NCBI GenBank assembly: GCA_029881255.1
Contig: JAOUMY010000001.1
Location: 744,001-808,000, forward strand
Length of the DNA stretch: 64,000 nucleotides
Source: Gammaproteobacteria bacterium
GTDB lineage: Bacteria > Pseudomonadota > Gammaproteobacteria > S012-40
Direction of reading: 5' to 3'
This document shows, piece by piece, positions 1-64,000 of the stretch (positions are counted from its first letter, which is position 1; the number at the start of each line of letters is the position of its first letter). Made by a program: the position numbers and the translations under genes. The notes below the pieces were generated by a model, which worked only from the letters and a program-made list of their open reading frames with translations, ran no database searches and was not told the origin of the DNA.

Positions 1-2
1 TT

Positions 3-1067
3 TTAAGCGCGCGCTTTGCAGATGTGCGTGTACAGGCGTCGAACACTGCTCAAGGCTGGACAGTACATGCTAGCGGTCCAGAAATTCAAGGCAGCGCCTA
101 TCTGCCAAGTGTATGGAATACCGCGCCAGTTGTACTCGATACTAAAAAACTTCACATCAAGATACCTAAAACGGAAGAAGAGTCTGAAACAGTAGATCCA
201 AACGACTTGCCGCAGCTGCGATTCAAGAGCGAAGATTTTTCGTTTAATGATATGCGCTTTGGCAGAACTGAATTTTCTACCTCAGCGGTAGCCGGAGGCA
301 TGCGTCTTGATGAGTTCAATTCCTCGTCTGAGATTGCTGATTTCGCCGTTAAGGGCGACTGGACGGTAGATGCTAACAAACATAAATCGAATTTTACGAT
401 CGGTATGAAGGCTAAGAATTTTGGCCAGATGATGGATAGTTGGGGCTATAAAGACATTATTGATAAAGGCGATGGCCTACTCAATATCAATGCAAACTGG
501 CTAGGTGCTCCTACGGCGTTTTCTTTCCCGACGTTGAAGGGAAATATGGAAATCAGTATGAACAATCTGCGCCTTATGGATTTGAATGTAGGTGCGGCTA
601 AGATGCTGGGACTCTTAAGTCTGGAGGCCATACCAAGGCGTCTGTTCTTTGACTTTAGAGATGTGGTGCAAAAAGGTGTATTGTTCGATAGCGTGCAAGG
701 TCAGTTCGACATACAAAATGGTGATGCATTTTCCAGTGGTATGGTATTGACTGGGCCTAGTGGACGCATGGGGCTCGCGGGTCGCATCGGCCTGGCGCAA
801 AAAGAATATGATCTGGTGATTACATTTATACCGAAGGTTTTGGATGCGCTTCCTGTGATAGGGGGGATTGCGACTGGTGGTCTAAGTGTTGTTGCACCAA
901 CGGTGGGTGCGACGGTATATGTCATGCAAAAGCTATTTCAGTCTCAAGTCGATGAGTTGAGCGCTGTTCAATACACCGTTACCGGATCTTGGCAGGAGCC
1001 GAAGGTTGTTCAGGTCAAAGCGCCATCCAAACAAAAAGGCGAGACTGAATTTGTTGATGAACAATAA
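3..1067 (+). CDS. yhdP: YhdP/AsmA-like protein, C-terminal part (partial at left edge)
   Basis: The frame is open to the left edge of the window, so only the last 354 or so residues are present. The C-terminal section is typical of YhdP, the large AsmA-family inner-membrane protein thought to help move phospholipid to the outer membrane. Recognisable blocks are LGLLSLEAIPRRLFFDF, FDSVQGQFDIQNGDAFS and the Gly-rich stretch before the end with PVIGGIATGG. The protein ends in a charged tail (KGETEFVDEQ). It lies 63 bases upstream of the nit gene and is followed by tldD on the same strand, the usual gammaproteobacterial yhdP-nit-tldD order. A GTG near position 24 is internal and is not the start. 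Confidence 0.9.
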   Translation, partial: LSARFADVRVQASNTAQGWTVHASGPEIQGSAYLPSVWNTAPVVLDTKKLHIKIPKTEEESETVDPNDLPQLRFKSEDFSFNDMRFGRTEFSTSAVAGGMRLDEFNSSSEIADFAVKGDWTVDANKHKSNFTIGMKAKNFGQMMDSWGYKDIIDKGDGLLNINANWLGAPTAFSFPTLKGNMEISMNNLRLMDLNVGAAKMLGLLSLEAIPRRLFFDFRDVVQKGVLFDSVQGQFDIQNGDAFSSGMVLTGPSGRMGLAGRIGLAQKEYDLVITFIPKVLDALPVIGGIATGGLSVVAPTVGATVYVMQKLFQSQVDELSAVQYTVTGSWQEPKVVQVKAPSKQKGETEFVDEQ

Positions 1068-1130
1068 ACATCTGTGGTTTAAAGTCTATTGTTGTTATTT
1101 GTTTTTAACTGTCGTTGGGAGTAGGAGTAT

Positions 1131-1937
1131 ATGAAGCGGGTTGCAGCTATTCAGATGGCCTCTGGACCAAACGTGCATGCAAATCTGATTGAGGTCAAAC
1201 GGCTGATCGGCGTGGCTGCGGAAGAAGGCGCACAGCTTGTCGTATTGCCGGAAAATTTTGCGCAAATGAGCGCCGATCGGGATCTTTTGAAGATAAAGGA
1301 AAAAGATGGCAGTGGCCCGATTCAGGATTTCCTGTCGGAAATTGCGGAAAAATTCAAAATATGGCTGGTTGGTGGCACCATGCCTATGGAAAGTGATCAT
1401 CCCAATCTAGTTCGTTCCGCGTGTCTGGTGTTCGATCAAAGCGGCGAGCGTGTCGCACGCTACGACAAAATTCATTTGTTTGACGTGGATATTGTAGACA
1501 GTGATGAACACTACACCGAATCGAAAACCATTCAACCCGGAAAAGAACTGACAGTTGTCGATACGCCAGTTGGCAAAGTCGGGTTGGCTATCTGTTACGA
1601 TATCCGCTTCCCTGAACTCTTTCGCGGCTTGCTCAGCAAAGGTGCGGAGATATTTGCTATTCCCTCTGCATTTACAGCGATTACCGGGCGAGCTCATTGG
1701 GAGCCATTGATCAGGGCCAGGGCGATTGAAAATCTTTGTTTTGTCATCGCGGCCGGACAAGGTGGGTACCACGTTAGCGGGCGCGAAACCCATGGCGATA
1801 GCATGATTGTCGATCCTTGGGGAACCGTGCTGGATCGTTTGCCACGTGGTTCTGGCGTGGTGATTTCAGACATCGATAATGACCGTTTGAAGCAGATTCG
1901 CAAACACTTCCCGGCGATAAAACATCGTCGTCTCTAA
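1131..1937 (+). CDS. Carbon-nitrogen hydrolase, Nit family (probable deaminated glutathione amidase)
   Basis: A 268-residue nitrilase-superfamily protein with the full Glu-Lys-Cys triad: E41 in VVLPENFA, K113 in RYDKIHLFD and C155 in [11 protein letters not shown]. The closest family I recognise is Nit1/YbeM-type amidases, which hydrolyse deaminated glutathione (metabolite repair); other omega-amidase substrates are possible. It starts at ATG with a strong Shine-Dalgarno (GGGAGTAGGAG). It sits between yhdP and tldD, only 10 bases before tldD, so the genes are probably cotranscribed. Full length for the family. Family assignment is secure; exact substrate is inferred. Confidence 0.9.
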
Positions 1938-1947
1938 TGGAGAAAGC

Positions 1948-3396
1948 ATGAGTCAGTCTATCCAAGTAGCGCAGCAGTTAATACTTACTCCGACCGGAAT
2001 TACCGAAAACGACTTGTCTAGTGTTCTGGGGAAGATTGTTTCTCAGCACGGTGTCGACAATGCGGATTTGTATTTTGAATTTTCACGCTATGAATCCTGG
2101 TCACTGGAAGATGGCATCGTCAAAGATGCATCTTTTGGAATAGACAAGGGCGTAGGTGTGCGCGCACTTAGTGGTGAGAAAACCGGTTTTGCCTATTCCG
2201 ACGATATCTCGCTTGCTGCATTGGATCAGGCTGTGTCTACAGTGCGTGCCATTGGGCGTCAGGGACAACAGGGCAAGATCAAGGTTGCGAGTGGCTATGT
2301 TGCCGGTTTGAATCTCTACCAGCCGCTTGATCCCATGACTTCACTAACGGAGCAGGAAAAGATCGCCCTGCTAGAGAGTGTTGATGCGGAAGCACGCAAA
2401 CAGGATCCGCGTGTTTCTCAGGTTATGGTGGGTATGGCGGCGACGCACGATGTGGTCCTTGTTGCGGCTTCTGATGGAACCTTGGCAGCTGATGTTAGGC
2501 CTCTGGTTCGATTGAGCGTGAGTGTGGTGGTAGAACAGGATGGTCGTCGTGAAACGGGATCTTCCGGTGGTGGTGCAAGACTCGATTTTACCTATTTCAC
2601 ACAGCAGGATCGCGCAAAAGAGTATGCACGTGAGGCGGTGAGGCAGGCACTGGTAAACCTGGATGCAGTCGATGCGCCAGCAGGCACGATGGAAGTCGTG
2701 CTTGGTCCGGGTTGGCCAGGTGTGTTGTTACATGAAGCTGTTGGACACGGACTCGAAGGAGATTTTAATCGAAAAGGCAGCTCAGCCTTTAGTGGACGCG
2801 TGGGCGAGAAAGTCGCTTCCGAGCTGTGTACGATAGTTGATGACGGCACAATACAGGATCGTCGCGGCTCTCTGAATGTGGACGACGAAGGCGTTCCGAC
2901 GCAATGCACTACGCTTATAGAGAAAGGAATTCTCAAGGGGTATATGCAGGATAAACAGAATGCACGTTTGATGGGCGTGGCGCCGACTGGCAACGGTCGA
3001 CGTGAGTCATATTCCCATTTGCCGATGCCGCGCATGACGAACACCTATATGCTTGCAGGCCAAAGCGATCCTCAGGAAATTATTTCTTCGGTAAAAAAAG
3101 GATTGTACGCGGTGAATTTTGGTGGTGGGCAAGTCGATATTACCTCCGGAAAATTCGTCTTCTCCGCCAGTGAGGCCTATCTTATCGAAAATGGAAAAGT
3201 GACAAGGCCGGTGCGCGGTGCGACGCTGATTGGCAATGGTCCGGAAGTGATGACGCGCGTGTCGATGGTCGGCAATGACCTGAAACTGGATCTCGGGGTA
3301 GGCACCTGTGGTAAAGAAGGCCAAAGTGTACCCGTAGGTGTTGGTCAGCCGACATTGAAGATAAACGAATTGACTGTTGGTGGCACAAGCGCCTGA
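1948..3396 (+). CDS. tldD: Metalloprotease TldD
   Basis: A 482-residue TldD/PmbA-family protein. The metal-binding motif HEAVGH is visible at residues 262-267, followed by [12 protein letters not shown], and the C-terminal GTCGKEGQ contributes the conserved cysteine region. TldD forms a heterodimeric zinc protease with TldE/PmbA that degrades unfolded peptides, matures microcin B17 and affects CcdA antitoxin in E. coli. The partner pmbA follows after 16 bases on the same strand, supporting a functional pair. Length and motif match the family. Start ATG follows GGAGAAAGC. Confidence 0.96.
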
Positions 3397-3412
3397 TAGG
3401 GGAGTATCAAAT

Positions 3413-4756
3413 ATGAATAATTCACAATTAGCCCAACAAAGCAGCCAACAGTTCGAATCGCTTTTACAGCAGGTCATCGAGGAAGCGAAAAAACAGGGCG
3501 CGACTGCTGCAGAAGTTGCGCTAGGTATTGAATCAGGTTTGTCAGTTACGGCGCGTTTGGGCGACGTTGAAACGATTGAGTACCACCATGACAAAGGTAT
3601 CGGTATTACCGTGTACATTGGGCAGTCCAAGGGTTCGTCCAATACGTCAGATTTTTCCGAAAAATCTCTGCGCGAAGCAGTTGCGGCTGCCTGTGGGATA
3701 GCGCGCCACACCGCGAAAGATCAGTGGTCAGGATTGCCGGAACGCGACGATCTTGCCTGGGAATACCCCGATCTTGATTTGAATCACCCCTGGGACGTCA
3801 GCGCAGATCAGGCGGTGGAAATAGCGCTCGAATGTGAAACGGCGGCGCGCGAATACGATAAACGCATCACCAACTCGGAAGGCGCGACTCTCAATAGCCA
3901 TAGCGGTTTGCACTATTACAGCAACAGTCTGGGCTTTGTTGGGCATTATCCAACCACCCGTCATAGTTTGAGTTGCTCAGTTATTGGGCAGGATGGTGGC
4001 GCTATGCAACGAGATTATTGGTATAGCGTGGCGAGAGACAATGTGGCACTCGACAGTGCTGCGAGCGTGGGTAAAACAGCTGCGCAACGTACAGTGGCGC
4101 GACTCAATGGCAAACGACTATCTACACGCAAGGCGCCGGTGGTGTTTGTGCCAGAGATGGCAGCTGGGTTCATCGGACACTTTCTTCGCGCCATACGTGG
4201 CGGAAGCTTGTATCGCAAAACCAGTTTTCTACTCGATTCCCTTGGACAGCAATTATTTCCGGAATGGCTAGATATCAGCGAACGTCCGCACATAAAAGGA
4301 TCCTTGGGTAGTGCGCCATTCGATAACGAAGGTGTCAAAACGCAGGACCGGGAACTTGTTGAGAGCGGCGTATTAAAATCCTATCTGCTCGATAGCTATG
4401 CCGCGCGTCGTTTAGGCATGCACACTACTGGACATGCGGGTGGTGTACACAATCTGGTATGTGCAGCAGGCGATCTGGATCAACAAGGTCTGCTCAGAAA
4501 AATGAACACTGGCCTGCTGGTGACAGAATTAATGGGGCAAGGCGTAAACGCCGTCACCGGCGACTATTCCCGCGGTGCTGCGGGTTTTTGGGTTGAGAAT
4601 GGTGAGATTCAATTTCCAGTAGAGGAAATTACCATTGCCGGGAATCTCAAGGAAATGTTCAAGAATGTAGTCGCTATTGGTAACGACGTCGATCGACGCC
4701 GAAATATACAGACAGGCTCAATCATGCTTGAGCAAATGACTATTGCCGGGGAGTAA
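3413..4756 (+). CDS. pmbA: Metalloprotease subunit PmbA/TldE
   Basis: A 447-residue PmbA (TldE), the non-metal-binding partner of TldD. Typical blocks include IEYHHDKGIGITVY near the N-terminus, a central ARLNGKRLSTRKAPVVF and the C-terminal GNDVDRRRNIQTGSIM. I chose the ATG at 3413 because GGGGAG lies upstream and the extra upstream 12 codons would overlap tldD and lack conservation. It is the last plus-strand gene of the yhdP-nit-tldD-pmbA group; the convergent NUDIX gene ends 10 bases away. Confidence 0.95.
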   Translation: MNNSQLAQQSSQQFESLLQQVIEEAKKQGATAAEVALGIESGLSVTARLGDVETIEYHHDKGIGITVYIGQSKGSSNTSDFSEKSLREAVAAACGIARHTAKDQWSGLPERDDLAWEYPDLDLNHPWDVSADQAVEIALECETAAREYDKRITNSEGATLNSHSGLHYYSNSLGFVGHYPTTRHSLSCSVIGQDGGAMQRDYWYSVARDNVALDSAASVGKTAAQRTVARLNGKRLSTRKAPVVFVPEMAAGFIGHFLRAIRGGSLYRKTSFLLDSLGQQLFPEWLDISERPHIKGSLGSAPFDNEGVKTQDRELVESGVLKSYLLDSYAARRLGMHTTGHAGGVHNLVCAAGDLDQQGLLRKMNTGLLVTELMGQGVNAVTGDYSRGAAGFWVENGEIQFPVEEITIAGNLKEMFKNVVAIGNDVDRRRNIQTGSIMLEQMTIAGE

Positions 4757-4766
4757 GTTACCGGAG

Positions 4767-5312
4767 TTATAAATTCCTGGTTTTTTCCAGCATACGTTCG
4801 ATTGAGCGATCAGGGTTAAAGGCCTTAACTTCGTCCAGGTCCAACCAACGGACTTCGTTCGATTCATCATTGCTACGCAAAGGCAGAGTGTCGTCGATTT
4901 CGAACAAAAAGCGCACGTCATAGTGCTCGTGCTGTGGCTCTTTCTTGGTCGCGGGAATCGTATGTATATCGACGTCAAAAATATCAGTGTCGACGATGCG
5001 TATGTTTTTAAGCTGAACGCCAGATTCTTCTGACGCCTCTTTTAGTGCAACACCCGGAGTATTCGGGTCACCATCCGAATGCCCGCCTGGCTGTAACCAC
5101 CGATCAAGTTTTCGATGATGTAGCATCAGTGTCTTTGTCCGTTGTCGGTTAACAATCCACGCCGAGCCGGTAATGTGTCCAATCTTCAAAGAACGCTCAA
5201 AGCAGTCGTCATGTTCCTGGACAAAAGACAACATGCGAAGTCGCGTGGACTCCTCTTGTTCATCGAAACCAGTGTAATTTGTGAGTAGGCGTATTAGCGT
5301 TGATCTTTGCAT
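4767..5312 (-). CDS. NUDIX hydrolase
   Basis: A 181-residue NUDIX-fold protein. A recognisable Nudix box spans GGHSDGD...ALKEASEESGV, with the KEASEESGV section matching the REUXEEXGU core (Lys for Arg). The glutamate at the fifth spacer position of the consensus is not evident, so the box is slightly divergent and substrate cannot be read from it. NUDIX enzymes cleave nucleoside diphosphates linked to another moiety. It is 9 bases downstream of the AlgH-like gene on the same strand, probably cotranscribed, and converges on pmbA. Confidence 0.85.
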   Translation of the reverse strand: MQRSTLIRLLTNYTGFDEQEESTRLRMLSFVQEHDDCFERSLKIGHITGSAWIVNRQRTKTLMLHHRKLDRWLQPGGHSDGDPNTPGVALKEASEESGVQLKNIRIVDTDIFDVDIHTIPATKKEPQHEHYDVRFLFEIDDTLPLRSNDESNEVRWLDLDEVKAFNPDRSIERMLEKTRNL

Positions 5313-5321
5313 AGCACCATA

Positions 5322-5930
5322 TTATATCCAGTCTCCTGACCATTGTTTGTATAATTTTTGCCACAGCTCTTCCGGGTGCTCATCGAAGACATCTTTAATA
5401 CTGCCAGGCGCTACCAACCAAACCTCGTTATCCAATTCCTTGCGCAACTGCCCAGGCCCCCAGCTACTGAAACCAATAAACGTGCGGGTTTCATCATGTG
5501 ACACGCGATTGATTTCTATCATTGCCTTGTCTCCCGCGCCAAAATACAAACCTTGAACGATGTCATGTAATTCCGGGTATTTGTGTGCTTGAGTAAGGAC
5601 GAACAGAAACTGGGCATGCATAGGTCCACCAAAATATAGTTTTGATGGGTGTTCAAGTCGCATATTATCGGGCATTGCCTCATTCACTGTCATATGCGTG
5701 GGTTTGTTGATGATAAAACCGTGGGTTCCGTCTTCGCCGTGCTGAGTGATGTAGACGACGGTGTGATAAAATTCCGTCCCCTGCGTTTTAGCCGTGGAAA
5801 TCAGGAGCGATCCAGCCTCCAGTTGTTCGTAGTGTATTTGCGGCGATTCGGCCGCGGCTAAAGAGGCCATCAAGGTGAATACGGCAAACAGTAATGTGGA
5901 TGCAGTTTTGTTGGTGTTTAGGATTGCCAT
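5322..5930 (-). CDS. AlgH/YqgE family protein with an N-terminal signal peptide
   Basis: A 202-residue member of the UPF0301 (AlgH/YqgE) family: GFIINKP, FGGPMH and FSSWGPGQLRKEL correspond to the conserved family blocks. The usual cytoplasmic protein starts directly at the fold. This one has about 27 extra residues with a basic start, a hydrophobic stretch (LLFAVFTLMASLAAA) and an Ala-rich cleavage region before ESPQ, so it is predicted to be exported to the periplasm. Start ATG is preceded by AAGAGG. It is followed by the NUDIX gene. The family's biochemical function is unknown; AlgH was first linked to alginate regulation in Pseudomonas. Family call is strong; export is an inference from the sequence. 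Confidence 0.85.
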   Translation of the reverse strand: MAILNTNKTASTLLFAVFTLMASLAAAESPQIHYEQLEAGSLLISTAKTQGTEFYHTVVYITQHGEDGTHGFIINKPTHMTVNEAMPDNMRLEHPSKLYFGGPMHAQFLFVLTQAHKYPELHDIVQGLYFGAGDKAMIEINRVSHDETRTFIGFSSWGPGQLRKELDNEVWLVAPGSIKDVFDEHPEELWQKLYKQWSGDWI

Positions 5931-6102
5931 AGCGGCTTACCTCTTGGTAACGTTCAAAGAGTTATAGCAATACTCAAACCATCGCAGAAAGCCCGGATTG
6001 TTTTTTTTCTGGCAAATCGTTCTTCATGAATATTCTTGTATGATCAGCGAGTTAATGCTGATCTGTCTACACTGTTTGTAGTTGTTTAATGGAGTCGCTA
6101 CA

Positions 6103-6888
6103 TTGGAAATCAAGTCTTCGCCCGTAAAGCTGTTACTACTGGACGAAGCGCGTCGTGAAGAAGCCGATTTCCTGGCACAAAGTCTTGGCGTGAAATGTGT
6201 CGCTGAAGAGTCAGTGGATACATTGCGTTATCTCGTTTTTGCTCATCAATATACGGGTCTTCGCTACAGGGAAATAGGCAAGCACAACGACATCTATGTG
6301 GACTTTATTGGCGGCAAAGTTGGGCACCGACATCGACAGGGCGAAGGGCGTGGACAAACACTAGCGCGCGCGATAGGAATAAAAGCCAACTATCGTCCGC
6401 GTGTGTTGGACGTGACGGCAGGATTGGGAAGGGATGGCTTTGTATTAGCATCGCTTGGTTGCAAAGTGACGCTGCTTGAGCGTTCACCCTGGTTACATGC
6501 CTTATTGCGTGATGGAATGTCGCGTGCGTCGCAGGATGAATCTGCAGCCTTGGTGATCAATCGTATGCAGCTGCATTACTCTGATGCCCTGTCATTTTTA
6601 GCAAAACTGGCTAAAGACGAAAAACCCGACGTCATTTATCTCGACCCCATGTATCCACATCGCGAAAAATCGGCCCTGGTAAAAAAAGAAATGCGCGTTA
6701 TACGCGCATTTGTTGGTGATGATACGGATACGCAAACTGTTTTAGATATGGCAATAAGAAGCGCAATGAAACGCATAGTCGTCAAACGGCCGAAAACGGC
6801 ATCGCCAATTGATGAGGAGCGAGTGAATTTTTCTGTCGCGGGTAAAAACACACGCTACGATGTTTATTTACCCGTTGAACAGAATTAA
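6103..6888 (+). CDS. rsmJ: 16S rRNA m2G1516 methyltransferase RsmJ
   Basis: A SAM-dependent methyltransferase of the RsmJ (YhiQ) family. The SAM motif LDVTAGLGRDGFVLASLG and the catalytic-type motif YLDPMYPHR followed by KSALVKKEMR are diagnostic; the enzyme methylates N2 of G1516 in 16S rRNA. About 261 residues, normal for the family. The start is a TTG at 6103 placed 8 bases after GGAG; another TTG at 6082 would add seven residues but has a poorer ribosome site. It ends overlapping by four bases the convergent moeA-like gene. Confidence 0.92.
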   Translation: MEIKSSPVKLLLLDEARREEADFLAQSLGVKCVAEESVDTLRYLVFAHQYTGLRYREIGKHNDIYVDFIGGKVGHRHRQGEGRGQTLARAIGIKANYRPRVLDVTAGLGRDGFVLASLGCKVTLLERSPWLHALLRDGMSRASQDESAALVINRMQLHYSDALSFLAKLAKDEKPDVIYLDPMYPHREKSALVKKEMRVIRAFVGDDTDTQTVLDMAIRSAMKRIVVKRPKTASPIDEERVNFSVAGKNTRYDVYLPVEQN

Positions 6889-7886
6889 TTGTCTTCTGGC
6901 AAAGGTAGGTCGCGCCCGAGCATACGATTGATTGCCGCGATACCAAACAATCTAAAGCCGCGTAACGCTTCTGGCGGATGTCCAGCGACACAGACGATAG
7001 GCTTGCCCTGGGCGATACCCATGATTAATGGTCGGCCGGATTTCATCGGTACGCCGTCGACTAACAACTCACCCAGCTCGCGGATTAAATCCGAAATAAA
7101 ATCACGGCCGCCAACGGCTGTACCGCCGCTGATTAACAACATGTCGTTTTCCTGCAAGGCCTGGCGTGCTGTTTTGACGAAGGCGTCGAAATCATCACCT
7201 TGTATTCCCTTGGCAACTGCGATTCCGCCAGCGGCGTTAACTGCCGCAGACAACATTGGCGTGTTGCAATCATAAATAGCGCCGATTCGAAAAGAATCGG
7301 TGTGTGGAATAACTTCATCGCCCGATGCAAACACCGCGACGCGTGGCGGCATGCACACCTGCGCCTGGTTTAACCCCAGGCTGGCGAGTGTGCCGATAGC
7401 AACTACATCTAAGACCTGTCCTGCGGCAAGAATTTCGCTACCTTTTGCGATATCACAGCCTTGTGCTTCGATGAAAAAACCGGGTGGAAAGGGACGGCTA
7501 ACGCTGACCTTGTCGCCATCGACCTTGCATTCCCACATGCGTGCGATAGCGAAATCACCTGTTGCCACGACGCTGCCAGTGACGGTTTCTATCGCACCGT
7601 CCTTACCGGGATCAGGACAGTTGGCGTCACCAGGGTTCACGCTTCCAATGATATTAAAAGATACGGGGTTTTCTTCGCTTGCTGACTGGGTGCTGGCGCT
7701 GGAAACCAGATAGCCTTCAACTATAGCGCGGGGATAGGGTGGCGAATCCATAGGCGCGGTCACGGCTTGATGGAGTGTGGCGCCAAGAAGCTGATCCAGA
7801 TTTCTGGTCTCCCTTGCCAGGCTACGAAATGCGACTGCCTGGACGAATTTCTCTTGTGCTTCACGTAATGGTGATGTCTCGCTCAC
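6885..7886 (-). CDS. MoeA-like molybdopterin-domain protein, short form
   Basis: A 333-residue protein related to MoeA, which inserts molybdate into adenylylated molybdopterin. The molybdopterin-binding domain is clear: RVAVFASGDEV, then LLISGGTAVGGRDF (normally SGGTSVGERD), then PMKSGRPLIMG and a GHPPEAL block. It is about 80 residues shorter than typical MoeA and stops where the C-terminal domain IV should begin. The N-terminal active-site region reads PPYPRAIVEGYLV instead of the usual PPFDNSAMDGYAV, so the key Asp is replaced by Glu. It may be a paralogue with a different job rather than the cell's main MoeA. No other molybdenum cofactor gene is nearby. Confidence 0.8.
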   Translation of the reverse strand: MSETSPLREAQEKFVQAVAFRSLARETRNLDQLLGATLHQAVTAPMDSPPYPRAIVEGYLVSSASTQSASEENPVSFNIIGSVNPGDANCPDPGKDGAIETVTGSVVATGDFAIARMWECKVDGDKVSVSRPFPPGFFIEAQGCDIAKGSEILAAGQVLDVVAIGTLASLGLNQAQVCMPPRVAVFASGDEVIPHTDSFRIGAIYDCNTPMLSAAVNAAGGIAVAKGIQGDDFDAFVKTARQALQENDMLLISGGTAVGGRDFISDLIRELGELLVDGVPMKSGRPLIMGIAQGKPIVCVAGHPPEALRGFRLFGIAAINRMLGRDLPLPEDN

Positions 7887-7948
7887 GTGTATATCCTCTT
7901 GTTATCGTAGTTGTCATTCTAACCCGTTGTTATTGGAGGATATATAAA

Positions 7949-7980
7949 AAAACAGCGCCAAGATGGCGCTGTTTTACGAA
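7949..7980 (-). terminator. Rho-independent terminator after the YjfB-like gene
   Basis: AACAGCGCC and GGCGCTGTT (7951-7959 and 7965-7973) pair perfectly around a 5-base loop. On the minus strand the stem is followed by a run of seven T. It lies directly downstream of the YjfB-like gene and upstream of the MoeA-like gene. Confidence 0.85.
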
Positions 7981-7993
7981 TTCGAACCTTTAA

Positions 7994-8191
7994 TCAGGCT
8001 CGCACATTGATATTGTTGCCCAGATGAGGCTCTGAGTTCTCTACCTTGGGGATGGAATTGATCAGTTGTGCCGCCTGAGAGCTCTGATGGTTAAGAGCTT
8101 TTTTCAGTACCGATACACCGACCGAATCCCCAACCTTGTTGCCGACTCCCAGCGCTGTGGTTGTCGCAATCGGGCTATTGGCTATGTTCAC
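7994..8191 (-). CDS. YjfB-like putative motility protein
   Basis: A 65-residue protein resembling the YjfB family of small proteins annotated as putative motility proteins. It starts MNIANSPIATT and has an amphipathic helix with VGVSVLKKALNHQSSQAAQL, the part that matches the family. The start is GTG with AGGA placed upstream (GCGAGGAAATACC). It is monocistronic, closed by its own terminator. No flagellar gene is in the window, though a CheZ-like gene lies 0.5 kb upstream on the same strand. The role of the family is unknown. Confidence 0.7.
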   Translation of the reverse strand: MNIANSPIATTTALGVGNKVGDSVGVSVLKKALNHQSSQAAQLINSIPKVENSEPHLGNNINVRA

Positions 8192-8298
8192 GGTATTTCC
8201 TCGCTATAGTATGCCCATATTGCGTATCGTCCTTGATGGGAGATTCATGAATTAAATCAGAGGGTTTAGGCTGGTTTTGTGAACTGGTCTGCAAATGA

Positions 8299-8324
8299 AA
8301 AGGCCCCGTGATAACGGGGCCTGT
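8299..8324 (-). terminator. Rho-independent terminator after the small secreted protein gene
   Basis: AGGCCCCGT (8301-8309) pairs with ACGGGGCCT (8314-8322) around a GATA loop. Read on the minus strand it is followed by TTTTCATTT, and it lies 19 bases past the stop of the small secreted protein gene. Confidence 0.85.
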
Positions 8325-8340
8325 TTAACTATTTGATTTT

Positions 8341-8631
8341 TTAGAAAGTGACGCCAACTGCTACCAGAGCGCCTTCATCGTTTTCTTCGTAATTGACCAT
8401 TACGTGTCCGCTGGCGCCATTTAAAGCGGCCATAATGTCGCTGCCCGCTTTGAAAGTGATGGCGTTGCTGCTTTCCATGTCACGGATAGTAAAAGTTTTA
8501 TTGTTGGCATCCACTGCTGTGATGTTGCCAATATGTTTGCCGGAATTCGCGCCGCCACAGGCCAGAACCGCACTTGATACTGATGCCATACCGAGCAACA
8601 GGCCTACTAATAATACAGATTTCTTAAACAT
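8341..8631 (-). CDS. Small exported hypothetical protein, OB-fold-like
   Basis: A 96-residue protein with a clear signal peptide (MFKKSVLLVGLLLGMASVSS) and a cysteine at the likely cleavage site (AVLAC-GGANSG), so it may be a lipoprotein, although the Leu at -2 is not ideal for a lipobox. The mature part is a short beta-rich domain: GNITAVDANNKTFTIRD, then a Gly-containing strand GHVMVNYEE and a final ALVAVGVTF. This pattern resembles small periplasmic OB-fold proteins such as CusF or DUF5666, but lacks the Met/His metal ligands of CusF. Function unknown. It has its own terminator and an ATG preceded by GGAGGAT. Confidence 0.75.
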   Translation of the reverse strand: MFKKSVLLVGLLLGMASVSSAVLACGGANSGKHIGNITAVDANNKTFTIRDMESSNAITFKAGSDIMAALNGASGHVMVNYEENDEGALVAVGVTF

Positions 8632-8714
8632 CGTATCCTCCGCAGAAAGTAAAGTAATGGAATCTGAGTCCCGTATTAGGCAATCATAATATGATTCCGT
8701 TCCCCGGCGTCAAG

Positions 8715-9257
8715 CTAAAAAAGTTCGACGCTGTCCGTACCTTTGGTCTTTCCATTACCTTCCGTGGCAATACGGATGGCTTCTTTGATTGAATTGCCCT
8801 CCATCATCGCCTCAAAGAAACGACGATCTGCCTCGGTGTTGTAACGACGGTGGACTTCTTCCTTAAAAGCCTTCCATGTAGAGGTGTCTTTTAGTTGTTC
8901 GGGTTCCTGCATCATGTCCTGTAGTTGACGGATGCTTTCGGTAGTGTGGGTCAGGCGTTGGGTCAGCTTGTCGTAGAATTGGAAGCCTACTGTGCTTTCT
9001 TGCACTTTGTTGAAATACTCATCACAGATGGTGTTAATTTTTTCCAGATTCTTTGCATCAGGGTTGCGGTGCATTTCCTCCGCCAGGGCTTTGATTTCAT
9101 GTACATCTCTGACCATTTCCATAAACGTGCGAGTCAGCATCTGTACAGAACCACTTGCGTCTTTCATTGAAAGACGAATCTCACCATTGGCAAGTTGAAG
9201 AAAAGTGCTCATTTCCTGTTCGAATATGGAATCTGTTTGTGCCGATGAGTTTGCCAT
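8715..9257 (-). CDS. CheZ-like protein phosphatase
   Basis: About 180 residues, helical, with no transmembrane segment. The sequence FQFYDKLTQRL carries an Asp and a Gln four residues apart (DKLTQ), the same spacing as the catalytic D143/Q147 pair of E. coli CheZ (DLTGQ). The extreme C-terminus, DSVELF, ends in an acidic-hydrophobic tail like the CheY-binding peptide of CheZ. I therefore call it a divergent CheZ-type phosphatase of a CheY-like receiver. The start is the ATG at 9257 with AGGGG upstream; an ATG eight codons earlier lacks a ribosome site. No che genes are adjacent, so its receiver partner is elsewhere. Confidence 0.7.
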   Translation of the reverse strand: MANSSAQTDSIFEQEMSTFLQLANGEIRLSMKDASGSVQMLTRTFMEMVRDVHEIKALAEEMHRNPDAKNLEKINTICDEYFNKVQESTVGFQFYDKLTQRLTHTTESIRQLQDMMQEPEQLKDTSTWKAFKEEVHRRYNTEADRRFFEAMMEGNSIKEAIRIATEGNGKTKGTDSVELF

Positions 9258-9406
9258 GTGTATCCCCTGTAAATTGTGCATAAAAAATTCAAATCTCTGC
9301 CTTTCATATCGAGCGAAGCGGATTAAAAGTTGAGTCTCGACTTGATCTAAGTATTATCTAAGGCAAGAAGACTAATTTTGAGGGCCCAGGGAGAAGGAGA
9401 AAAATA

Positions 9407-11218
9407 ATGACAAACGGACAAAACCCCTCAATCACCAATCTTACTCAGTTGTTTCATCGTACCTTGATGAAATATCCCGGCGGATCGGCTTACCGGTGGT
9501 TCGATGAACAGAAAAATTCCTGGCGCGCCTGCAGTTGGGCGGACGCCTTTCGTCGTACATGTCGAATTAGAATGGCGTTTAGTGAGCTGACACCGGGCCA
9601 ACGGGTCGCATTGATATTGCCGAACTCACCGGACTGGGTGTGTATCTCACAAGCTGTGCTAAGCAAGGGCGGGCAAATCGTGCCTATTATTCCGTCCACC
9701 ACATTGGAACGATTGATACATGTTTTGAAAGAAACACGGCCTCAATATCTTTTTATCGACGATAGTCTTGATGATGAATATATCCGGCGGGTATCACGTG
9801 TGTTGCCCGAGTGCCAAATAGTAAGTGTTGGAACGCGCGCACGGCAGCAAGTTGTTATCGCAATGTCAGAGTGGATGATCGCAGATGTGAAAGCTGGCGG
9901 CGAAACCTATGAGGCCAGGCCAGACGATGTTGCCTTTATCCTGTATAGCGCAGGTAAAAATGGAATACCTCGAGGCGTGTTGATCACCCACGGCTGCATC
10001 CTGCAACAATTGCAACAGTTACAATTGCGCACGGAGTTAAGTGAACGGGATAGCATCTTCTGCACCGAACACTTTTCATTTTCGTACGCATTAATCTCGA
10101 CACTTTACCTCGCTATGCAAGGTTCAGCGTGCGTGATTTTTCCTCATTCTACGAACTTGTTTAAGGACTTTCACCGCCTCGGTGCCACCGTAATAATAGG
10201 TGCGCCGGGAGTGTTTGATCACTATCAACGGGCGTTCCAGGCAGATCTGTCTAAGCGCTCACATCTGCGTCTTCAGATGTTTCGATTTATGCGCGTGATT
10301 TCCCAGTGGCGATTTAAATCTGGAAAGTGGGCATATGCGACGCTCATGCTGCCTGCTGTCGCTTTTTTTTGTCGAGCGCTGATGAGGCAGATTGCAAGGC
10401 GCTTTAACGGCTCGTCGCTGAGATTGAAGATGGTTGTCGGAGCAAGTGCGAGTTGTCAGTTTTACTTAGACCAATTTTGTACCGGCGGAGCGATTTCCGC
10501 TATTTACGGTTTAACCGAAGTTGGGCCGCTTGTGGCAATTAATCAGCAGCCATATTGTGCAAACCACATTGGTGAATTTGTCGGAGGTGTGGAATGGAAG
10601 TTAGACGATAACGGCGAATTGTTGTTGCGTGGCGGAAGTGTCGCGAGTCGCTACATTTCCGGGAAAGCGGTCAGAAAGCATGGCTGGTTGCCAACCGGTG
10701 ATAGATTGCGTAGGAGTGGAGATCGCTACTACTTAGACGGAAGAGTCGATGCATCGATCAGGCTTTCTACGGGTGAATATGTATATCCAAGAGTGATCGA
10801 GGATCAGCTTACAAAAGACGAATTATTCACACAGGTCGTAGTGCTTGGACACGGGCGTGAATTCTTAAGCGCCATGTTATTTCTCGAAAAATCCAGACTG
10901 GCGGCTCTAATGCCTGCTAGAAATACGAGTGATAGTGTTGTGGAGTTGAATGCCTATCGCCTTCGTGATTTTCTGTCTACTCGGGTACGCCTTGCATTGA
11001 TGCGTTTGCCACACGCGTGGCAGATTAAAGACTTTCTGGTCTATGACCAAAGTTGTCTCAAACCAGAATGGTTTGACGATGAAGGCCGATTGATGCGTGA
11101 CATGATGATAGACGCGATGCATGCCGATATAGTGCAGCTTTATCAGCCGCCTCATCCCGATACGCGAAATAACTCCCGTATAACTACCCGTAATACCGCT
11201 TCGGCACTGATACGCTAG
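9407..11218 (+). CDS. AMP-binding (acyl-CoA ligase-like) protein with degenerate catalytic motifs
   Basis: A 603-residue member of the ANL superfamily (acyl-CoA synthetase/adenylating enzymes), most like FadD15-type long-chain acyl-CoA ligases. Recognisable blocks: the A5 motif YGLTEVGP, the A7 motif PTGDRLR and the A8 hinge IRLSTGEYVYP. The phosphate-binding loop at residues 180-190 reads YSAGKNGIPRG instead of the usual YTSGTTGxPKG. The C-terminal A10 region reads LKPEWFDDEGRLMRD, where the lysine needed for adenylation is not obvious. It may be inactive or catalyse only part of the reaction. A very good ribosome site (AAGGAG) precedes the ATG. It stands alone, divergent from the CheZ-like gene. 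Confidence 0.85.
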   Translation: MTNGQNPSITNLTQLFHRTLMKYPGGSAYRWFDEQKNSWRACSWADAFRRTCRIRMAFSELTPGQRVALILPNSPDWVCISQAVLSKGGQIVPIIPSTTLERLIHVLKETRPQYLFIDDSLDDEYIRRVSRVLPECQIVSVGTRARQQVVIAMSEWMIADVKAGGETYEARPDDVAFILYSAGKNGIPRGVLITHGCILQQLQQLQLRTELSERDSIFCTEHFSFSYALISTLYLAMQGSACVIFPHSTNLFKDFHRLGATVIIGAPGVFDHYQRAFQADLSKRSHLRLQMFRFMRVISQWRFKSGKWAYATLMLPAVAFFCRALMRQIARRFNGSSLRLKMVVGASASCQFYLDQFCTGGAISAIYGLTEVGPLVAINQQPYCANHIGEFVGGVEWKLDDNGELLLRGGSVASRYISGKAVRKHGWLPTGDRLRRSGDRYYLDGRVDASIRLSTGEYVYPRVIEDQLTKDELFTQVVVLGHGREFLSAMLFLEKSRLAALMPARNTSDSVVELNAYRLRDFLSTRVRLALMRLPHAWQIKDFLVYDQSCLKPEWFDDEGRLMRDMMIDAMHADIVQLYQPPHPDTRNNSRITTRNTASALIR

Positions 11219-11390
11219 TATGTATATTCAGTGTACACAGGTCGAAAAGCAGTCAATTTGTTTTGTCTATCGTAAATAAAGCAACTGCAAGACATCGTGT
11301 GTTTAAGTAAAGATGGAATCGGTTTAGCCCGAGTGTTTGGCATGAAGATTCGTCAGTCGATATTTCATTGCCTGTTTTCGAGAAAACTAT

Positions 11391-11420
11391 AAGTCAACGC
11401 AGATGTATCTGCGTTGACTT
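11391..11420 (-). terminator. Perfect inverted repeat at the 3' end of tex
   Basis: A self-complementary stretch with arms AAGTCAACGCAGAT and ATCTGCGTTGACTT begins nine bases after the tex stop codon. On the minus strand it is followed by ATAGTTTTC, a weak T-run, so it may be a terminator. The plus-strand ligase gene converges on it from the other side. Confidence 0.45.
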
Positions 11421-11428
11421 TCGTGAGG

Positions 11429-13750
11429 CTAATTTGATTTTGCTTTTTGAAACGCTAGCGCGAAGGCATTGTTACCCGTTTGTGTGGCCTGGGTCGAAGT
11501 TTGTTTTTGGCGATTTTTTGGCTTTGACGGTTCTGCACGTTGCGTCTTTTCAACATCACGAGAGGAATCCGTCAGACGCATGGTCAAGGAAATGCGCTTG
11601 CGATTGACATCAACTTCCAGCACTTTTACTTTGACGACGTCCCCCGTTTTAACCACGTCGCGTGGATTCTGAACAAATTTGTCTGCCAGCGCGGAGATAT
11701 GAACCAGTCCGTCCTGATGTACACCGATATCAACGAAAGCACCGAAATTGGTGACATTGGTTACTACGCCCTCCAAAATCATATCGAGTTTCAGGTCAGT
11801 AATTTTTTCGACACCTTCCTTGAAACTCGCCGTGGTGAATTCAGGGCGAGGATCGCGTCCCGGTTTCTCGAGTTCCTGCAGAATGTCACGAACAGTAGGC
11901 TCTCCAAATTTTTCGTCTGTGTATTCCGCGGCATTAAGGCTGCGTAGTAAATTTGTGTTGCCGATGATGTCATCAATTCGCTTACCCGTGCGAGCCAGAA
12001 TATTTTCCACAACCGGGTATGCTTCGGGGTGAACCGCCGAACGGTCGAGGGGGTTGCTGCCCTGGTCGATGCGTAAAAAGCCCGCTGATTGTTCGAATGC
12101 CTTGTCTCCCAGACGTGCTACCTTCAACAATTGCTTGCGATCCTGGAAGGCGCCATGCTGGTCGCGATAGGCAACAATGTTCTTTGCCAGGGTAGAATTG
12201 AGTCCTGAGACATAGGACAACAAGGAAACAGAGGCTGTATTTACATTAACCCCGACCGCATTTACGCAATCCTCAACCACATCCGAAAGACTGCGCGCCA
12301 GTTGCGTTTGATTAACATCGTGTTGATACTGACCGACGCCGATTGACTTTGGATCGATCTTCACCAGTTCGGCAAGTGGGTCTTGCAGGCGGCGTGCAAT
12401 AGAAACCGCGCCGCGCAGAGAAACATCCAGATCCGGAAATTCTTCCGTCGCTAAACTCGACGCAGAATAAACCGAGGCGCCCGCTTCTGAGACCATGATC
12501 TTGGTGAGCTTGAGTTCCGGATTGTTTTTGATAAGTTCCAAGGCTAATTGATCAGTTTCACGAGAAGCGGTGCCATTACCGATACTGACAAGTTCAACAT
12601 TGTGTTTTTTCGCAAGCGTACTAAGTATGGCCAAGGCCTGTTTCCACTGATTTTGCGGTTGATGCGGATAGATTGTCGCCTGTTCTAGTAACTTGCCTGT
12701 GATATCAACAACCACGACCTTAACGCCGGTACGGAAACCTGGGTCTAACCCCATGGTGTTGCGCGCGCCTGCAGGCGCTGCCATCAGCAAATCATGTAGA
12801 TTATGAGCGAAGACCTTGATGGCTTCATTTTCCGCGTTTTCACGTAGGCGTAGTTTGAGCTCGTTATCGAGACGGGTAAGAATTTTTACTTTCCACGTCC
12901 ATTTCACGCATTCCTGCAACCATTCGTCGGCCGCGCGTCCCTTGTTCTCAATGTTGAAATTGCGCGCAATCAATTGTTGGCAGCGTATATTGTCGCCAGC
13001 ATTGGCATGTGCTTCCTCACCTTCAGGTAAAGTGATGTTTAATTGCAGTATCCCTTCACTGCGTCCGCGAAACAACGCAAGTGCACGATGTGATGGCAGC
13101 TTGTGTATAGACTCTGCGGCATCAAAATAATCGGAAAACTTAATACCCTCTTGTTCCTTGCCTTCGATGATGCTGGATTTGATGCTGCCTTCTTGCCATA
13201 CATGCTCACGCAGTTTTCCATTGAGCTCGGCATCTTCAGCAAAATCTTCCATCAATATCTGCTTGGCGCCATCGAGCGCAGCTTTGATATCGGCTACATC
13301 TTTATCGGCATCGATGTAGTCACTGGCCACTGTAGCAGGGTCAAGAGTCGGGTCTTGCAGTAGCGCTTTAGCTAGTGGTTCCAGCCCTGCTTCACGGGCT
13401 ATCTGTGCCTTGGTGCGGCGCTTAGGCATGTAAGGGCGGTAGAGATCTTCGAGGCGGGTTTTGGTATCAGCGGCGAGGATCTGCTGTTCGAGTTCCGGCG
13501 TAAGTTTGTCCTGTTCGCTGATGCTTTTGATGACGGTCGCCCGGCGTTCCTCCAGTTCGCGCAAATACACCAGGCGCTCCTGTAAGGTACGTAACTGGGC
13601 ATCGTCCAAGCCTCTGGTGACTTCTTTGCGATATCTCGCGATAAAAGGTACCGTTGCGCCTTCGTCCAAAAGAGTAACTGCCGCCTGGACCTGGGCATCC
13701 TGGACGCTAAGTTCATTCGCTATACGGGAAATGATGTTTTGAACTACCAA
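11429..13750 (-). CDS. tex: Transcription accessory protein Tex (S1 RNA-binding)
   Basis: Tex/YhgF, a conserved nucleic-acid-binding protein linked to transcription and stress tolerance. The N-terminus reads [17 protein letters not shown], the core contains [16 protein letters not shown] (YqgF-like fold), followed by a helix-hairpin-helix region and a C-terminal S1 domain ([19 protein letters not shown]), ending in a Lys/Gln-rich tail. I place the start at TTG 13750, preceded by GAGG at about eight bases. This gives 773 residues, the usual length; the ATG at 13819 would add 23 residues with no family match. Confidence 0.93.
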
Positions 13751-13830
13751 ACTGCATACCTCGAATTTGTCAGACTCATAGAAGGCGCACAGTTTAGGTA
13801 GCGGGATGGTATGAGGCAAGCACTAAAACA

Positions 13831-13850
13831 AAAGCCCCTTGCGGGGCCAG
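13831..13850 (-). terminator. Probable terminator downstream of the patatin gene
   Basis: GCCCC (13834-13838) pairs with GGGGC (13843-13847) around a TTGC loop. On the minus strand the stem is followed by TTTTGTTTT. It lies between the patatin-like gene and tex. Confidence 0.6.
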
Positions 13851-13898
13851 TTTGAAGGCTTCCAGAGTTTGTTGGGGACCCTAGGAAGGAGCTTTATT

Positions 13899-14021
13899 AT
13901 GAGAATAGGTGCTCTGAGCCAAACGAGCGAAGAGTCTGACAGCTTTGAACGATTGGCAGGCACATTTAAACAACTGGGACTTAATCGGTTCTTAAACGAT
14001 CGGAAGCCTAATTGCCGTTGA
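13899..14021 (+). CDS. Possible small protein of 40 residues
   Basis: A 40-codon frame beginning MRIGALSQTSEESDSF, with an unusually good ribosome binding site (GGAAGGAG seven bases before the ATG). It fills most of the gap between tex and the patatin gene on the opposite strand and overlaps the patatin 3' end by 14 bases. No family recognised, no signal or membrane segment. The only positive evidence is the ribosome site, so this may be chance. Confidence 0.3.
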   Translation: MRIGALSQTSEESDSFERLAGTFKQLGLNRFLNDRKPNCR

Positions 14022-15207
14022 CGTAAAAACGCTTTACCGCAATTGGGACGTCATCTCCAAGAAAATCAAGCACTTCCTGGCGTCGTTCCATGGTATCGCC
14101 ATAGCCAAGGTGAATAAGTTCGCGGCAGAAAGATTTTTCAAACAGGATATAACTGATCAGATTCGATCCCTTTTCAGGAGAGGCGCCGATACCCTTGAGG
14201 AAGAAACGTACGCTCCGAGGGACTTCCTGTGCGTGTTTGGCGGCGATCTTGTACAAGTCCTCGCTAGGTGAAATGTACAACATATCTACCTTGCGCATGG
14301 TGCGGCTATCACCAGGCAGGTGTTTGTCTGGAATTTGTTCCAGAGCCTTGTTGATGCGCTGCATGCGTTCCAGGTCGAGGTCGATATTGTCGAGGAAGAT
14401 ACTGTCGAGTACCTGACCTGCGATTTGACCAAAGCTCGGATAACTGTCTGCGACCACGGTCTCACAGGTATCGTCCACGTGTTTAACCCCAATGACGAAC
14501 AGCTTATCTGCGCCCAAATGTAGCGCCGGGCTAATCGGTGCGGTCTGGCGGATCGTTCCGTCCCCATAGAACTCTGCGCCCAGGCGTTCTGCGGCAAACA
14601 CAAATGGGATCGCGGACGACGCCATGAGGTGTTTTACGGTCAATTTTGTCGGGATACCCATGTGACGGGAACGATACCAGGCTTCCAATTCTTCGGCACC
14701 CTGGAAAAAGGCCACCGAGTTGCCGGAGGTGACGCCAGAGGCCGTCAAGCTTAACGCATGTACAAGTCCATCCTTGATGGAGCGGTCAATATTGTTGAAA
14801 TCCATGGCGTGGGATAGCAGGCGTTCCAAAGGTCCGCGGTCGAGTAGTGAGACAGGGTTGTACTTGCCAAGCCCACCCAAGGCCATAGCTGCAAGCCAGT
14901 GTGAAGCACTGCGTGACAGACCGAACCAGTCAGTCCGGAATACGTGATCCACATGAAAATTCCCCCAAACATGGACCAGGCGCCAGATGGCTTCACGAAA
15001 CTGATGGGCATAAATGGCAAGCGCGGTTGCGTTGATTGCACCCGCAGATGTACCACAAAGAATAGGAAAAGGGTTCTGTGCACCCTTGGGCAGCATGTCT
15101 GCCACCGCTTGTAACACGCCTACCTGATACGCAGCGCGCGCGCCGCCCCCCGAAAGGATCAAGGCGATTTTCGCTGGTGGGTTATTTCGTTCCTTTTTCC
15201 AAAGCAT
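14008..15207 (-). CDS. Patatin-like phospholipase
   Basis: A 399-residue patatin-family lipid acyl hydrolase. The oxyanion motif SGGGARAAYQVG is at residues 19-30, the nucleophile motif CGTSAGA has Ser54, and the second catalytic residue is Asp216 in YGDGTIRQ, so the Ser-Asp dyad is complete. No signal peptide or membrane segment is seen, suggesting a cytoplasmic or peripheral enzyme. The C-terminal 120 residues are not part of the catalytic core and are not recognised. It would release fatty acids from phospholipids; the exact substrate is unknown. A terminator follows. Confidence 0.92.
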   Translation of the reverse strand: MLWKKERNNPPAKIALILSGGGARAAYQVGVLQAVADMLPKGAQNPFPILCGTSAGAINATALAIYAHQFREAIWRLVHVWGNFHVDHVFRTDWFGLSRSASHWLAAMALGGLGKYNPVSLLDRGPLERLLSHAMDFNNIDRSIKDGLVHALSLTASGVTSGNSVAFFQGAEELEAWYRSRHMGIPTKLTVKHLMASSAIPFVFAAERLGAEFYGDGTIRQTAPISPALHLGADKLFVIGVKHVDDTCETVVADSYPSFGQIAGQVLDSIFLDNIDLDLERMQRINKALEQIPDKHLPGDSRTMRKVDMLYISPSEDLYKIAAKHAQEVPRSVRFFLKGIGASPEKGSNLISYILFEKSFCRELIHLGYGDTMERRQEVLDFLGDDVPIAVKRFYVNGN

Positions 15208-15362
15208 ATCCCAGTCCCCGGCATCCCAATTTTGCTTGTCCCATTATATGTATCGGTTGCCCTCCACGAAGAACTTAGACCGGGAATCGGGAAAATGATT
15301 GCGCCCGGTCACATCATCCGCGGAAATTTTCTATGCCTCTGAACGGAAGAGGTTTTTCTGGT

Positions 15363-15746
15363 CTAGACCAACTCCATAATGCCGTCCATTTCCACACCCG
15401 CATTACGCGGCAGACTGGCGACACCAATGGCTGCACGGGCGGGATAGGGTTGGTCAAAATAACGTCCCATAACCTCGTTGACTAGCGGGAAATGGCTAAG
15501 GTCGGTGAGAAAGATGTTGAGTTTGGCGATATCTGCCAGTGTTCCGCCTGCGGCCTCGGCAACCGCAGCAAGATTGTCAAACACGCGCACAATCTGGGCC
15601 TCCATATTGCCTTCTACCATTTCCATGGTTTCAGGTACCAACGGAATTTGTCCCGACAAATAGACGGTTTTGCCAACTTTTACGGCCTGTGAATAGGTGC
15701 CAATGGCTTTGGGTGCTTTGTCCGTGTGTATGATTTCTCTACTCAT
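15363..15746 (-). CDS. ridA: RidA family reactive enamine/imine deaminase
   Basis: A 127-residue Rid-family protein (YjgF/YER057c/UK114). It has the active-site segment [19 protein letters not shown], whose arginine binds the carboxylate of 2-aminoacrylate-type intermediates, and the family N-terminal block [15 protein letters not shown] with YLSGQIPL. The archetype deaminates reactive enamines made by PLP enzymes such as threonine dehydratase. It lies downstream of spoT in the same orientation, a common arrangement in gammaproteobacteria, with a 275-base gap in which I see no gene. Confidence 0.95.
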
Positions 15747-16021
15747 GATGGCTGACGTCCTGCAAAGTGGATAAAGATGTTGGCGGATGATAACAAGGCA
15801 TTACTTCGTGAGAAAGGTTTGGCGTGCGGACTCTAACTATCCCCTATGGGTGTGCATTGATTAACGCGTACGCATGTGTGGTTGTGACACTTGGGTAAAA
15901 TGTTAGAGGTGTTTGCTTTCTACCGGATATGAGACAAGAAATAGTAAGTGAGTAATTGCTGCGTCTTAAATTCCATTCTTTCGTTTTTTGCGCATAACCA
16001 GCATTAGGCACGGCGTATAAA

Positions 16022-18199
16022 TTAGCCCCTGGTTCGTACGATCTTAGAGACGAGTTCAGTGCGCTTCAGACGGCGCATGATTTGCGCCAGGTGTTTGCGA
16101 TTATGCACGGTGATGACGAAAAAGATGTCAGTAAATTTGCCATCACGATCCTCTATATGGACGTTTTCAATATTGGCTTCCATCTGCGCGATGGTAGATG
16201 CAACCGTGGCCAACACGCCTCGCTGATTAGAAACTTCCAGGCGTATTTCAACCGGAAAGTCACCGTCGATGTCTTGCTCCCATTTGAGTTCCAGCCAATT
16301 TTCCGGGTGCTTGGTATGTTCACGGATATTTTTACAGCCAGTGGTGTGAACTACGATTCCTCGGCCCGCGCTGAAGATGCCAATAATCGGGTCGCCTGGG
16401 ATCGGGCGGCAACAACGCGCGTAATTGATGTTTATGCCTTCTGTGCCCTTGATCGCAAGCGGTCTAGGTGAATTTTTGTCACCGCCTAACCAGGAAGGTG
16501 CATAGCGGAACAGAATATTTTTCAGGCCAGTCGACCGACCGCGCTGACCGGCTTCCTTGCTCAAAAGGCTGGATACCTGTTTGGCTACCAGCAAAGGCAT
16601 GCGATTACCCAGGCCGATATCAGAAAGCAATTGATCTAGCGTCTTGAGGTGATAAAGCTCCAGTATCTTGGTGATTTTTTCTCGCGGAATCTTATCTAAC
16701 GCTAATGAGAACGTTCCCAGGCTACGGTCGAGCAGGCGCTTACCTAAAGACACTGCCTCTTCATCACGCAGTTGCTTGAGAAAATGTCGAATGTGTGTAC
16801 GCGCCTTTCCGGTTACGACATAGTTAAGCCAAGCTGGATTGGGTTTGGCCCCAGGGGCAGTGATGATTTCAACATTCTGTCCGGTCTGTAACTGAGTTCG
16901 CAGAGGCGCAAGGTGTCTGTTGATCTTTGCAGCGATACAGGTGTTGCCGATGTCGGTGTGAACAGCATAGGCAAAATCCACCGGTGTCGCCCCGCGTGGT
17001 AGTTCCATGATTTCGCCTTGTGGTGTGAACACATAGACCACATCGGGAAACAGATCAACTTTAACGCTTTCAAGGAACTCGATGGAGTTCCCTGAAGTTT
17101 TCTGAATTTCCAGCAGACCACGCAACCATTCACCAGCCTTTGCCTGATTGCTGGGCAGTTTTTCGCTACCGGTTTTGTATAACCAGTGCGCGGCAATCCC
17201 TGCTTCGGATATGCGATGCATGTCGATGGTGCGTATCTGGATTTCAATCGGTACACCGTAAGGGCCGAACAATACGGTATGCAGTGACTGGTAACCATTG
17301 GCTTTGGGGATGGCGATGTAATCTTTGAAACGACCGGGCAAAGGCTTGTACAGGTTGTGCACCATGCCGAGGGCGCGATAACAGGTGTCTACGCTGTCGA
17401 CGACAATGCGAAAGGCGTAAACGTCAAACACTTCAGAAAACGAAAGACGTTTTTTGCGCATCTTTTGGTAGATGCTGTAGATGTGTTTTTCTCGGCCTAT
17501 GACTTCGCTGCTTATTCCCTCCTGCTCCAATCTGTCATGCAGGGCGGAGTTGATCTTGCTGACGATCTCCTTGCGATTACCGGCCGCTTTTTTAATGGCA
17601 TTTTTCAGTATCTGGTAACGCAATGGGTGGGCAGCCTGAAAACCCAGGTCCTGTAAATCGACACGCATCGAGTTTATGCCCAGGCGATTGGCGATCGGGA
17701 CGTAAATATCCAGTGTCTCTTTCGCGATTCGGCGTTTCTTCTGCGGCGGCATAATGCCGATAGTGCGCATATTGTGTAGACGATCGGCGAGCTTGATGAG
17801 TATGACGCGGATGTCTTTGACCATCGCCAACATCAGTTTGCGGAAATTCTCCGCCTGTGCTTCGGCCTTGGATTCAAATTTGATCTGTGTAAGCTTGCTT
17901 ACGCCGTCCACTAGTTCGGCTACTTCGTCGCCGAATTCCTGTTTTAGCTGGTCTTTTGCAGTCGGGGTGTCCTCGATAACGTCGTGTAAAATCGCCGCCA
18001 TCAGGGTTTTGTCGTCCATCTTTAGTTCGGCCAAAATACGGGCGACGGCGAGAGGGTGGTAGATATACGGCTCGCCACTGAGACGTTTCTGACCTTCATG
18101 GGCCTCTGCGCCGAATAAATAGGCACGATAGACCTCGGCGACCTGTTTCTCGTCGAGATAGGTCTCCAGCATTTTGCATAGGTCGCTAATCAGAAACAA
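16022..18199 (-). CDS. spoT: Bifunctional (p)ppGpp synthetase/hydrolase SpoT
   Basis: A 725-residue RelA/SpoT homologue. Domain order: HD hydrolase with intact H72-D73 and E76-D77 (LHDVIEDT), synthetase domain (GREKHIYSIYQKM), TGS domain (DVVYVFTPQGEIMELPRGATP), a helical and zinc-finger-like region (YARCCRPIPGD) and a C-terminal ACT domain (LEVSNQRGVLATVA). The intact hydrolase motif marks it as SpoT rather than RelA. It controls the stringent-response alarmone. The start MFLISDL matches the family. Gene order rph-rdgB-gmk-rpoZ-spoT supports the call; the gap to rpoZ is 164 bases. Confidence 0.96.
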   Translation of the reverse strand: MFLISDLCKMLETYLDEKQVAEVYRAYLFGAEAHEGQKRLSGEPYIYHPLAVARILAELKMDDKTLMAAILHDVIEDTPTAKDQLKQEFGDEVAELVDGVSKLTQIKFESKAEAQAENFRKLMLAMVKDIRVILIKLADRLHNMRTIGIMPPQKKRRIAKETLDIYVPIANRLGINSMRVDLQDLGFQAAHPLRYQILKNAIKKAAGNRKEIVSKINSALHDRLEQEGISSEVIGREKHIYSIYQKMRKKRLSFSEVFDVYAFRIVVDSVDTCYRALGMVHNLYKPLPGRFKDYIAIPKANGYQSLHTVLFGPYGVPIEIQIRTIDMHRISEAGIAAHWLYKTGSEKLPSNQAKAGEWLRGLLEIQKTSGNSIEFLESVKVDLFPDVVYVFTPQGEIMELPRGATPVDFAYAVHTDIGNTCIAAKINRHLAPLRTQLQTGQNVEIITAPGAKPNPAWLNYVVTGKARTHIRHFLKQLRDEEAVSLGKRLLDRSLGTFSLALDKIPREKITKILELYHLKTLDQLLSDIGLGNRMPLLVAKQVSSLLSKEAGQRGRSTGLKNILFRYAPSWLGGDKNSPRPLAIKGTEGININYARCCRPIPGDPIIGIFSAGRGIVVHTTGCKNIREHTKHPENWLELKWEQDIDGDFPVEIRLEVSNQRGVLATVASTIAQMEANIENVHIEDRDGKFTDIFFVITVHNRKHLAQIMRRLKRTELVSKIVRTRG

Positions 18200-18363
18200 T
18201 TTATCCTCTGATATTGATTTAAGCTTTGAAAGCTATTGAAAATACGACGAAAACCGCAGACTTGTCGAGTTTGTCGAAGCGGGAATTTGATTGTATAGGT
18301 TTTTGCGTGGGGATGGGAGCGAGGATTTCGGGCAGCGGGTTTCCCCGCTGCACCGCAAAAAGA

Positions 18364-18603
18364 CTATTCCTGCATGAGATCGTCGTCGTCTGCCGATTCA
18401 GCGTCTATCTTATCGACAGCGGCGTTGGTGACGTAACCCTCGGCGATTTCGCGTAGGGCCAGCACCGTAGGTTTGTCATTTTCCCAGTCGATCATCGCGG
18501 CCTTGCCATTGGCAAGCTGACGGGCGCGCTTGGTTGCCAGGAGAACCAGCTCAAAACGGTTATCTACGTGTTCCAAACAGTCTTCTACAGTAATACGGGC
18601 CAT
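18364..18603 (-). CDS. rpoZ: RNA polymerase omega subunit
   Basis: A 79-residue RpoZ beginning [20 protein letters not shown], the conserved omega N-terminus, followed by ATKRARQL and [10 protein letters not shown]. Omega helps assemble RNA polymerase and forms part of a ppGpp binding site, in keeping with spoT directly downstream. The acidic tail (DAESADDDD) is normal. It lies 64 bases after gmk. Confidence 0.97.
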
Positions 18604-18667
18604 GATTGCCTCCAGCCAGAGAAAGCGAACCGCGGATTATAGACCAGACGAAACGCGATTGCCACGC

Positions 18668-19877
<1,210 letters not shown>

Positions 19878-19878
19878 A

Positions 19879-20583
19879 TCAGTCGCTCAGGCTCTGACTT
19901 TGTTTTTCGGTCAACTGTGCAATGCCTTTGCGCGCGAGATCGAGCATGGCGACTAATTCTTCTGTGCTGAAGGTTTCGCCTTCCGCCGTGCCCTGAACTT
20001 CGATGAAGTTTCCATCGCCATTCATCACCACATTCATATCGGTTTCGGCGCCTGAGTCTTCCGGATAGTCGAGATCAAGAATAGGTGTGCCTTCGTAAAT
20101 GCCAACCGAGACTGACGCCACCTGGCCCTTCAAGGCCTTCTTCGGTAATTTGGCATTCTGTATCGCGTCGGCCAATGCGACATAACCACCGGTGATCGAG
20201 GCTGTGCGTGTACCACCATCGGCTTGAATAACATCACAGTCGACGGTAATCGTACGCTCACCTAATTGGGAAAGATCGACGACGGCGCGCAACGAGCGAC
20301 CGATCAAACGCTGTATTTCCATGGTGCGGCCGCCTTGCTTGCCCTGTGAGGCCTCGCGACCCATACGTTCGCCGGTGGAGCGCGGCAACATGCCGTATTC
20401 CGCTGTCACCCAACCTTTGCCCTGACCTTTCAGAAATCGAGGCACACGATCTTCAATAGTGGCAGTGCAGATGACTTTGGTATCGCCGAATTCTACGAGG
20501 ACAGAGCCTTCGGCATGTTTGGTGAAATTGCGGGTGAAGCGTATTTCGCGTAGTTGATCAGGTGCTCTTCCACTGGGGCGCAT
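19879..20583 (-). CDS. rph: Ribonuclease PH
   Basis: A 234-residue phosphorolytic 3'-5' exoribonuclease that trims tRNA 3' ends. It begins [20 protein letters not shown] and has [17 protein letters not shown] and [18 protein letters not shown], all diagnostic. Full length, unlike the frameshifted rph of E. coli K-12. It heads the rph-rdgB-gmk-rpoZ-spoT series, 48 bases downstream of the kinase gene. Confidence 0.97.
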
Positions 20584-20631
20584 AGTCTTTCCTGCATCTG
20601 GTGTCGAATGAATGCGGGATTATACGCAGCT

Positions 20632-21513
20632 TTAATTTTCAATTCGAGGAAATACCTTGCGAAACTCAGCAATGCTCTGTGGACGATTTTCGGGCTGTAA
20701 CTCCATGGCCCAGTCGATGGCATGCAATAGCTGAGGACTGTATTCGTCCTCAAACATTAGCGCGGCTGGAGGTAATAGATCTTCGGGGCGGCGTTTCTTG
20801 GCGGCGATCGGTGGTCGCCCTTCAATACAGGAACGCATAGTGGCACCTATGGCGTAGATGTCAGTCCACGGACCCAGATGTGCGTGCTTTTGGGTCTGCT
20901 CAATAGGCGAAAATCCGTGGGAAACCACAGGAAACAGACGAGACTCCGCCGACATCATCAATTTATGCGCCGCTCCGAAATCCAGCAACAAAGGTGAGGC
21001 ATCGTTGCGGATGAAGATATTGCCGGGCTTGATATCCAGGTGTAACAGGCCGTGTTCGTGGACTTCCTGCACGCACTCCAGAAAAGGGTTAAAGACCGTG
21101 AGGATAAAATTCTCACTGCGCTTACCGCCCTTTTTTTTGAGATACGCTTGAAGACTGATGCCCTTTTGGTACAACATAGCCGTGTATACGGTTTCGTTGG
21201 CCTGGAAAAATCCAAGAATTTTAACGATGTTTGGATGATCGAGAGCGGCGAGCAGGCTGGCCTCCTGGAAAAACAGCTTCCGGCCCTGCTTGAACATTTT
21301 CTCGGTTTTCTCATCCCGTGCGATGACATCAAATCCATTCTGCGCGCGGCGGGCCAATTTTGCTGGAAAGTATTCCTTGATGGCCACTGGTTGATTGTTT
21401 TCCAAATCGGTTGCCATATAAACCACACTGAATCCGCCACCACCGAGCACCCGGCCAATGCGATATCGGTCGAGTACGGTGTTTTCAGGTAAATTAGGTG
21501 GTAGTGGTGCCAT
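20632..21513 (-). CDS. Serine/threonine protein kinase (Hanks type)
   Basis: About 293 residues containing one kinase domain and nothing else: Gly-rich loop LGGGGFSVVY, catalytic-Lys segment VAIKEYFPAKLARR, catalytic loop HLDIKPGNIF (HLD instead of HRD), metal-binding LLDFGAA and a typical subdomain VIII-IX (FSPIEQ, GPWTDIYAIGATM). No membrane helix or sensor domain, so it is probably soluble. I start at MAPLPPNLPENTVLDRY; an ATG 18 codons upstream is less likely. It is divergent from yicC and upstream of rph. No PP2C phosphatase is adjacent. The target is unknown. Confidence 0.9.
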   Translation of the reverse strand: MAPLPPNLPENTVLDRYRIGRVLGGGGFSVVYMATDLENNQPVAIKEYFPAKLARRAQNGFDVIARDEKTEKMFKQGRKLFFQEASLLAALDHPNIVKILGFFQANETVYTAMLYQKGISLQAYLKKKGGKRSENFILTVFNPFLECVQEVHEHGLLHLDIKPGNIFIRNDASPLLLDFGAAHKLMMSAESRLFPVVSHGFSPIEQTQKHAHLGPWTDIYAIGATMRSCIEGRPPIAAKKRRPEDLLPPAALMFEDEYSPQLLHAIDWAMELQPENRPQSIAEFRKVFPRIEN

Positions 21514-21584
21514 GCAAAATTCCGGTTTAGCAGTTTTATCGCCGACTACCGCAATATTCTGAAGCAAAAATTGAGAGGTAACAC

Positions 21585-22457
21585 ATGATTCGAAGTATGA
21601 CGTCTTTTGCCCGCCAGGACGAAAAACTGGACTATGGCTCTTTGGGCTGGGAACTGCGTTCTGTCAATCATCGTTATCTCGAAATCTTTGTACGCCTGCC
21701 TGAAGACTATCGTGTTTTGGAGGCAACAGCCCGTGAACTGGTCGGCAAGTATCTTGATCGCGGCAAAGTCGAGTTGAATATGTATTTCAAGGCTGATCAA
21801 GGACGCGCTGATGCCACCGTGTTCAATAAGGACGTCGCAACTCAGGTGGTGAATCTTAGTCAACAGATATGTCAGTTGTCACCTGAAATTAAATCATTGC
21901 GAGCCATCGACGTGATGAAGTGGCCGGGGGTGCTTGAGATTAGCGGGCCGGACGTTGATCGGGTGAAGGCCGATGCGGTACGCATACTCGAGACTACACT
22001 CAAGGAAATGGTCGAAACACGCGAACGTGAAGGCGAGAAACTACGCATGGCCCTGGAAGAGCGACGCAAAAGCATGGTCGATATCGTCACGAATTTGCGC
22101 CCACGCATTCCGGATATCCTCAAAGGTGTGCGTGAGCGTCTCGAAAAACGTTTTGAAGAAATGTCTGTGCAGGCGGACGAAGGCCGATTGGAACAGGAAA
22201 TGGTTTTCGTCGCACAAAAGACCGATGTCGAAGAAGAATTGAAACGTCTCGAAACCCATCTTGAAGAAATCGAACGTCTGCTCAATCCGAAAGAGTATAA
22301 ACCAGTGGGTAGACGCCTGGATTTTCTGATGCAGGAACTCAATCGCGAGGCGAATACGCTGTGTTCTAAATCTATCGACGCCGATACAACACGTCTTGGC
22401 GTGGAGTTAAAAGTATTTATTGAGCAGATGCGTGAGCAGATTCAGAATATCGAGTAG
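21585..22457 (+). CDS. yicC: YicC family endoribonuclease
   Basis: A 290-residue YicC/YloC-family protein, beginning MIRSMTSFARQDEKL and containing WELRSVNHRYLEIFVRLPED and the C-terminal DFLMQELNREANTL with a final EQMREQIQNIE, all conserved family blocks. YicC is reported as an endoribonuclease that affects small RNA turnover. A good ribosome site (GAGAGG) precedes the ATG. It is divergent from the kinase-rph group, as is usual for rph-yicC. No clear terminator follows before the long gap ahead of the giant gene. Confidence 0.94.
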   Translation: MIRSMTSFARQDEKLDYGSLGWELRSVNHRYLEIFVRLPEDYRVLEATARELVGKYLDRGKVELNMYFKADQGRADATVFNKDVATQVVNLSQQICQLSPEIKSLRAIDVMKWPGVLEISGPDVDRVKADAVRILETTLKEMVETREREGEKLRMALEERRKSMVDIVTNLRPRIPDILKGVRERLEKRFEEMSVQADEGRLEQEMVFVAQKTDVEEELKRLETHLEEIERLLNPKEYKPVGRRLDFLMQELNREANTLCSKSIDADTTRLGVELKVFIEQMREQIQNIE

Positions 22458-22899
22458 TTTTTCTCGCTGATTCATCTTAAAAGTTTTAGTTTCAAAATTT
22501 TTCTCATCTCGTTTTTATTCTTTGATGTATGCGGTAGATGTTCGATCGTTCTGACGAGCGTCTATCGTTATTCACTTCTCAATTTCAATTCCCGCTTATT
22601 GTCTACTTGTAGGTCCTTAATATGTGATCTACACCAACTCCAATACCGGGTATATGTTAAACACGGTCTGAGGTTTCTATGATCGGTATCACAGAATCAA
22701 TACTTCAAATGCAGAAATAATGTGAAACATTTCACGGATCTGCACTATTTATATGGTTTAAACCCCTGCCTGGACGAAATTGATAAGCAGAATCCGCTTT
22801 TAGATTCAGAAGTTTACCTCCCATATCCGGTGTTTGAGTTTTGCTGGTGTGCGGAGGTTTTTACGTTAGTGCAACAGGAAAATTGCTGCCACACTGCTT
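22458..22899. other. 442-base non-coding leader of the giant gene, with a palindrome
   Basis: An AT-rich stretch between yicC and the giant gene. The only clear element is a perfect 14-base inverted repeat, GTGAAA-CA-TTTCAC, at 22722-22735, which could be an operator for a dimeric regulator. A reading frame starting at 22722 (88 codons) overlaps the giant gene start in another frame and matches no family, so I do not call it. I could not identify a convincing sigma-70 promoter. The length suggests a long 5' untranslated or regulatory region. Confidence 0.4.
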
Positions 22900-25800
22900 A
22901 TGAATTTAGTCACACTTTTCACGCTTGCAAAAGAAAAGAACATGTATGTTCTTGCGCGTGCCTGTGTGACGAACAACTCATTCTCTGAAGTTTTCACTCG
23001 TGACATTGTAAAAAAATTTAGCCGTCGTTTTTTATTCCTTTTATATATATTCATATTTTCGGGCTTTCTGTTTTCCCATTCCGCATTTGCAGTAGACAAA
23101 ATATTTTGGTCTGACACCGTAAACAAAAATATTTCACGCGCCAATCTTGACGGTTCATCTCCAGAAGATGTCTGTACCAGTGCCGACGGTGTGGTTACTG
23201 GGCCGAATGCATTGGCAGTTGATACGGCAGGTGGAAATCTCTTTTGGTTGGAGAGTGGCGGTGTGTACAAATCTGGTTTGGCGCCGCCCTGTTCGCGCAC
23301 TCTCGCATTTGCAGTGGCGAATATCTCTGCCAGTGGTTTGGAGTTTGATCCGGTCAATAGCAAGCTTTATTGGTTTAACACCTCTAAGCAATTGCAACGC
23401 GCCAATATCGATGGTACGAGTCTGGAGACGTTTACCAATTTTACGCCTACGGGGACGCCTAATCAGATAGCGCTTGATCCGATAGTAGGAAAAATATATT
23501 TCGTTGAGCGCGTAGTTTCGAACTACTTTATTCAAAGTGCCAATATGGATATGACCGGTGGTTCAACCACTGTTTACGATAATGCTACAGGGACGATAAA
23601 CGGTTTGGAAGTGCGACCAAATATCGGAATTCTATATTTTACAGATCAAAGTTTTTCAATCGTAAGGCGAGTCAACACTGACGGTACAGGGGTGTCCGAT
23701 GTATTGATTTCACCCGATGTGGATCAGCCCTTCGGTATCGCAATCGACGAACGCAACAATAATCTATATGTCGCTAACTTCGGTGGTGATCAACTGACAT
23801 CTGCAGGGTTTGACGGATCGCTGCCTACCACAATACTCAATCCGACAGGTACATCCATCTGGGATGTTGAGCTCGCGCTTGCCGACGATACCAATATCGC
23901 CTTCCACCCATCAGCAAACGGTACGACAAATAATTTTTCTACGCCAAACTGCGGTGGAGTCGCGAACTGGCAATGTGTTAACGATCAGGCTGGTGATGCC
24001 ACTGAAGGTCCGGTGGATTTAAACGACGCTGGAACGACTATTGACAGTACCGCAGCCGGCCGCGAGATGTTTAATCTCGTTGATAATCCTTCTTCGTTAC
24101 CCACTGGTACAACTATAACCGGTATTGAAGTATTCGCACGAGTGGGTCGTGCAGCCGCAGGTGCAGCTCCCTCACTACAGTTGAGTTATGACATTTCTGG
24201 AACGCCGGTAGACGGAGTATCCCAGTCAGGGCTGGCGAAATCCTGTTGTTCGGATTTGGTGTCACAGGCGTGGACAGGTCTGGCCTGGTCAATAACTGAC
24301 TTCAATGCCTTGCAAGTCGGTGTCGTTCACGATGGTGCCGGAACGTTTATGCTGAGCCAGATGTGGGTAACCGTGACATACACGATTCCACCCGTAGGCA
24401 CCAATAGCATCTCCGGGCGCATTTTTAATGATGCGGATTTTAATGGAACGGCTGCCGACTACGATGGCGGTACCAATGACGTCAACTTATCTGGGGTCGA
24501 TGTCGAGTTATACGATAACTCAAATGTCTATATCACCTCGGTAACCAGTGATGCCAGCGGCTATACGATTCCGAGTCTTCCGGATGGAACGTATAAGCTT
24601 AGGGCCAGAGTCGAGTCGATTAGCGCGACCAACATTCCTGAGATGACGGGCGCCTATGACAGCGGTTCTTCCGGTTTTGTCGCAAAGTATGGTGGCGCGG
24701 ATGCAGCTATTTCTGACACCGCAACCGCAAACAATGCTGGGCCGGGTGACAACTACACGACCATAACGCTTTCGGGTGGCAATGTAAGCAATGCCAATAT
24801 TGGTTTTGCCTATAATTTAATTACTAATGTTAACGATAGCGGACAAGGTAGCTTGCGTGAGTTTCTTGAAAACGCGAACGCTGGTGTGTTGGGTGCAAAC
24901 AATAAAGTCAGCCAATTTAGAATTGGCGTCGCCACTAACCAAAGCAATGCTACTGATGCCTGGTGGCGGATAAATCCCGCGTCTGCGTTTCCTCTATTTA
25001 ACGTTAATGCATCTGGCATTTCCATCGACGCATCAACGCAAGCGATTAACTCTGGAGTAGATAGTAATACACGCGGCCCCGAGATTGAGTTAAACGGAAC
25101 TGCATGCGCGAGTTGTAGTGGCTTTAATCTTAGCGCGGCCACAAACGTGACGATTAAAGGTTTCGCGATTAACCAATTTCCCGTTTACGGTATCAGCATT
25201 CCGATTTCAGCGACAGGTACAATTGTCCGAGGCAACTATGTCGGTACGGACGCGATCGGTAGCAATGACATGGGTAACGCTTCCTACGGTGTAAGTATCT
25301 CGGCCAACAACGTAACGATAGGCGGAACCAGCGCCGGTGATAGAAACGTTTTGTCTGGAAACAATAACTGGCAACTGCGGGTAGGCTCAGTTACCAATTT
25401 GTTAGTTCAGGGTAATTATATTGGAACGAATTATCTTGGTAACGCAGTGCTTACGAACGATGTATTGGTAACGGGAATTTTTCTATCTGGCTCCAATGCT
25501 ACCATCGGTGGTTCTGCAGCCGGTGCGGGAAATATCATTGCCGGAAATGATAACGGTATAGGGACCAACGGCGCGGTAACCAATCTAACAGTACAGGGGA
25601 ATATTTTTGGTACTGATAGCACCGGTACGATCTCTATGCCGAATCGTCGTGATATATCGCTTTCGACGTCTGCGGCAACGTCCAATATAAAAATTGGAGG
25701 CGTGTTGCCCGGTGAAGGTAACGTCTTGGCGAACGCTGGTTTCGACTACGGTATTTTGCTCGACATCGTAAACGGAACGAATGAATTTAGCGGTAACACT

Positions 25801-28800
25801 GTTCGTAACACAACACGGACAGGTATCTACGTACTCAACGGAACAAATCTAGTCGTACAGAAGAATACCGTATATAACACCGGTAGTTCCGCAGGTGACG
25901 ACGGTGCCACGCTTTTTCAGGGAACAGGTACCAAGTTCTACCACAATACCTTCTACAATAACTTCGAACGCGGTCTGGATATCGCAACCGGTGCCGCCAG
26001 TGTTGTTGCGCAAAATAATATCTTCGTAAACGAAACGCTACACGGCATTAATGACCCGAACAATCGTCTCGTTACCCTGAGCAATAACGCCTACTTTAAT
26101 AACGGAACGGCATGTGCGGGTACCTTGTGTGCGAGCGAAACAGGAACAGTCACAAGCGACCCACTATTTGTCAATGTTGCTAGTGGCGATTTTTCACTGA
26201 CCGAATGTACCAGTCCGGCGGTTGAGGCCGGTCTTGACCTTGGTGGCTCTCAACCCGATATGAATGGAGCCAGCGCGGGTAACTTTACCGGTACGGCGCC
26301 AGACATGGGCGCGATTGAATCGTCGTGTGGTATTGTCTATTCAAACATCTCTGGACGTGTTTTTGATGATGCCAATTTTACCGGCACTACCAGCGCTTAC
26401 GATGGCGGCGCCAGTGATTTAAATCTCGCCGGTGTCGATGTCGAGCTATATGACAATTCAAATGTCTATGTTTCTTCTACCGCCACCGCCGCCGACGGTA
26501 CGTATTCGTTCGCCAGTCTTGCAGACGGAACCTATAAAGTTCGCGTTCGCTCCGCGACGATAAATGTTTCCGCCCTGCCGGAAATGACCTGGGCCAATGG
26601 CAGCGCTTTGCTCGGTGGTCAAAACAAATCTGTTGACGATACCTCAACAGCTGACAACGCCGGTATCGGTGATACCTATACAACAGTCGCTATCTCTGGC
26701 GTCGATGTGACGAATGTAGACTTTGGTTTTGCCTATAACCTGATCGTTAGCAATAACGACAGCGGGCAGGGCACGCTACGTCAATTCCTGACCAACGCCA
26801 ATAGTGGCGCAACGACTTCGAAATCCAGTGTCTTCGACACCAGTGTGTTTATTCCAGCAACGCCTGCACAGATTACCTTGCTGAGTAATCTACCTACCAT
26901 GACCTCGGGTAGTATAACAATCGATGCATCAAACGCCGGTGTTGTAATCGATGGTAATGCGAAAACCTATCACTGTGTATGGATAGCCTCAAGCAATAAC
27001 ACCGTAAAAGGTCTGACCATACAAAACTGTACCCAGTGGGGTGTGCAGGTTCAGAGCGGTACTGGTAATACTATTGGTGGTGACAATACCGTCGGTTCCG
27101 TTATCGCGAATGTGAATAATGGTGAAGGTAATATCATCATCAATAACGGTACCATCTCATCCTATGGTGGTATCAAACTCACCAGTAACGACAACTTTGT
27201 CTACGGTAACCTCGTCGGTACAGATGGAACCACGGCGCAGGGTAATACCGGCTACGGTATTTATGTGCTAGGTGATGGAAATACTATTGGTGGCACTACC
27301 GCAGCACAGCGCAACGTGTCATCGGGCAATGTATACGGTATCTATTTTGTGAGCGCGAATAATAATATTGTCCAGGGTAACTATTTTGGTACCAATATCG
27401 ATGCGACTGCGGCGATTCCCAATACAACTGACGGTGTGAGGTTTGCGGCCGTTTCAAATGGCAATATTGTCGGCGGGCTAGTCGCCGGTTCTGCAAATGT
27501 CATCGCCGGTAATACATCACGCGGCATTTACCACTCCACAACGAATCCAACCGATACCAACAACGTATACGGAAACTTCATCGGTGTGAACGAAGGCGGC
27601 ACCAGCATCCCCAACGGTAACGGTATCTACATGATGAACGGTACGCTGAATCTGGGGAACGATGCCGAAGTCCAAACCAACATCTTCGGGCCGGTAACGA
27701 GTACGGTGTTGACGCTGACGTCGAACGCTACGATCAATATGGCCGGTACATTTGATATCAACGGTACGATGACGATGGCGGGTGGTAACTTAAATATGGG
27801 AACCGCCAATATTACCTATGCTGGTGCGAGCTGGAATAATAACAGCGTCGCAACAGTTGATCCTGGCACCTCAAGCATCGTCTTCGATGGCACCAGTAGC
27901 CAGTCGATTAAGACCGGTTCACTCGCGAGCTGGAATAATATCGAAATCAAGAATAGTGGTACGGTGACCTTACAAGATGGGCTTGCTGCTAACAATTTCA
28001 CCGCGCAGACGCCAAATACCTGGATTAATTTTGCCAGCGGTGCGACGTATACGATAAACGGTGCATTTACAATAAACGGGCAGGCATCAGGAACACCCGT
28101 GAAGCTGCGCTCTACCGGTGCGCAATACACACTGAATGTCACTTCAGGACCGCAGCAGGTGTATTTCGCCAGCGTGCAGGATTCAAACGCGGCGAGTAAC
28201 GATATAAGGGCTTACAACTCCACCAATGTGAGCGGTAATGACAACCTGGATGTATCTCCCCATTGGGTGTTCACAACTGCGATTGTTACGACGAATAATA
28301 ATGACAGTGGCGCAGGAAGTTTTCGTGAAGCCCTGACCACAGCTACAGCTGGTGACGTGATTATTTTTGACACCAGTGTGTTCAATCCTAGTGCACCGGC
28401 TACGATTAGTCTCGCATCGAGTCTGCCGGCCATGAGTGTTGGTGACGTGCTCATTGATGCGTCGAACGCTGGCGTCGTACTCGACGGTGCGAATTTCTAT
28501 AACTGTATTCAAATTAGTTCAAACAACAACACGGTTCGCGGTCTGAAGATACAAAACTGTATTGCCTCGGGTGTAAATATCATTTCCGGTACGGGAAACA
28601 CAATTGGTGGCGATAGCACCGTCGGCTCTGTTATCGCCGGCGTTACCCACGGACAAGGTAACATCGTAGTCAATAACGCACAGAACGGCATCCGTATCGC
28701 CTCGAACAATAATTTTGTCTACGGCAACCTATTGGGTACTACGGGTACAGCCGCAGCGCCGAACATCATCGATGGTGTATATATCCTTGGCAGTAGTAAC

Positions 28801-31800
28801 ACCATCGGTGGGACCAGTGCCGGTTATCGAAATGTGATTTCGGGGAACTCTCAGTCCGGTATCTATCTCAGTGCGGCTAGCAATAACCTGATTCAGGGCA
28901 ACTACATCGGCACAAACGACACAGCTACAGCTTCAATACCGAATGCTTTTTATGGTGTGCATATTGTAGGCGCCTCAACAGCAAACACGATTGGTGGCAG
29001 CGTAGTGGGTGCGCGAAATATCATCTCGGGTAATGCCGACGACGGAATACATATCACCGGTGCCGGTACCAACGGCAATATTGTGATTGGTAACTATATT
29101 GGTACTGATCGACTTGGCAGTTCCGTAATTGGAAATAGCAATGGTGTTGGGCTTTACCTAGGCGCACAATCAAACACCATCGGTGGCACGAACCCTGGTG
29201 AAGGCAACGTACTCTCGGGTAATAGCAGTGGTGTATTCATAACCAGCGCCGGTACCAGTTTTAATACTATTCTAGGTAACTATATCGGTACGGACGCGAC
29301 AGGTATGTTGGACCTGGGCAATACCAGCAGCGGTGTTCGCTTAGGCACCAGCGCGGACAGCAACACCATTGGTGGAACAACAGCAGCGGCACGGAATATT
29401 ATTTCCGGTAACAATATCAACGCCATTCAAATCGCAACCAGCTCAAATACTGTTCAAGGCAACTATATCGGGGTGAATGTCACCGGAGATGCGGCGATTA
29501 ATAACGGTACGGGTATTATTATACAGAGTCCCGCAACAAACACCGTCATCGGTGGTGCCACCGCTGCTGCGGGTAACGTGATCGCCGGTAATACCAATCA
29601 CGCGATTATGAATCTGTCTACTGGTACGACAGATATCCAAGGTAACTATCTGGGTACCAATAGTGCGAGTGACGCACTGCCCAATGGCCTGATGGGTCTA
29701 TTCTCAAACAACGGTGTGATTAATCTCGGTAAAACCGGGGATGCGCAGCCCAACGTGATTGCGGCGAATGGCGATGATGGCATTCAGCTGCAAACCGGTA
29801 CCATCAATCTCGGCAGTACTGTTGATGTAAACGACTTGATGGATCTGCAATCGGGTACGCTAAATCTTGCCGATAGTACGCTGAACCTAAGCGGCGACTG
29901 GTTAAATACTGCGGCGACAATTACTGTTGGCACTTCCACCGTGACACTAGACGGTACGGCCCTACAAACGATTACAACTGCGGCAGGCAACTTCAATAAT
30001 CTTAGTGTTACCAATGCATCTGCCTCAGGCGTTTTCTTCGCCGATGGTTTTAGCTCGGCGAACTTCACCAATACGACGCCTGGCAGTCGTATGACTTTTG
30101 CTGCAGGGGGCACCTATACAATTTCAGGAACGTTAAACCTAAATGGTCAAGCAACGGGTACAAAAGTAGTTCTGGTTTCGTCGTCTCCTGGTGCTCGTTA
30201 TACCTTTGATGTAACCGGTGGTCCGCAAACGGTTAATTTTGTCGATGTAACTGATTCGAATGCTTCAAGCAACAACATCACGGCGAATGACTCCACCGGA
30301 GTAGGTCAAAATAATGATAATGCGGAGACGTCACCATTCTGGATTTTTGCCGTGCCTGGTGCGGCCGTTAGTGGGACCGTGACCGATGACACCGAAGTTC
30401 AAATTCGCTCTGGTGGATCGACGATAGTCCTAACCCTAACTGGAGATACCTGGGTTGCCGCGGGAGCAACGTTCGACGCGCAACGTCAAAACATAATCAA
30501 CGGTATTGATTCAGCCCAGGCCGAAGCAAATGGTTGGGATGCAATCGTAAAGACCGGTCTTGCGCTTACCGACGTGGTGCGCACAAGTGATACGGTTGTC
30601 ACCATTACGCTACCGAGCTTTACCCACTACAACATCACTGCAAATGAAACCATTACCGCGACTATTCCGGCATCGGCATTAGTGACATCGGCGTCGCCAT
30701 TGGTCGCAACTCCAACATTTAGTATTACCAGTAGCACCGGAAGCACGATTTCGGGGATTGTGTTTGAGGACGCCAATTTTACCGGAACGGCAACCGATTA
30801 TGACAGTGGTGTAAACGATAACGCGCTAGCAAATGTTGTGGTAGCACTTTATGACAATGCCAATGTGCTTCAGCTATCGACAAGCACGCTCAACGACGGC
30901 AGCTACGCCTTTTATGATCTTGCTAATGCAACGTACAGGGTTCGCGTTATTAGCAATACCATTGCCGATGACGTCGCCGACGCGGGGAACACACCAAGCG
31001 GTGGCTTTAACGCCTGTGTGCCGGCGACGTGTTCCTATCCGCTCGCAGAAATGACCTGGGCGAATGGGGCGAAGCTCGGTGGTCTTGACAAGAATGTGAG
31101 CGACGTAGGCTCTCCGGCGCCAGGCGATACCTTCGCAAACGTTACCGTTGCAGGTGCAGATATCGCAAATTTCAATATGGGTTTTGCCTTTAACCTGATT
31201 ACCAATACCAATGACAGTGGACAAGGTTCTGCGCGTCAGTTCATTTTGAACGCCAATGCTATTGGTCCGGCCAATGCGACAACTGCCAATACGGCCGTGT
31301 TTGACGCCTCCGTGTTTCTTCCTGCGGTGGCGAAGACGATTACACCAACGTCGCCACTACCGGATATTACTGATGATGGAACCACAATTGATGGCTCTAA
31401 CAACTACGTATTGTTCAGTGGTGCATCAACCGGCGCTGGCGTCAACGGTTTCACCATCAAGTCCAGTAACAATATTTTAAAAGGATTGGGTATCCACAGC
31501 TTTAAAGGCGACGGTATCGAAATTTTTAGTGGTAGCGGTAACGTACTTGGCGGCGATATCAGTCAAGGTACGAGTACATTAAAAGAAATCCTGTACATCG
31601 TCTTCAATGGCGATGGTTTAGCGAATGGTGGAGATGCATCGGATGATGGTATCGAAATCAATAGCGACGGTAACTTTGTATATGCCACTTATCTCGGAAC
31701 AAATGGTGCCGTGTCCGAGGCGAATACCGGCAACGGTATTTATATCGCGGGTAACAATAATACCATCGGTAGCGCAGACAGTAATTTCAGTCCATTGATA

Positions 31801-34800
31801 TCCGGTAACGGAGCATCGGGTATTTTAATCGACGGTGGTTCTAACAACACCATACTGGGTAGCCGCATCGGTGTGAATTGGGATATGACAGCGACTGCCG
31901 GCAACACATTGTCGGGTATCCGAATCTCGGGTGCGGCCAGTGGCAACACGATTGGTGGCGCGGCGGCAGGCGAAGGAAACATAATTGGCGGTAACGCCGG
32001 AAATGGTATCCATCTATTCACCGGAAATACGTCTACCAACACCATGATTAAAGGTAACCTGATCGGTACCAATTCTTTAGGCGTTGCAACCATGGGTAAT
32101 ACCCAGTCAGGTATCGTGATAGACGACGGTAGCAACGTCACGATCGGTGGTCTGCTCGCCGGTGAAGGCAACGTGATAGCCGCGAATGGTGCGGCAGGTA
32201 TTGCGGTGCCAAACGGTGGTGTCGTCGGTAATGTCTATATTTATGGCAACTATATCGGAACCGATGCTAGCGCCTCTGTCATTCCAAACACAAGCATCGC
32301 CTTGAATCTGGGTACTGGTACGATCTTCCTTGGTAACGCCAGTGAAGCGCAAAGCAATATCATCGCCGCCGGTCACACGAAGGGCGTGCAAATTATCGAC
32401 ACGGCAACGGTGAATTTTGGCGGTAGCCTAACGCTGAAAGACAGCTTTAGTATTAACACCGCGACCGCAACAGCGAATCTAAATAATGCAACAATCAACC
32501 TATCGTCTGACTGGACCTATGTCGCCGGTACCGTCAATCCCGGTACTTCGACCGTAACCCTTGATGGCGCCGCCTTACAAACTGTCACTAGCGGCGCCGG
32601 AAGTTTTAACAATTTAACGGTAACGAATGCGTCGGTAGCAGGCGTAACCTTTGCCGACGGATTTAGCACGGCAAATTTCACGAATGCGACTGCCAGCAGC
32701 AAGATGACCTTCAATGCGGCGAGCACGTATACGATCTCCGGAACGATGAATTTGAACGGACAGGCCAGCGTTACCAAAATCGTTCTCGTCTCTTCATTAC
32801 CCGGTACGCGCTACACATTTGATGTGACAGGTGGCGCGCAAAGCGTTAGCTACGTCGATGTGACCGACTCTAATGCCTCGACTAACAATATCACGGCACT
32901 CAACTCAGCAGGCGTTGGACAAAACAATGACGACCTGGAAACCAGTCCGTTCTGGATATTCGCGACGACTTATTCTATTAGTGGCCGTGTCTTCGAAGAC
33001 GCAAACTTCAACGGCACATCGACACAATATGACGGTGGTGCGAGCGATATCGACCTGTCCGGCGTCGATGTCGAATTGTACGACAACAGCAATGTCTATC
33101 TGACGTCAACGACAACTGCTGTTGATGGAACGTATTCCTTCGCTGGTCTAGTCAACGGAACGTATAAAGTCAGGGTGCGCGCCGCCACTATCGACGTAAG
33201 CGCGCTACCAGAAATGACAGGCTATAAGAACGAATCGGGAACCTGGACTAATCTTTATGGTGGTCAGAATGCGACGACTTCAGACACCGCTACCGGTGAC
33301 AATGCTGGCATTGGTGATAACTATGGGGCAATAACAGTCTCCGGTGCAAACGTCAACAATATCGAATTTGGATTTGCGTATAACTTGATCGTCAACACCA
33401 ACGACAGTGGTCAGGGCTCATTGCGTCAGGTGCTGTTGAACGCTAACACCACCGGAATCGTGACTGCTGCAAAAGGTAACAATACCTCGCAATTCAGAAT
33501 GCAGGTCGCGACCAATCAAACCGATGGCATTGAGAACTGGTGGCGGATTGCGCCGACCAGTACGCTACCTTCTTTAAGCAGTAACGCGAACAACTTCGCA
33601 TTGGATGCATCGACACAGCGTTCTAATTCCGCAACCGACAGCAACACTATAGGACCGGAGATCGAAATAAACGGTGCCTCGTGCGCGAGCTGTGATGGAT
33701 TGACGCTGACAACAGCAACAGGCATTACGATCCGCGAATTTGCAATCAATGCTTTCCGCGACGGCATCAATATTGGTGCTTCTGCTTCTAATACCACAGT
33801 TGTGGGTAACTACATCGGTACCAACGCCACGGGCGTTTCGGCCGTGGCCAATAGCAGTGATGGTATCTGGGTGCAGGCGACGAATGCTGTAATCGGCGGC
33901 ACGACTGCTGCTGACCGCAACGTAATTTCTGGTAACACCGGCAACGGTATTGTAACTGCCAATACAACTACGATTACCAATATCACGATACAAGGTAACT
34001 ATATTGGAGTTAACGCGACAAACAGCGCAGGCATTGCCAACGCTGGGCGCGGTATTATGCTGCAGTCTGCTGCGGCTACATCGACTGTTGTCGTCGGTGG
34101 CGTCAACACCGGCGAAGGCAACGTGATTGCCTATAACGCTATCGGTGGTTTCTATATAGAACTGGGTGGCGGTACTCACGACATCAGCGGCAACACCATA
34201 CGCAATAATGCCAGCCATGGTTTGTATGTTTTCGCCGCAACAGGTTTGGCGATACAGAAAAACATCATTAGCAATAACGGCGACGCGGCGAGCGAATTCG
34301 GTATCGTTATTTTTGGCGGATCGGCGATTAAGCTATACCACAATACGATTTACGGCTCCTTCTCTGACGGTGTCAACATCAATGGTGGTTCCGGTTTTAG
34401 TGTCAGAAACAATATCTTTAGCAATAACGGTAACAACGCAATATCGGATAACGTCCCCGCTATCACGACGCTGAGCAATAACAACTATTTCGCCAATGCG
34501 GGTACCTGTATTGGTGGCAACTGTGGATCAGAAACCAACAGCATCACCAGTGATCCGTTGTTTGTGAATGCCGCAAGTGATGACTTCTCACTCACAGAAT
34601 GTAGCAGTGCTGCGATCAATGCCGGTGTCGATCTTGTCAGTGATCAGCCGGATATGAACGGTGCTTCTGCTGGATTGTTCACCGGTAGCGCGCCGGATAT
34701 GGGTGCCGTTGAATCGACGTGTACCAGCGGTACGGTTGCGCTGTCCGGCACCGTGACTAACGATTCAGAAACTGAAATCAGGGCAGGTGGTTCGACACTG

Positions 34801-37800
34801 GTGTTGACGCTAAGTGGTGATACCTGGGTGGCCGCCGGTGCAACGTTTGATGCCGAGCGTGCGAACATTATTAACGGATTGACTTCAGCAGGTGCTGAGA
34901 CCAACGGTTGGAACAATATTGTGAAGGCTGGCCTATTAGTAGCTAATGTGGCGCGCACCAGCGATACCGTCGTGACGGTAACTCTTCCAGCTTTTGCCGC
35001 CTATGACATCACCGCTACCGAAACAATCACGGCAACGGTTCCTGCGAGCGCCTTGACGACTTCCGCATCGGCAGTGATAGCAAGCCCAACATTTAACGTC
35101 ACGCCGAATGCAGCCACAGTCGCCTTGAGTGGAACAGTCACCGACGATAACGAAGATCAAATCCGTACCGGTGGATCGACGATCGTACTGACATTGACCG
35201 ATGATACCTGGGTATCCGCTGGCGCTGCATTTGATGCCGAGCGCACCAATATCATCAACGGTCTGACCTCAGCCGGTGCCGAGACTAATGGCTGGAACAA
35301 CGTTGTTAAGACGGGCTTGTCGGTTACCGATGTGGTCCGCACCAGTAACACCGTCGTGACAATTACACTTCCGGCATTTGCGACTTATGACATCACCGCA
35401 ATCGAAACCATCACCGCGACAGTGCCCGCAAGTGCCTTGACGATATCGGGATCGGCCGTTGTGGCCAATCCTACATTCGATGTTTTGCCTGTCGGTGTTA
35501 CCGTCACCCTAAGCGGTACAGTGACTGATGACAGTGAAACGGAAATACGTGCTGGTGGCTCAACGATAGTTCTGACACTGACAGACGATACCTGGGTGGC
35601 TACGGGTGCAACGTTTGATGCCGAGCGTGCGAACATTATTAACGGATTGACTTCAGCCAGTGGCGAAACCAATGGCTGGAACAACATTGTTAAGACGGGT
35701 TTGTTGCTTAGCAATGTGGTCCGTACCAGTAACACTGTCGTGACCATTACGCTTCCGGCATTCACCGCCTACGACATCACCTCAACCGAAACGATTACAG
35801 CCACAGTTCCCGCAAGTGCCTTGACGATATCTGCATCAGCAGTCGTAGCCAGCCCAACATTTAACGTCACGCCGATCACCGCAACCGTGGCCTTGAGCGG
35901 CACCGTCACCGATGACAGTGAAACCGAAATTCGCGCTGGCGGTTCGACGATTATTCTGACCTTGTCCGATGATACGTGGGTGGCCGCAGGTGCAACGTTT
36001 GATGCCGAGCGTGCGAACATTATTAACGGATTGACTTCAGCAGGTGCTGAGACCAACGGTTGGAACAACATTGTGAAGGCTGGTCTGTTAGTAACGAATG
36101 TGGTGCGCACTAGCGACACCGTCGTGACTGTTACGCTTCCAGCGTTTGCCGCCTACGACATCACCGCAACCGAAACGATTACCGCGACCGTTCCGGCGAG
36201 TGCCTTAACCACATCCGCATCAGCCGTCGTAGCAAGCCCAACATTTAATGTCACGCCGATCGCTGCCACTGTGGCCTTGAGTGGTACCGTCACCGACGAC
36301 AGTGAAACCGAAATTCGCGCTGGCGGTTCGACGATTATTCTGACCTTGTCCGATGATACGTGGGTGGCCGCAGGTGCAACGTTTGATGCCGAGCGTGCCA
36401 ACATTATTAACGGATTGACTTCAGCAGGTGCTGAGACCAACGGTTGGAACAACATTGTGAAGGCTGGTCTGTTAGTGACGAATGTGGCTCGCACAAGCGA
36501 TACCGTCGTGACAGTAACGCTTCCAGCGTTTGCCGCCTACGACATCACCACAACTGAAACGATTACCGCGACCGTTCCGGCGAGTGCCTTAACCACATCC
36601 GCATCAGCCGTCGTAGCAAGCCCAACATTTAATGTCACGCCGATCGCTGCAACAGTGGCCTTGAGTGGTACCGTCACCGATGACAGTGAAACCGAAATTC
36701 GCGCTGGCGGTTCCACTATCGTCTTAACGTTAAGCGACGATACCTGGGTCGCCGCCGGTGCAACCTTCGACGCGGAACGCATGAATATCATCAACGGATT
36801 GACCTCTGCCGGTGCCGAAGGTAATGGCTGGAATAACGTCGTTAAGACGGGCTTGTCGGTCACCGATGTGGTCCGTACAAGTAACACCGTCGTAACTATT
36901 ACGCTGCCAGCGTTTGCAACGTACGACATCACCGCGACAGAAACAATTACGGTCACCGTGCCTGCCTCGGCACTTACAACATCTGCTTCAGCAGTCGTCG
37001 CCAGCCCGACGTTTGATGTGACTTCTGTCGGCACTACAGTGGCACTAAGCGGAACCGTCACCGACGATAGCGAAACAGAGATCCGTGTCGGTGGCTCGAC
37101 AATTGTCCTGACACTGACCGACGATACCTGGGTAGCCGCCGGTGCAACTTTCGATGCCGAGCGTGCGAACATTATTAATGGTCTGACCTCGGCAGGTGCC
37201 GAAACCAACGGCTGGAATAATATTGTGAAAGCTGGTCTGTTAGTAACGAATGTGGTTCGCACCAGCGACACCGTCGTGACAATTACACTTCCGGCATTCA
37301 CCGCCTACGACATCACCTCAACCGAAACGATTACAGCCACAGTTCCCGCAAGTGCCTTGACGACTTCTGCATCCGCAGTGATTGCCAGCCCAACCTTGAA
37401 TGTAACTCCAATTACTGCAACAGTAGCCTTGAGTGGTACCGTCACCGACGACAGTGAAACCGAAATTCGCACTGGTGGCTCGACGATTGTTCTGACATTG
37501 ACCGATGATACCTGGGTTGCTACCGGTGCAACGTTCGATGCCGAGCGTACGAATATTATTAACGGTCTGACGTCGGCTGGTGCCGAAACCAACGGCTGGA
37601 ATAATATTGTGAAAGCTGGTCTGTTAGTAACGAATGTGGTGCGCACTAGCGACACCGTCGTGACTGTTACGCTTCCAGCGTTTGCTGCATTCGACATCAA
37701 CGCGAGCGAAACAATTACTGTCACTGTACCTGCGTCAGCGCTAGTGACGACTGCATCCGCACTTATTGCTTCGCCAACATTTGATGTCATTCCAACGACT

Positions 37801-40800
37801 ACCACGGTCGCGTTGAGCGGTACGGTCGTCGACGATAGCGAACTGGATATTCGTAACGGCGCTTCGACGATCGTGTTGACGCTCAGTAACGATACCTGGA
37901 TAAGTGCTGGTGCGACATTCGATGCCGAACGCGCCAACATTATTAACGGATTGACTTCGGCAGGTGCCGAGAGCAACGGTTGGAATAATATTGTTAAGCC
38001 CGGTCTGACTCCGGCAAACGTCGTACGCACCAGTAACACCGTTGTCACGATTACGCTTCCGGCATTCGCCACCTACGATATCAACGTAATGGAAACCATC
38101 ACCGCTACCGTACCAGCGTCTGCACTGAGCACTTCAGCGATACCAGTGGTGGCTAGCCCAACATTTGATGTCACACCTCTGAGTGCAAGCGTCGCTCTGA
38201 GCGGAACTGTTGTAGACGATAGCGAACTCGATATACGTAATGGCGGTTCGACCATCGTGCTGACGCTTACAAATGATACGTGGTTAGCTGCTGGCGCTGC
38301 CTTCGATGCCGAACGGGCGAATATCATCAATGGTCTGACGTCTGTCGGCTCCGAAGCCAATGGATGGAATGCGCTTGTAAAAGCAGTTCTATCGCCAGTC
38401 GATGTTGTACGCACCAGTAATACCGTCGTAACGATAACGTTGCCGCCGATAGCGACTTACGATATTACAAACATTGAAACCATAACAGCGACGATTCCGG
38501 CGTCCGCTCTGAGCTACTCGTCAGTTGTAGTCATTGCCAGCCCAACATTTGATGTCAAACCCGTTAGTGGCGTTGTTGTTTCTCCGATCAGTGGGCTCCT
38601 GTCGGAAGCGGGCGATACGGCAAGTTTCAGCGTGGTGTTAAATGCAATACCAAGTGCGGATGTGGTAATTCCAATAAGCAGTTTGGATACGACTGAAGGT
38701 GTGGTGGACAAGTCCAGCTTGACCTTTACGTCAACCAACTGGAATGTCGCTCAGCTAGTGACTGTAACAGGCGTAGACGATGTGGAAATTGATGGCGATA
38801 TCACTTTTATTGTTGAAGTCGGCGATCCCGTGTCAGGTGATAGTGCATACGATGTGTTGAGCAACGCCGATACCGCCGATGTGTCGGTTACAAACCGCGA
38901 CAACGATCAGGCTATCATTAGTTTCGAGTCGGCGACGAGTAATGTTGTTGATGAAATTGCGAGCAATGTGTCGATTAATGTACGCCTGAATTTGCCAGCC
39001 GGGCAGACGACTACGGATATGAGTATTGAAGTTGCAGATGCACAGGACGGTTCGGCCAGATCGGGTGTGGACTATGTGGCCTTGCCAGTGACAGTGCTGA
39101 CTTTCCCTGCAGGCTCTGTAGACGGTGCTACGCAATCGATTACGATGACAACTATCGCCGACACCGTAATGGAAGGCGAGGAAACGATACGTCTGCGACT
39201 GCAGAACCTGTCAGGTGCTAATGCGGCGATTGGTGCACAGGATACTCACCAGGTCCGCATAACAGACATCGCCAATGTAAAGACCAGCAGCAGCGAAAAA
39301 TCTTTTTCCGCGGCAGAACCTGATCTCGTGAACAGTGACGGTGTGGCCTACACGATAATTACCGCAAATATTCTTGACGACAACCAGCAGCCTTTGGCTG
39401 GTCATACGATCTTGTTTAGTTCAGACCGAAATACTGACGATGCGGTGGACATTTTTGAAACTATGGATAGTGTGTCCAATGTCAAACTTGCTTCCTACAA
39501 AGCTAACCGTCGACATAATCTCAAGCCGAACCAAACAACGGAATACCGCGCTGTGTCTGATTACGATGGTAAGGTCAGCGTGAAACTATTGTCGAATACG
39601 CCTGGACAGACGACGATTAATATCTTTAACGAAACCGACAACTACGCCTTGCGTTCGCCAACCTATATTTTCTTTACCCGCGGGGAAATTCTGAAGCTCA
39701 GTGGTGAGCTGAATCCTGTGCATGCGTTACGCGGTGATGTTGTGAATTACCAATATATCATCCGCAATGACACCGACTATTTTGTCGACCCTGCTTATAT
39801 GCATTTGACCCTGCCGCTGGGCGTGAAATATGTGCCAGGTAGTTTGCGCATCAATGGCGCAGTTGCCAACGAGCCTGTGTACCAGAATACGCTCAAGATA
39901 GACTTGGGTGTTGTGCCTGGAAACAACGATTTGAATTCTAATGATCGTGCCGATCCCGGTGAATCAGGTTATGTCGTGGTGACGCTGCAAGCAGTACTGG
40001 GCTCTCGCGTAATGCCGGGCAGTTACGATAGCTACGCATATATTGTCGATGCGTGTGATGATTGCGTGGTGTCAAATACGGAAAAATTATCATTGCGCGT
40101 AGACGACGATGCCTTGTTTGATCTGGGCACTATCATCGGTAAAGTGTTCAATGACGCCAATAAAAACGGTCTGCAGGACGAAGAAGAAAGCGGCGTACAA
40201 GGCGTCACTCTGGTACTGGATAACGGAAGTGTGGTGGTAACAGATAAGCACGGTCGCTATTACATAAATAACATCAAGCCCGGGCCACACTTGCTGAAGA
40301 TAAATAATACCAATCTGCCGGGTAATAGTAGTCTACTCGATCTTGATCACAAGATTGTTAATATCACGCCTGGCTTGTTGGCCACGGCGAACTTCCCTAT
40401 CGACGAAAAAGGCGATATGACGACCATAGGTAGCGATACCATTTACGGATTGAAAGTCTCGCGCAGTACCAGCGAAAAGAATATTCTGATCGCGGGTAAT
40501 ACGTCTTCCATGAATCTGATCGTTGACGGTCAGAACATCAGTTTCCCAAGAAGTCGTGTGCAGTTGGATGGCGATTCACAAAGTCACATCGACATAAGCA
40601 GTGATCGCATTGAGATTCCTTTCCTGGTGACGGTACAGGAACGCGAACAGATTAAAGCCTGGTCTATTGTTGTTGCGTCGAGAGACGGTCAGGAATTGAA
40701 GTCTATAAACGGCAATGGCGCGCCAGAACAAAGAGTCGTATGGAACGGTTTGCTAAAAGATGGCAACGCATTGCCAGGTGGTAAAGTGTATAGCTATCAA

Positions 40801-43800
40801 TTCCAGGGTGCCTATACGAATGGCAAGAAGATCACCAGCGCCAGAAAACTGTTTACGGTGACCAATAATACGGCCTTCGCAAAAGCATTTCCAGATAGCG
40901 GTTTTGATAAGGCTAGCGGCCAATTAACGACAACGGGTCAAGCCTTCCTGCAGGAATTGACCGATATCGCGAAGAACTACAAGCGTCCGAGCATATTTAT
41001 ATCTGTTGAAGCGCCGAAGGACAACGCAAGTGCTGAAGAGATAAACGCCCTACGCGCGCGCGCCGCGCAGTTGCGAGACTGGATGAGTGCGCAAGCCGAG
41101 ACGTCCGGCAAGAATATTATCATCAAGTCTAATGTAAGTGACAAAGTAAAACGTTCGGCTTTGAAACTAAGCGTAGTGCTGAGCGGTAACGAATCTAAAG
41201 TCGAACTTAGAGATCAATATCGGCGTCAGCCAAGTGCGGAAATCAACGGTAAGCCATTTACTGTCGATCAATACGGTCGATTCACAGAAAATTATAACCT
41301 GGGCGTCTCGCAAGAATTGGTCATTAAACTGACAAACGAGTCTGATGAGTCGGTCATCGCGAATATTCCGTTACCAGAATTCCGCATTATCTTCCCGGAT
41401 GATGAAGTCACCGTGCAGTATGGTCAGAAGACCAATGATCTTGAAGTGTTGGCATCGGATTACAATCCAAACCTGACAGCAAAGGATATCGTTGCGCGTC
41501 AAATCATACGGGGTGAGGCATCGCCGGGTACAGAGGTCAAGATTAACGGTCTGAATGTGTCAGTCGCTGATGATGGAAAATTTACGACGCCGGTCAGTCT
41601 GACGTCCGGTAAAAATGTTATCGGTATTGAATCAACCCGCGCGGATGCGCGTAAGCGACTAATCAATATCTTTATCGATGTAACCGATAAAGAAAAGAAC
41701 GGACAGCCTATTGTTGCCGCTAATCCGATTCCGCATCTATCAGTGTCCATGCCCTCTACCGAATCGCCTATCACCAGTAAAGACGTAGTGGTTTCGGGCA
41801 CGACATCGCCTGGAAATAAACTAAGCATCAACCAGCAAGAGATTGTCGTAAATCCTTCGGGTGAATTTAGTCATCAACTGTCACTTGAGTATGGTGAGAA
41901 TCCGCTAAACATGGTGGTAACCGATGAGCAGGGCAATAGCGGTACGATAGAAAAGAATATACAAGTGGTGAAGAACAAGTTATTCATGCTCGCCTTTGGT
42001 GACGGTAAAGTCGGTTATGAATCGATCAAAGGCCAGGGCAAGAGTGGTTTCTACAGTGACGGGCGTCTGGCCTTTTATCTAAAAGGGCACATCAAGGGTG
42101 AGTACCTGATTACCGCGGCCCTGGATACCGAGCGTGGAAGTTTCAGCGAGCTGTTTAAAGATCTGAATAAACAACAGACCAGGGAATTCGTGGCTAATCT
42201 GGATAAAGACAGCTATTACCCGGTCTATGGCGATGACAGTAGTTTGCTCAACGAAACCCAGAGTCAGGGCAAGCTATTCCTGGCAGTATCGTCTGATGAA
42301 ATCGAAGCCATATTGGGCAACTATGCGCTGAATTTTAACAATGCCGAATTGACCCGTTACCAACGCAACTTCTACGGCCTCAAGGCGCGTTACTATCAGA
42401 TGTCGAGTGAAGAAAAAGGCAGGGTGGATTCACAGGTCGTTACCTTTGTTGCACAAAATCCGACCGTGCATATTACCAATTATCTGGAGGCCACCGGTGG
42501 TTCGCTGTACTACCTCAGCAATCGCGATATCGTGGCTGGTAGTGAAAATCTGCAAATCATTGTGCAGGACCAGCAAACCGGGTTGGTACTGAGCAGGGAA
42601 AAACTCCAACGCGAGATCGATTACGATGTTCAATACGCGAATGGACGTATTTTACTGACCACGCCGTTGCAGCAATATGTTGAATCAAGCTCATTGATCA
42701 GCAACTATGTTCTGCAAGGAAATAAGATTCTTATTCAGGCGGACTACAATATCGAAGGTAGTATCATGGATAAGACCGCTGCCGGTATGCGTGTGGATCA
42801 GAAACTGACAGATCAGGTTACGGTCGGTGCGAGCTACATCGATGATGGTAGTGATGGTCAGCACTATCAGCTCTCAGGCGCGAACATCAACATCAAACTT
42901 AAGCCAAACACGCAATTTGCGCTGGAAAGTGCCTCGTCTAAAGGCGCAACACCGAATATTCTCTATAGTGATAACGGTGGTCTGACTTACGAACAACGCG
43001 ATGACGACACCGATAAACGTGGTGATGCGTGGAAGTTCTCTACACAAGTGGATGTCGGTGAGTGGTTTAATCAACCGGATAAGTATAGTTTCAAGGCCTA
43101 TGTGTTGAAGCAGGAAGCGGGTTTCAGAAGCAGTAATCGCCTCCTGTCTTTCGCTGAACGTCACTATGGCGTCAATACCGATATCAAGTTAGACAAGACG
43201 TCGAGCGCGCACATTGGGTATACCGTTGACTCGATAGATATCACTGAACAGGATCAAACCGCGCGTACCGACACGGGCGTGATCAAGTTGAGCAAGACTA
43301 TCAGCGCGGTGACTGCATCCGGTGAGCTGCGAACACAGACCTTGCTCGATCGTGAGCGAGACGTGTTGTCCAAAGAGAATACAGCAGCGGCGAAACTGAG
43401 CTGGCGCGTAAATGAGAAATTGCGTATCGATGCCAAGCATCAGCAAAACATCACCGGCGAAAGCAAGCAGACCTCTAGCGCAGGCACCGAGTTGCAATTG
43501 ACGCAAACCATTGCACTGAACGCCGTTGCCGCAACAGGAACCGAAGGTCAAAGTCTACAAGTTGGCGCGAAGGTGAAACTGGATGAGAGCAGTATCTATG
43601 TGAACAGGCGCATGACGAACGACACCTCTGCGGAAACAGAGTCGACTATACTCGGAGCAGAATCCCGTATGTCACCGGGACGTCGTTTGTATACCGAATA
43701 TCAGTGGCGTGATTTCAGCGCCGAAAAAGAACAGGCCTCTTTGCTGGGTATAGAACAGGCCTGGGCGCCGACAGAGCATTTACGATTGAAGACGTTTGGC

Positions 43801-44604
43801 GAGTATACCGATCTGACACGTTCCGCTGACGAGAAAAAACGTCATGCGGGTGGTATCAAGTTGATCATGAAGCTGCCAGGCGTCGATGCTAATAGCCAGA
43901 ACGAGGTGCGCAGGGAGCGAGGCGATACCAGCCTGATTCAATACCTGAGCGCCAACCGTCTAGATCTGCAAATCAGCGAGGATTACAAACTGCTGACCAG
44001 CATCCGGGTGAGCCGTAGTGAGGCCCTCGATAGTGGTCGCCTGATGTCCAGGTTTAATGACCAAAGCCTTGGTCTGGCCTATCGTCCAATGAGTCACACC
44101 CACTACAATGGTCTGCTACGCATTGCACGCTACGAAGACTATAAAGAGAATCTGAATGACAGTCTCAGCCTCGTCGGATCGGCAGAAGGCAGCTATGCGC
44201 TACGCCATCTGATGGGCTGGATGAAACGCTATTCGTGGGTTCAAAAACATCAGCGCAAACTTTCATGGCTAAGCGATGTGGAATGGGTGCAGAAAGTGGC
44301 GTTCAAGCGTAAACGCTTCAAGGGCAATGACAATACAGATTTGACCAGCGATAGTCTGATGACCATCACCCATTTCAACTACAACTTCTACCGTCAGTTT
44401 GACGTGGGTCTGGAGTACCGCACCCTGAGCAACAGCCTGGCCAATGACCTGCAACGGGGCTGGTTGACCGAGGTGAGCTGGCGAGCAAACCCTTATTTAC
44501 GCGTGGGAACAGGTATCAACTTTAGCCACTTCTCCGACAATATTCTCAGTGACAACGAGACCTCTAGCCGTGGACTTTTCCTGCGCATTCAGGGTAACTA
44601 CTAA
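22900..44604 (+). CDS. Giant multidomain surface protein with a C-terminal outer-membrane barrel-like region
   Basis: A single uninterrupted 7,234-residue frame. Residues 1-64 form a long signal peptide (hydrophobic core FLFLLYIFIFSGFLF, cleavage AFA-VDK). 65-330: YWTD-like beta-propeller (DKIFWSD, SKLYWFNT). 331-500: unrecognised beta-rich domain. 502-3945: SdrD-like domains (ISGRVFxDANF) alternating with right-handed beta-helix repeats (GNYIGTDATG, NTIGG, RNVISGN). 3948-5227: ten 128-residue repeats. 5228-5460: Calx-beta type. 5461-5735: Ig/DUF11-like. 5743-5830: a fifth SdrD domain. Then FlgD-Ig-like (VWNGLLKDGNALPGGKVY), OmpA-like (5991-6095), two Ig-like modules, and 6358-7234: alternating amphipathic strands ending in an aromatic residue (RIQGNY), as in outer-membrane barrels. 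Likely a self-anchored adhesin or surface scaffold. The start is uncertain: ATG 22942 or GTG 22966 are alternatives, and none has a strong ribosome site. Confidence 0.93.
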   Translation: MNLVTLFTLAKEKNMYVLARACVTNNSFSEVFTRDIVKKFSRRFLFLLYIFIFSGFLFSHSAFAVDKIFWSDTVNKNISRANLDGSSPEDVCTSADGVVTGPNALAVDTAGGNLFWLESGGVYKSGLAPPCSRTLAFAVANISASGLEFDPVNSKLYWFNTSKQLQRANIDGTSLETFTNFTPTGTPNQIALDPIVGKIYFVERVVSNYFIQSANMDMTGGSTTVYDNATGTINGLEVRPNIGILYFTDQSFSIVRRVNTDGTGVSDVLISPDVDQPFGIAIDERNNNLYVANFGGDQLTSAGFDGSLPTTILNPTGTSIWDVELALADDTNIAFHPSANGTTNNFSTPNCGGVANWQCVNDQAGDATEGPVDLNDAGTTIDSTAAGREMFNLVDNPSSLPTGTTITGIEVFARVGRAAAGAAPSLQLSYDISGTPVDGVSQSGLAKSCCSDLVSQAWTGLAWSITDFNALQVGVVHDGAGTFMLSQMWVTVTYTIPPVGTNSISGRIFNDADFNGTAADYDGGTNDVNLSGVDVELYDNSNVYITSVTSDASGYTIPSLPDGTYKLRARVESISATNIPEMTGAYDSGSSGFVAKYGGADAAISDTATANNAGPGDNYTTITLSGGNVSNANIGFAYNLITNVNDSGQGSLREFLENANAGVLGANNKVSQFRIGVATNQSNATDAWWRINPASAFPLFNVNASGISIDASTQAINSGVDSNTRGPEIELNGTACASCSGFNLSAATNVTIKGFAINQFPVYGISIPISATGTIVRGNYVGTDAIGSNDMGNASYGVSISANNVTIGGTSAGDRNVLSGNNNWQLRVGSVTNLLVQGNYIGTNYLGNAVLTNDVLVTGIFLSGSNATIGGSAAGAGNIIAGNDNGIGTNGAVTNLTVQGNIFGTDSTGTISMPNRRDISLSTSAATSNIKIGGVLPGEGNVLANAGFDYGILLDIVNGTNEFSGNTVRNTTRTGIYVLNGTNLVVQKNTVYNTGSSAGDDGATLFQGTGTKFYHNTFYNNFERGLDIATGAASVVAQNNIFVNETLHGINDPNNRLVTLSNNAYFNNGTACAGTLCASETGTVTSDPLFVNVASGDFSLTECTSPAVEAGLDLGGSQPDMNGASAGNFTGTAPDMGAIESSCGIVYSNISGRVFDDANFTGTTSAYDGGASDLNLAGVDVELYDNSNVYVSSTATAADGTYSFASLADGTYKVRVRSATINVSALPEMTWANGSALLGGQNKSVDDTSTADNAGIGDTYTTVAISGVDVTNVDFGFAYNLIVSNNDSGQGTLRQFLTNANSGATTSKSSVFDTSVFIPATPAQITLLSNLPTMTSGSITIDASNAGVVIDGNAKTYHCVWIASSNNTVKGLTIQNCTQWGVQVQSGTGNTIGGDNTVGSVIANVNNGEGNIIINNGTISSYGGIKLTSNDNFVYGNLVGTDGTTAQGNTGYGIYVLGDGNTIGGTTAAQRNVSSGNVYGIYFVSANNNIVQGNYFGTNIDATAAIPNTTDGVRFAAVSNGNIVGGLVAGSANVIAGNTSRGIYHSTTNPTDTNNVYGNFIGVNEGGTSIPNGNGIYMMNGTLNLGNDAEVQTNIFGPVTSTVLTLTSNATINMAGTFDINGTMTMAGGNLNMGTANITYAGASWNNNSVATVDPGTSSIVFDGTSSQSIKTGSLASWNNIEIKNSGTVTLQDGLAANNFTAQTPNTWINFASGATYTINGAFTINGQASGTPVKLRSTGAQYTLNVTSGPQQVYFASVQDSNAASNDIRAYNSTNVSGNDNLDVSPHWVFTTAIVTTNNNDSGAGSFREALTTATAGDVIIFDTSVFNPSAPATISLASSLPAMSVGDVLIDASNAGVVLDGANFYNCIQISSNNNTVRGLKIQNCIASGVNIISGTGNTIGGDSTVGSVIAGVTHGQGNIVVNNAQNGIRIASNNNFVYGNLLGTTGTAAAPNIIDGVYILGSSNTIGGTSAGYRNVISGNSQSGIYLSAASNNLIQGNYIGTNDTATASIPNAFYGVHIVGASTANTIGGSVVGARNIISGNADDGIHITGAGTNGNIVIGNYIGTDRLGSSVIGNSNGVGLYLGAQSNTIGGTNPGEGNVLSGNSSGVFITSAGTSFNTILGNYIGTDATGMLDLGNTSSGVRLGTSADSNTIGGTTAAARNIISGNNINAIQIATSSNTVQGNYIGVNVTGDAAINNGTGIIIQSPATNTVIGGATAAAGNVIAGNTNHAIMNLSTGTTDIQGNYLGTNSASDALPNGLMGLFSNNGVINLGKTGDAQPNVIAANGDDGIQLQTGTINLGSTVDVNDLMDLQSGTLNLADSTLNLSGDWLNTAATITVGTSTVTLDGTALQTITTAAGNFNNLSVTNASASGVFFADGFSSANFTNTTPGSRMTFAAGGTYTISGTLNLNGQATGTKVVLVSSSPGARYTFDVTGGPQTVNFVDVTDSNASSNNITANDSTGVGQNNDNAETSPFWIFAVPGAAVSGTVTDDTEVQIRSGGSTIVLTLTGDTWVAAGATFDAQRQNIINGIDSAQAEANGWDAIVKTGLALTDVVRTSDTVVTITLPSFTHYNITANETITATIPASALVTSASPLVATPTFSITSSTGSTISGIVFEDANFTGTATDYDSGVNDNALANVVVALYDNANVLQLSTSTLNDGSYAFYDLANATYRVRVISNTIADDVADAGNTPSGGFNACVPATCSYPLAEMTWANGAKLGGLDKNVSDVGSPAPGDTFANVTVAGADIANFNMGFAFNLITNTNDSGQGSARQFILNANAIGPANATTANTAVFDASVFLPAVAKTITPTSPLPDITDDGTTIDGSNNYVLFSGASTGAGVNGFTIKSSNNILKGLGIHSFKGDGIEIFSGSGNVLGGDISQGTSTLKEILYIVFNGDGLANGGDASDDGIEINSDGNFVYATYLGTNGAVSEANTGNGIYIAGNNNTIGSADSNFSPLISGNGASGILIDGGSNNTILGSRIGVNWDMTATAGNTLSGIRISGAASGNTIGGAAAGEGNIIGGNAGNGIHLFTGNTSTNTMIKGNLIGTNSLGVATMGNTQSGIVIDDGSNVTIGGLLAGEGNVIAANGAAGIAVPNGGVVGNVYIYGNYIGTDASASVIPNTSIALNLGTGTIFLGNASEAQSNIIAAGHTKGVQIIDTATVNFGGSLTLKDSFSINTATATANLNNATINLSSDWTYVAGTVNPGTSTVTLDGAALQTVTSGAGSFNNLTVTNASVAGVTFADGFSTANFTNATASSKMTFNAASTYTISGTMNLNGQASVTKIVLVSSLPGTRYTFDVTGGAQSVSYVDVTDSNASTNNITALNSAGVGQNNDDLETSPFWIFATTYSISGRVFEDANFNGTSTQYDGGASDIDLSGVDVELYDNSNVYLTSTTTAVDGTYSFAGLVNGTYKVRVRAATIDVSALPEMTGYKNESGTWTNLYGGQNATTSDTATGDNAGIGDNYGAITVSGANVNNIEFGFAYNLIVNTNDSGQGSLRQVLLNANTTGIVTAAKGNNTSQFRMQVATNQTDGIENWWRIAPTSTLPSLSSNANNFALDASTQRSNSATDSNTIGPEIEINGASCASCDGLTLTTATGITIREFAINAFRDGINIGASASNTTVVGNYIGTNATGVSAVANSSDGIWVQATNAVIGGTTAADRNVISGNTGNGIVTANTTTITNITIQGNYIGVNATNSAGIANAGRGIMLQSAAATSTVVVGGVNTGEGNVIAYNAIGGFYIELGGGTHDISGNTIRNNASHGLYVFAATGLAIQKNIISNNGDAASEFGIVIFGGSAIKLYHNTIYGSFSDGVNINGGSGFSVRNNIFSNNGNNAISDNVPAITTLSNNNYFANAGTCIGGNCGSETNSITSDPLFVNAASDDFSLTECSSAAINAGVDLVSDQPDMNGASAGLFTGSAPDMGAVESTCTSGTVALSGTVTNDSETEIRAGGSTLVLTLSGDTWVAAGATFDAERANIINGLTSAGAETNGWNNIVKAGLLVANVARTSDTVVTVTLPAFAAYDITATETITATVPASALTTSASAVIASPTFNVTPNAATVALSGTVTDDNEDQIRTGGSTIVLTLTDDTWVSAGAAFDAERTNIINGLTSAGAETNGWNNVVKTGLSVTDVVRTSNTVVTITLPAFATYDITAIETITATVPASALTISGSAVVANPTFDVLPVGVTVTLSGTVTDDSETEIRAGGSTIVLTLTDDTWVATGATFDAERANIINGLTSASGETNGWNNIVKTGLLLSNVVRTSNTVVTITLPAFTAYDITSTETITATVPASALTISASAVVASPTFNVTPITATVALSGTVTDDSETEIRAGGSTIILTLSDDTWVAAGATFDAERANIINGLTSAGAETNGWNNIVKAGLLVTNVVRTSDTVVTVTLPAFAAYDITATETITATVPASALTTSASAVVASPTFNVTPIAATVALSGTVTDDSETEIRAGGSTIILTLSDDTWVAAGATFDAERANIINGLTSAGAETNGWNNIVKAGLLVTNVARTSDTVVTVTLPAFAAYDITTTETITATVPASALTTSASAVVASPTFNVTPIAATVALSGTVTDDSETEIRAGGSTIVLTLSDDTWVAAGATFDAERMNIINGLTSAGAEGNGWNNVVKTGLSVTDVVRTSNTVVTITLPAFATYDITATETITVTVPASALTTSASAVVASPTFDVTSVGTTVALSGTVTDDSETEIRVGGSTIVLTLTDDTWVAAGATFDAERANIINGLTSAGAETNGWNNIVKAGLLVTNVVRTSDTVVTITLPAFTAYDITSTETITATVPASALTTSASAVIASPTLNVTPITATVALSGTVTDDSETEIRTGGSTIVLTLTDDTWVATGATFDAERTNIINGLTSAGAETNGWNNIVKAGLLVTNVVRTSDTVVTVTLPAFAAFDINASETITVTVPASALVTTASALIASPTFDVIPTTTTVALSGTVVDDSELDIRNGASTIVLTLSNDTWISAGATFDAERANIINGLTSAGAESNGWNNIVKPGLTPANVVRTSNTVVTITLPAFATYDINVMETITATVPASALSTSAIPVVASPTFDVTPLSASVALSGTVVDDSELDIRNGGSTIVLTLTNDTWLAAGAAFDAERANIINGLTSVGSEANGWNALVKAVLSPVDVVRTSNTVVTITLPPIATYDITNIETITATIPASALSYSSVVVIASPTFDVKPVSGVVVSPISGLLSEAGDTASFSVVLNAIPSADVVIPISSLDTTEGVVDKSSLTFTSTNWNVAQLVTVTGVDDVEIDGDITFIVEVGDPVSGDSAYDVLSNADTADVSVTNRDNDQAIISFESATSNVVDEIASNVSINVRLNLPAGQTTTDMSIEVADAQDGSARSGVDYVALPVTVLTFPAGSVDGATQSITMTTIADTVMEGEETIRLRLQNLSGANAAIGAQDTHQVRITDIANVKTSSSEKSFSAAEPDLVNSDGVAYTIITANILDDNQQPLAGHTILFSSDRNTDDAVDIFETMDSVSNVKLASYKANRRHNLKPNQTTEYRAVSDYDGKVSVKLLSNTPGQTTINIFNETDNYALRSPTYIFFTRGEILKLSGELNPVHALRGDVVNYQYIIRNDTDYFVDPAYMHLTLPLGVKYVPGSLRINGAVANEPVYQNTLKIDLGVVPGNNDLNSNDRADPGESGYVVVTLQAVLGSRVMPGSYDSYAYIVDACDDCVVSNTEKLSLRVDDDALFDLGTIIGKVFNDANKNGLQDEEESGVQGVTLVLDNGSVVVTDKHGRYYINNIKPGPHLLKINNTNLPGNSSLLDLDHKIVNITPGLLATANFPIDEKGDMTTIGSDTIYGLKVSRSTSEKNILIAGNTSSMNLIVDGQNISFPRSRVQLDGDSQSHIDISSDRIEIPFLVTVQEREQIKAWSIVVASRDGQELKSINGNGAPEQRVVWNGLLKDGNALPGGKVYSYQFQGAYTNGKKITSARKLFTVTNNTAFAKAFPDSGFDKASGQLTTTGQAFLQELTDIAKNYKRPSIFISVEAPKDNASAEEINALRARAAQLRDWMSAQAETSGKNIIIKSNVSDKVKRSALKLSVVLSGNESKVELRDQYRRQPSAEINGKPFTVDQYGRFTENYNLGVSQELVIKLTNESDESVIANIPLPEFRIIFPDDEVTVQYGQKTNDLEVLASDYNPNLTAKDIVARQIIRGEASPGTEVKINGLNVSVADDGKFTTPVSLTSGKNVIGIESTRADARKRLINIFIDVTDKEKNGQPIVAANPIPHLSVSMPSTESPITSKDVVVSGTTSPGNKLSINQQEIVVNPSGEFSHQLSLEYGENPLNMVVTDEQGNSGTIEKNIQVVKNKLFMLAFGDGKVGYESIKGQGKSGFYSDGRLAFYLKGHIKGEYLITAALDTERGSFSELFKDLNKQQTREFVANLDKDSYYPVYGDDSSLLNETQSQGKLFLAVSSDEIEAILGNYALNFNNAELTRYQRNFYGLKARYYQMSSEEKGRVDSQVVTFVAQNPTVHITNYLEATGGSLYYLSNRDIVAGSENLQIIVQDQQTGLVLSREKLQREIDYDVQYANGRILLTTPLQQYVESSSLISNYVLQGNKILIQADYNIEGSIMDKTAAGMRVDQKLTDQVTVGASYIDDGSDGQHYQLSGANINIKLKPNTQFALESASSKGATPNILYSDNGGLTYEQRDDDTDKRGDAWKFSTQVDVGEWFNQPDKYSFKAYVLKQEAGFRSSNRLLSFAERHYGVNTDIKLDKTSSAHIGYTVDSIDITEQDQTARTDTGVIKLSKTISAVTASGELRTQTLLDRERDVLSKENTAAAKLSWRVNEKLRIDAKHQQNITGESKQTSSAGTELQLTQTIALNAVAATGTEGQSLQVGAKVKLDESSIYVNRRMTNDTSAETESTILGAESRMSPGRRLYTEYQWRDFSAEKEQASLLGIEQAWAPTEHLRLKTFGEYTDLTRSADEKKRHAGGIKLIMKLPGVDANSQNEVRRERGDTSLIQYLSANRLDLQISEDYKLLTSIRVSRSEALDSGRLMSRFNDQSLGLAYRPMSHTHYNGLLRIARYEDYKENLNDSLSLVGSAEGSYALRHLMGWMKRYSWVQKHQRKLSWLSDVEWVQKVAFKRKRFKGNDNTDLTSDSLMTITHFNYNFYRQFDVGLEYRTLSNSLANDLQRGWLTEVSWRANPYLRVGTGINFSHFSDNILSDNETSSRGLFLRIQGNY
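24403..26337 (+). repeat. SdrD plus beta-helix unit A of the giant protein
   Basis: Residues about 502-1146. It opens with SISGRIFNDADFNGTA and the LYDNSNVYITS strand, then the junction NDSGQGSLREFLENAN, then beta-helix rungs. It closes with a cap DPLFVNVASGDFSLTEC...PDMGAIES, like choice-of-anchor Q domains. The same cap closes unit D, so A and D are related copies. Confidence 0.8.
26338..28281 (+). repeat. SdrD plus beta-helix unit B1 of the giant protein
   Basis: Residues about 1147-1794. It opens with NISGRVFDDANFTGTT, passes NDSGQGTLRQFLTNAN into helix rungs with NTIGG motifs, and ends with a different cap, SSIVFDGTSSQSIKTG followed by WNNIEIKN and QDSNAASNDI. Units B2 and C share this cap type. 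Confidence 0.75.
28282..30366 (+). repeat. Beta-helix unit B2 of the giant protein (no SdrD domain)
   Basis: Residues about 1795-2489. It begins directly at the junction TTNNNDSGAGSFREAL with no SdrD domain, unlike the other units. It has many rungs with YIGTDATG, NTIGGT and RNIISGN, and ends with the cap STVTLDGTALQTITTAAG, NFNNLSVTNAS and DSNASSNNI. It looks like a duplicated helix that lost its SdrD lead-in. Confidence 0.75.
30367..30750 (+). repeat. Isolated copy of the 128-residue repeat
   Basis: A single unit with the same signature as the tandem block 4 kb downstream: VSGTVTDDTEVQIRSGGST, DTWVAAGATFDAQRQNI, NGWDAIVKTGL, VVRTSDTVVTITLP and ETITATIPASALV. It is more diverged than the tandem copies and sits between beta-helix units B2 and C. 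Confidence 0.85.
30742..32970 (+). repeat. SdrD plus beta-helix unit C of the giant protein
   Basis: Residues about 2615-3357. Opens with TISGIVFEDANFTGTA, includes an inserted Cys-containing loop (ACVPATCSYPL), then NDSGQGSARQFILNAN, beta-helix rungs, and the B-type cap STVTLDGAALQTVTSGAG with FNNLTVTNAS and DSNASTNNI. Confidence 0.75.
32971..34734 (+). repeat. SdrD plus beta-helix unit D of the giant protein
   Basis: Residues about 3358-3945. Opens with SISGRVFEDANFNGTS and NDSGQGSLRQVLLNAN, has a shorter beta-helix and closes with the A-type cap DPLFVNAASDDFSLTEC...PDMGAVEST. The similarity to unit A extends to the segment with WWRIAPTS, DASTQ and NGASCASCDG, so A and D are the closest pair. 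Confidence 0.78.
34741..38580 (+). repeat. Ten tandem 384-bp (128-residue) repeats
   Basis: Units start at 34741, 35125, 35509, 35893, 36277, 36661, 37045, 37429, 37813 and 38197, each exactly 384 bases apart with no insertion or deletion. Each encodes LSGTVTDDSETEIRAGGST, DTWVAAGATFDAERANI, NGLTSAGAETNGWNNIVK, VVRTSDTVVTVTLPAF and ETITATVPASAL. The middle units are nearly identical in DNA (units 4 and 5 differ at roughly fifteen positions by eye), while the last two are more diverged (SELDIRNG), the pattern of recent internal amplification. Likely a stalk of Ig-like beta domains. Confidence 0.95.
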
Positions 44605-44797
44605 TCATTACAGGAAGTTATAGGTGGCCTTGTATCCGTAATAGGTCACGCTTTTTCCCTAAGAATGGGGCAAAACTTTTCCCTCTACGGACCGATATAG
44701 ATAGATGAAAGTCTCGATAGATCAAACAGCTAGGCCCGAGGTTTGGGGTCTGGCAGTCGACAGCGGAGAGATAGGGTTACAGGGCTAGGACGATTTC

Positions 44798-46108
44798 GTG
44801 AGCACCTTACGTACAGAATTATTTTCATTCGACTCCCTGGTAGAAGCAGTGACCATACTGCTGGTGACCTGCCTGTCTTTCTTTGTCTTCGTTTCGGTGA
44901 TGTTCTACGTTTTTCCCATTGGCGCTGGATTCGACAAAAGTGTTTTTGCTTTGCCGGTTCAGGCACTATTGCCTGAGCATGAACCAAAGCCGGAATTTAA
45001 TCTCGTTAAGCAGAACGATCCTGCAAAAGCGCAGACGCCCGAAGCTGCGTATACCGCACTGCTAAATAACACCAAAAACAACGTGCGCCACAAACTAAAA
45101 GGCGGCGTTACATGGAAAGTGGCCAATAAAGGTCAAAAGCTTTTCAACGGCGATAGCATACAAACCGGCGCGAAGTCATCAGCGATTGTCGAATTCGATG
45201 AGCAAAATTTTCTGAATATCGGACAGAAGTCGCTGGTTGTGATACGTCGACTTGAAAAAGACGTCATCCTGCCTGAAAAACAATCCGTGGTGGTGATATC
45301 ACACGGTGAGATCTGGGGGCGAATCAAAAAGAAGGATAAAAGCTCTGCTTATGTGGAAGTGGTTACGCCAGATATTACTGCGCGTATAAAAGGGCGCCAG
45401 GTGGATGAAACTGAATTCAAAATCAATGTTGAAGAAGGTAAGAAATCTTCGGTCGTGGTATTCGACGGTGAGGTAGAGGTCTCTGACGGAAAGCAAAATA
45501 TTGTGGTTGCCAAGTCGCAGCAACTGACGGCGATAAGCGGCAGCACATCATCGCCTAAAATCGAAAAGCTCCTGGAAAAAGTGCAAATACATTCTCCCGA
45601 GAATAACAGGAAGGTGTTTTTCCAGGACTTGGCGCCCATCGTAAAATTTGCGTGGAAACCACAGACGAACGTCAATGACTATCGTCTGATCATCGCTACC
45701 GATCCCAATTTCTTCAATACCGAAATGGACATTCTGACGACAAAAACGGAGTTTTCACATGGAAATCTACAGTCGGGTATTTACTACTGGCGCGTGTTCT
45801 CCAAGCGTGACGATAAATACAGCGAGGCGAGCGAGACGTTTAAACTCAATCTCGTAAATGACACGACCCCTCCGTTATTAAAGGTTCAATTTAATGATGT
45901 CGTTACTTCTGATGGACGTTATTCCATTTCAGGAACTGCTGAAATCGGAAGTCTTGTGTTCATTGATGGAAAACAGATTGCAACCGACAAGCAAGGGAAA
46001 TTTGTCTATAGCATGCGATTGAAACCAGGAATAAACCAGATCGTAGTTGAGGCGATGGATGAAGCCAGAAACTCGAGCTACAAAACACACAATATTAGTT
46101 ACAGATAA
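44798..46108 (+). CDS. Membrane-anchored FecR-domain protein with C-terminal Ig-like domain
   Basis: A 436-residue protein. One N-terminal membrane helix (TILLVTCLSFFVFVSVMFYVF, roughly residues 18-45) leaves the rest periplasmic. A FecR-type domain follows: GGVTWKVANKGQKLFNGDSI, TGAKSSAIVEFDEQNFLNIG, then VVTPDITARIKG and VVVFDGEVEV. After it comes a fibronectin-III-like segment (SGIYYWRVFSKRDDKYSEASET) and a final Ig-like domain (ISGTAEIGSLVFIDGKQ). There is no adjacent ECF sigma factor, so this is not a FecI-FecR pair. The start is GTG with AGGA upstream. It lies 193 bases after the giant gene and 6 bases before the sensor kinase. Confidence 0.85.
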   Translation: MSTLRTELFSFDSLVEAVTILLVTCLSFFVFVSVMFYVFPIGAGFDKSVFALPVQALLPEHEPKPEFNLVKQNDPAKAQTPEAAYTALLNNTKNNVRHKLKGGVTWKVANKGQKLFNGDSIQTGAKSSAIVEFDEQNFLNIGQKSLVVIRRLEKDVILPEKQSVVVISHGEIWGRIKKKDKSSAYVEVVTPDITARIKGRQVDETEFKINVEEGKKSSVVVFDGEVEVSDGKQNIVVAKSQQLTAISGSTSSPKIEKLLEKVQIHSPENNRKVFFQDLAPIVKFAWKPQTNVNDYRLIIATDPNFFNTEMDILTTKTEFSHGNLQSGIYYWRVFSKRDDKYSEASETFKLNLVNDTTPPLLKVQFNDVVTSDGRYSISGTAEIGSLVFIDGKQIATDKQGKFVYSMRLKPGINQIVVEAMDEARNSSYKTHNISYR

Positions 46109-46114
46109 CTCGTT

Positions 46115-47947
46115 ATGAAACTGCCTCGTACGTCAATTCGTCTCAAGATTATCGCTACCGTTTTGCCGGCGATCTCGGTAATACTTGGCGTCATATCCTA
46201 TACGATGGCCGGTCTTTTTCACGAAGATAAAAGTACCTATATCCGCGATATCGCGGCAGTAACTGCGCAGAATGTGGGATCAGAAGCGAAATCAATCCTT
46301 GAGGCCTACCAGGACAGGCTACAGGTATTCTCGCAGGTGATTTATCAGAGCGGGATTAATCAGTCGAACAAACTAATACTGTTGAAAGACTTGTTTCAAT
46401 CCTCAAAAGATTTGTTAAGCATTACGATTTACGAGGATGGAGTTGAGCTGGCATCGGTTATGGATTCCGATCGCCTCACCGCTGCACAGATAGATCTTGC
46501 CGCGCTGGAAAGTGAGCGTTCGCAAAGACTGCCCTTGCCAGGTGTTCTGAGATCAGGTGAATCACTGTTGTTAAACTCCTCATTGAGTGCGGCATTGCCC
46601 ACCTTGACGCTGTATTTCAAACCGGTCTTGATCGCGAATAAGAGCGATGTCCAGATTGCAGCTATTATCGATTTGAAACGGCTACAACAACTGTCAACCC
46701 GATCTCAGGTCATGGATACCTTCATCATTGACCACAATATGAATATTCTCGTACACAAAGATATGAAGAAAGTCGTGAAGCGAGAAAGATTTTCTGTCAT
46801 GCCGGAAGTCACGAGCTTTCTCGAAAACCCGATTTCGAGTACGAGTATGGAATATACCATTGACGGAAATGCTCTGGTTGCGGGGTACTCAAAAATAGAT
46901 GGTTTTAAGCTCATGGCAATCGGCCAGATCCCGGCGAGTCTCGCTTATCTCGGTGCGCGGGAACTACTGATTGATCTTGCCTATGTCGCTCTTGGATTAT
47001 TGATCGTGTTTTCTATTCTAGGCGTAATTTGGGCCCGACTGATTAGCAAGCCCATCGTCGAGCTTTCTGAGGCGACGAAAGAAGTTGCCAAGGGCAAATT
47101 CAATATTCGCGTGGAGCATCGTTCTCGCGATGAAATCGGCATGCTCGCCACATCATTTAATACGATGAATGATGAGCTGGCGAAGCGCGAGTCAGAGTTG
47201 AAAAAGACTCAGGATGCGCTGGTTCAATCGGAAAAGATGTCGGCTTTTGGTCAGATTAGCGCGGGTATTGCGCACGAAGTAAAAAATCCGCTGGCGTCGA
47301 TCTTGGGTTTCGCCCAATTAATCAGGAAAAAAATCGAACCCGAAAATACCCGATTTATCGAGAAGGTTGACATCATCATCAGCGAAACCAAACGCTGTAC
47401 AGATATCGTCACAAATCTCATGCGTTTCTCACGCAAGGAAACCGTTGAGCATACTCCACAAGATATCAATGACGTTATCGAAAAGAGTGTCACCATTGTG
47501 AGTCACCAACTGGGGCAACTCGGGGTCAAGCTGCATCTTGACTTGAAAACAGGGCTTCCAAAGCTAAATGGTAACTCGAATCAATTGCAGCAGGTGATGT
47601 TGAATTTTGCCATCAATGCCGCGCAGGCGATGAAAGAATCTGAAGAAAAGATTTTCTCTATTGAGACCGGGCTGGACAAGCAAGGAAATATCTTCGTTGT
47701 TGTCAGCGATACGGGACCAGGAGTGCCACAGGAATTTCGTTCCAAATTATTTGAGCCGTTTTTTACCACCAAACCCGCAGGCGAAGGTACGGGGCTTGGT
47801 CTGTCGGTAAGTTATGGCATCATCAAGGACCATGGTGGCGAGATTAGTTTGATAGACGTCGAAGGAAGAGGCGCTGTCTTCAAAATAGTATTCCCGGTTT
47901 TACAAGGTATGCCGTCGCAGAGAGAGCTGCATGAACAAGCCAGTTGA
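46115..47947 (+). CDS. Sensor histidine kinase (dCache-HAMP-HisKA-HATPase)
   Basis: A 610-residue hybrid-free sensor kinase. First membrane helix near residues 10-35, a periplasmic dCache-like sensor to about 280, a second helix near 286-312, HAMP, then HisKA with phospho-acceptor His387 in GIAHEVKNPL, and an ATPase domain with N box NFAINAAQA, G1 DTGPG, F box FEPFFTTK and G2 GTGLGLS. All catalytic motifs are intact. It lies six bases after the FecR-domain gene and overlaps the next gene by 17 bases, so the three are an operon. The periplasmic ligand is unknown; the neighbouring FecR or giant protein is an attractive but unproved input. Confidence 0.94.
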   Translation: MKLPRTSIRLKIIATVLPAISVILGVISYTMAGLFHEDKSTYIRDIAAVTAQNVGSEAKSILEAYQDRLQVFSQVIYQSGINQSNKLILLKDLFQSSKDLLSITIYEDGVELASVMDSDRLTAAQIDLAALESERSQRLPLPGVLRSGESLLLNSSLSAALPTLTLYFKPVLIANKSDVQIAAIIDLKRLQQLSTRSQVMDTFIIDHNMNILVHKDMKKVVKRERFSVMPEVTSFLENPISSTSMEYTIDGNALVAGYSKIDGFKLMAIGQIPASLAYLGARELLIDLAYVALGLLIVFSILGVIWARLISKPIVELSEATKEVAKGKFNIRVEHRSRDEIGMLATSFNTMNDELAKRESELKKTQDALVQSEKMSAFGQISAGIAHEVKNPLASILGFAQLIRKKIEPENTRFIEKVDIIISETKRCTDIVTNLMRFSRKETVEHTPQDINDVIEKSVTIVSHQLGQLGVKLHLDLKTGLPKLNGNSNQLQQVMLNFAINAAQAMKESEEKIFSIETGLDKQGNIFVVVSDTGPGVPQEFRSKLFEPFFTTKPAGEGTGLGLSVSYGIIKDHGGEISLIDVEGRGAVFKIVFPVLQGMPSQRELHEQAS

Positions 47948-48932
47948 CTTAGCGATCAGGATTTCCAGTTTGTCGGAGGAGATCTTGAAAAACGTGCTCG
48001 TTGTTGATGACGAGGCACCGATTCGCATCATGATTCAGGAAATACTTGAAGATAGTCACTATGCCGTTAAAACTGCCGCTAGTGCCGAAGAGGCGCTCGA
48101 ACTCATTAAAAAAGAAGATTTTGGCGTCATACTGAGCGATATTCGTATGGCCGGTATGAGCGGTGTCGAGCTGTTAAAGAAGATTAAAGTAAAAGGCGCA
48201 GCAGTTCCCGTGATAATCATGACGAGCTATGCCTCGCTTGATGCGACAATCGAAGTATTGAAAGCCGGGGCCTTTGATTTTCTAATAAAACCTTTCGACG
48301 AGTTGGATTTTGTTGTCAATGCGGTCGACCGTGCCGTGGCACACTATCGTCTTGTACTCGAAAAAGAGCGCTTGATCACCAATCTGGCCATGAAGAACAA
48401 AGAAATGGAGCGGGTGATTTATCATCTTTCTGTGCTTGCTATCGTCGACGGATTGACTGGTCTATTCAATTATCGCCATCTACAGGAATTACTGGCGCGT
48501 GAGTTGGCCCGCTCCGAGCGTCACAATAATGAGTGCTCAGTGATATTTCTGGATATCGATCACTTCAAGAAATTTAACGATACACTTGGGCATGAAGCGG
48601 GAAATCTGCTGCTCAAGGAAATCGCGCAACTCTTTCGCGAAGAACTGCGGAAGAACGACATTATTGCCCGATATGGTGGCGAAGAGTTTGTATTTATCCT
48701 GCCGGAAATCGACAAGGAAACGGCGTTTAGTATTGCTGAGAAAGTACGAAAGCTGGTGGAGGAAAGAGAGTTTCTCGCCGGTGATAGTTTTGGCCCGCAA
48801 CATGTGACGGTTAGCGCCGGGGTTTCCGCCTATCGTGAGGACGGAACCGAAAACGAGCTTTTGTTAAAGGCCGCTGACAAGGCCTTGTTCGACGCTAAAC
48901 AAAGCGGTAGAAACCGCGTATCCAAAGCATAA
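47931..48932 (+). CDS. Response regulator with GGDEF output (diguanylate cyclase)
   Basis: A receiver domain (VLVVDDEAP, phospho-acceptor Asp70 in LSDIRMAG, MTSYAS, KPF) joined by a short coiled linker to a GGDEF domain with GGEEF at residues 249-253, the active signature for c-di-GMP synthesis. An RKND inhibitory-site motif (RxxD) lies five residues before it, so product feedback is expected. It is the natural partner of the kinase it overlaps. The ATG at 47931 is given; a TTG at 47985 preceded by GGAGGAG is a strong alternative start that would remove 18 unconserved residues. Confidence 0.93.
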   Translation: MNKPVDLAIRISSLSEEILKNVLVVDDEAPIRIMIQEILEDSHYAVKTAASAEEALELIKKEDFGVILSDIRMAGMSGVELLKKIKVKGAAVPVIIMTSYASLDATIEVLKAGAFDFLIKPFDELDFVVNAVDRAVAHYRLVLEKERLITNLAMKNKEMERVIYHLSVLAIVDGLTGLFNYRHLQELLARELARSERHNNECSVIFLDIDHFKKFNDTLGHEAGNLLLKEIAQLFREELRKNDIIARYGGEEFVFILPEIDKETAFSIAEKVRKLVEEREFLAGDSFGPQHVTVSAGVSAYREDGTENELLLKAADKALFDAKQSGRNRVSKA

Positions 48933-48963
48933 ACGTCTTCCGCTAATCCGTTTTGCCGTTTAA

Positions 48964-50127
48964 CTATTCAATCAATGTAAGTAAAAGCTCATTCAGAAAG
49001 GTCTTGCCTTGTTCTGTGGGTTGTACGTGACGTCGCGTCTCGTCTACCTGTACAAGTTGTTTATTTAATGCCTCAGATAAGCGCTGGTGGAGAAGTGATT
49101 CATCTAATCCTGTGTTGTTAACGAACAAGTCGATAGAAAAACCAGTCTCCAGTCTGAGCGCATTCATAAGAAACTCTACGACGATATCTTTCGAGTCCAG
49201 CTCCTGGGTGTGTGCAGCAAACTCGTTCCGATCAATCCTGTCCATGTAACTATTGGGGTGCTTCTCCTTCCACTTGCGCGTGATGCTCCCAGTGTCGGCG
49301 CGAGAGATCTTTGCGTGTGCACCGGCGCCTATGCCCAGGTAATCACCAAAGTTCCAGTAATTCAAATTGTGTCGTGATTGTTTTCCTTGTTTCGCGTAGG
49401 CAGAAATTTCATAGCGGTGATAACCGTGGGCGGCCAGCAACTCAAGACCTCCACTTTGAATTTCCCAGGTGTCGTCGTCGCCGGGTAATTCCGGTGGATG
49501 TTGATGAAACCAGGTGTTGGCTTCTATGGTGAGGTGGTAATAAGAAATATGGGTTGGGTTCAACGCGATGGCGGTTTCGACATCTTTTATGGCTTGTGCA
49601 GGAGTCTGCCCTGGTAACGCAAACATCAGATCAATATTGAAATTGTCGAATCCTGCGTCGACTGCTGCCTCAATAGCGCTTCTGGCCTGCGCCGCGTCAT
49701 GTATGCGCCCTATGCTTTTCAATAAGCTGTCGTCAAAGCTTTGCACACCTATCGATAAGCGATTAATACCGGCCTGAAAATAGCCGCCGAGACGCTGATT
49801 GTCTAACGTGCCAGGGTTTGCTTCCATGGTGATTTCAGCGTTCGGGCTTACGGGAATGCGAGACTTGATTGAATCGAGTAATAGCGCAATGCCATCTGGC
49901 GTAAAAGTACTCGGTGTGCCACCGCCAATAAAAATACTTTGAACACGTCTACCCCAAACGCCAGGCAGCTCATTCTCCAGATCGTTGATGAGCGCGTTAA
50001 TATATCGTTCTTGTGGGATGCCATCGCGAATCGCGTGTGAGTTAAAGTCGCAGTAGGGACATTTTTTTACGCACCAGGGAATATGTATGTAAAGCGAAAG
50101 TGGGGGTAGTGAGCTAAATAGCGGCAT
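48964..50127 (-). CDS. hemW: Radical SAM heme chaperone HemW
   Basis: A 387-residue radical SAM protein. The cluster motif CVKKCPYC (Cys19, Cys23, Cys26) is followed by DFNSH, so the fourth cysteine of coproporphyrinogen oxidase HemN is absent; this marks HemW, which binds and transfers heme, rather than the oxidase. FIGGGTPSTF and the HemN C-terminal domain are also present. It converges on the GGDEF gene. In many gammaproteobacteria hemW lies beside rdgB; here they are 29 kb apart. Confidence 0.94.
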   Translation of the reverse strand: MPLFSSLPPLSLYIHIPWCVKKCPYCDFNSHAIRDGIPQERYINALINDLENELPGVWGRRVQSIFIGGGTPSTFTPDGIALLLDSIKSRIPVSPNAEITMEANPGTLDNQRLGGYFQAGINRLSIGVQSFDDSLLKSIGRIHDAAQARSAIEAAVDAGFDNFNIDLMFALPGQTPAQAIKDVETAIALNPTHISYYHLTIEANTWFHQHPPELPGDDDTWEIQSGGLELLAAHGYHRYEISAYAKQGKQSRHNLNYWNFGDYLGIGAGAHAKISRADTGSITRKWKEKHPNSYMDRIDRNEFAAHTQELDSKDIVVEFLMNALRLETGFSIDLFVNNTGLDESLLHQRLSEALNKQLVQVDETRRHVQPTEQGKTFLNELLLTLIE

Positions 50128-50208
50128 CTAAAAAACTTTTCTTCATGTCAGGTAAGTATGGGAAAAAATTGGTGTTTGTGCGTGGAATTCAAGATAAGCC
50201 AAACACAA

Positions 50209-51399
50209 TTATCCAATCTTGTCTTCGCGAAACCTCTTTTGAATGATTTCTATCTGAGGTAAATTTTCAACCAATGCCTCTACGCAGTCGCTGTCGAGCT
50301 TTTCCCCTGCAAGCTCTCTCAGTAAGGTAATGGCAGCGTCATTAGACCAAGCTTCTTTATACGGACGCTTACTTGTTAATGCATCGAAAATGTCAGCCGT
50401 CGCAACAATTCGCGCTTCCAGGGGAATTTCCTTTAAGGAGATTCCTCTTGGATAACCACTACCGTTCACGGCTTCGTGATGATGCTCTGCAATGTTGCGT
50501 AATATATCCACGTGCTCAAACTCTTCCAGGCCAAAGTTATCGATTAGATCGTCAATAAGTTCTTTGCCCCTTTGGGTGTGAGTGCGCATGATCGCCTGTT
50601 CTTCTTCATCAAGTGGCCCAGGTTTGAGCAGGATGCTGTCGGGTATGGCAATCTTTCCGATGTCATGCAAGGGCGCAAACATAAACACATGCTCAATATA
50701 GCTGTCATCCAGTTGGTATTTCTCCGCCAGAGACGCGGCAATCAGTCGACTGTAGCGGGACATACGGTCAAGATGGCTACCGGTTTCCGGATCACGCAAA
50801 TGGGTCATACGACCGGAAGCTTTGACTGCTGCGCTCAAGGTTCTAATGGATGTCAGTTCGTTTATCACCATTAAACTAATAAGGTGGCCGAACAAGTCCA
50901 GCTCAAACAGCGCCTTTTCATCAAATACATCGGTTTTGTCCGAATTGAAAAACAAGAACCCCATGAATTCGCCGTTGTTAAACATAGGTAAGGTATAGCT
51001 GGCGACATAGCCAGAGCGACCTATGCGCTGGGTATGTTCCTTATTGGTGTCTTCAAACGTGAGTAAGTTATTGATCACCCGCGGGCGCCCTCTTTCCAGT
51101 ATCTCTTTTAATGAACTGGCTTCGTCGAGCAGAGTTTGGTAGTTGGGGAGCGGGTTATCGTCGCCACTGCTATGCAAATAGGTCTTGAGTACGCGGGTAT
51201 CCGGGTCGTATACCGCAATTGCGATGCGCACAATAAATGGCAATTTCTCACATATTGCGGTATGTGCCGTTTTTAATTTTTCGATCAGCGGTAGTTTGCC
51301 GTTCAGCTTTTCAAGAGTGTCGCGGTGATCAAACATATACGTCAGTTTCAGCTTGTGTTGAATTAGATGATCTTCGCAAAAATCGTGCTGATTGGCCAA
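50209..51399 (-). CDS. GAF and HD-GYP domain phosphodiesterase
   Basis: A 396-residue soluble protein. N-terminal GAF-like sensor (ICEKLPFIVRIAIAVYDPDT to LFFNSDKTDVFDE), then an HD-GYP domain with LHDIGKIAIPDSIL, HHEAVNGSGYPRGI and DIFDALTSKRPYKEAW. The HD, HHE and GYP residues are intact, so c-di-GMP hydrolysis is expected. The frame's first start is a TTG at 51399 just after a stop codon and has no clear ribosome site; an ATG at 51336 (MFDHRDTLEKL) is equally possible. It may balance the diguanylate cyclase 1.3 kb away, but the genes are on opposite strands. Confidence 0.9.
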   Translation of the reverse strand: MANQHDFCEDHLIQHKLKLTYMFDHRDTLEKLNGKLPLIEKLKTAHTAICEKLPFIVRIAIAVYDPDTRVLKTYLHSSGDDNPLPNYQTLLDEASSLKEILERGRPRVINNLLTFEDTNKEHTQRIGRSGYVASYTLPMFNNGEFMGFLFFNSDKTDVFDEKALFELDLFGHLISLMVINELTSIRTLSAAVKASGRMTHLRDPETGSHLDRMSRYSRLIAASLAEKYQLDDSYIEHVFMFAPLHDIGKIAIPDSILLKPGPLDEEEQAIMRTHTQRGKELIDDLIDNFGLEEFEHVDILRNIAEHHHEAVNGSGYPRGISLKEIPLEARIVATADIFDALTSKRPYKEAWSNDAAITLLRELAGEKLDSDCVEALVENLPQIEIIQKRFREDKIG

Positions 51400-51548
51400 T
51401 CAATGTCATGAGTCAGCACAAAAAAGGTTAGCAAATAGTCGACGGCCCATGCTGAAGCGTAACGAAAAGGTGGTTTGCCACCTTACCGTATAGGCTAATG
51501 TAGAGTCGTCTTCTGCATCTAGCGGCGTAGAATATCTAAAACGACACC

Positions 51549-52346
51549 CTATTGTTCTGGAAGTACACCCTGCAAAAGTTTCATCTGTTCCTGTATTTGC
51601 TGACTCATTTGTTCCAGCTCTTTCTGCGTAGGCATGTCTCCGCTAGACATCGCATTGTTCATTTCGCGTTGCATAAGCTCTTGTTGGGTAATAACCTGGT
51701 AGCCGGACGGAATAGCAAACTCTGATGCAGAAAAGCGTGCGTTTATGTTGATTTCTACAGTGTCAAAAAACGGCTTGCCGGAAGCGTCTAGCGAACGCAA
51801 AGGGATGCCATTTCGGGAAAACTGCCGCTCAAGTTCGCTTTCGGCATATTCGCAGACGTTGTCGCCAAAATCCATGTGATTCACGGCTGCCTGTTGTTCC
51901 ATTACCGTCGAAAACTTCTTTATTTCGGGAATATCGCTGAGCTTGTTAGTGATAAAGTGCTCTGAGCACTTAACGCCGTTGGCGTTTAGAACAAAATGTT
52001 TGGTTGAGTAACCAGCAATCTTGGGCCCGTTTCCTAATTCACGTAATTCAATATTGGGCTTGCGTGGGGCTTTTTGCGCAGACGTCATAGATGGCATCAT
52101 TTGGTCAGCGTCGATTTTAATGGCCATTTTATTTTGACCATCCACCACGTAGGTAACATGACTATTCATGTCAATCAGCATGTATTCGTCGGATTGCGAC
52201 ATATCGACGATCTTCGCCCAGTCTTTGTTCATATTGATGGCCGATTTTCCCCCGGTTTCGTCAACCGTAATAACTTGAACATCGGCTATTACCGACGTTG
52301 CCAAGAATGCACTGAGAAAACTGAAAAACATTGGATAAGATTTCAT
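51549..52346 (-). CDS. Exported DUF4412-like hypothetical protein
   Basis: A 265-residue protein with a signal peptide (MKSYPMFFSFLSAFLATSVIA, then DVQV). The mature part has the pattern of DUF4412: VTYVVDGQNKMAIKI, then IAGYSTKHFVLNANGVKCSEHF, and a Met/Gln-rich C-terminal helix (MQREMNNAMSSG, MSQQIQEQMKLL). Function unknown; two cysteines may pair in the periplasm. I chose ATG 52346, preceded by AAGGAC, because the longer frame would bury the signal peptide. It lies downstream of the groEL terminator. Confidence 0.75.
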   Translation of the reverse strand: MKSYPMFFSFLSAFLATSVIADVQVITVDETGGKSAINMNKDWAKIVDMSQSDEYMLIDMNSHVTYVVDGQNKMAIKIDADQMMPSMTSAQKAPRKPNIELRELGNGPKIAGYSTKHFVLNANGVKCSEHFITNKLSDIPEIKKFSTVMEQQAAVNHMDFGDNVCEYAESELERQFSRNGIPLRSLDASGKPFFDTVEININARFSASEFAIPSGYQVITQQELMQREMNNAMSSGDMPTQKELEQMSQQIQEQMKLLQGVLPEQ

Positions 52347-52490
52347 GGTTCTGTCCTTGAATAGGTGTTTGATCCCGATTAAATATACATTTTCAACAGG
52401 ATCACTTTTGTAGTGCATTCATTGAATCAGTTTCAGTCACTATCTGACAAGTGCTAGTTGTCTAGGCCACGTACTTATTATCAGGAAACA

Positions 52491-52520
52491 AAAAAAGCCC
52501 CGCATAGGCGGGGCTTTTTT
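52491..52520 (-). terminator. Rho-independent terminator of groESL
   Basis: A perfect 13-base-pair stem: AAAAAAGCCCCGC (52491-52503) and GCGGGGCTTTTTT (52508-52520) around the loop ATAG. It begins 28 bases beyond the groEL stop codon and works in both directions. Confidence 0.93.
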
Positions 52521-52548
52521 GTTTGCGTTTTGGGTATGAACGCAGGGC

Positions 52549-54204
<1,656 letters not shown>

Positions 54205-54226
54205 TTATTCCTCTTGATCGGTCGGA

Positions 54227-54514
54227 TTATTGAATGACAGCTACGATGTCGTCTTCGCGCATGACAAGAAAGTCTTCGCCATCAATTTTGATTTCGGTGC
54301 CGGCATACTTGCCGAACAGGATTTTGTCGCCAACTTTAACGTCGAGTGGGCGCAGGTCGCCACTATCAGTGACCTTGCCATTGCCGGCGGCAACGATTTC
54401 ACCGCGAGAAGGCTTTTCGGTCGCTGCGTCAGGGATAACAATGCCACCAGGGGAAGTGCGTTCTTCTGGTGTGCGACGAACGACAACGCGATCGTGTAGA
54501 GGACGTATGTTCAT
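54227..54514 (-). CDS. groS: Co-chaperonin GroES
   Basis: A 95-residue co-chaperonin: [14 protein letters not shown], the mobile-loop segment [12 protein letters not shown] and the C-terminal [12 protein letters not shown]. It caps GroEL. A strong ribosome site (GAAGGAG) precedes the ATG, and a sigma-70 promoter with CIRCE operator lies upstream, so the operon is heat-regulated by HrcA. Confidence 0.98.
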
Positions 54515-54605
54515 TGAAGTAACTCTCCTTCAAACTGGTTAAATGAATTAGCAGAATTTGGGGCCGCAATAATGGTAGTGGCCTTTAAAATCCACAAGAT
54601 GACGT

Positions 54606-54632
54606 TTAGCACTCATCTCAAGTGAGTGCTAA
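54606..54632 (-). promoter_or_regulatory. CIRCE operator (HrcA binding site)
   Basis: A perfect match to the CIRCE consensus: TTAGCACTC (54606-54614), nine spacer bases, GAGTGCTAA (54624-54632). HrcA represses groESL through this element at normal temperature. It overlaps the start-site side of the promoter by one base at the -10 hexamer. Confidence 0.96.
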
Positions 54633-54659
54633 TAATAGGGATGAAATTTTGAGAGTCAA
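54632..54659 (-). promoter_or_regulatory. Sigma-70 type promoter of groESL
   Basis: On the minus strand a -35 TTGACT (54654-54659) and a -10 TATTAT (54632-54637) are separated by 16 bases. Transcription would begin inside the CIRCE element, the usual repression geometry. No sigma-32 promoter was identified by eye. Confidence 0.8.
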
Positions 54660-54677
54660 GGCCGGTGTGGAAAAAAA

Positions 54678-55121
54678 TCAGTCTTCCCGGCGATATTCGC
54701 CTTCAATCACGTGGGGATCGCCCCCCTTACGGCCTGGATTGCCCCCACCGGGCGGTCGGGGTTGGATAATATTCACGTGTTTGAGCAGCCATAACACCAG
54801 TCCACGGCGCAGGCCGGGGATTAGCCCGAGAAAGCCCAGGGTGTCGGTGAAAAAGCCCGGGGTGAGGAGCAAGGCGCCGGTAATCAGCAGTACAACCCCT
54901 TCCAGTACCTCTAATGCAGGTATCTCGCCCATAGCGAGGGTTTTCTGCATGCGGGCGAAAGTGGAAAGTCCCTGATATTTCAATAGGTAAGCGCCGAGTA
55001 CCGCCGTGCCGACGACGAGGCCGATAGTTGGTATGGCACCTATAACGCCGCCGACCTTAATTAAAAGATAGATTTCGACAATGGGGACGATAAGAAAAAC
55101 AAGAAACAGGATTCTAAACAT
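54678..55121 (-). CDS. fxsA: FxsA family membrane protein
   Basis: A 147-residue FxsA-type protein. It has hydrophobic helices LFLVFLIVPIVEIYLLI, GAIPTIGLVVGTAVLGAYLL and an LLITGALLLTPGFFTDTLGF segment that matches the family, then a basic, Gly-Pro-rich cytoplasmic tail (RPPGGGNPGRKGG). Overexpressed FxsA relieves phage T7 exclusion by F plasmid PifA in E. coli; its normal job is unknown. The start MFRILFL is preferred because the upstream 59 codons overlap cutA's promoter region and show no family match. It sits upstream of groESL in the same direction. Confidence 0.88.
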   Translation of the reverse strand: MFRILFLVFLIVPIVEIYLLIKVGGVIGAIPTIGLVVGTAVLGAYLLKYQGLSTFARMQKTLAMGEIPALEVLEGVVLLITGALLLTPGFFTDTLGFLGLIPGLRRGLVLWLLKHVNIIQPRPPGGGNPGRKGGDPHVIEGEYRRED

Positions 55122-55258
55122 GATGATTTCTTTGTGGGTTTTAGCGGATCGGATTTCAAGCCATGATAAAGGAAAAAGTTCGAAATGGCGAAGACGCACA
55201 GTTACAATGGCGCCCCAAATGCGTAAAGTGACTGTTTTTGAAGGCCTATGGAAGGACG

Positions 55259-55585
55259 ATGAGCACAGAATATCGGATAGTTCTAAACACCTGCCCAAAC
55301 CGTGATGTGGCTGAAAAGCTGGCGATGGCGTTGGTGGAAAAAAAATTGGCAGCCTGTGTAAACATTGTGCCGGGTGTGACGTCTGTATATTCGTGGCAGG
55401 GAAAGATTGAAATCGACTCGGAGGTCCTGTTAGTCATCAAAACCCACGATGACATGTATTTGGCCGTGGAAAGGCTGGTTCGGGAACTGCATCCCTATGA
55501 ACTTCCGGAAGTAGTGTCAGTCCCTATTGATAAGGCCTTGCCGCAATATCTTTCCTGGATAGATGAGAATATAGAAGCAACATGA
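55259..55585 (+). CDS. cutA: Divalent cation tolerance protein CutA
   Basis: A 108-residue CutA1-family protein: VLNTCPNRDVAEKLAMAL, KLAACVNIVPGVTSVYSWQG and HPYELPEVVSVPID are the conserved blocks of this trimeric PII-like protein, originally linked to copper tolerance. The ATG at 55259 follows GGAAGGACG. It overlaps dsbD by four bases (ATGA), the same pairing seen in E. coli, so translation is likely coupled. Confidence 0.96.
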   Translation: MSTEYRIVLNTCPNRDVAEKLAMALVEKKLAACVNIVPGVTSVYSWQGKIEIDSEVLLVIKTHDDMYLAVERLVRELHPYELPEVVSVPIDKALPQYLSWIDENIEAT

Positions 55586-57849
55586 AGAAATTACTGTCGT
55601 TTATATTATTCACCTTGATAACCACCCCAGCTTGGGCGCAATTTGATGACGAGGAGCCGCCACCGGCGGATCAGGTCTTCAAAGGGCGGGCCTTTTCTGT
55701 CGATGCCAACACTATCCGTGCAGAGTGGGCCATACTCGACGGTTACTATCTTTATAAAGACAAGTTCAAATTCAAGTCCCTGACCGATGGTGTGACCCTG
55801 GGCACACCAAGCTTTCCCAAGGGAAAGATTAAAGAAGACGAATTTTTCGGTAAAGTCGAGTCTTACCGCAAGACCGTCGCCGTCGATATACCGATCACAC
55901 GCACAGCAGGTGCATCGTATGAAATGGTGCTGGAAACAGTGTCTCAGGGTTGTGCCGATATTGGTCTGTGCTACCCGCCGCAGACTGTCAAAATGAATCT
56001 GAGTCTGCTGGCCAAAGACGAAACCGTGGCACCTGCCAAGAGTGCTGGTACCGTATCGTTATTGAGTAGTCTTTCCTCCAGTCTTGGGCTTGGTTCTTCC
56101 GCCCAGGAGGAATTTCTCGAGCCTGATAAGGCTTTCATTTTTAATTTAGATGCTATCGATGGCAATACTGTGCTCGCCCATTGGGATATTGCTGACGGTT
56201 ACTATCTGTATAAAGACAAATTCCGCTTCGAAATCGTGCAGGGTGAAGGCATAAAACTAGGCAAGCCGAGTCTGCCCAAGGGCAAGGAAAAAGACGACGA
56301 ATTCTTCGGCGTGATGGAGGTGTATTACCACGAGGCGCAGATCAAGTTACCGCTTTTGCGCACCAATACCGGCAAAACCGAAGTTGAAATCAAAGCTGAT
56401 TTTCAAGGTTGTGCCGACGCAGGCTTTTGTTACCCGCCGATGACCAAGACCATGTTGTTATCCCTGCCTGAGGGTAGCGAAGGTGTTGCCGAACTTGCGT
56501 CTACAGCCACAGACTCAGCAGGATTATCCGAGCAGGATACGATCGCCCGGACCCTACGCGATAGCAGCGTGTTGTGGGTGATTTTGAGCTTTTTTGGCTT
56601 CGGTCTGTTGCTTTCATTTACCCCCTGCGTGTTCCCAATGATCCCGATTCTGTCGAGTATTATTGCCGGACAGGGCGACAGTCTGACTACGCGTAAAGCC
56701 TTTAGCATGTCGTTGGTCTATGTTCTGGCGATGGCGTTGACCTATACCGTCGCAGGAGTGGTTGCAGGTATGTTCGGCCAGAACCTACAAGCGGCGTTTC
56801 AAAATCCCTGGATCCTGGGTACGTTTTCGTTGGTGTTTGTGGCACTGGCCTTTTCTATGTTCGGTTTTTATGATTTGCAGCTACCGAGCAAATGGCAGAG
56901 CAAACTGACTGAGATCAGCAACAGCCAGAAGGGTGGAACGCTGGTCGGCGTGGGCATAATGGGATTTTTGTCTGCGCTCATCGTCGGGCCATGTGTTGCC
57001 GCGCCACTCGCAGGCGCACTGATTTATATTGGCCAGACAGGCGACGCCGTGCTGGGTGGAATTGCTTTGTTTGCCTTGAGTCTGGGTATGGGCGCGCCAC
57101 TACTGGCTATCGGTACATCCGCAGGTAAGTTGCTGCCGAGAGCGGGTGCGTGGATGGAAGCAGTCAAGGCGTTTTTCGGGGTGATGCTGATTGCGGTTGC
57201 AATCTGGATGTTGGAGCGCATCATTCCACCTGCCGTGACCATGTTCCTGTGGGCTATGTTGTTAATCCTCTCCGCTATCTATATGGGCGCATTAACGCAC
57301 TTACAGATTAATGCAACGGGGTGGAGCAAGCTGTGGAAGGGAATTGGCGTCGCGATGTTGATTTACGGTGGGTTGATGTTGATTGGCGTGGCTTCCAATA
57401 GCACTGATCCTTTACAGCCTCTGCGGGGGGTGAGTCTTGGCGCAGGGTCTGGCGCAGCATCTGCCGCACCGGTTATGGATAAGTTGGCCTTTCGTAAAAT
57501 CAAGTCGCTCGAAGATTTGGACCGGGAAATACGTGCCGCGAACAGTGCAGGAAAGCCTGTAATGCTGGACTTTTACGCAGACTGGTGCGTGTCGTGTAAA
57601 GAAATGGAACGTTATACCTTTTCCCAGGCTGGCGTGCAGGCCGCATTAAATCAAGGCATATTGCTCAAGGCGGATGTTACCGCCAACGATGAAATCGACA
57701 AGGCATTGATGAAATCATTTGGCATCATAGGGCCGCCGTCCATCTTGTTCTTCGATGCTTCCGGAAAAGAGCTTCGTAATATGCGCCTGGTGGGTTTTCT
57801 GGAGGCGAATCGCTTTCAGGGTCACGTCGAAAAGGCTTTTAATCTCTAA
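55582..57849 (+). CDS. dsbD: Protein-disulfide reductase DsbD with two tandem alpha domains
   Basis: A 755-residue DsbD, larger than the usual 570-600. After the signal peptide (MKKLLSFILFTLITTPAWA) come two consecutive DsbD-alpha domains, each with a cysteine pair in QGCADxGxCYPP: C124/C130 and C277/C283. The eight-helix transmembrane domain has C349 (FTPCVFP) and C471 (VGPCVAAP), and the C-terminal thioredoxin domain has C669/C672 in DWCVSC. It passes electrons from cytoplasmic thioredoxin to periplasmic substrates. Two alpha domains may serve different partners. It overlaps cutA by four bases and is followed by a TlpA-like gene. Confidence 0.95.
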   Translation: MKKLLSFILFTLITTPAWAQFDDEEPPPADQVFKGRAFSVDANTIRAEWAILDGYYLYKDKFKFKSLTDGVTLGTPSFPKGKIKEDEFFGKVESYRKTVAVDIPITRTAGASYEMVLETVSQGCADIGLCYPPQTVKMNLSLLAKDETVAPAKSAGTVSLLSSLSSSLGLGSSAQEEFLEPDKAFIFNLDAIDGNTVLAHWDIADGYYLYKDKFRFEIVQGEGIKLGKPSLPKGKEKDDEFFGVMEVYYHEAQIKLPLLRTNTGKTEVEIKADFQGCADAGFCYPPMTKTMLLSLPEGSEGVAELASTATDSAGLSEQDTIARTLRDSSVLWVILSFFGFGLLLSFTPCVFPMIPILSSIIAGQGDSLTTRKAFSMSLVYVLAMALTYTVAGVVAGMFGQNLQAAFQNPWILGTFSLVFVALAFSMFGFYDLQLPSKWQSKLTEISNSQKGGTLVGVGIMGFLSALIVGPCVAAPLAGALIYIGQTGDAVLGGIALFALSLGMGAPLLAIGTSAGKLLPRAGAWMEAVKAFFGVMLIAVAIWMLERIIPPAVTMFLWAMLLILSAIYMGALTHLQINATGWSKLWKGIGVAMLIYGGLMLIGVASNSTDPLQPLRGVSLGAGSGAASAAPVMDKLAFRKIKSLEDLDREIRAANSAGKPVMLDFYADWCVSCKEMERYTFSQAGVQAALNQGILLKADVTANDEIDKALMKSFGIIGPPSILFFDASGKELRNMRLVGFLEANRFQGHVEKAFNL

Positions 57850-57865
57850 TTACAGGTGATCTGAA

Positions 57866-58408
57866 TTGGCCAGAATTATTCAATACGTTTTTATGGGCAG
57901 TGCACTGGTCGCGGCATTTTTTGCCGGTGACTATGTGATGAAATTAATAAACGATAATTCGGAAGAGGCGCGCGAAGCTTCGTCTATGGTTGGGCAGCAA
58001 CGCCCCCTTTTTCGCCTGCCAGATCTCCAGGGTAAGGTTCGCAGTGTCGAAGAATGGAGCGGACAAGTGCTGGTGCTGAATTTTTGGGCGACCTGGTGTC
58101 CACCTTGTCAGCGGGAAATGCCCAGTTTTGTTCAGATGCAGGATGAGTTTGCCAGTCAGGGGCTGCAATTTGTTGGAATAGCGCTCGATGATGCAGTAAA
58201 AGTTGAGAATTTCCTCGACACCATGGGCGTGGAATACCCCAACCTGGTTGGCGGCGATGAGGCATTGATGGTGTCCAATAGCTATGGAAATAGTTTTGGC
58301 GCGCTGCCTTATACTGTCGCTATAGGGCGCGACGGCACTATCCTTGCCACCTTTCGCGGCGAAGTAACCAGAGAAAAACTGGAACCCGTTATCGTAAAGG
58401 CTCTATAG
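57866..58408 (+). CDS. TlpA-like periplasmic thioredoxin
   Basis: A 180-residue redoxin-family protein with an N-terminal membrane anchor or signal (IQYVFMGSALVAAFFAGDYV) and a thioredoxin fold with WCPPC at residues 77-81 (NFWATWCPPCQREMPSF) and the cis-Pro segment GALPYTVAI. Start is TTG 57866 with AGGTGA upstream. Seventeen bases downstream of dsbD, it is a probable substrate or partner, possibly in cytochrome c maturation or general periplasmic reduction; the target cannot be read from sequence. Confidence 0.9.
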   Translation: MARIIQYVFMGSALVAAFFAGDYVMKLINDNSEEAREASSMVGQQRPLFRLPDLQGKVRSVEEWSGQVLVLNFWATWCPPCQREMPSFVQMQDEFASQGLQFVGIALDDAVKVENFLDTMGVEYPNLVGGDEALMVSNSYGNSFGALPYTVAIGRDGTILATFRGEVTREKLEPVIVKAL

Positions 58409-58570
58409 GTCTTGATTGTGCGTAATCTTGTCGGTAATTTTCGTTAAAAGATAAAAAACTAGACTTTCTCTACGAAACATAGCAAAATCCCAAACAGTTC
58501 ATATATTTAATTTGTCACGAAAATGCTGGAACGTGACGCAAAAATCGCATAATTCGTATTAATCATCTTG

Positions 58571-59017
58571 ATGACAAAACTACTGGTATTGCATGGGCCT
58601 AACCTGAACCTGCTGGGTACGCGTGAGCCCGAGACCTATGGCTCCTCCACTTTGGAGGATATTGATCGGCGCCTAGAGAAAGTGGCGCAGGAATTAGGTG
58701 TTTCCCTGCAATGCAAGCAACGTAATTCGGAGTCGGACCTGGTGGAATTGGTTCATCAGGCGAGCCGCGATGGCGTTGCCTTCATCGTGATTAACCCAGC
58801 GGCCTACACCCATACCAGTGTTGCGATAAGAGATGCGCTGGCCGGTGTTGCAATTCCTTTCATTGAAGTGCATTTGTCCAATGTGCACGCGCGCGAAGAA
58901 TTTCGCCAAGTTTCCTATTTTTCAGATATTGCTGTTGGCGTCATCAGCGGGCTCGGTCCAGCAGGATATGAGTCGGCATTGCGCTGTGCGGTGGAGTTAT
59001 TAAATAAGAGGTCCTAA
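58571..59017 (+). CDS. aroQ: 3-dehydroquinate dehydratase, type II
   Basis: A 148-residue type II dehydroquinase of the shikimate pathway. N-terminal [20 protein letters not shown] with the lid-loop Arg and catalytic Tyr, [17 protein letters not shown] and [14 protein letters not shown] are all conserved. It begins the aroQ-accB-accC-prmA series common in gammaproteobacteria. Start ATG 58571 chosen over the adjacent in-frame TTG. Confidence 0.96.
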
Positions 59018-59025
59018 AACACACG

Positions 59026-59487
59026 ATGGATATACGCAAAATCAAAAAACTGATTGAGCTGCTCGATGAATCGGGCGTCGCCGAAATCGAGATACATGAG
59101 GGCGAGGAATCCGTGCGCATCAGTCGCTATGGATCGGGCGCAATAGCTGCGCCTATTGCCTATGCGCCGCCTCCCGTTGCTGCGCCTGCGGCGCCAATGG
59201 TTTCAAGTGGTAGTGAATCAGGCGGCTCCAGTAGTGGCCCTGCAATTCCTTCTGGTCATGCGGTCAAATCGCCAATGGTGGGCACTTTTTACCGCGCCCC
59301 TTCTCCGGGAGCTAAGGTGTTTGTGGACGTTGGTTCGTCAGTCAGTGTCGGCGATACGTTGTGTATCGTTGAAGCGATGAAGATACTTAACCAGATCGAG
59401 GCAGATAAATCGGGCGTGGTGAAGGCGATTCTGGTTGAGAATGGTCAGCCGGTCGAATACGACCAGCCGTTGTTTGTCATCGAATAA
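59026..59487 (+). CDS. accB: Biotin carboxyl carrier protein of acetyl-CoA carboxylase
   Basis: A 153-residue BCCP. The N-terminus [17 protein letters not shown], a Pro/Ala-rich flexible linker ([11 protein letters not shown], residues 45-60) and the biotinyl domain with biotinylated Lys119 in VEAMKI are all present. It carries the carboxyl group from AccC to the carboxyltransferase in fatty acid synthesis. Eight bases downstream of aroQ and 25 upstream of accC. Confidence 0.97.
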
Positions 59488-59512
59488 ATTCAGACGGAAA
59501 CACAGTAGTCAC

Positions 59513-60865
59513 ATGATAGACAAAATAGTAATTGCTAATCGTGGTGAGATTGCGCTGCGCGTTTTACGCGCATGTCGTGAAATGGGAATTAAGACAGTTG
59601 CGGTTCATTCCAGCGCCGATCGCGATCTTAAACATGTGCGTCTTGCTGATGAGTCAGTGTGTATTGGTGGCGCGCCATCTGCGGAAAGCTATCTCAATAT
59701 TCCTGCAATCATCAGCGCAGCGGAAGTGACCGATGCCGAGGCGATACACCCGGGTTATGGGTTTCTTTCTGAGAACGCAGATTTCGCTGAGAGAGTTGAA
59801 TCCAGCGGATTTATCTTTATCGGCCCCCGTCCGGACACAATACGCCTGATGGGTGATAAAGTTTCTGCTATCAACGCCATGAAAAAATCCGGTGTGCCTT
59901 GCGTGCCAGGTTCGGGTGGACCACTGGGCGACGATGGCGATGAAAATATACGCATCGCGCGTGATATCGGCTATCCCGTCATCGTGAAGGCAGCTGGTGG
60001 TGGTGGTGGTCGCGGAATGCGCGTCGTACGTAGCGAAGCGGCTTTGTTGAATGCCATCTCATTGACCAAGTCGGAAGCTGCTGCCGCATTTGGCAACGAT
60101 ATGGTCTACATGGAGAAGTTTTTAGAGAATCCTCGCCATATCGAATTTCAAGTACTTTCCGATACTCATGGAAATGCTATTCATCTCGGTGAGCGTGATT
60201 GCTCTATGCAGCGTCGCCACCAAAAAGTGGTTGAAGAGGCGCCGGCGCCGGGTATTAGTGCAGATGTTCGCCGTGAAATGGGTGAGCGTTGCGCCGAAGC
60301 GTGCCGCAGGATCGGATATCGTGGCGCGGGCACATTCGAATTTTTATATGAAAATGGTGGTTTTTATTTCATCGAAATGAATACACGTTTGCAGGTCGAG
60401 CATCCTGTCACTGAGCAGATCACTGGTGTTGATCTGGTGAAGGAGCAGATCCTGATCGCAGCTGGTGAAAAACTGAGTTACAAGCAGGATGACATCAAGA
60501 TTCGCGGTCATGCAATGGAGTGTCGTATCAATGCTGAAGATGCGCGTACATTTATGCCGTCTCCTGGCAAGATCACGCAATACCATGCGCCTGGTGGGCT
60601 TGGTATTCGCGTTGATACGCATATCTATAATGGCTATACCGTCCCACCGCATTATGATTCCATGATTGGCAAATTAATTGCTTTTAGTGACAACAGGGAA
60701 TCAGCAATCGCGCGCATGCGCACAGCGTTGAGTGAAATTGTGGTCGAAGGCATAAGAACCAATGTGGCATTACACGAAGATATTTTTCGCGATGCTGGAT
60801 TCATTGCTGGAGGCACCAACATTCATTATCTGGAGAAGAAGCTCGAAGCACTGAAAGCCCAATAG
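59513..60865 (+). CDS. accC: Biotin carboxylase of acetyl-CoA carboxylase
   Basis: A 450-residue biotin carboxylase: [20 protein letters not shown] at the start, ATP-grasp loop [26 protein letters not shown] and [18 protein letters not shown]. It carboxylates biotin on AccB using ATP and bicarbonate. The ATG at 59513 gives the standard length; the longer frame upstream overlaps accB and is not used. Confidence 0.98.
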
Positions 60866-60875
60866 GCTTTACACG

Positions 60876-61757
60876 ATGGCCTGGATACAACTGGCGATAT
60901 ATACCGTTGCAGAAGAAGCGGAAAAACTGGAGTCCATTCTTCATGGCATGGGTGCAGTTGCTGTCACCTTGAGCGATGCCGCTGACGAAGAAATATTCGA
61001 GCCGCCGCCAGGTGAAATGCCATTGTGGCAATCGACCAAGCTAACAGGCTTGTTTGAAGATGCTGAAACAGCTGACGCGATCCTTGGTCGTTTGCGGAAG
61101 GTATTGCAGCCCAGGCCGCTGCCACAGTACGAGTTTTCACGCCTTGAAGACAAGGACTGGGAGCGCGTATGGCTTGATGAATTCAAGCCTATGCAGTTTG
61201 GAAAACGCGTATGGGTAGTGCCCACTGTTTATGATCCGGTTGATCCTGTTGCAGTCAATATTCGTCTGGATCCAGGGCTTGCTTTTGGCACAGGAACACA
61301 TCCAACCACTGCGCTTTGCCTGGCGTGGTTAGACGGCCAAAATTGGCAAGGACAAGAAGTCATCGACTTTGGCTGCGGCAGCGGCATTCTGGGGATCGCA
61401 GCGGCGATGTTGGGCGCGGCCAGAGTGTGGGCGGTGGATATCGATCCACAGGCCGTACAGGCAACCAACAGTAATGCTGTCTTGAATAATGTTGTAGATT
61501 TTTTAACCGTCGGCTTACCAAGCGCGATGGTTTTGCCGCAAGTTGAGGTTTTGGTTGCCAATATATTGGCGAATCCCCTGTGTTTTTTGGCAGAGCAATT
61601 CGCAAAATTAACGGTTCCGGGCGGACGCATCGCGCTTTCTGGAATTTTATCAGAGCAGGCAGCTATGGTGAGTGAAGCCTATGCGCCGTGGTTTGACCTT
61701 GAGCCCATCCGTAAGCAAGAAGATTGGGTTTTGATTTCAGGTATACGTCGATCATGA
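60876..61757 (+). CDS. prmA: Ribosomal protein L11 methyltransferase
   Basis: A 293-residue PrmA: N-terminal substrate domain, linker and SAM methyltransferase domain with DPGLAFGTGTHPTTALCL, VIDFGCGSGILGIAAAMLG and LVANILANPL (NxxxNPL-type motif). It trimethylates ribosomal protein L11. Ten bases after accC, upstream of the zinc-ribbon gene and dusB, as in many gammaproteobacteria. Confidence 0.97.
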   Translation: MAWIQLAIYTVAEEAEKLESILHGMGAVAVTLSDAADEEIFEPPPGEMPLWQSTKLTGLFEDAETADAILGRLRKVLQPRPLPQYEFSRLEDKDWERVWLDEFKPMQFGKRVWVVPTVYDPVDPVAVNIRLDPGLAFGTGTHPTTALCLAWLDGQNWQGQEVIDFGCGSGILGIAAAMLGAARVWAVDIDPQAVQATNSNAVLNNVVDFLTVGLPSAMVLPQVEVLVANILANPLCFLAEQFAKLTVPGGRIALSGILSEQAAMVSEAYAPWFDLEPIRKQEDWVLISGIRRS

Positions 61758-61771
61758 GAGTCGAGCATTGA

Positions 61772-63028
61772 ATGTTTACTGAGTGCCCTAATTGCCACAC
61801 TGCATTCCGCGTTTCTACCGCACAATTAAAAATTGCTGGTGGTAGGGCGCGTTGTGGCCGCTGTGACTCGGTGTTCAATGCGGTTGAATATCTGATGGAC
61901 GACATCCCCGGCAGATCGGCCGCCGCTGGGCAGACTGATTACTTGTCAAATTTAGAGGATGCGGCGCCGGTGGAGGAAGCTTTATCCGACGTTGATATTC
62001 CGGGTATGGACAATGTTGACTTCGGTGACGATGGCTCAGGAATGGAAGATTTGGCGTCGGCACCTGTGGACATGGTTGATGAAGATTTGTTCTCCACTCC
62101 GGCTGTGGCCGACGTTGAGGGTGAATTGCTTGCTGACGGACTGGACGGTGATGAGCTTGCAGAAGGGTTTGAGGGCATAGACCTGGATGGCGATCTTTCC
62201 AGCCCCGAGCTTGACGGCGGTCAATTGGATGCCGTTCTTAACGAAGACGACGAGCTGGCTTTAGATGTCGCCTCTGGGATCGGGATGGATGATCTCGGTG
62301 TTGATCTGGATGCTCCAGAGGATCCGGACGCATTCAACGGAAATCTTGACTTGGCTGATGACGATGATACGAACAGGCCTTCGAAGGGGCGGAGAGATGA
62401 TTTGCTGGAAGAGGACTCTGTTGATTTCAATCTCGATACAGAATTAACTGAAGTTGCGTCCGAGGCATCAGAATTTATCGATCGTCGCGGTTCTGCCACC
62501 GATTTTGTGATGCGGGAACTGGGAGAGAAGTCGAGTGCCAGTGGCGCGTTTATGACGTTTACATGGTCATTGATTATTGTGGTTTTGCTTTTAGTGTTGG
62601 TCGGCCAGTTTGTTTACTACAAACGAGAAGACTTGGTTAGATATCCTTTAGCGCGCCAGGCCATGGAGCAGATATGTCATTACATTAGTGAATACATGGC
62701 TTGTGATGTTCCTGAGCCACGCGATCTTGCCGCCATTGAATTATTGGAGCGCGATGTTCGATCACATCCCACGAGTAAGGGTGCACTACTGATTAGCGCG
62801 ACAATTCGTAGCTCTGCCGAGTTTGTACAACCGTATCCTAAATTGGTTCTTTCATTTTCTGACATCAATCAGAAGACGATTGCGCGACGGGTCTTTCAAC
62901 CGAAAGAATATTTGCGTGATGATGTTGATTTGGAAAAAGGCATGGAGCCTGATTTTCCTATTAGAGTGGTGCTCGAAATTGTTGATCCAGGTTCAGAAGC
63001 GGTTAACTTCGAATTCGAATTTGAATAG
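61772..63028 (+). CDS. Zinc-ribbon and DUF3426 membrane protein
   Basis: A 418-residue protein. An N-terminal MJ0042-type zinc ribbon has two pairs, CPNC and CGRC (FTECPNCHTAFRV, RARCGRCDSVFNA). A long acidic Asp/Glu/Leu/Gly-rich linker spans roughly residues 50-235, followed by one membrane helix (WSLIIVVLLLVLVGQFVYY) and a DUF3426 domain outside. The family is common between prmA and dusB/fis; its function is unknown. The zinc finger would be cytoplasmic and DUF3426 periplasmic. Confidence 0.9.
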   Translation: MFTECPNCHTAFRVSTAQLKIAGGRARCGRCDSVFNAVEYLMDDIPGRSAAAGQTDYLSNLEDAAPVEEALSDVDIPGMDNVDFGDDGSGMEDLASAPVDMVDEDLFSTPAVADVEGELLADGLDGDELAEGFEGIDLDGDLSSPELDGGQLDAVLNEDDELALDVASGIGMDDLGVDLDAPEDPDAFNGNLDLADDDDTNRPSKGRRDDLLEEDSVDFNLDTELTEVASEASEFIDRRGSATDFVMRELGEKSSASGAFMTFTWSLIIVVLLLVLVGQFVYYKREDLVRYPLARQAMEQICHYISEYMACDVPEPRDLAAIELLERDVRSHPTSKGALLISATIRSSAEFVQPYPKLVLSFSDINQKTIARRVFQPKEYLRDDVDLEKGMEPDFPIRVVLEIVDPGSEAVNFEFEFE

Positions 63029-63280
63029 AATTTTTTACGATTCTGCTGTTGACAATCCCCGAAAAGATTTCCTGTTTGTTAATTGGCAAAAGCCTAATAT
63101 AGGAAGTTTTAATCTGTTCACTATATTTTTATTATAGCTAATACTTAAGCTATTGATTCTTTGTTTATGTTGTCATGCACTCTAATAAACTCGAAAAATT
63201 TTTTCAAAGTCAATACTTTTATAAATTTCAGCTTATCGTTATGATGTCTCCCCTTTTTTGTTTGGGCGAGTAAAACGGGT

Positions 63281-64000
63281 ATGAGAATTGGCCCCTACTC
63301 GATTACCAGCCGGGCGTTTCTTGCGCCTATGGCTGGGGTAACTGATCAACCTTTTCGTCTGCTGTGCAGACGCTGGGGTGCCGGTCTAGCGACAACCGAA
63401 ATGATTACTTCGGAATCTCGCTTGTGGCGTTCAGTTAAATCGCGTCAAAGATTGGACTATCAGTTAGACGAGGAGCCACGTTCTGTCCAGATAGTTGGTG
63501 CAGATCCGCTTTTGCTCGCCGAGTCGGCCAGGCGTTGTGTCGACTTGGGTGCCCAGATTATTGATATCAATATGGGGTGTCCGGCAAAAAAGGTGTGTAA
63601 TGTCGCAGCGGGGTCTGCGTTATTACAAAATGAAAACCTTGTTTCAAACATACTCGAAAAAGTCGTTGGTGCGGTTGGCGTTCCAGTGACCTTGAAAATT
63701 CGAACAGGTTGGAATAGGGATAATAAAAATGCTTTGAAAATAGCGAAAATTGCAGAGATCGCAGGGATTCAAGCCTTGGCGATTCATGGCAGAACCAGAG
63801 CCTGTGGCTTTTCTGGGGATGCGGAGTTTGAAACGATCGCGTATGTGAAACGCAATGTTTCGATTCCCATCATTGCAAACGGTGATATTACCGATGCAAA
63901 AAGAGCCAAACAGGTGTTGGACCTAACCGGTGCAGACGCAATCATGATCGGGCGTGGTGCACAAGGTCGGCCGTGGATATTCAACGAAGTGAATCACTTT
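63281..64000 (+). CDS. dusB: tRNA-dihydrouridine synthase B (partial at right edge)
   Basis: The first 240 residues of a flavin-dependent dihydrouridine synthase. [26 protein letters not shown], the cysteine-bearing [19 protein letters not shown], the flavin-site KIRTGWN and HGRTR, and IANGDI and [11 protein letters not shown] are all as in DusB. It reduces uridines in the tRNA D-loop. The frame is open at the window end, so the last 80 or so residues are missing. In gammaproteobacteria fis often follows. The 252 bases before it are AT-rich with no gene seen; a GGGCGAG lies upstream of the ATG. Confidence 0.96.

Follow-up and report, generated by a model that had tools for sequence, protein, structure and literature searches.

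A predicted outer-membrane barrel of about 40 strands at the end of a giant gammaproteobacterial surface protein, with split-gene relatives and a FecR, kinase and cyclase neighbourhood

The window, which here means the whole stretch of 64,000 nucleotides that was analysed, contains a single uninterrupted and intact open reading frame (22900-44604, forward strand) that encodes a protein of 7,234 amino acids, in agreement with an earlier sequence-only reading, which had described an intact 21.7-kb gene. Upstream of it lie a protein kinase-like gene (20632-21567, reverse strand) and a YicC-like endoribonuclease gene (21585-22457, forward strand), neither of which shows any sign of belonging to the giant gene, and riboswitch searches gave no Rfam match upstream of it or within the window. 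It is followed on the same strand by genes for a FecR-domain protein, a membrane sensor histidine kinase and a response regulator with a diguanylate cyclase domain (Table 1).

Table 1. Features of the giant protein and of the three genes downstream of it; positions are those of the window.
Feature	Position	Strand	Evidence
Long N-terminal leader, putative Sec-type signal peptide	22900..23094	+	Hydrophobic stretch, then AFA/VDK near residue 65, read by eye
YWTD-type beta-propeller	23095..23889	+	Pfam Ldl_recept_b, E 1.5e-11 at residues 66-108; extent read from sequence
Alternating SdrD_B domains and right-handed beta-helix segments	24409..34578	+	Pfam
Ten-unit tandem stalk, about 128 residues per unit (residues 3946-5223)	34735..38568	+	
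Calx-beta domain	38899..39267	+	Pfam, E 4e-12
DUF11-like region and last SdrD_B (residues 5745-5801)	39673..40302	+	SdrD_B E 8e-11; DUF11 by position in homologues only
FlgD-Ig-like and degenerate OmpA-like domain, peptidoglycan-binding type	40537..41214	+	Alignment with Pfam-clear OmpA homologues
Two Ig-like (Glucodextran_B) domains just before the barrel	41488..41967	+	Pfam, E 4e-11; AF2 model residues 25-184
Predicted C-terminal barrel, about 40 strands, ending GLFLRIQGNY	41977..44601	+	AF2; structural alignments (porins, SprA, ushers); family alignment; beta-signal
Small beta insert after about strand 7, plug-like position	42505..42717	+	AF2 secondary structure
FecR-domain protein: N-terminal membrane anchor, FecR, C-terminal Glucodextran_B Ig	44798..46108	+	Pfam FecR, E 1.3e-7; family alignment
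Membrane sensor histidine kinase (HAMP-HisKA-HATPase)	46115..47947	+	Pfam
Response regulator with GGDEF diguanylate cyclase domain, GGEEF motif intact	47931..48932	+	

The chain of domains proposed from the letters alone, namely a YWTD propeller, SdrD domains, beta-helices, a ten-unit stalk and a Calx-beta domain, was recovered in full by Pfam searches and repeat analysis. SdrD_B domains occur at five places in the protein, four of which (residues 504-571, 1150-1224, 2617-2686 and 3360-3432) fall in the stretch shared with the beta-helices. A stray eleventh stalk unit is found far upstream of the array, at residues 2489-2611 (30364-30732), between two beta-helix segments. The remaining segments of the proposed chain stood in part: DUF11 goes undetected in the window protein but is clear at the same place in homologues, the FlgD-Ig match remains below the Pfam cut-off (E 0.026) here and sub-threshold in homologues too, and the OmpA-like domain is degenerate in the window and visible only by its alignment with homologues, in which Pfam OmpA is clear (E 1e-22 to 1e-24). 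The composition of the chain breaks near residue 5860, before which there are 26 cysteines and 1.3% lysine, and after which 1,374 residues contain no cysteine and about 6% lysine.

From around residue 6360, the last approximately 875 residues are predicted to form a closed barrel of about 40 strands. The AF2 model, calculated from residues 6173-7234 together with 76 homologues (pLDDT 85, pTM 0.75), is composed of two Ig-like domains followed by about 40 long strands. Its secondary-structure listing contains 41 elements, one or two of which are doubtful, giving a strand count of 38-41 that does not fix the parity, and an even number near 40 is likely. In structural alignments, porins of 12-16 strands place their first strand on the first strand of the model and their last on its last, and since they bridge the two, the modelled barrel must be closed. 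A second AF2 prediction, of a stand-alone barrel protein from Granulosicoccaceae that is about 25% identical and was given its own alignment, has as many elements and is closed in the same way; the two jobs are not fully independent, because their alignments were drawn from overlapping families. Barrel geometry with an assumed tilt of 36-40 degrees gives a C-alpha diameter near 70 Å for 40 strands, which would be wide enough in principle for folded domains to fit the lumen, and the barrel is predicted to be among the largest single-chain outer-membrane barrels known. A barrel of this kind and size, which the prediction supports well, is in line with the sequence-only reading, which had pointed to about 877 barrel-like residues, far more than in the classic autotransporter barrel and ending in an aromatic residue, and had named structure prediction and a search for homologues as checks.

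The small beta insert adjoins and overlaps the most conserved stretch of the barrel family, in which the columns TGGSLYYL, GSE, DY and GR are invariant. The module has no family in Pfam or NCBIfam; neither single-protein nor profile searches of the PDB returned a credible sequence relative, and a fold search against BFVD gave no meaningful match. Pfam matches to Imm42, Big_10 and similar families are below the cut-off and were taken as chance.

Searches with the last 877 residues of the window protein found the module in 18 of 95 related genomes, in 31 of 229 sampled genomes of the window's gammaproteobacterial class, and at no fewer than 562 loci in GTDB genomes from many phyla. The same C-terminal region is thus present in very many genomes, and for this reason the architecture represents a family and not a one-off. 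Among the best 80 of these at least 562 loci, the hosts are Gamma-, Beta- and Alphaproteobacteria, Campylobacterota, Nitrospirota, Omnitrophota, Acidobacteriota, Myxococcota, Thermodesulfobacteriota, a Brocadiaceae bacterium and Fodinibius. Outer-membrane barrels typically end in a motif of the type G-W-F-x-x-x-x-G-x-[YF]. The module is the C-terminal end of the protein in 76 of the best 80 homologues, and 73 of these 76 end in an aromatic residue within such a GWFxxxxGx[YF] beta-signal, while the number of residues ahead of the module ranges in this set from 0 to more than 4,000. A divergent third group (L035, L036, L037, L038, L039 and L041), with proteins of about 780-2,290 residues, matches mainly the first 340 or so positions of the barrel profile. 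An open frame of 11,777 residues with the module, larger than the window's protein, occurs in another genome of the class (G124:C2:461356-463992). No description of the family was found in the literature on DUF11/OmpA proteins, SprA-size barrels, FecR/GGDEF systems and giant autotransporters, which is weak evidence, as coverage of subscription journals was thin.

Beyond what the sequence-only reading had covered are relatives encoded by split genes, a cut within their OmpA domain and the trio of genes downstream. In 32 of the best 80 of at least 562 loci, the barrel is a separate protein of about 1,200-1,400 residues with its own leader, encoded directly downstream of a large gene of the DUF11/SdrD/OmpA kind, often with a short overlap, and in the split species both the giant and the barrel protein have a signal-peptide-like N-terminus. 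A further 34 of the 80 were classed as fused by the rough rule of 640 or more residues ahead of the barrel, under which L106 and L119 may in truth be split, and 14 were left unclassed, mostly because contigs end. The barrel tree has two main sides, the window's clade of 22 rows, with 15 fused and no split loci, and another side that is mostly split; it requires 6 changes between the fused and split states, versus 22.7 expected by shuffling.

In about 15-20 of the split pairs, the cut lies inside the OmpA domain: the giants end with positions ~6-81 of the OmpA HMM, and the barrel proteins begin with positions ~82-118, immediately behind their leader. About 15 pairs show both halves, and a few more show the giant's half alone. 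As a control, OmpA ends were recognised by score in 15 of 21 real barrel N-termini, compared with 1 of 4,200 shuffles, and the N-terminal OmpA piece of a split barrel protein is folded by AF2 as beta-alpha-beta. In one split group, mainly betaproteobacterial, the barrel protein contains the whole OmpA domain. A cut inside a domain points to the fission of a fused ancestor. Giant and barrel are two parts of one system, and the OmpA halves may reassemble in the periplasm, docking the one to the other. The conserved order, the split pairs, the cut OmpA domain and the gene trio are well supported from sequence.

The Ig domain of the FecR-domain protein and those that precede the giant's barrel belong to one Pfam family. 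On the tree of the best 80 of at least 562 loci, a FecR gene lies directly 3' of the barrel in 14 of the 22 rows that make up the window's clade, whereas the other side, with 48 rows, has none; L070, the sister of the window's clade, has a FecR gene after the barrel as well. Where the contig continues, FecR is nearly always accompanied by the kinase and usually by the cyclase. In counts uncorrected for kinship, a FecR gene at high score is present in 8 of the 229 genomes of the class sample and in 11 of the 95 related genomes, including all 8 with a close, window-type barrel, one of which (G023) shows only the end of the barrel at a contig edge; as exceptions to adjacency among these 8, barrel and FecR are 13 kb apart in G092 and on different contigs in G009 and G011. 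Two or three response regulator-GGDEF genes in a row follow the kinase in L050, L051 and L070, suggesting duplication of the cyclase. Just beyond the trio in the window lies a gene on the reverse strand with GAF and HD_5 (HD-GYP-like) domains (50209-51399), a possible c-di-GMP hydrolase near the cyclase. The likely reading of the trio is that the FecR protein passes the giant's state to the kinase and on to c-di-GMP. For the reverse, in which c-di-GMP would control display, the receptor required was not found.

The OmpA-like domain bears on the topology of the protein. OmpA C-terminal domains bind peptidoglycan through an Asp and an Arg, which are kept in the homologues with a clear OmpA match and, by alignment only, at the same positions in the window copy; the stretch just before the barrel is therefore probably periplasmic. 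A row of ten stalk units, each the size of an Ig domain, would exceed the width of the periplasm, and the N-terminal part therefore most likely lies outside. Its passage through the protein's own barrel, in the manner of an autotransporter as the sequence-only reading had suggested, would be the simplest route. With OmpA between passenger and barrel, the chain must then leave the periplasm and return, unlike in classic autotransporters, and close cysteine pairs in the passenger, which would impede threading through the pore of a classic autotransporter, speak against this route.

Several known systems share parts of this arrangement. Type Va autotransporters have a C-terminal translocator of 12 strands and about 250-300 residues (PF03797). 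The window protein resembles them in its N-terminal passenger with beta-helical parts, C-terminal barrel, putative Sec-type leader and aromatic beta-signal, and differs in its approximately 40 predicted strands, in the OmpA and Ig domains that separate passenger and barrel, and in split relatives that are cut inside OmpA; PF03797 had no Pfam match in it or in the tested homologues. In two-partner secretion, the TpsB/Omp85 partner consists of POTRA domains and an Omp85 barrel. The split relatives recall TpsA/TpsB in that a giant exoprotein and an outer-membrane barrel are encoded by adjacent genes, but here the partners share a cut OmpA domain, and Ig-like domains precede the barrel instead of POTRA, with no Pfam match to POTRA or Omp85. 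FimD/PapC ushers, with 24 strands, have a similar plug-like insert after about strand 7 and align with the barrel's first half (Z 16, rmsd 13 Å), while the usher family PF00577 had no Pfam match in the window protein or the tested homologues. FecI/FecR cell-surface signalling employs a sigma factor partner and a TonB-dependent transducer, whereas the FecR domain here has a histidine kinase and a GGDEF regulator as adjacent partners.

For comparison of size, the type 9 secretion translocon SprA has 36 strands and LptD 26 (PMC9581022). SprA is a single-chain barrel of the size class predicted here and gives the longest structural alignment, but the barrel described here carries its own giant passenger and lies outside Pfam SprA_N (PF14349), which had no match in 11 members of the barrel module or in the window genome, the same search being positive in Fodinibius. 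Fodinibius salsisoli (L116 genome; L150/L151) encodes both SprA and this barrel. SprA and the profile of the barrel described here match weakly and locally at the plug-like insert (9.3 bits); with an hhalign probability of 19%, membership in the SprA family was rejected and the match kept as a lead. Another giant surface protein, LapA, is secreted by a type I system and released by a protease that a c-di-GMP receptor controls (PMC3032545). The likeness to LapA/LapD is that a giant, repetitive protein of the surface is combined with a c-di-GMP circuit; here, a FecR protein, a kinase and a cyclase adjoin a barrel-anchored protein, and the chain ends in a barrel strand with an aromatic beta-signal rather than in the C-terminal type I signal, free of any outer-membrane barrel, that marks the LapA type. 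The arrangement resembles an autotransporter or a two-partner system on a barrel of SprA's size, and departs from each in a defining feature.

The reading preferred here, with a probability of roughly 0.55, is that of a self-anchored giant surface protein which its own barrel holds, which its OmpA domain pins to the cell wall, and which is linked to c-di-GMP signalling. The protein would be exported by Sec, and BAM would insert its last ~875 residues, forming one closed barrel of about 40 strands. The OmpA-like and the two Ig domains would stay periplasmic and tie the protein to peptidoglycan, and the N-terminal chain of about 5,800 residues, with propeller, beta-helices and stalk, would be displayed outside, most likely after passing the protein's own wide barrel lumen. 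Related bacteria would have this machine as two proteins, giant and barrel, that dock by completing the split OmpA in the periplasm. In the window's clade, the FecR protein, anchored in the inner membrane, would report the state of the barrel protein to the histidine kinase and diguanylate cyclase, and engagement of the surface would in this way change c-di-GMP.

The barrel could instead be an anchor or receptor only, with the giant reaching the surface by type I or II secretion and being held there by the barrel and OmpA. The position of OmpA between passenger and barrel would fit this, and the passenger's cysteine pairs would suit folded passage by another system, but in the window a single chain, starting with a putative Sec-type leader, comprises both giant and barrel, each protein of the split species has a signal-peptide-like N-terminus of its own, and the C-terminus is an outer-membrane beta-signal and not a type I signal, all of which make this explanation rather unlikely. 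Still less probable is a wide, SprA-like secretion channel for other cargo, to which the giant would be an attached accessory or the first substrate. SprA does align over 627-646 residues, that is, the whole barrel (Z 13.5-13.9, rmsd 12-13 Å), and the local sequence match falls at the plug-like insert; however, no motor or cargo-signal genes were recognised in the neighbourhood, the partner that is conserved is a single dedicated giant protein, and SprA_N is not matched.

The barrel may also be as described and the trio an unrelated operon that lies downstream by chance, which is the least probable of these alternatives. It would account for the 194-bp gap between the giant and FecR genes in the window and for the few genomes (G002, G004, G010 and G217) with FecR but no detected barrel, as well as those in which the two are far apart. 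Within that gap, however, there is no promoter- or terminator-like site on this strand, adjacency of barrel and FecR recurs across Gammaproteobacteria, Nitrospirota, Acidobacteriota and Eisenbacteria, sometimes with overlapping genes, and the two co-occur in 8 of 8 cases in the survey of 95 genomes.

A wider proposal, put forward tentatively, is that these proteins constitute an undescribed outer-membrane export and display system of many phyla, with a barrel of about 40 strands, which would be the largest so far in a single chain, that exports and holds giant surface proteins in cis or, once the gene has been split, in trans by natural complementation of the divided OmpA domain, and in one clade with outside-in signalling through FecR to c-di-GMP. 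If true, about 40 strands in one chain would exceed the 36 of SprA and raise the upper size limit of outer-membrane proteins. Through the natural cut in OmpA, the recognition between giant and barrel becomes directly testable; the trio, in turn, suggests a new route from the cell surface to c-di-GMP.
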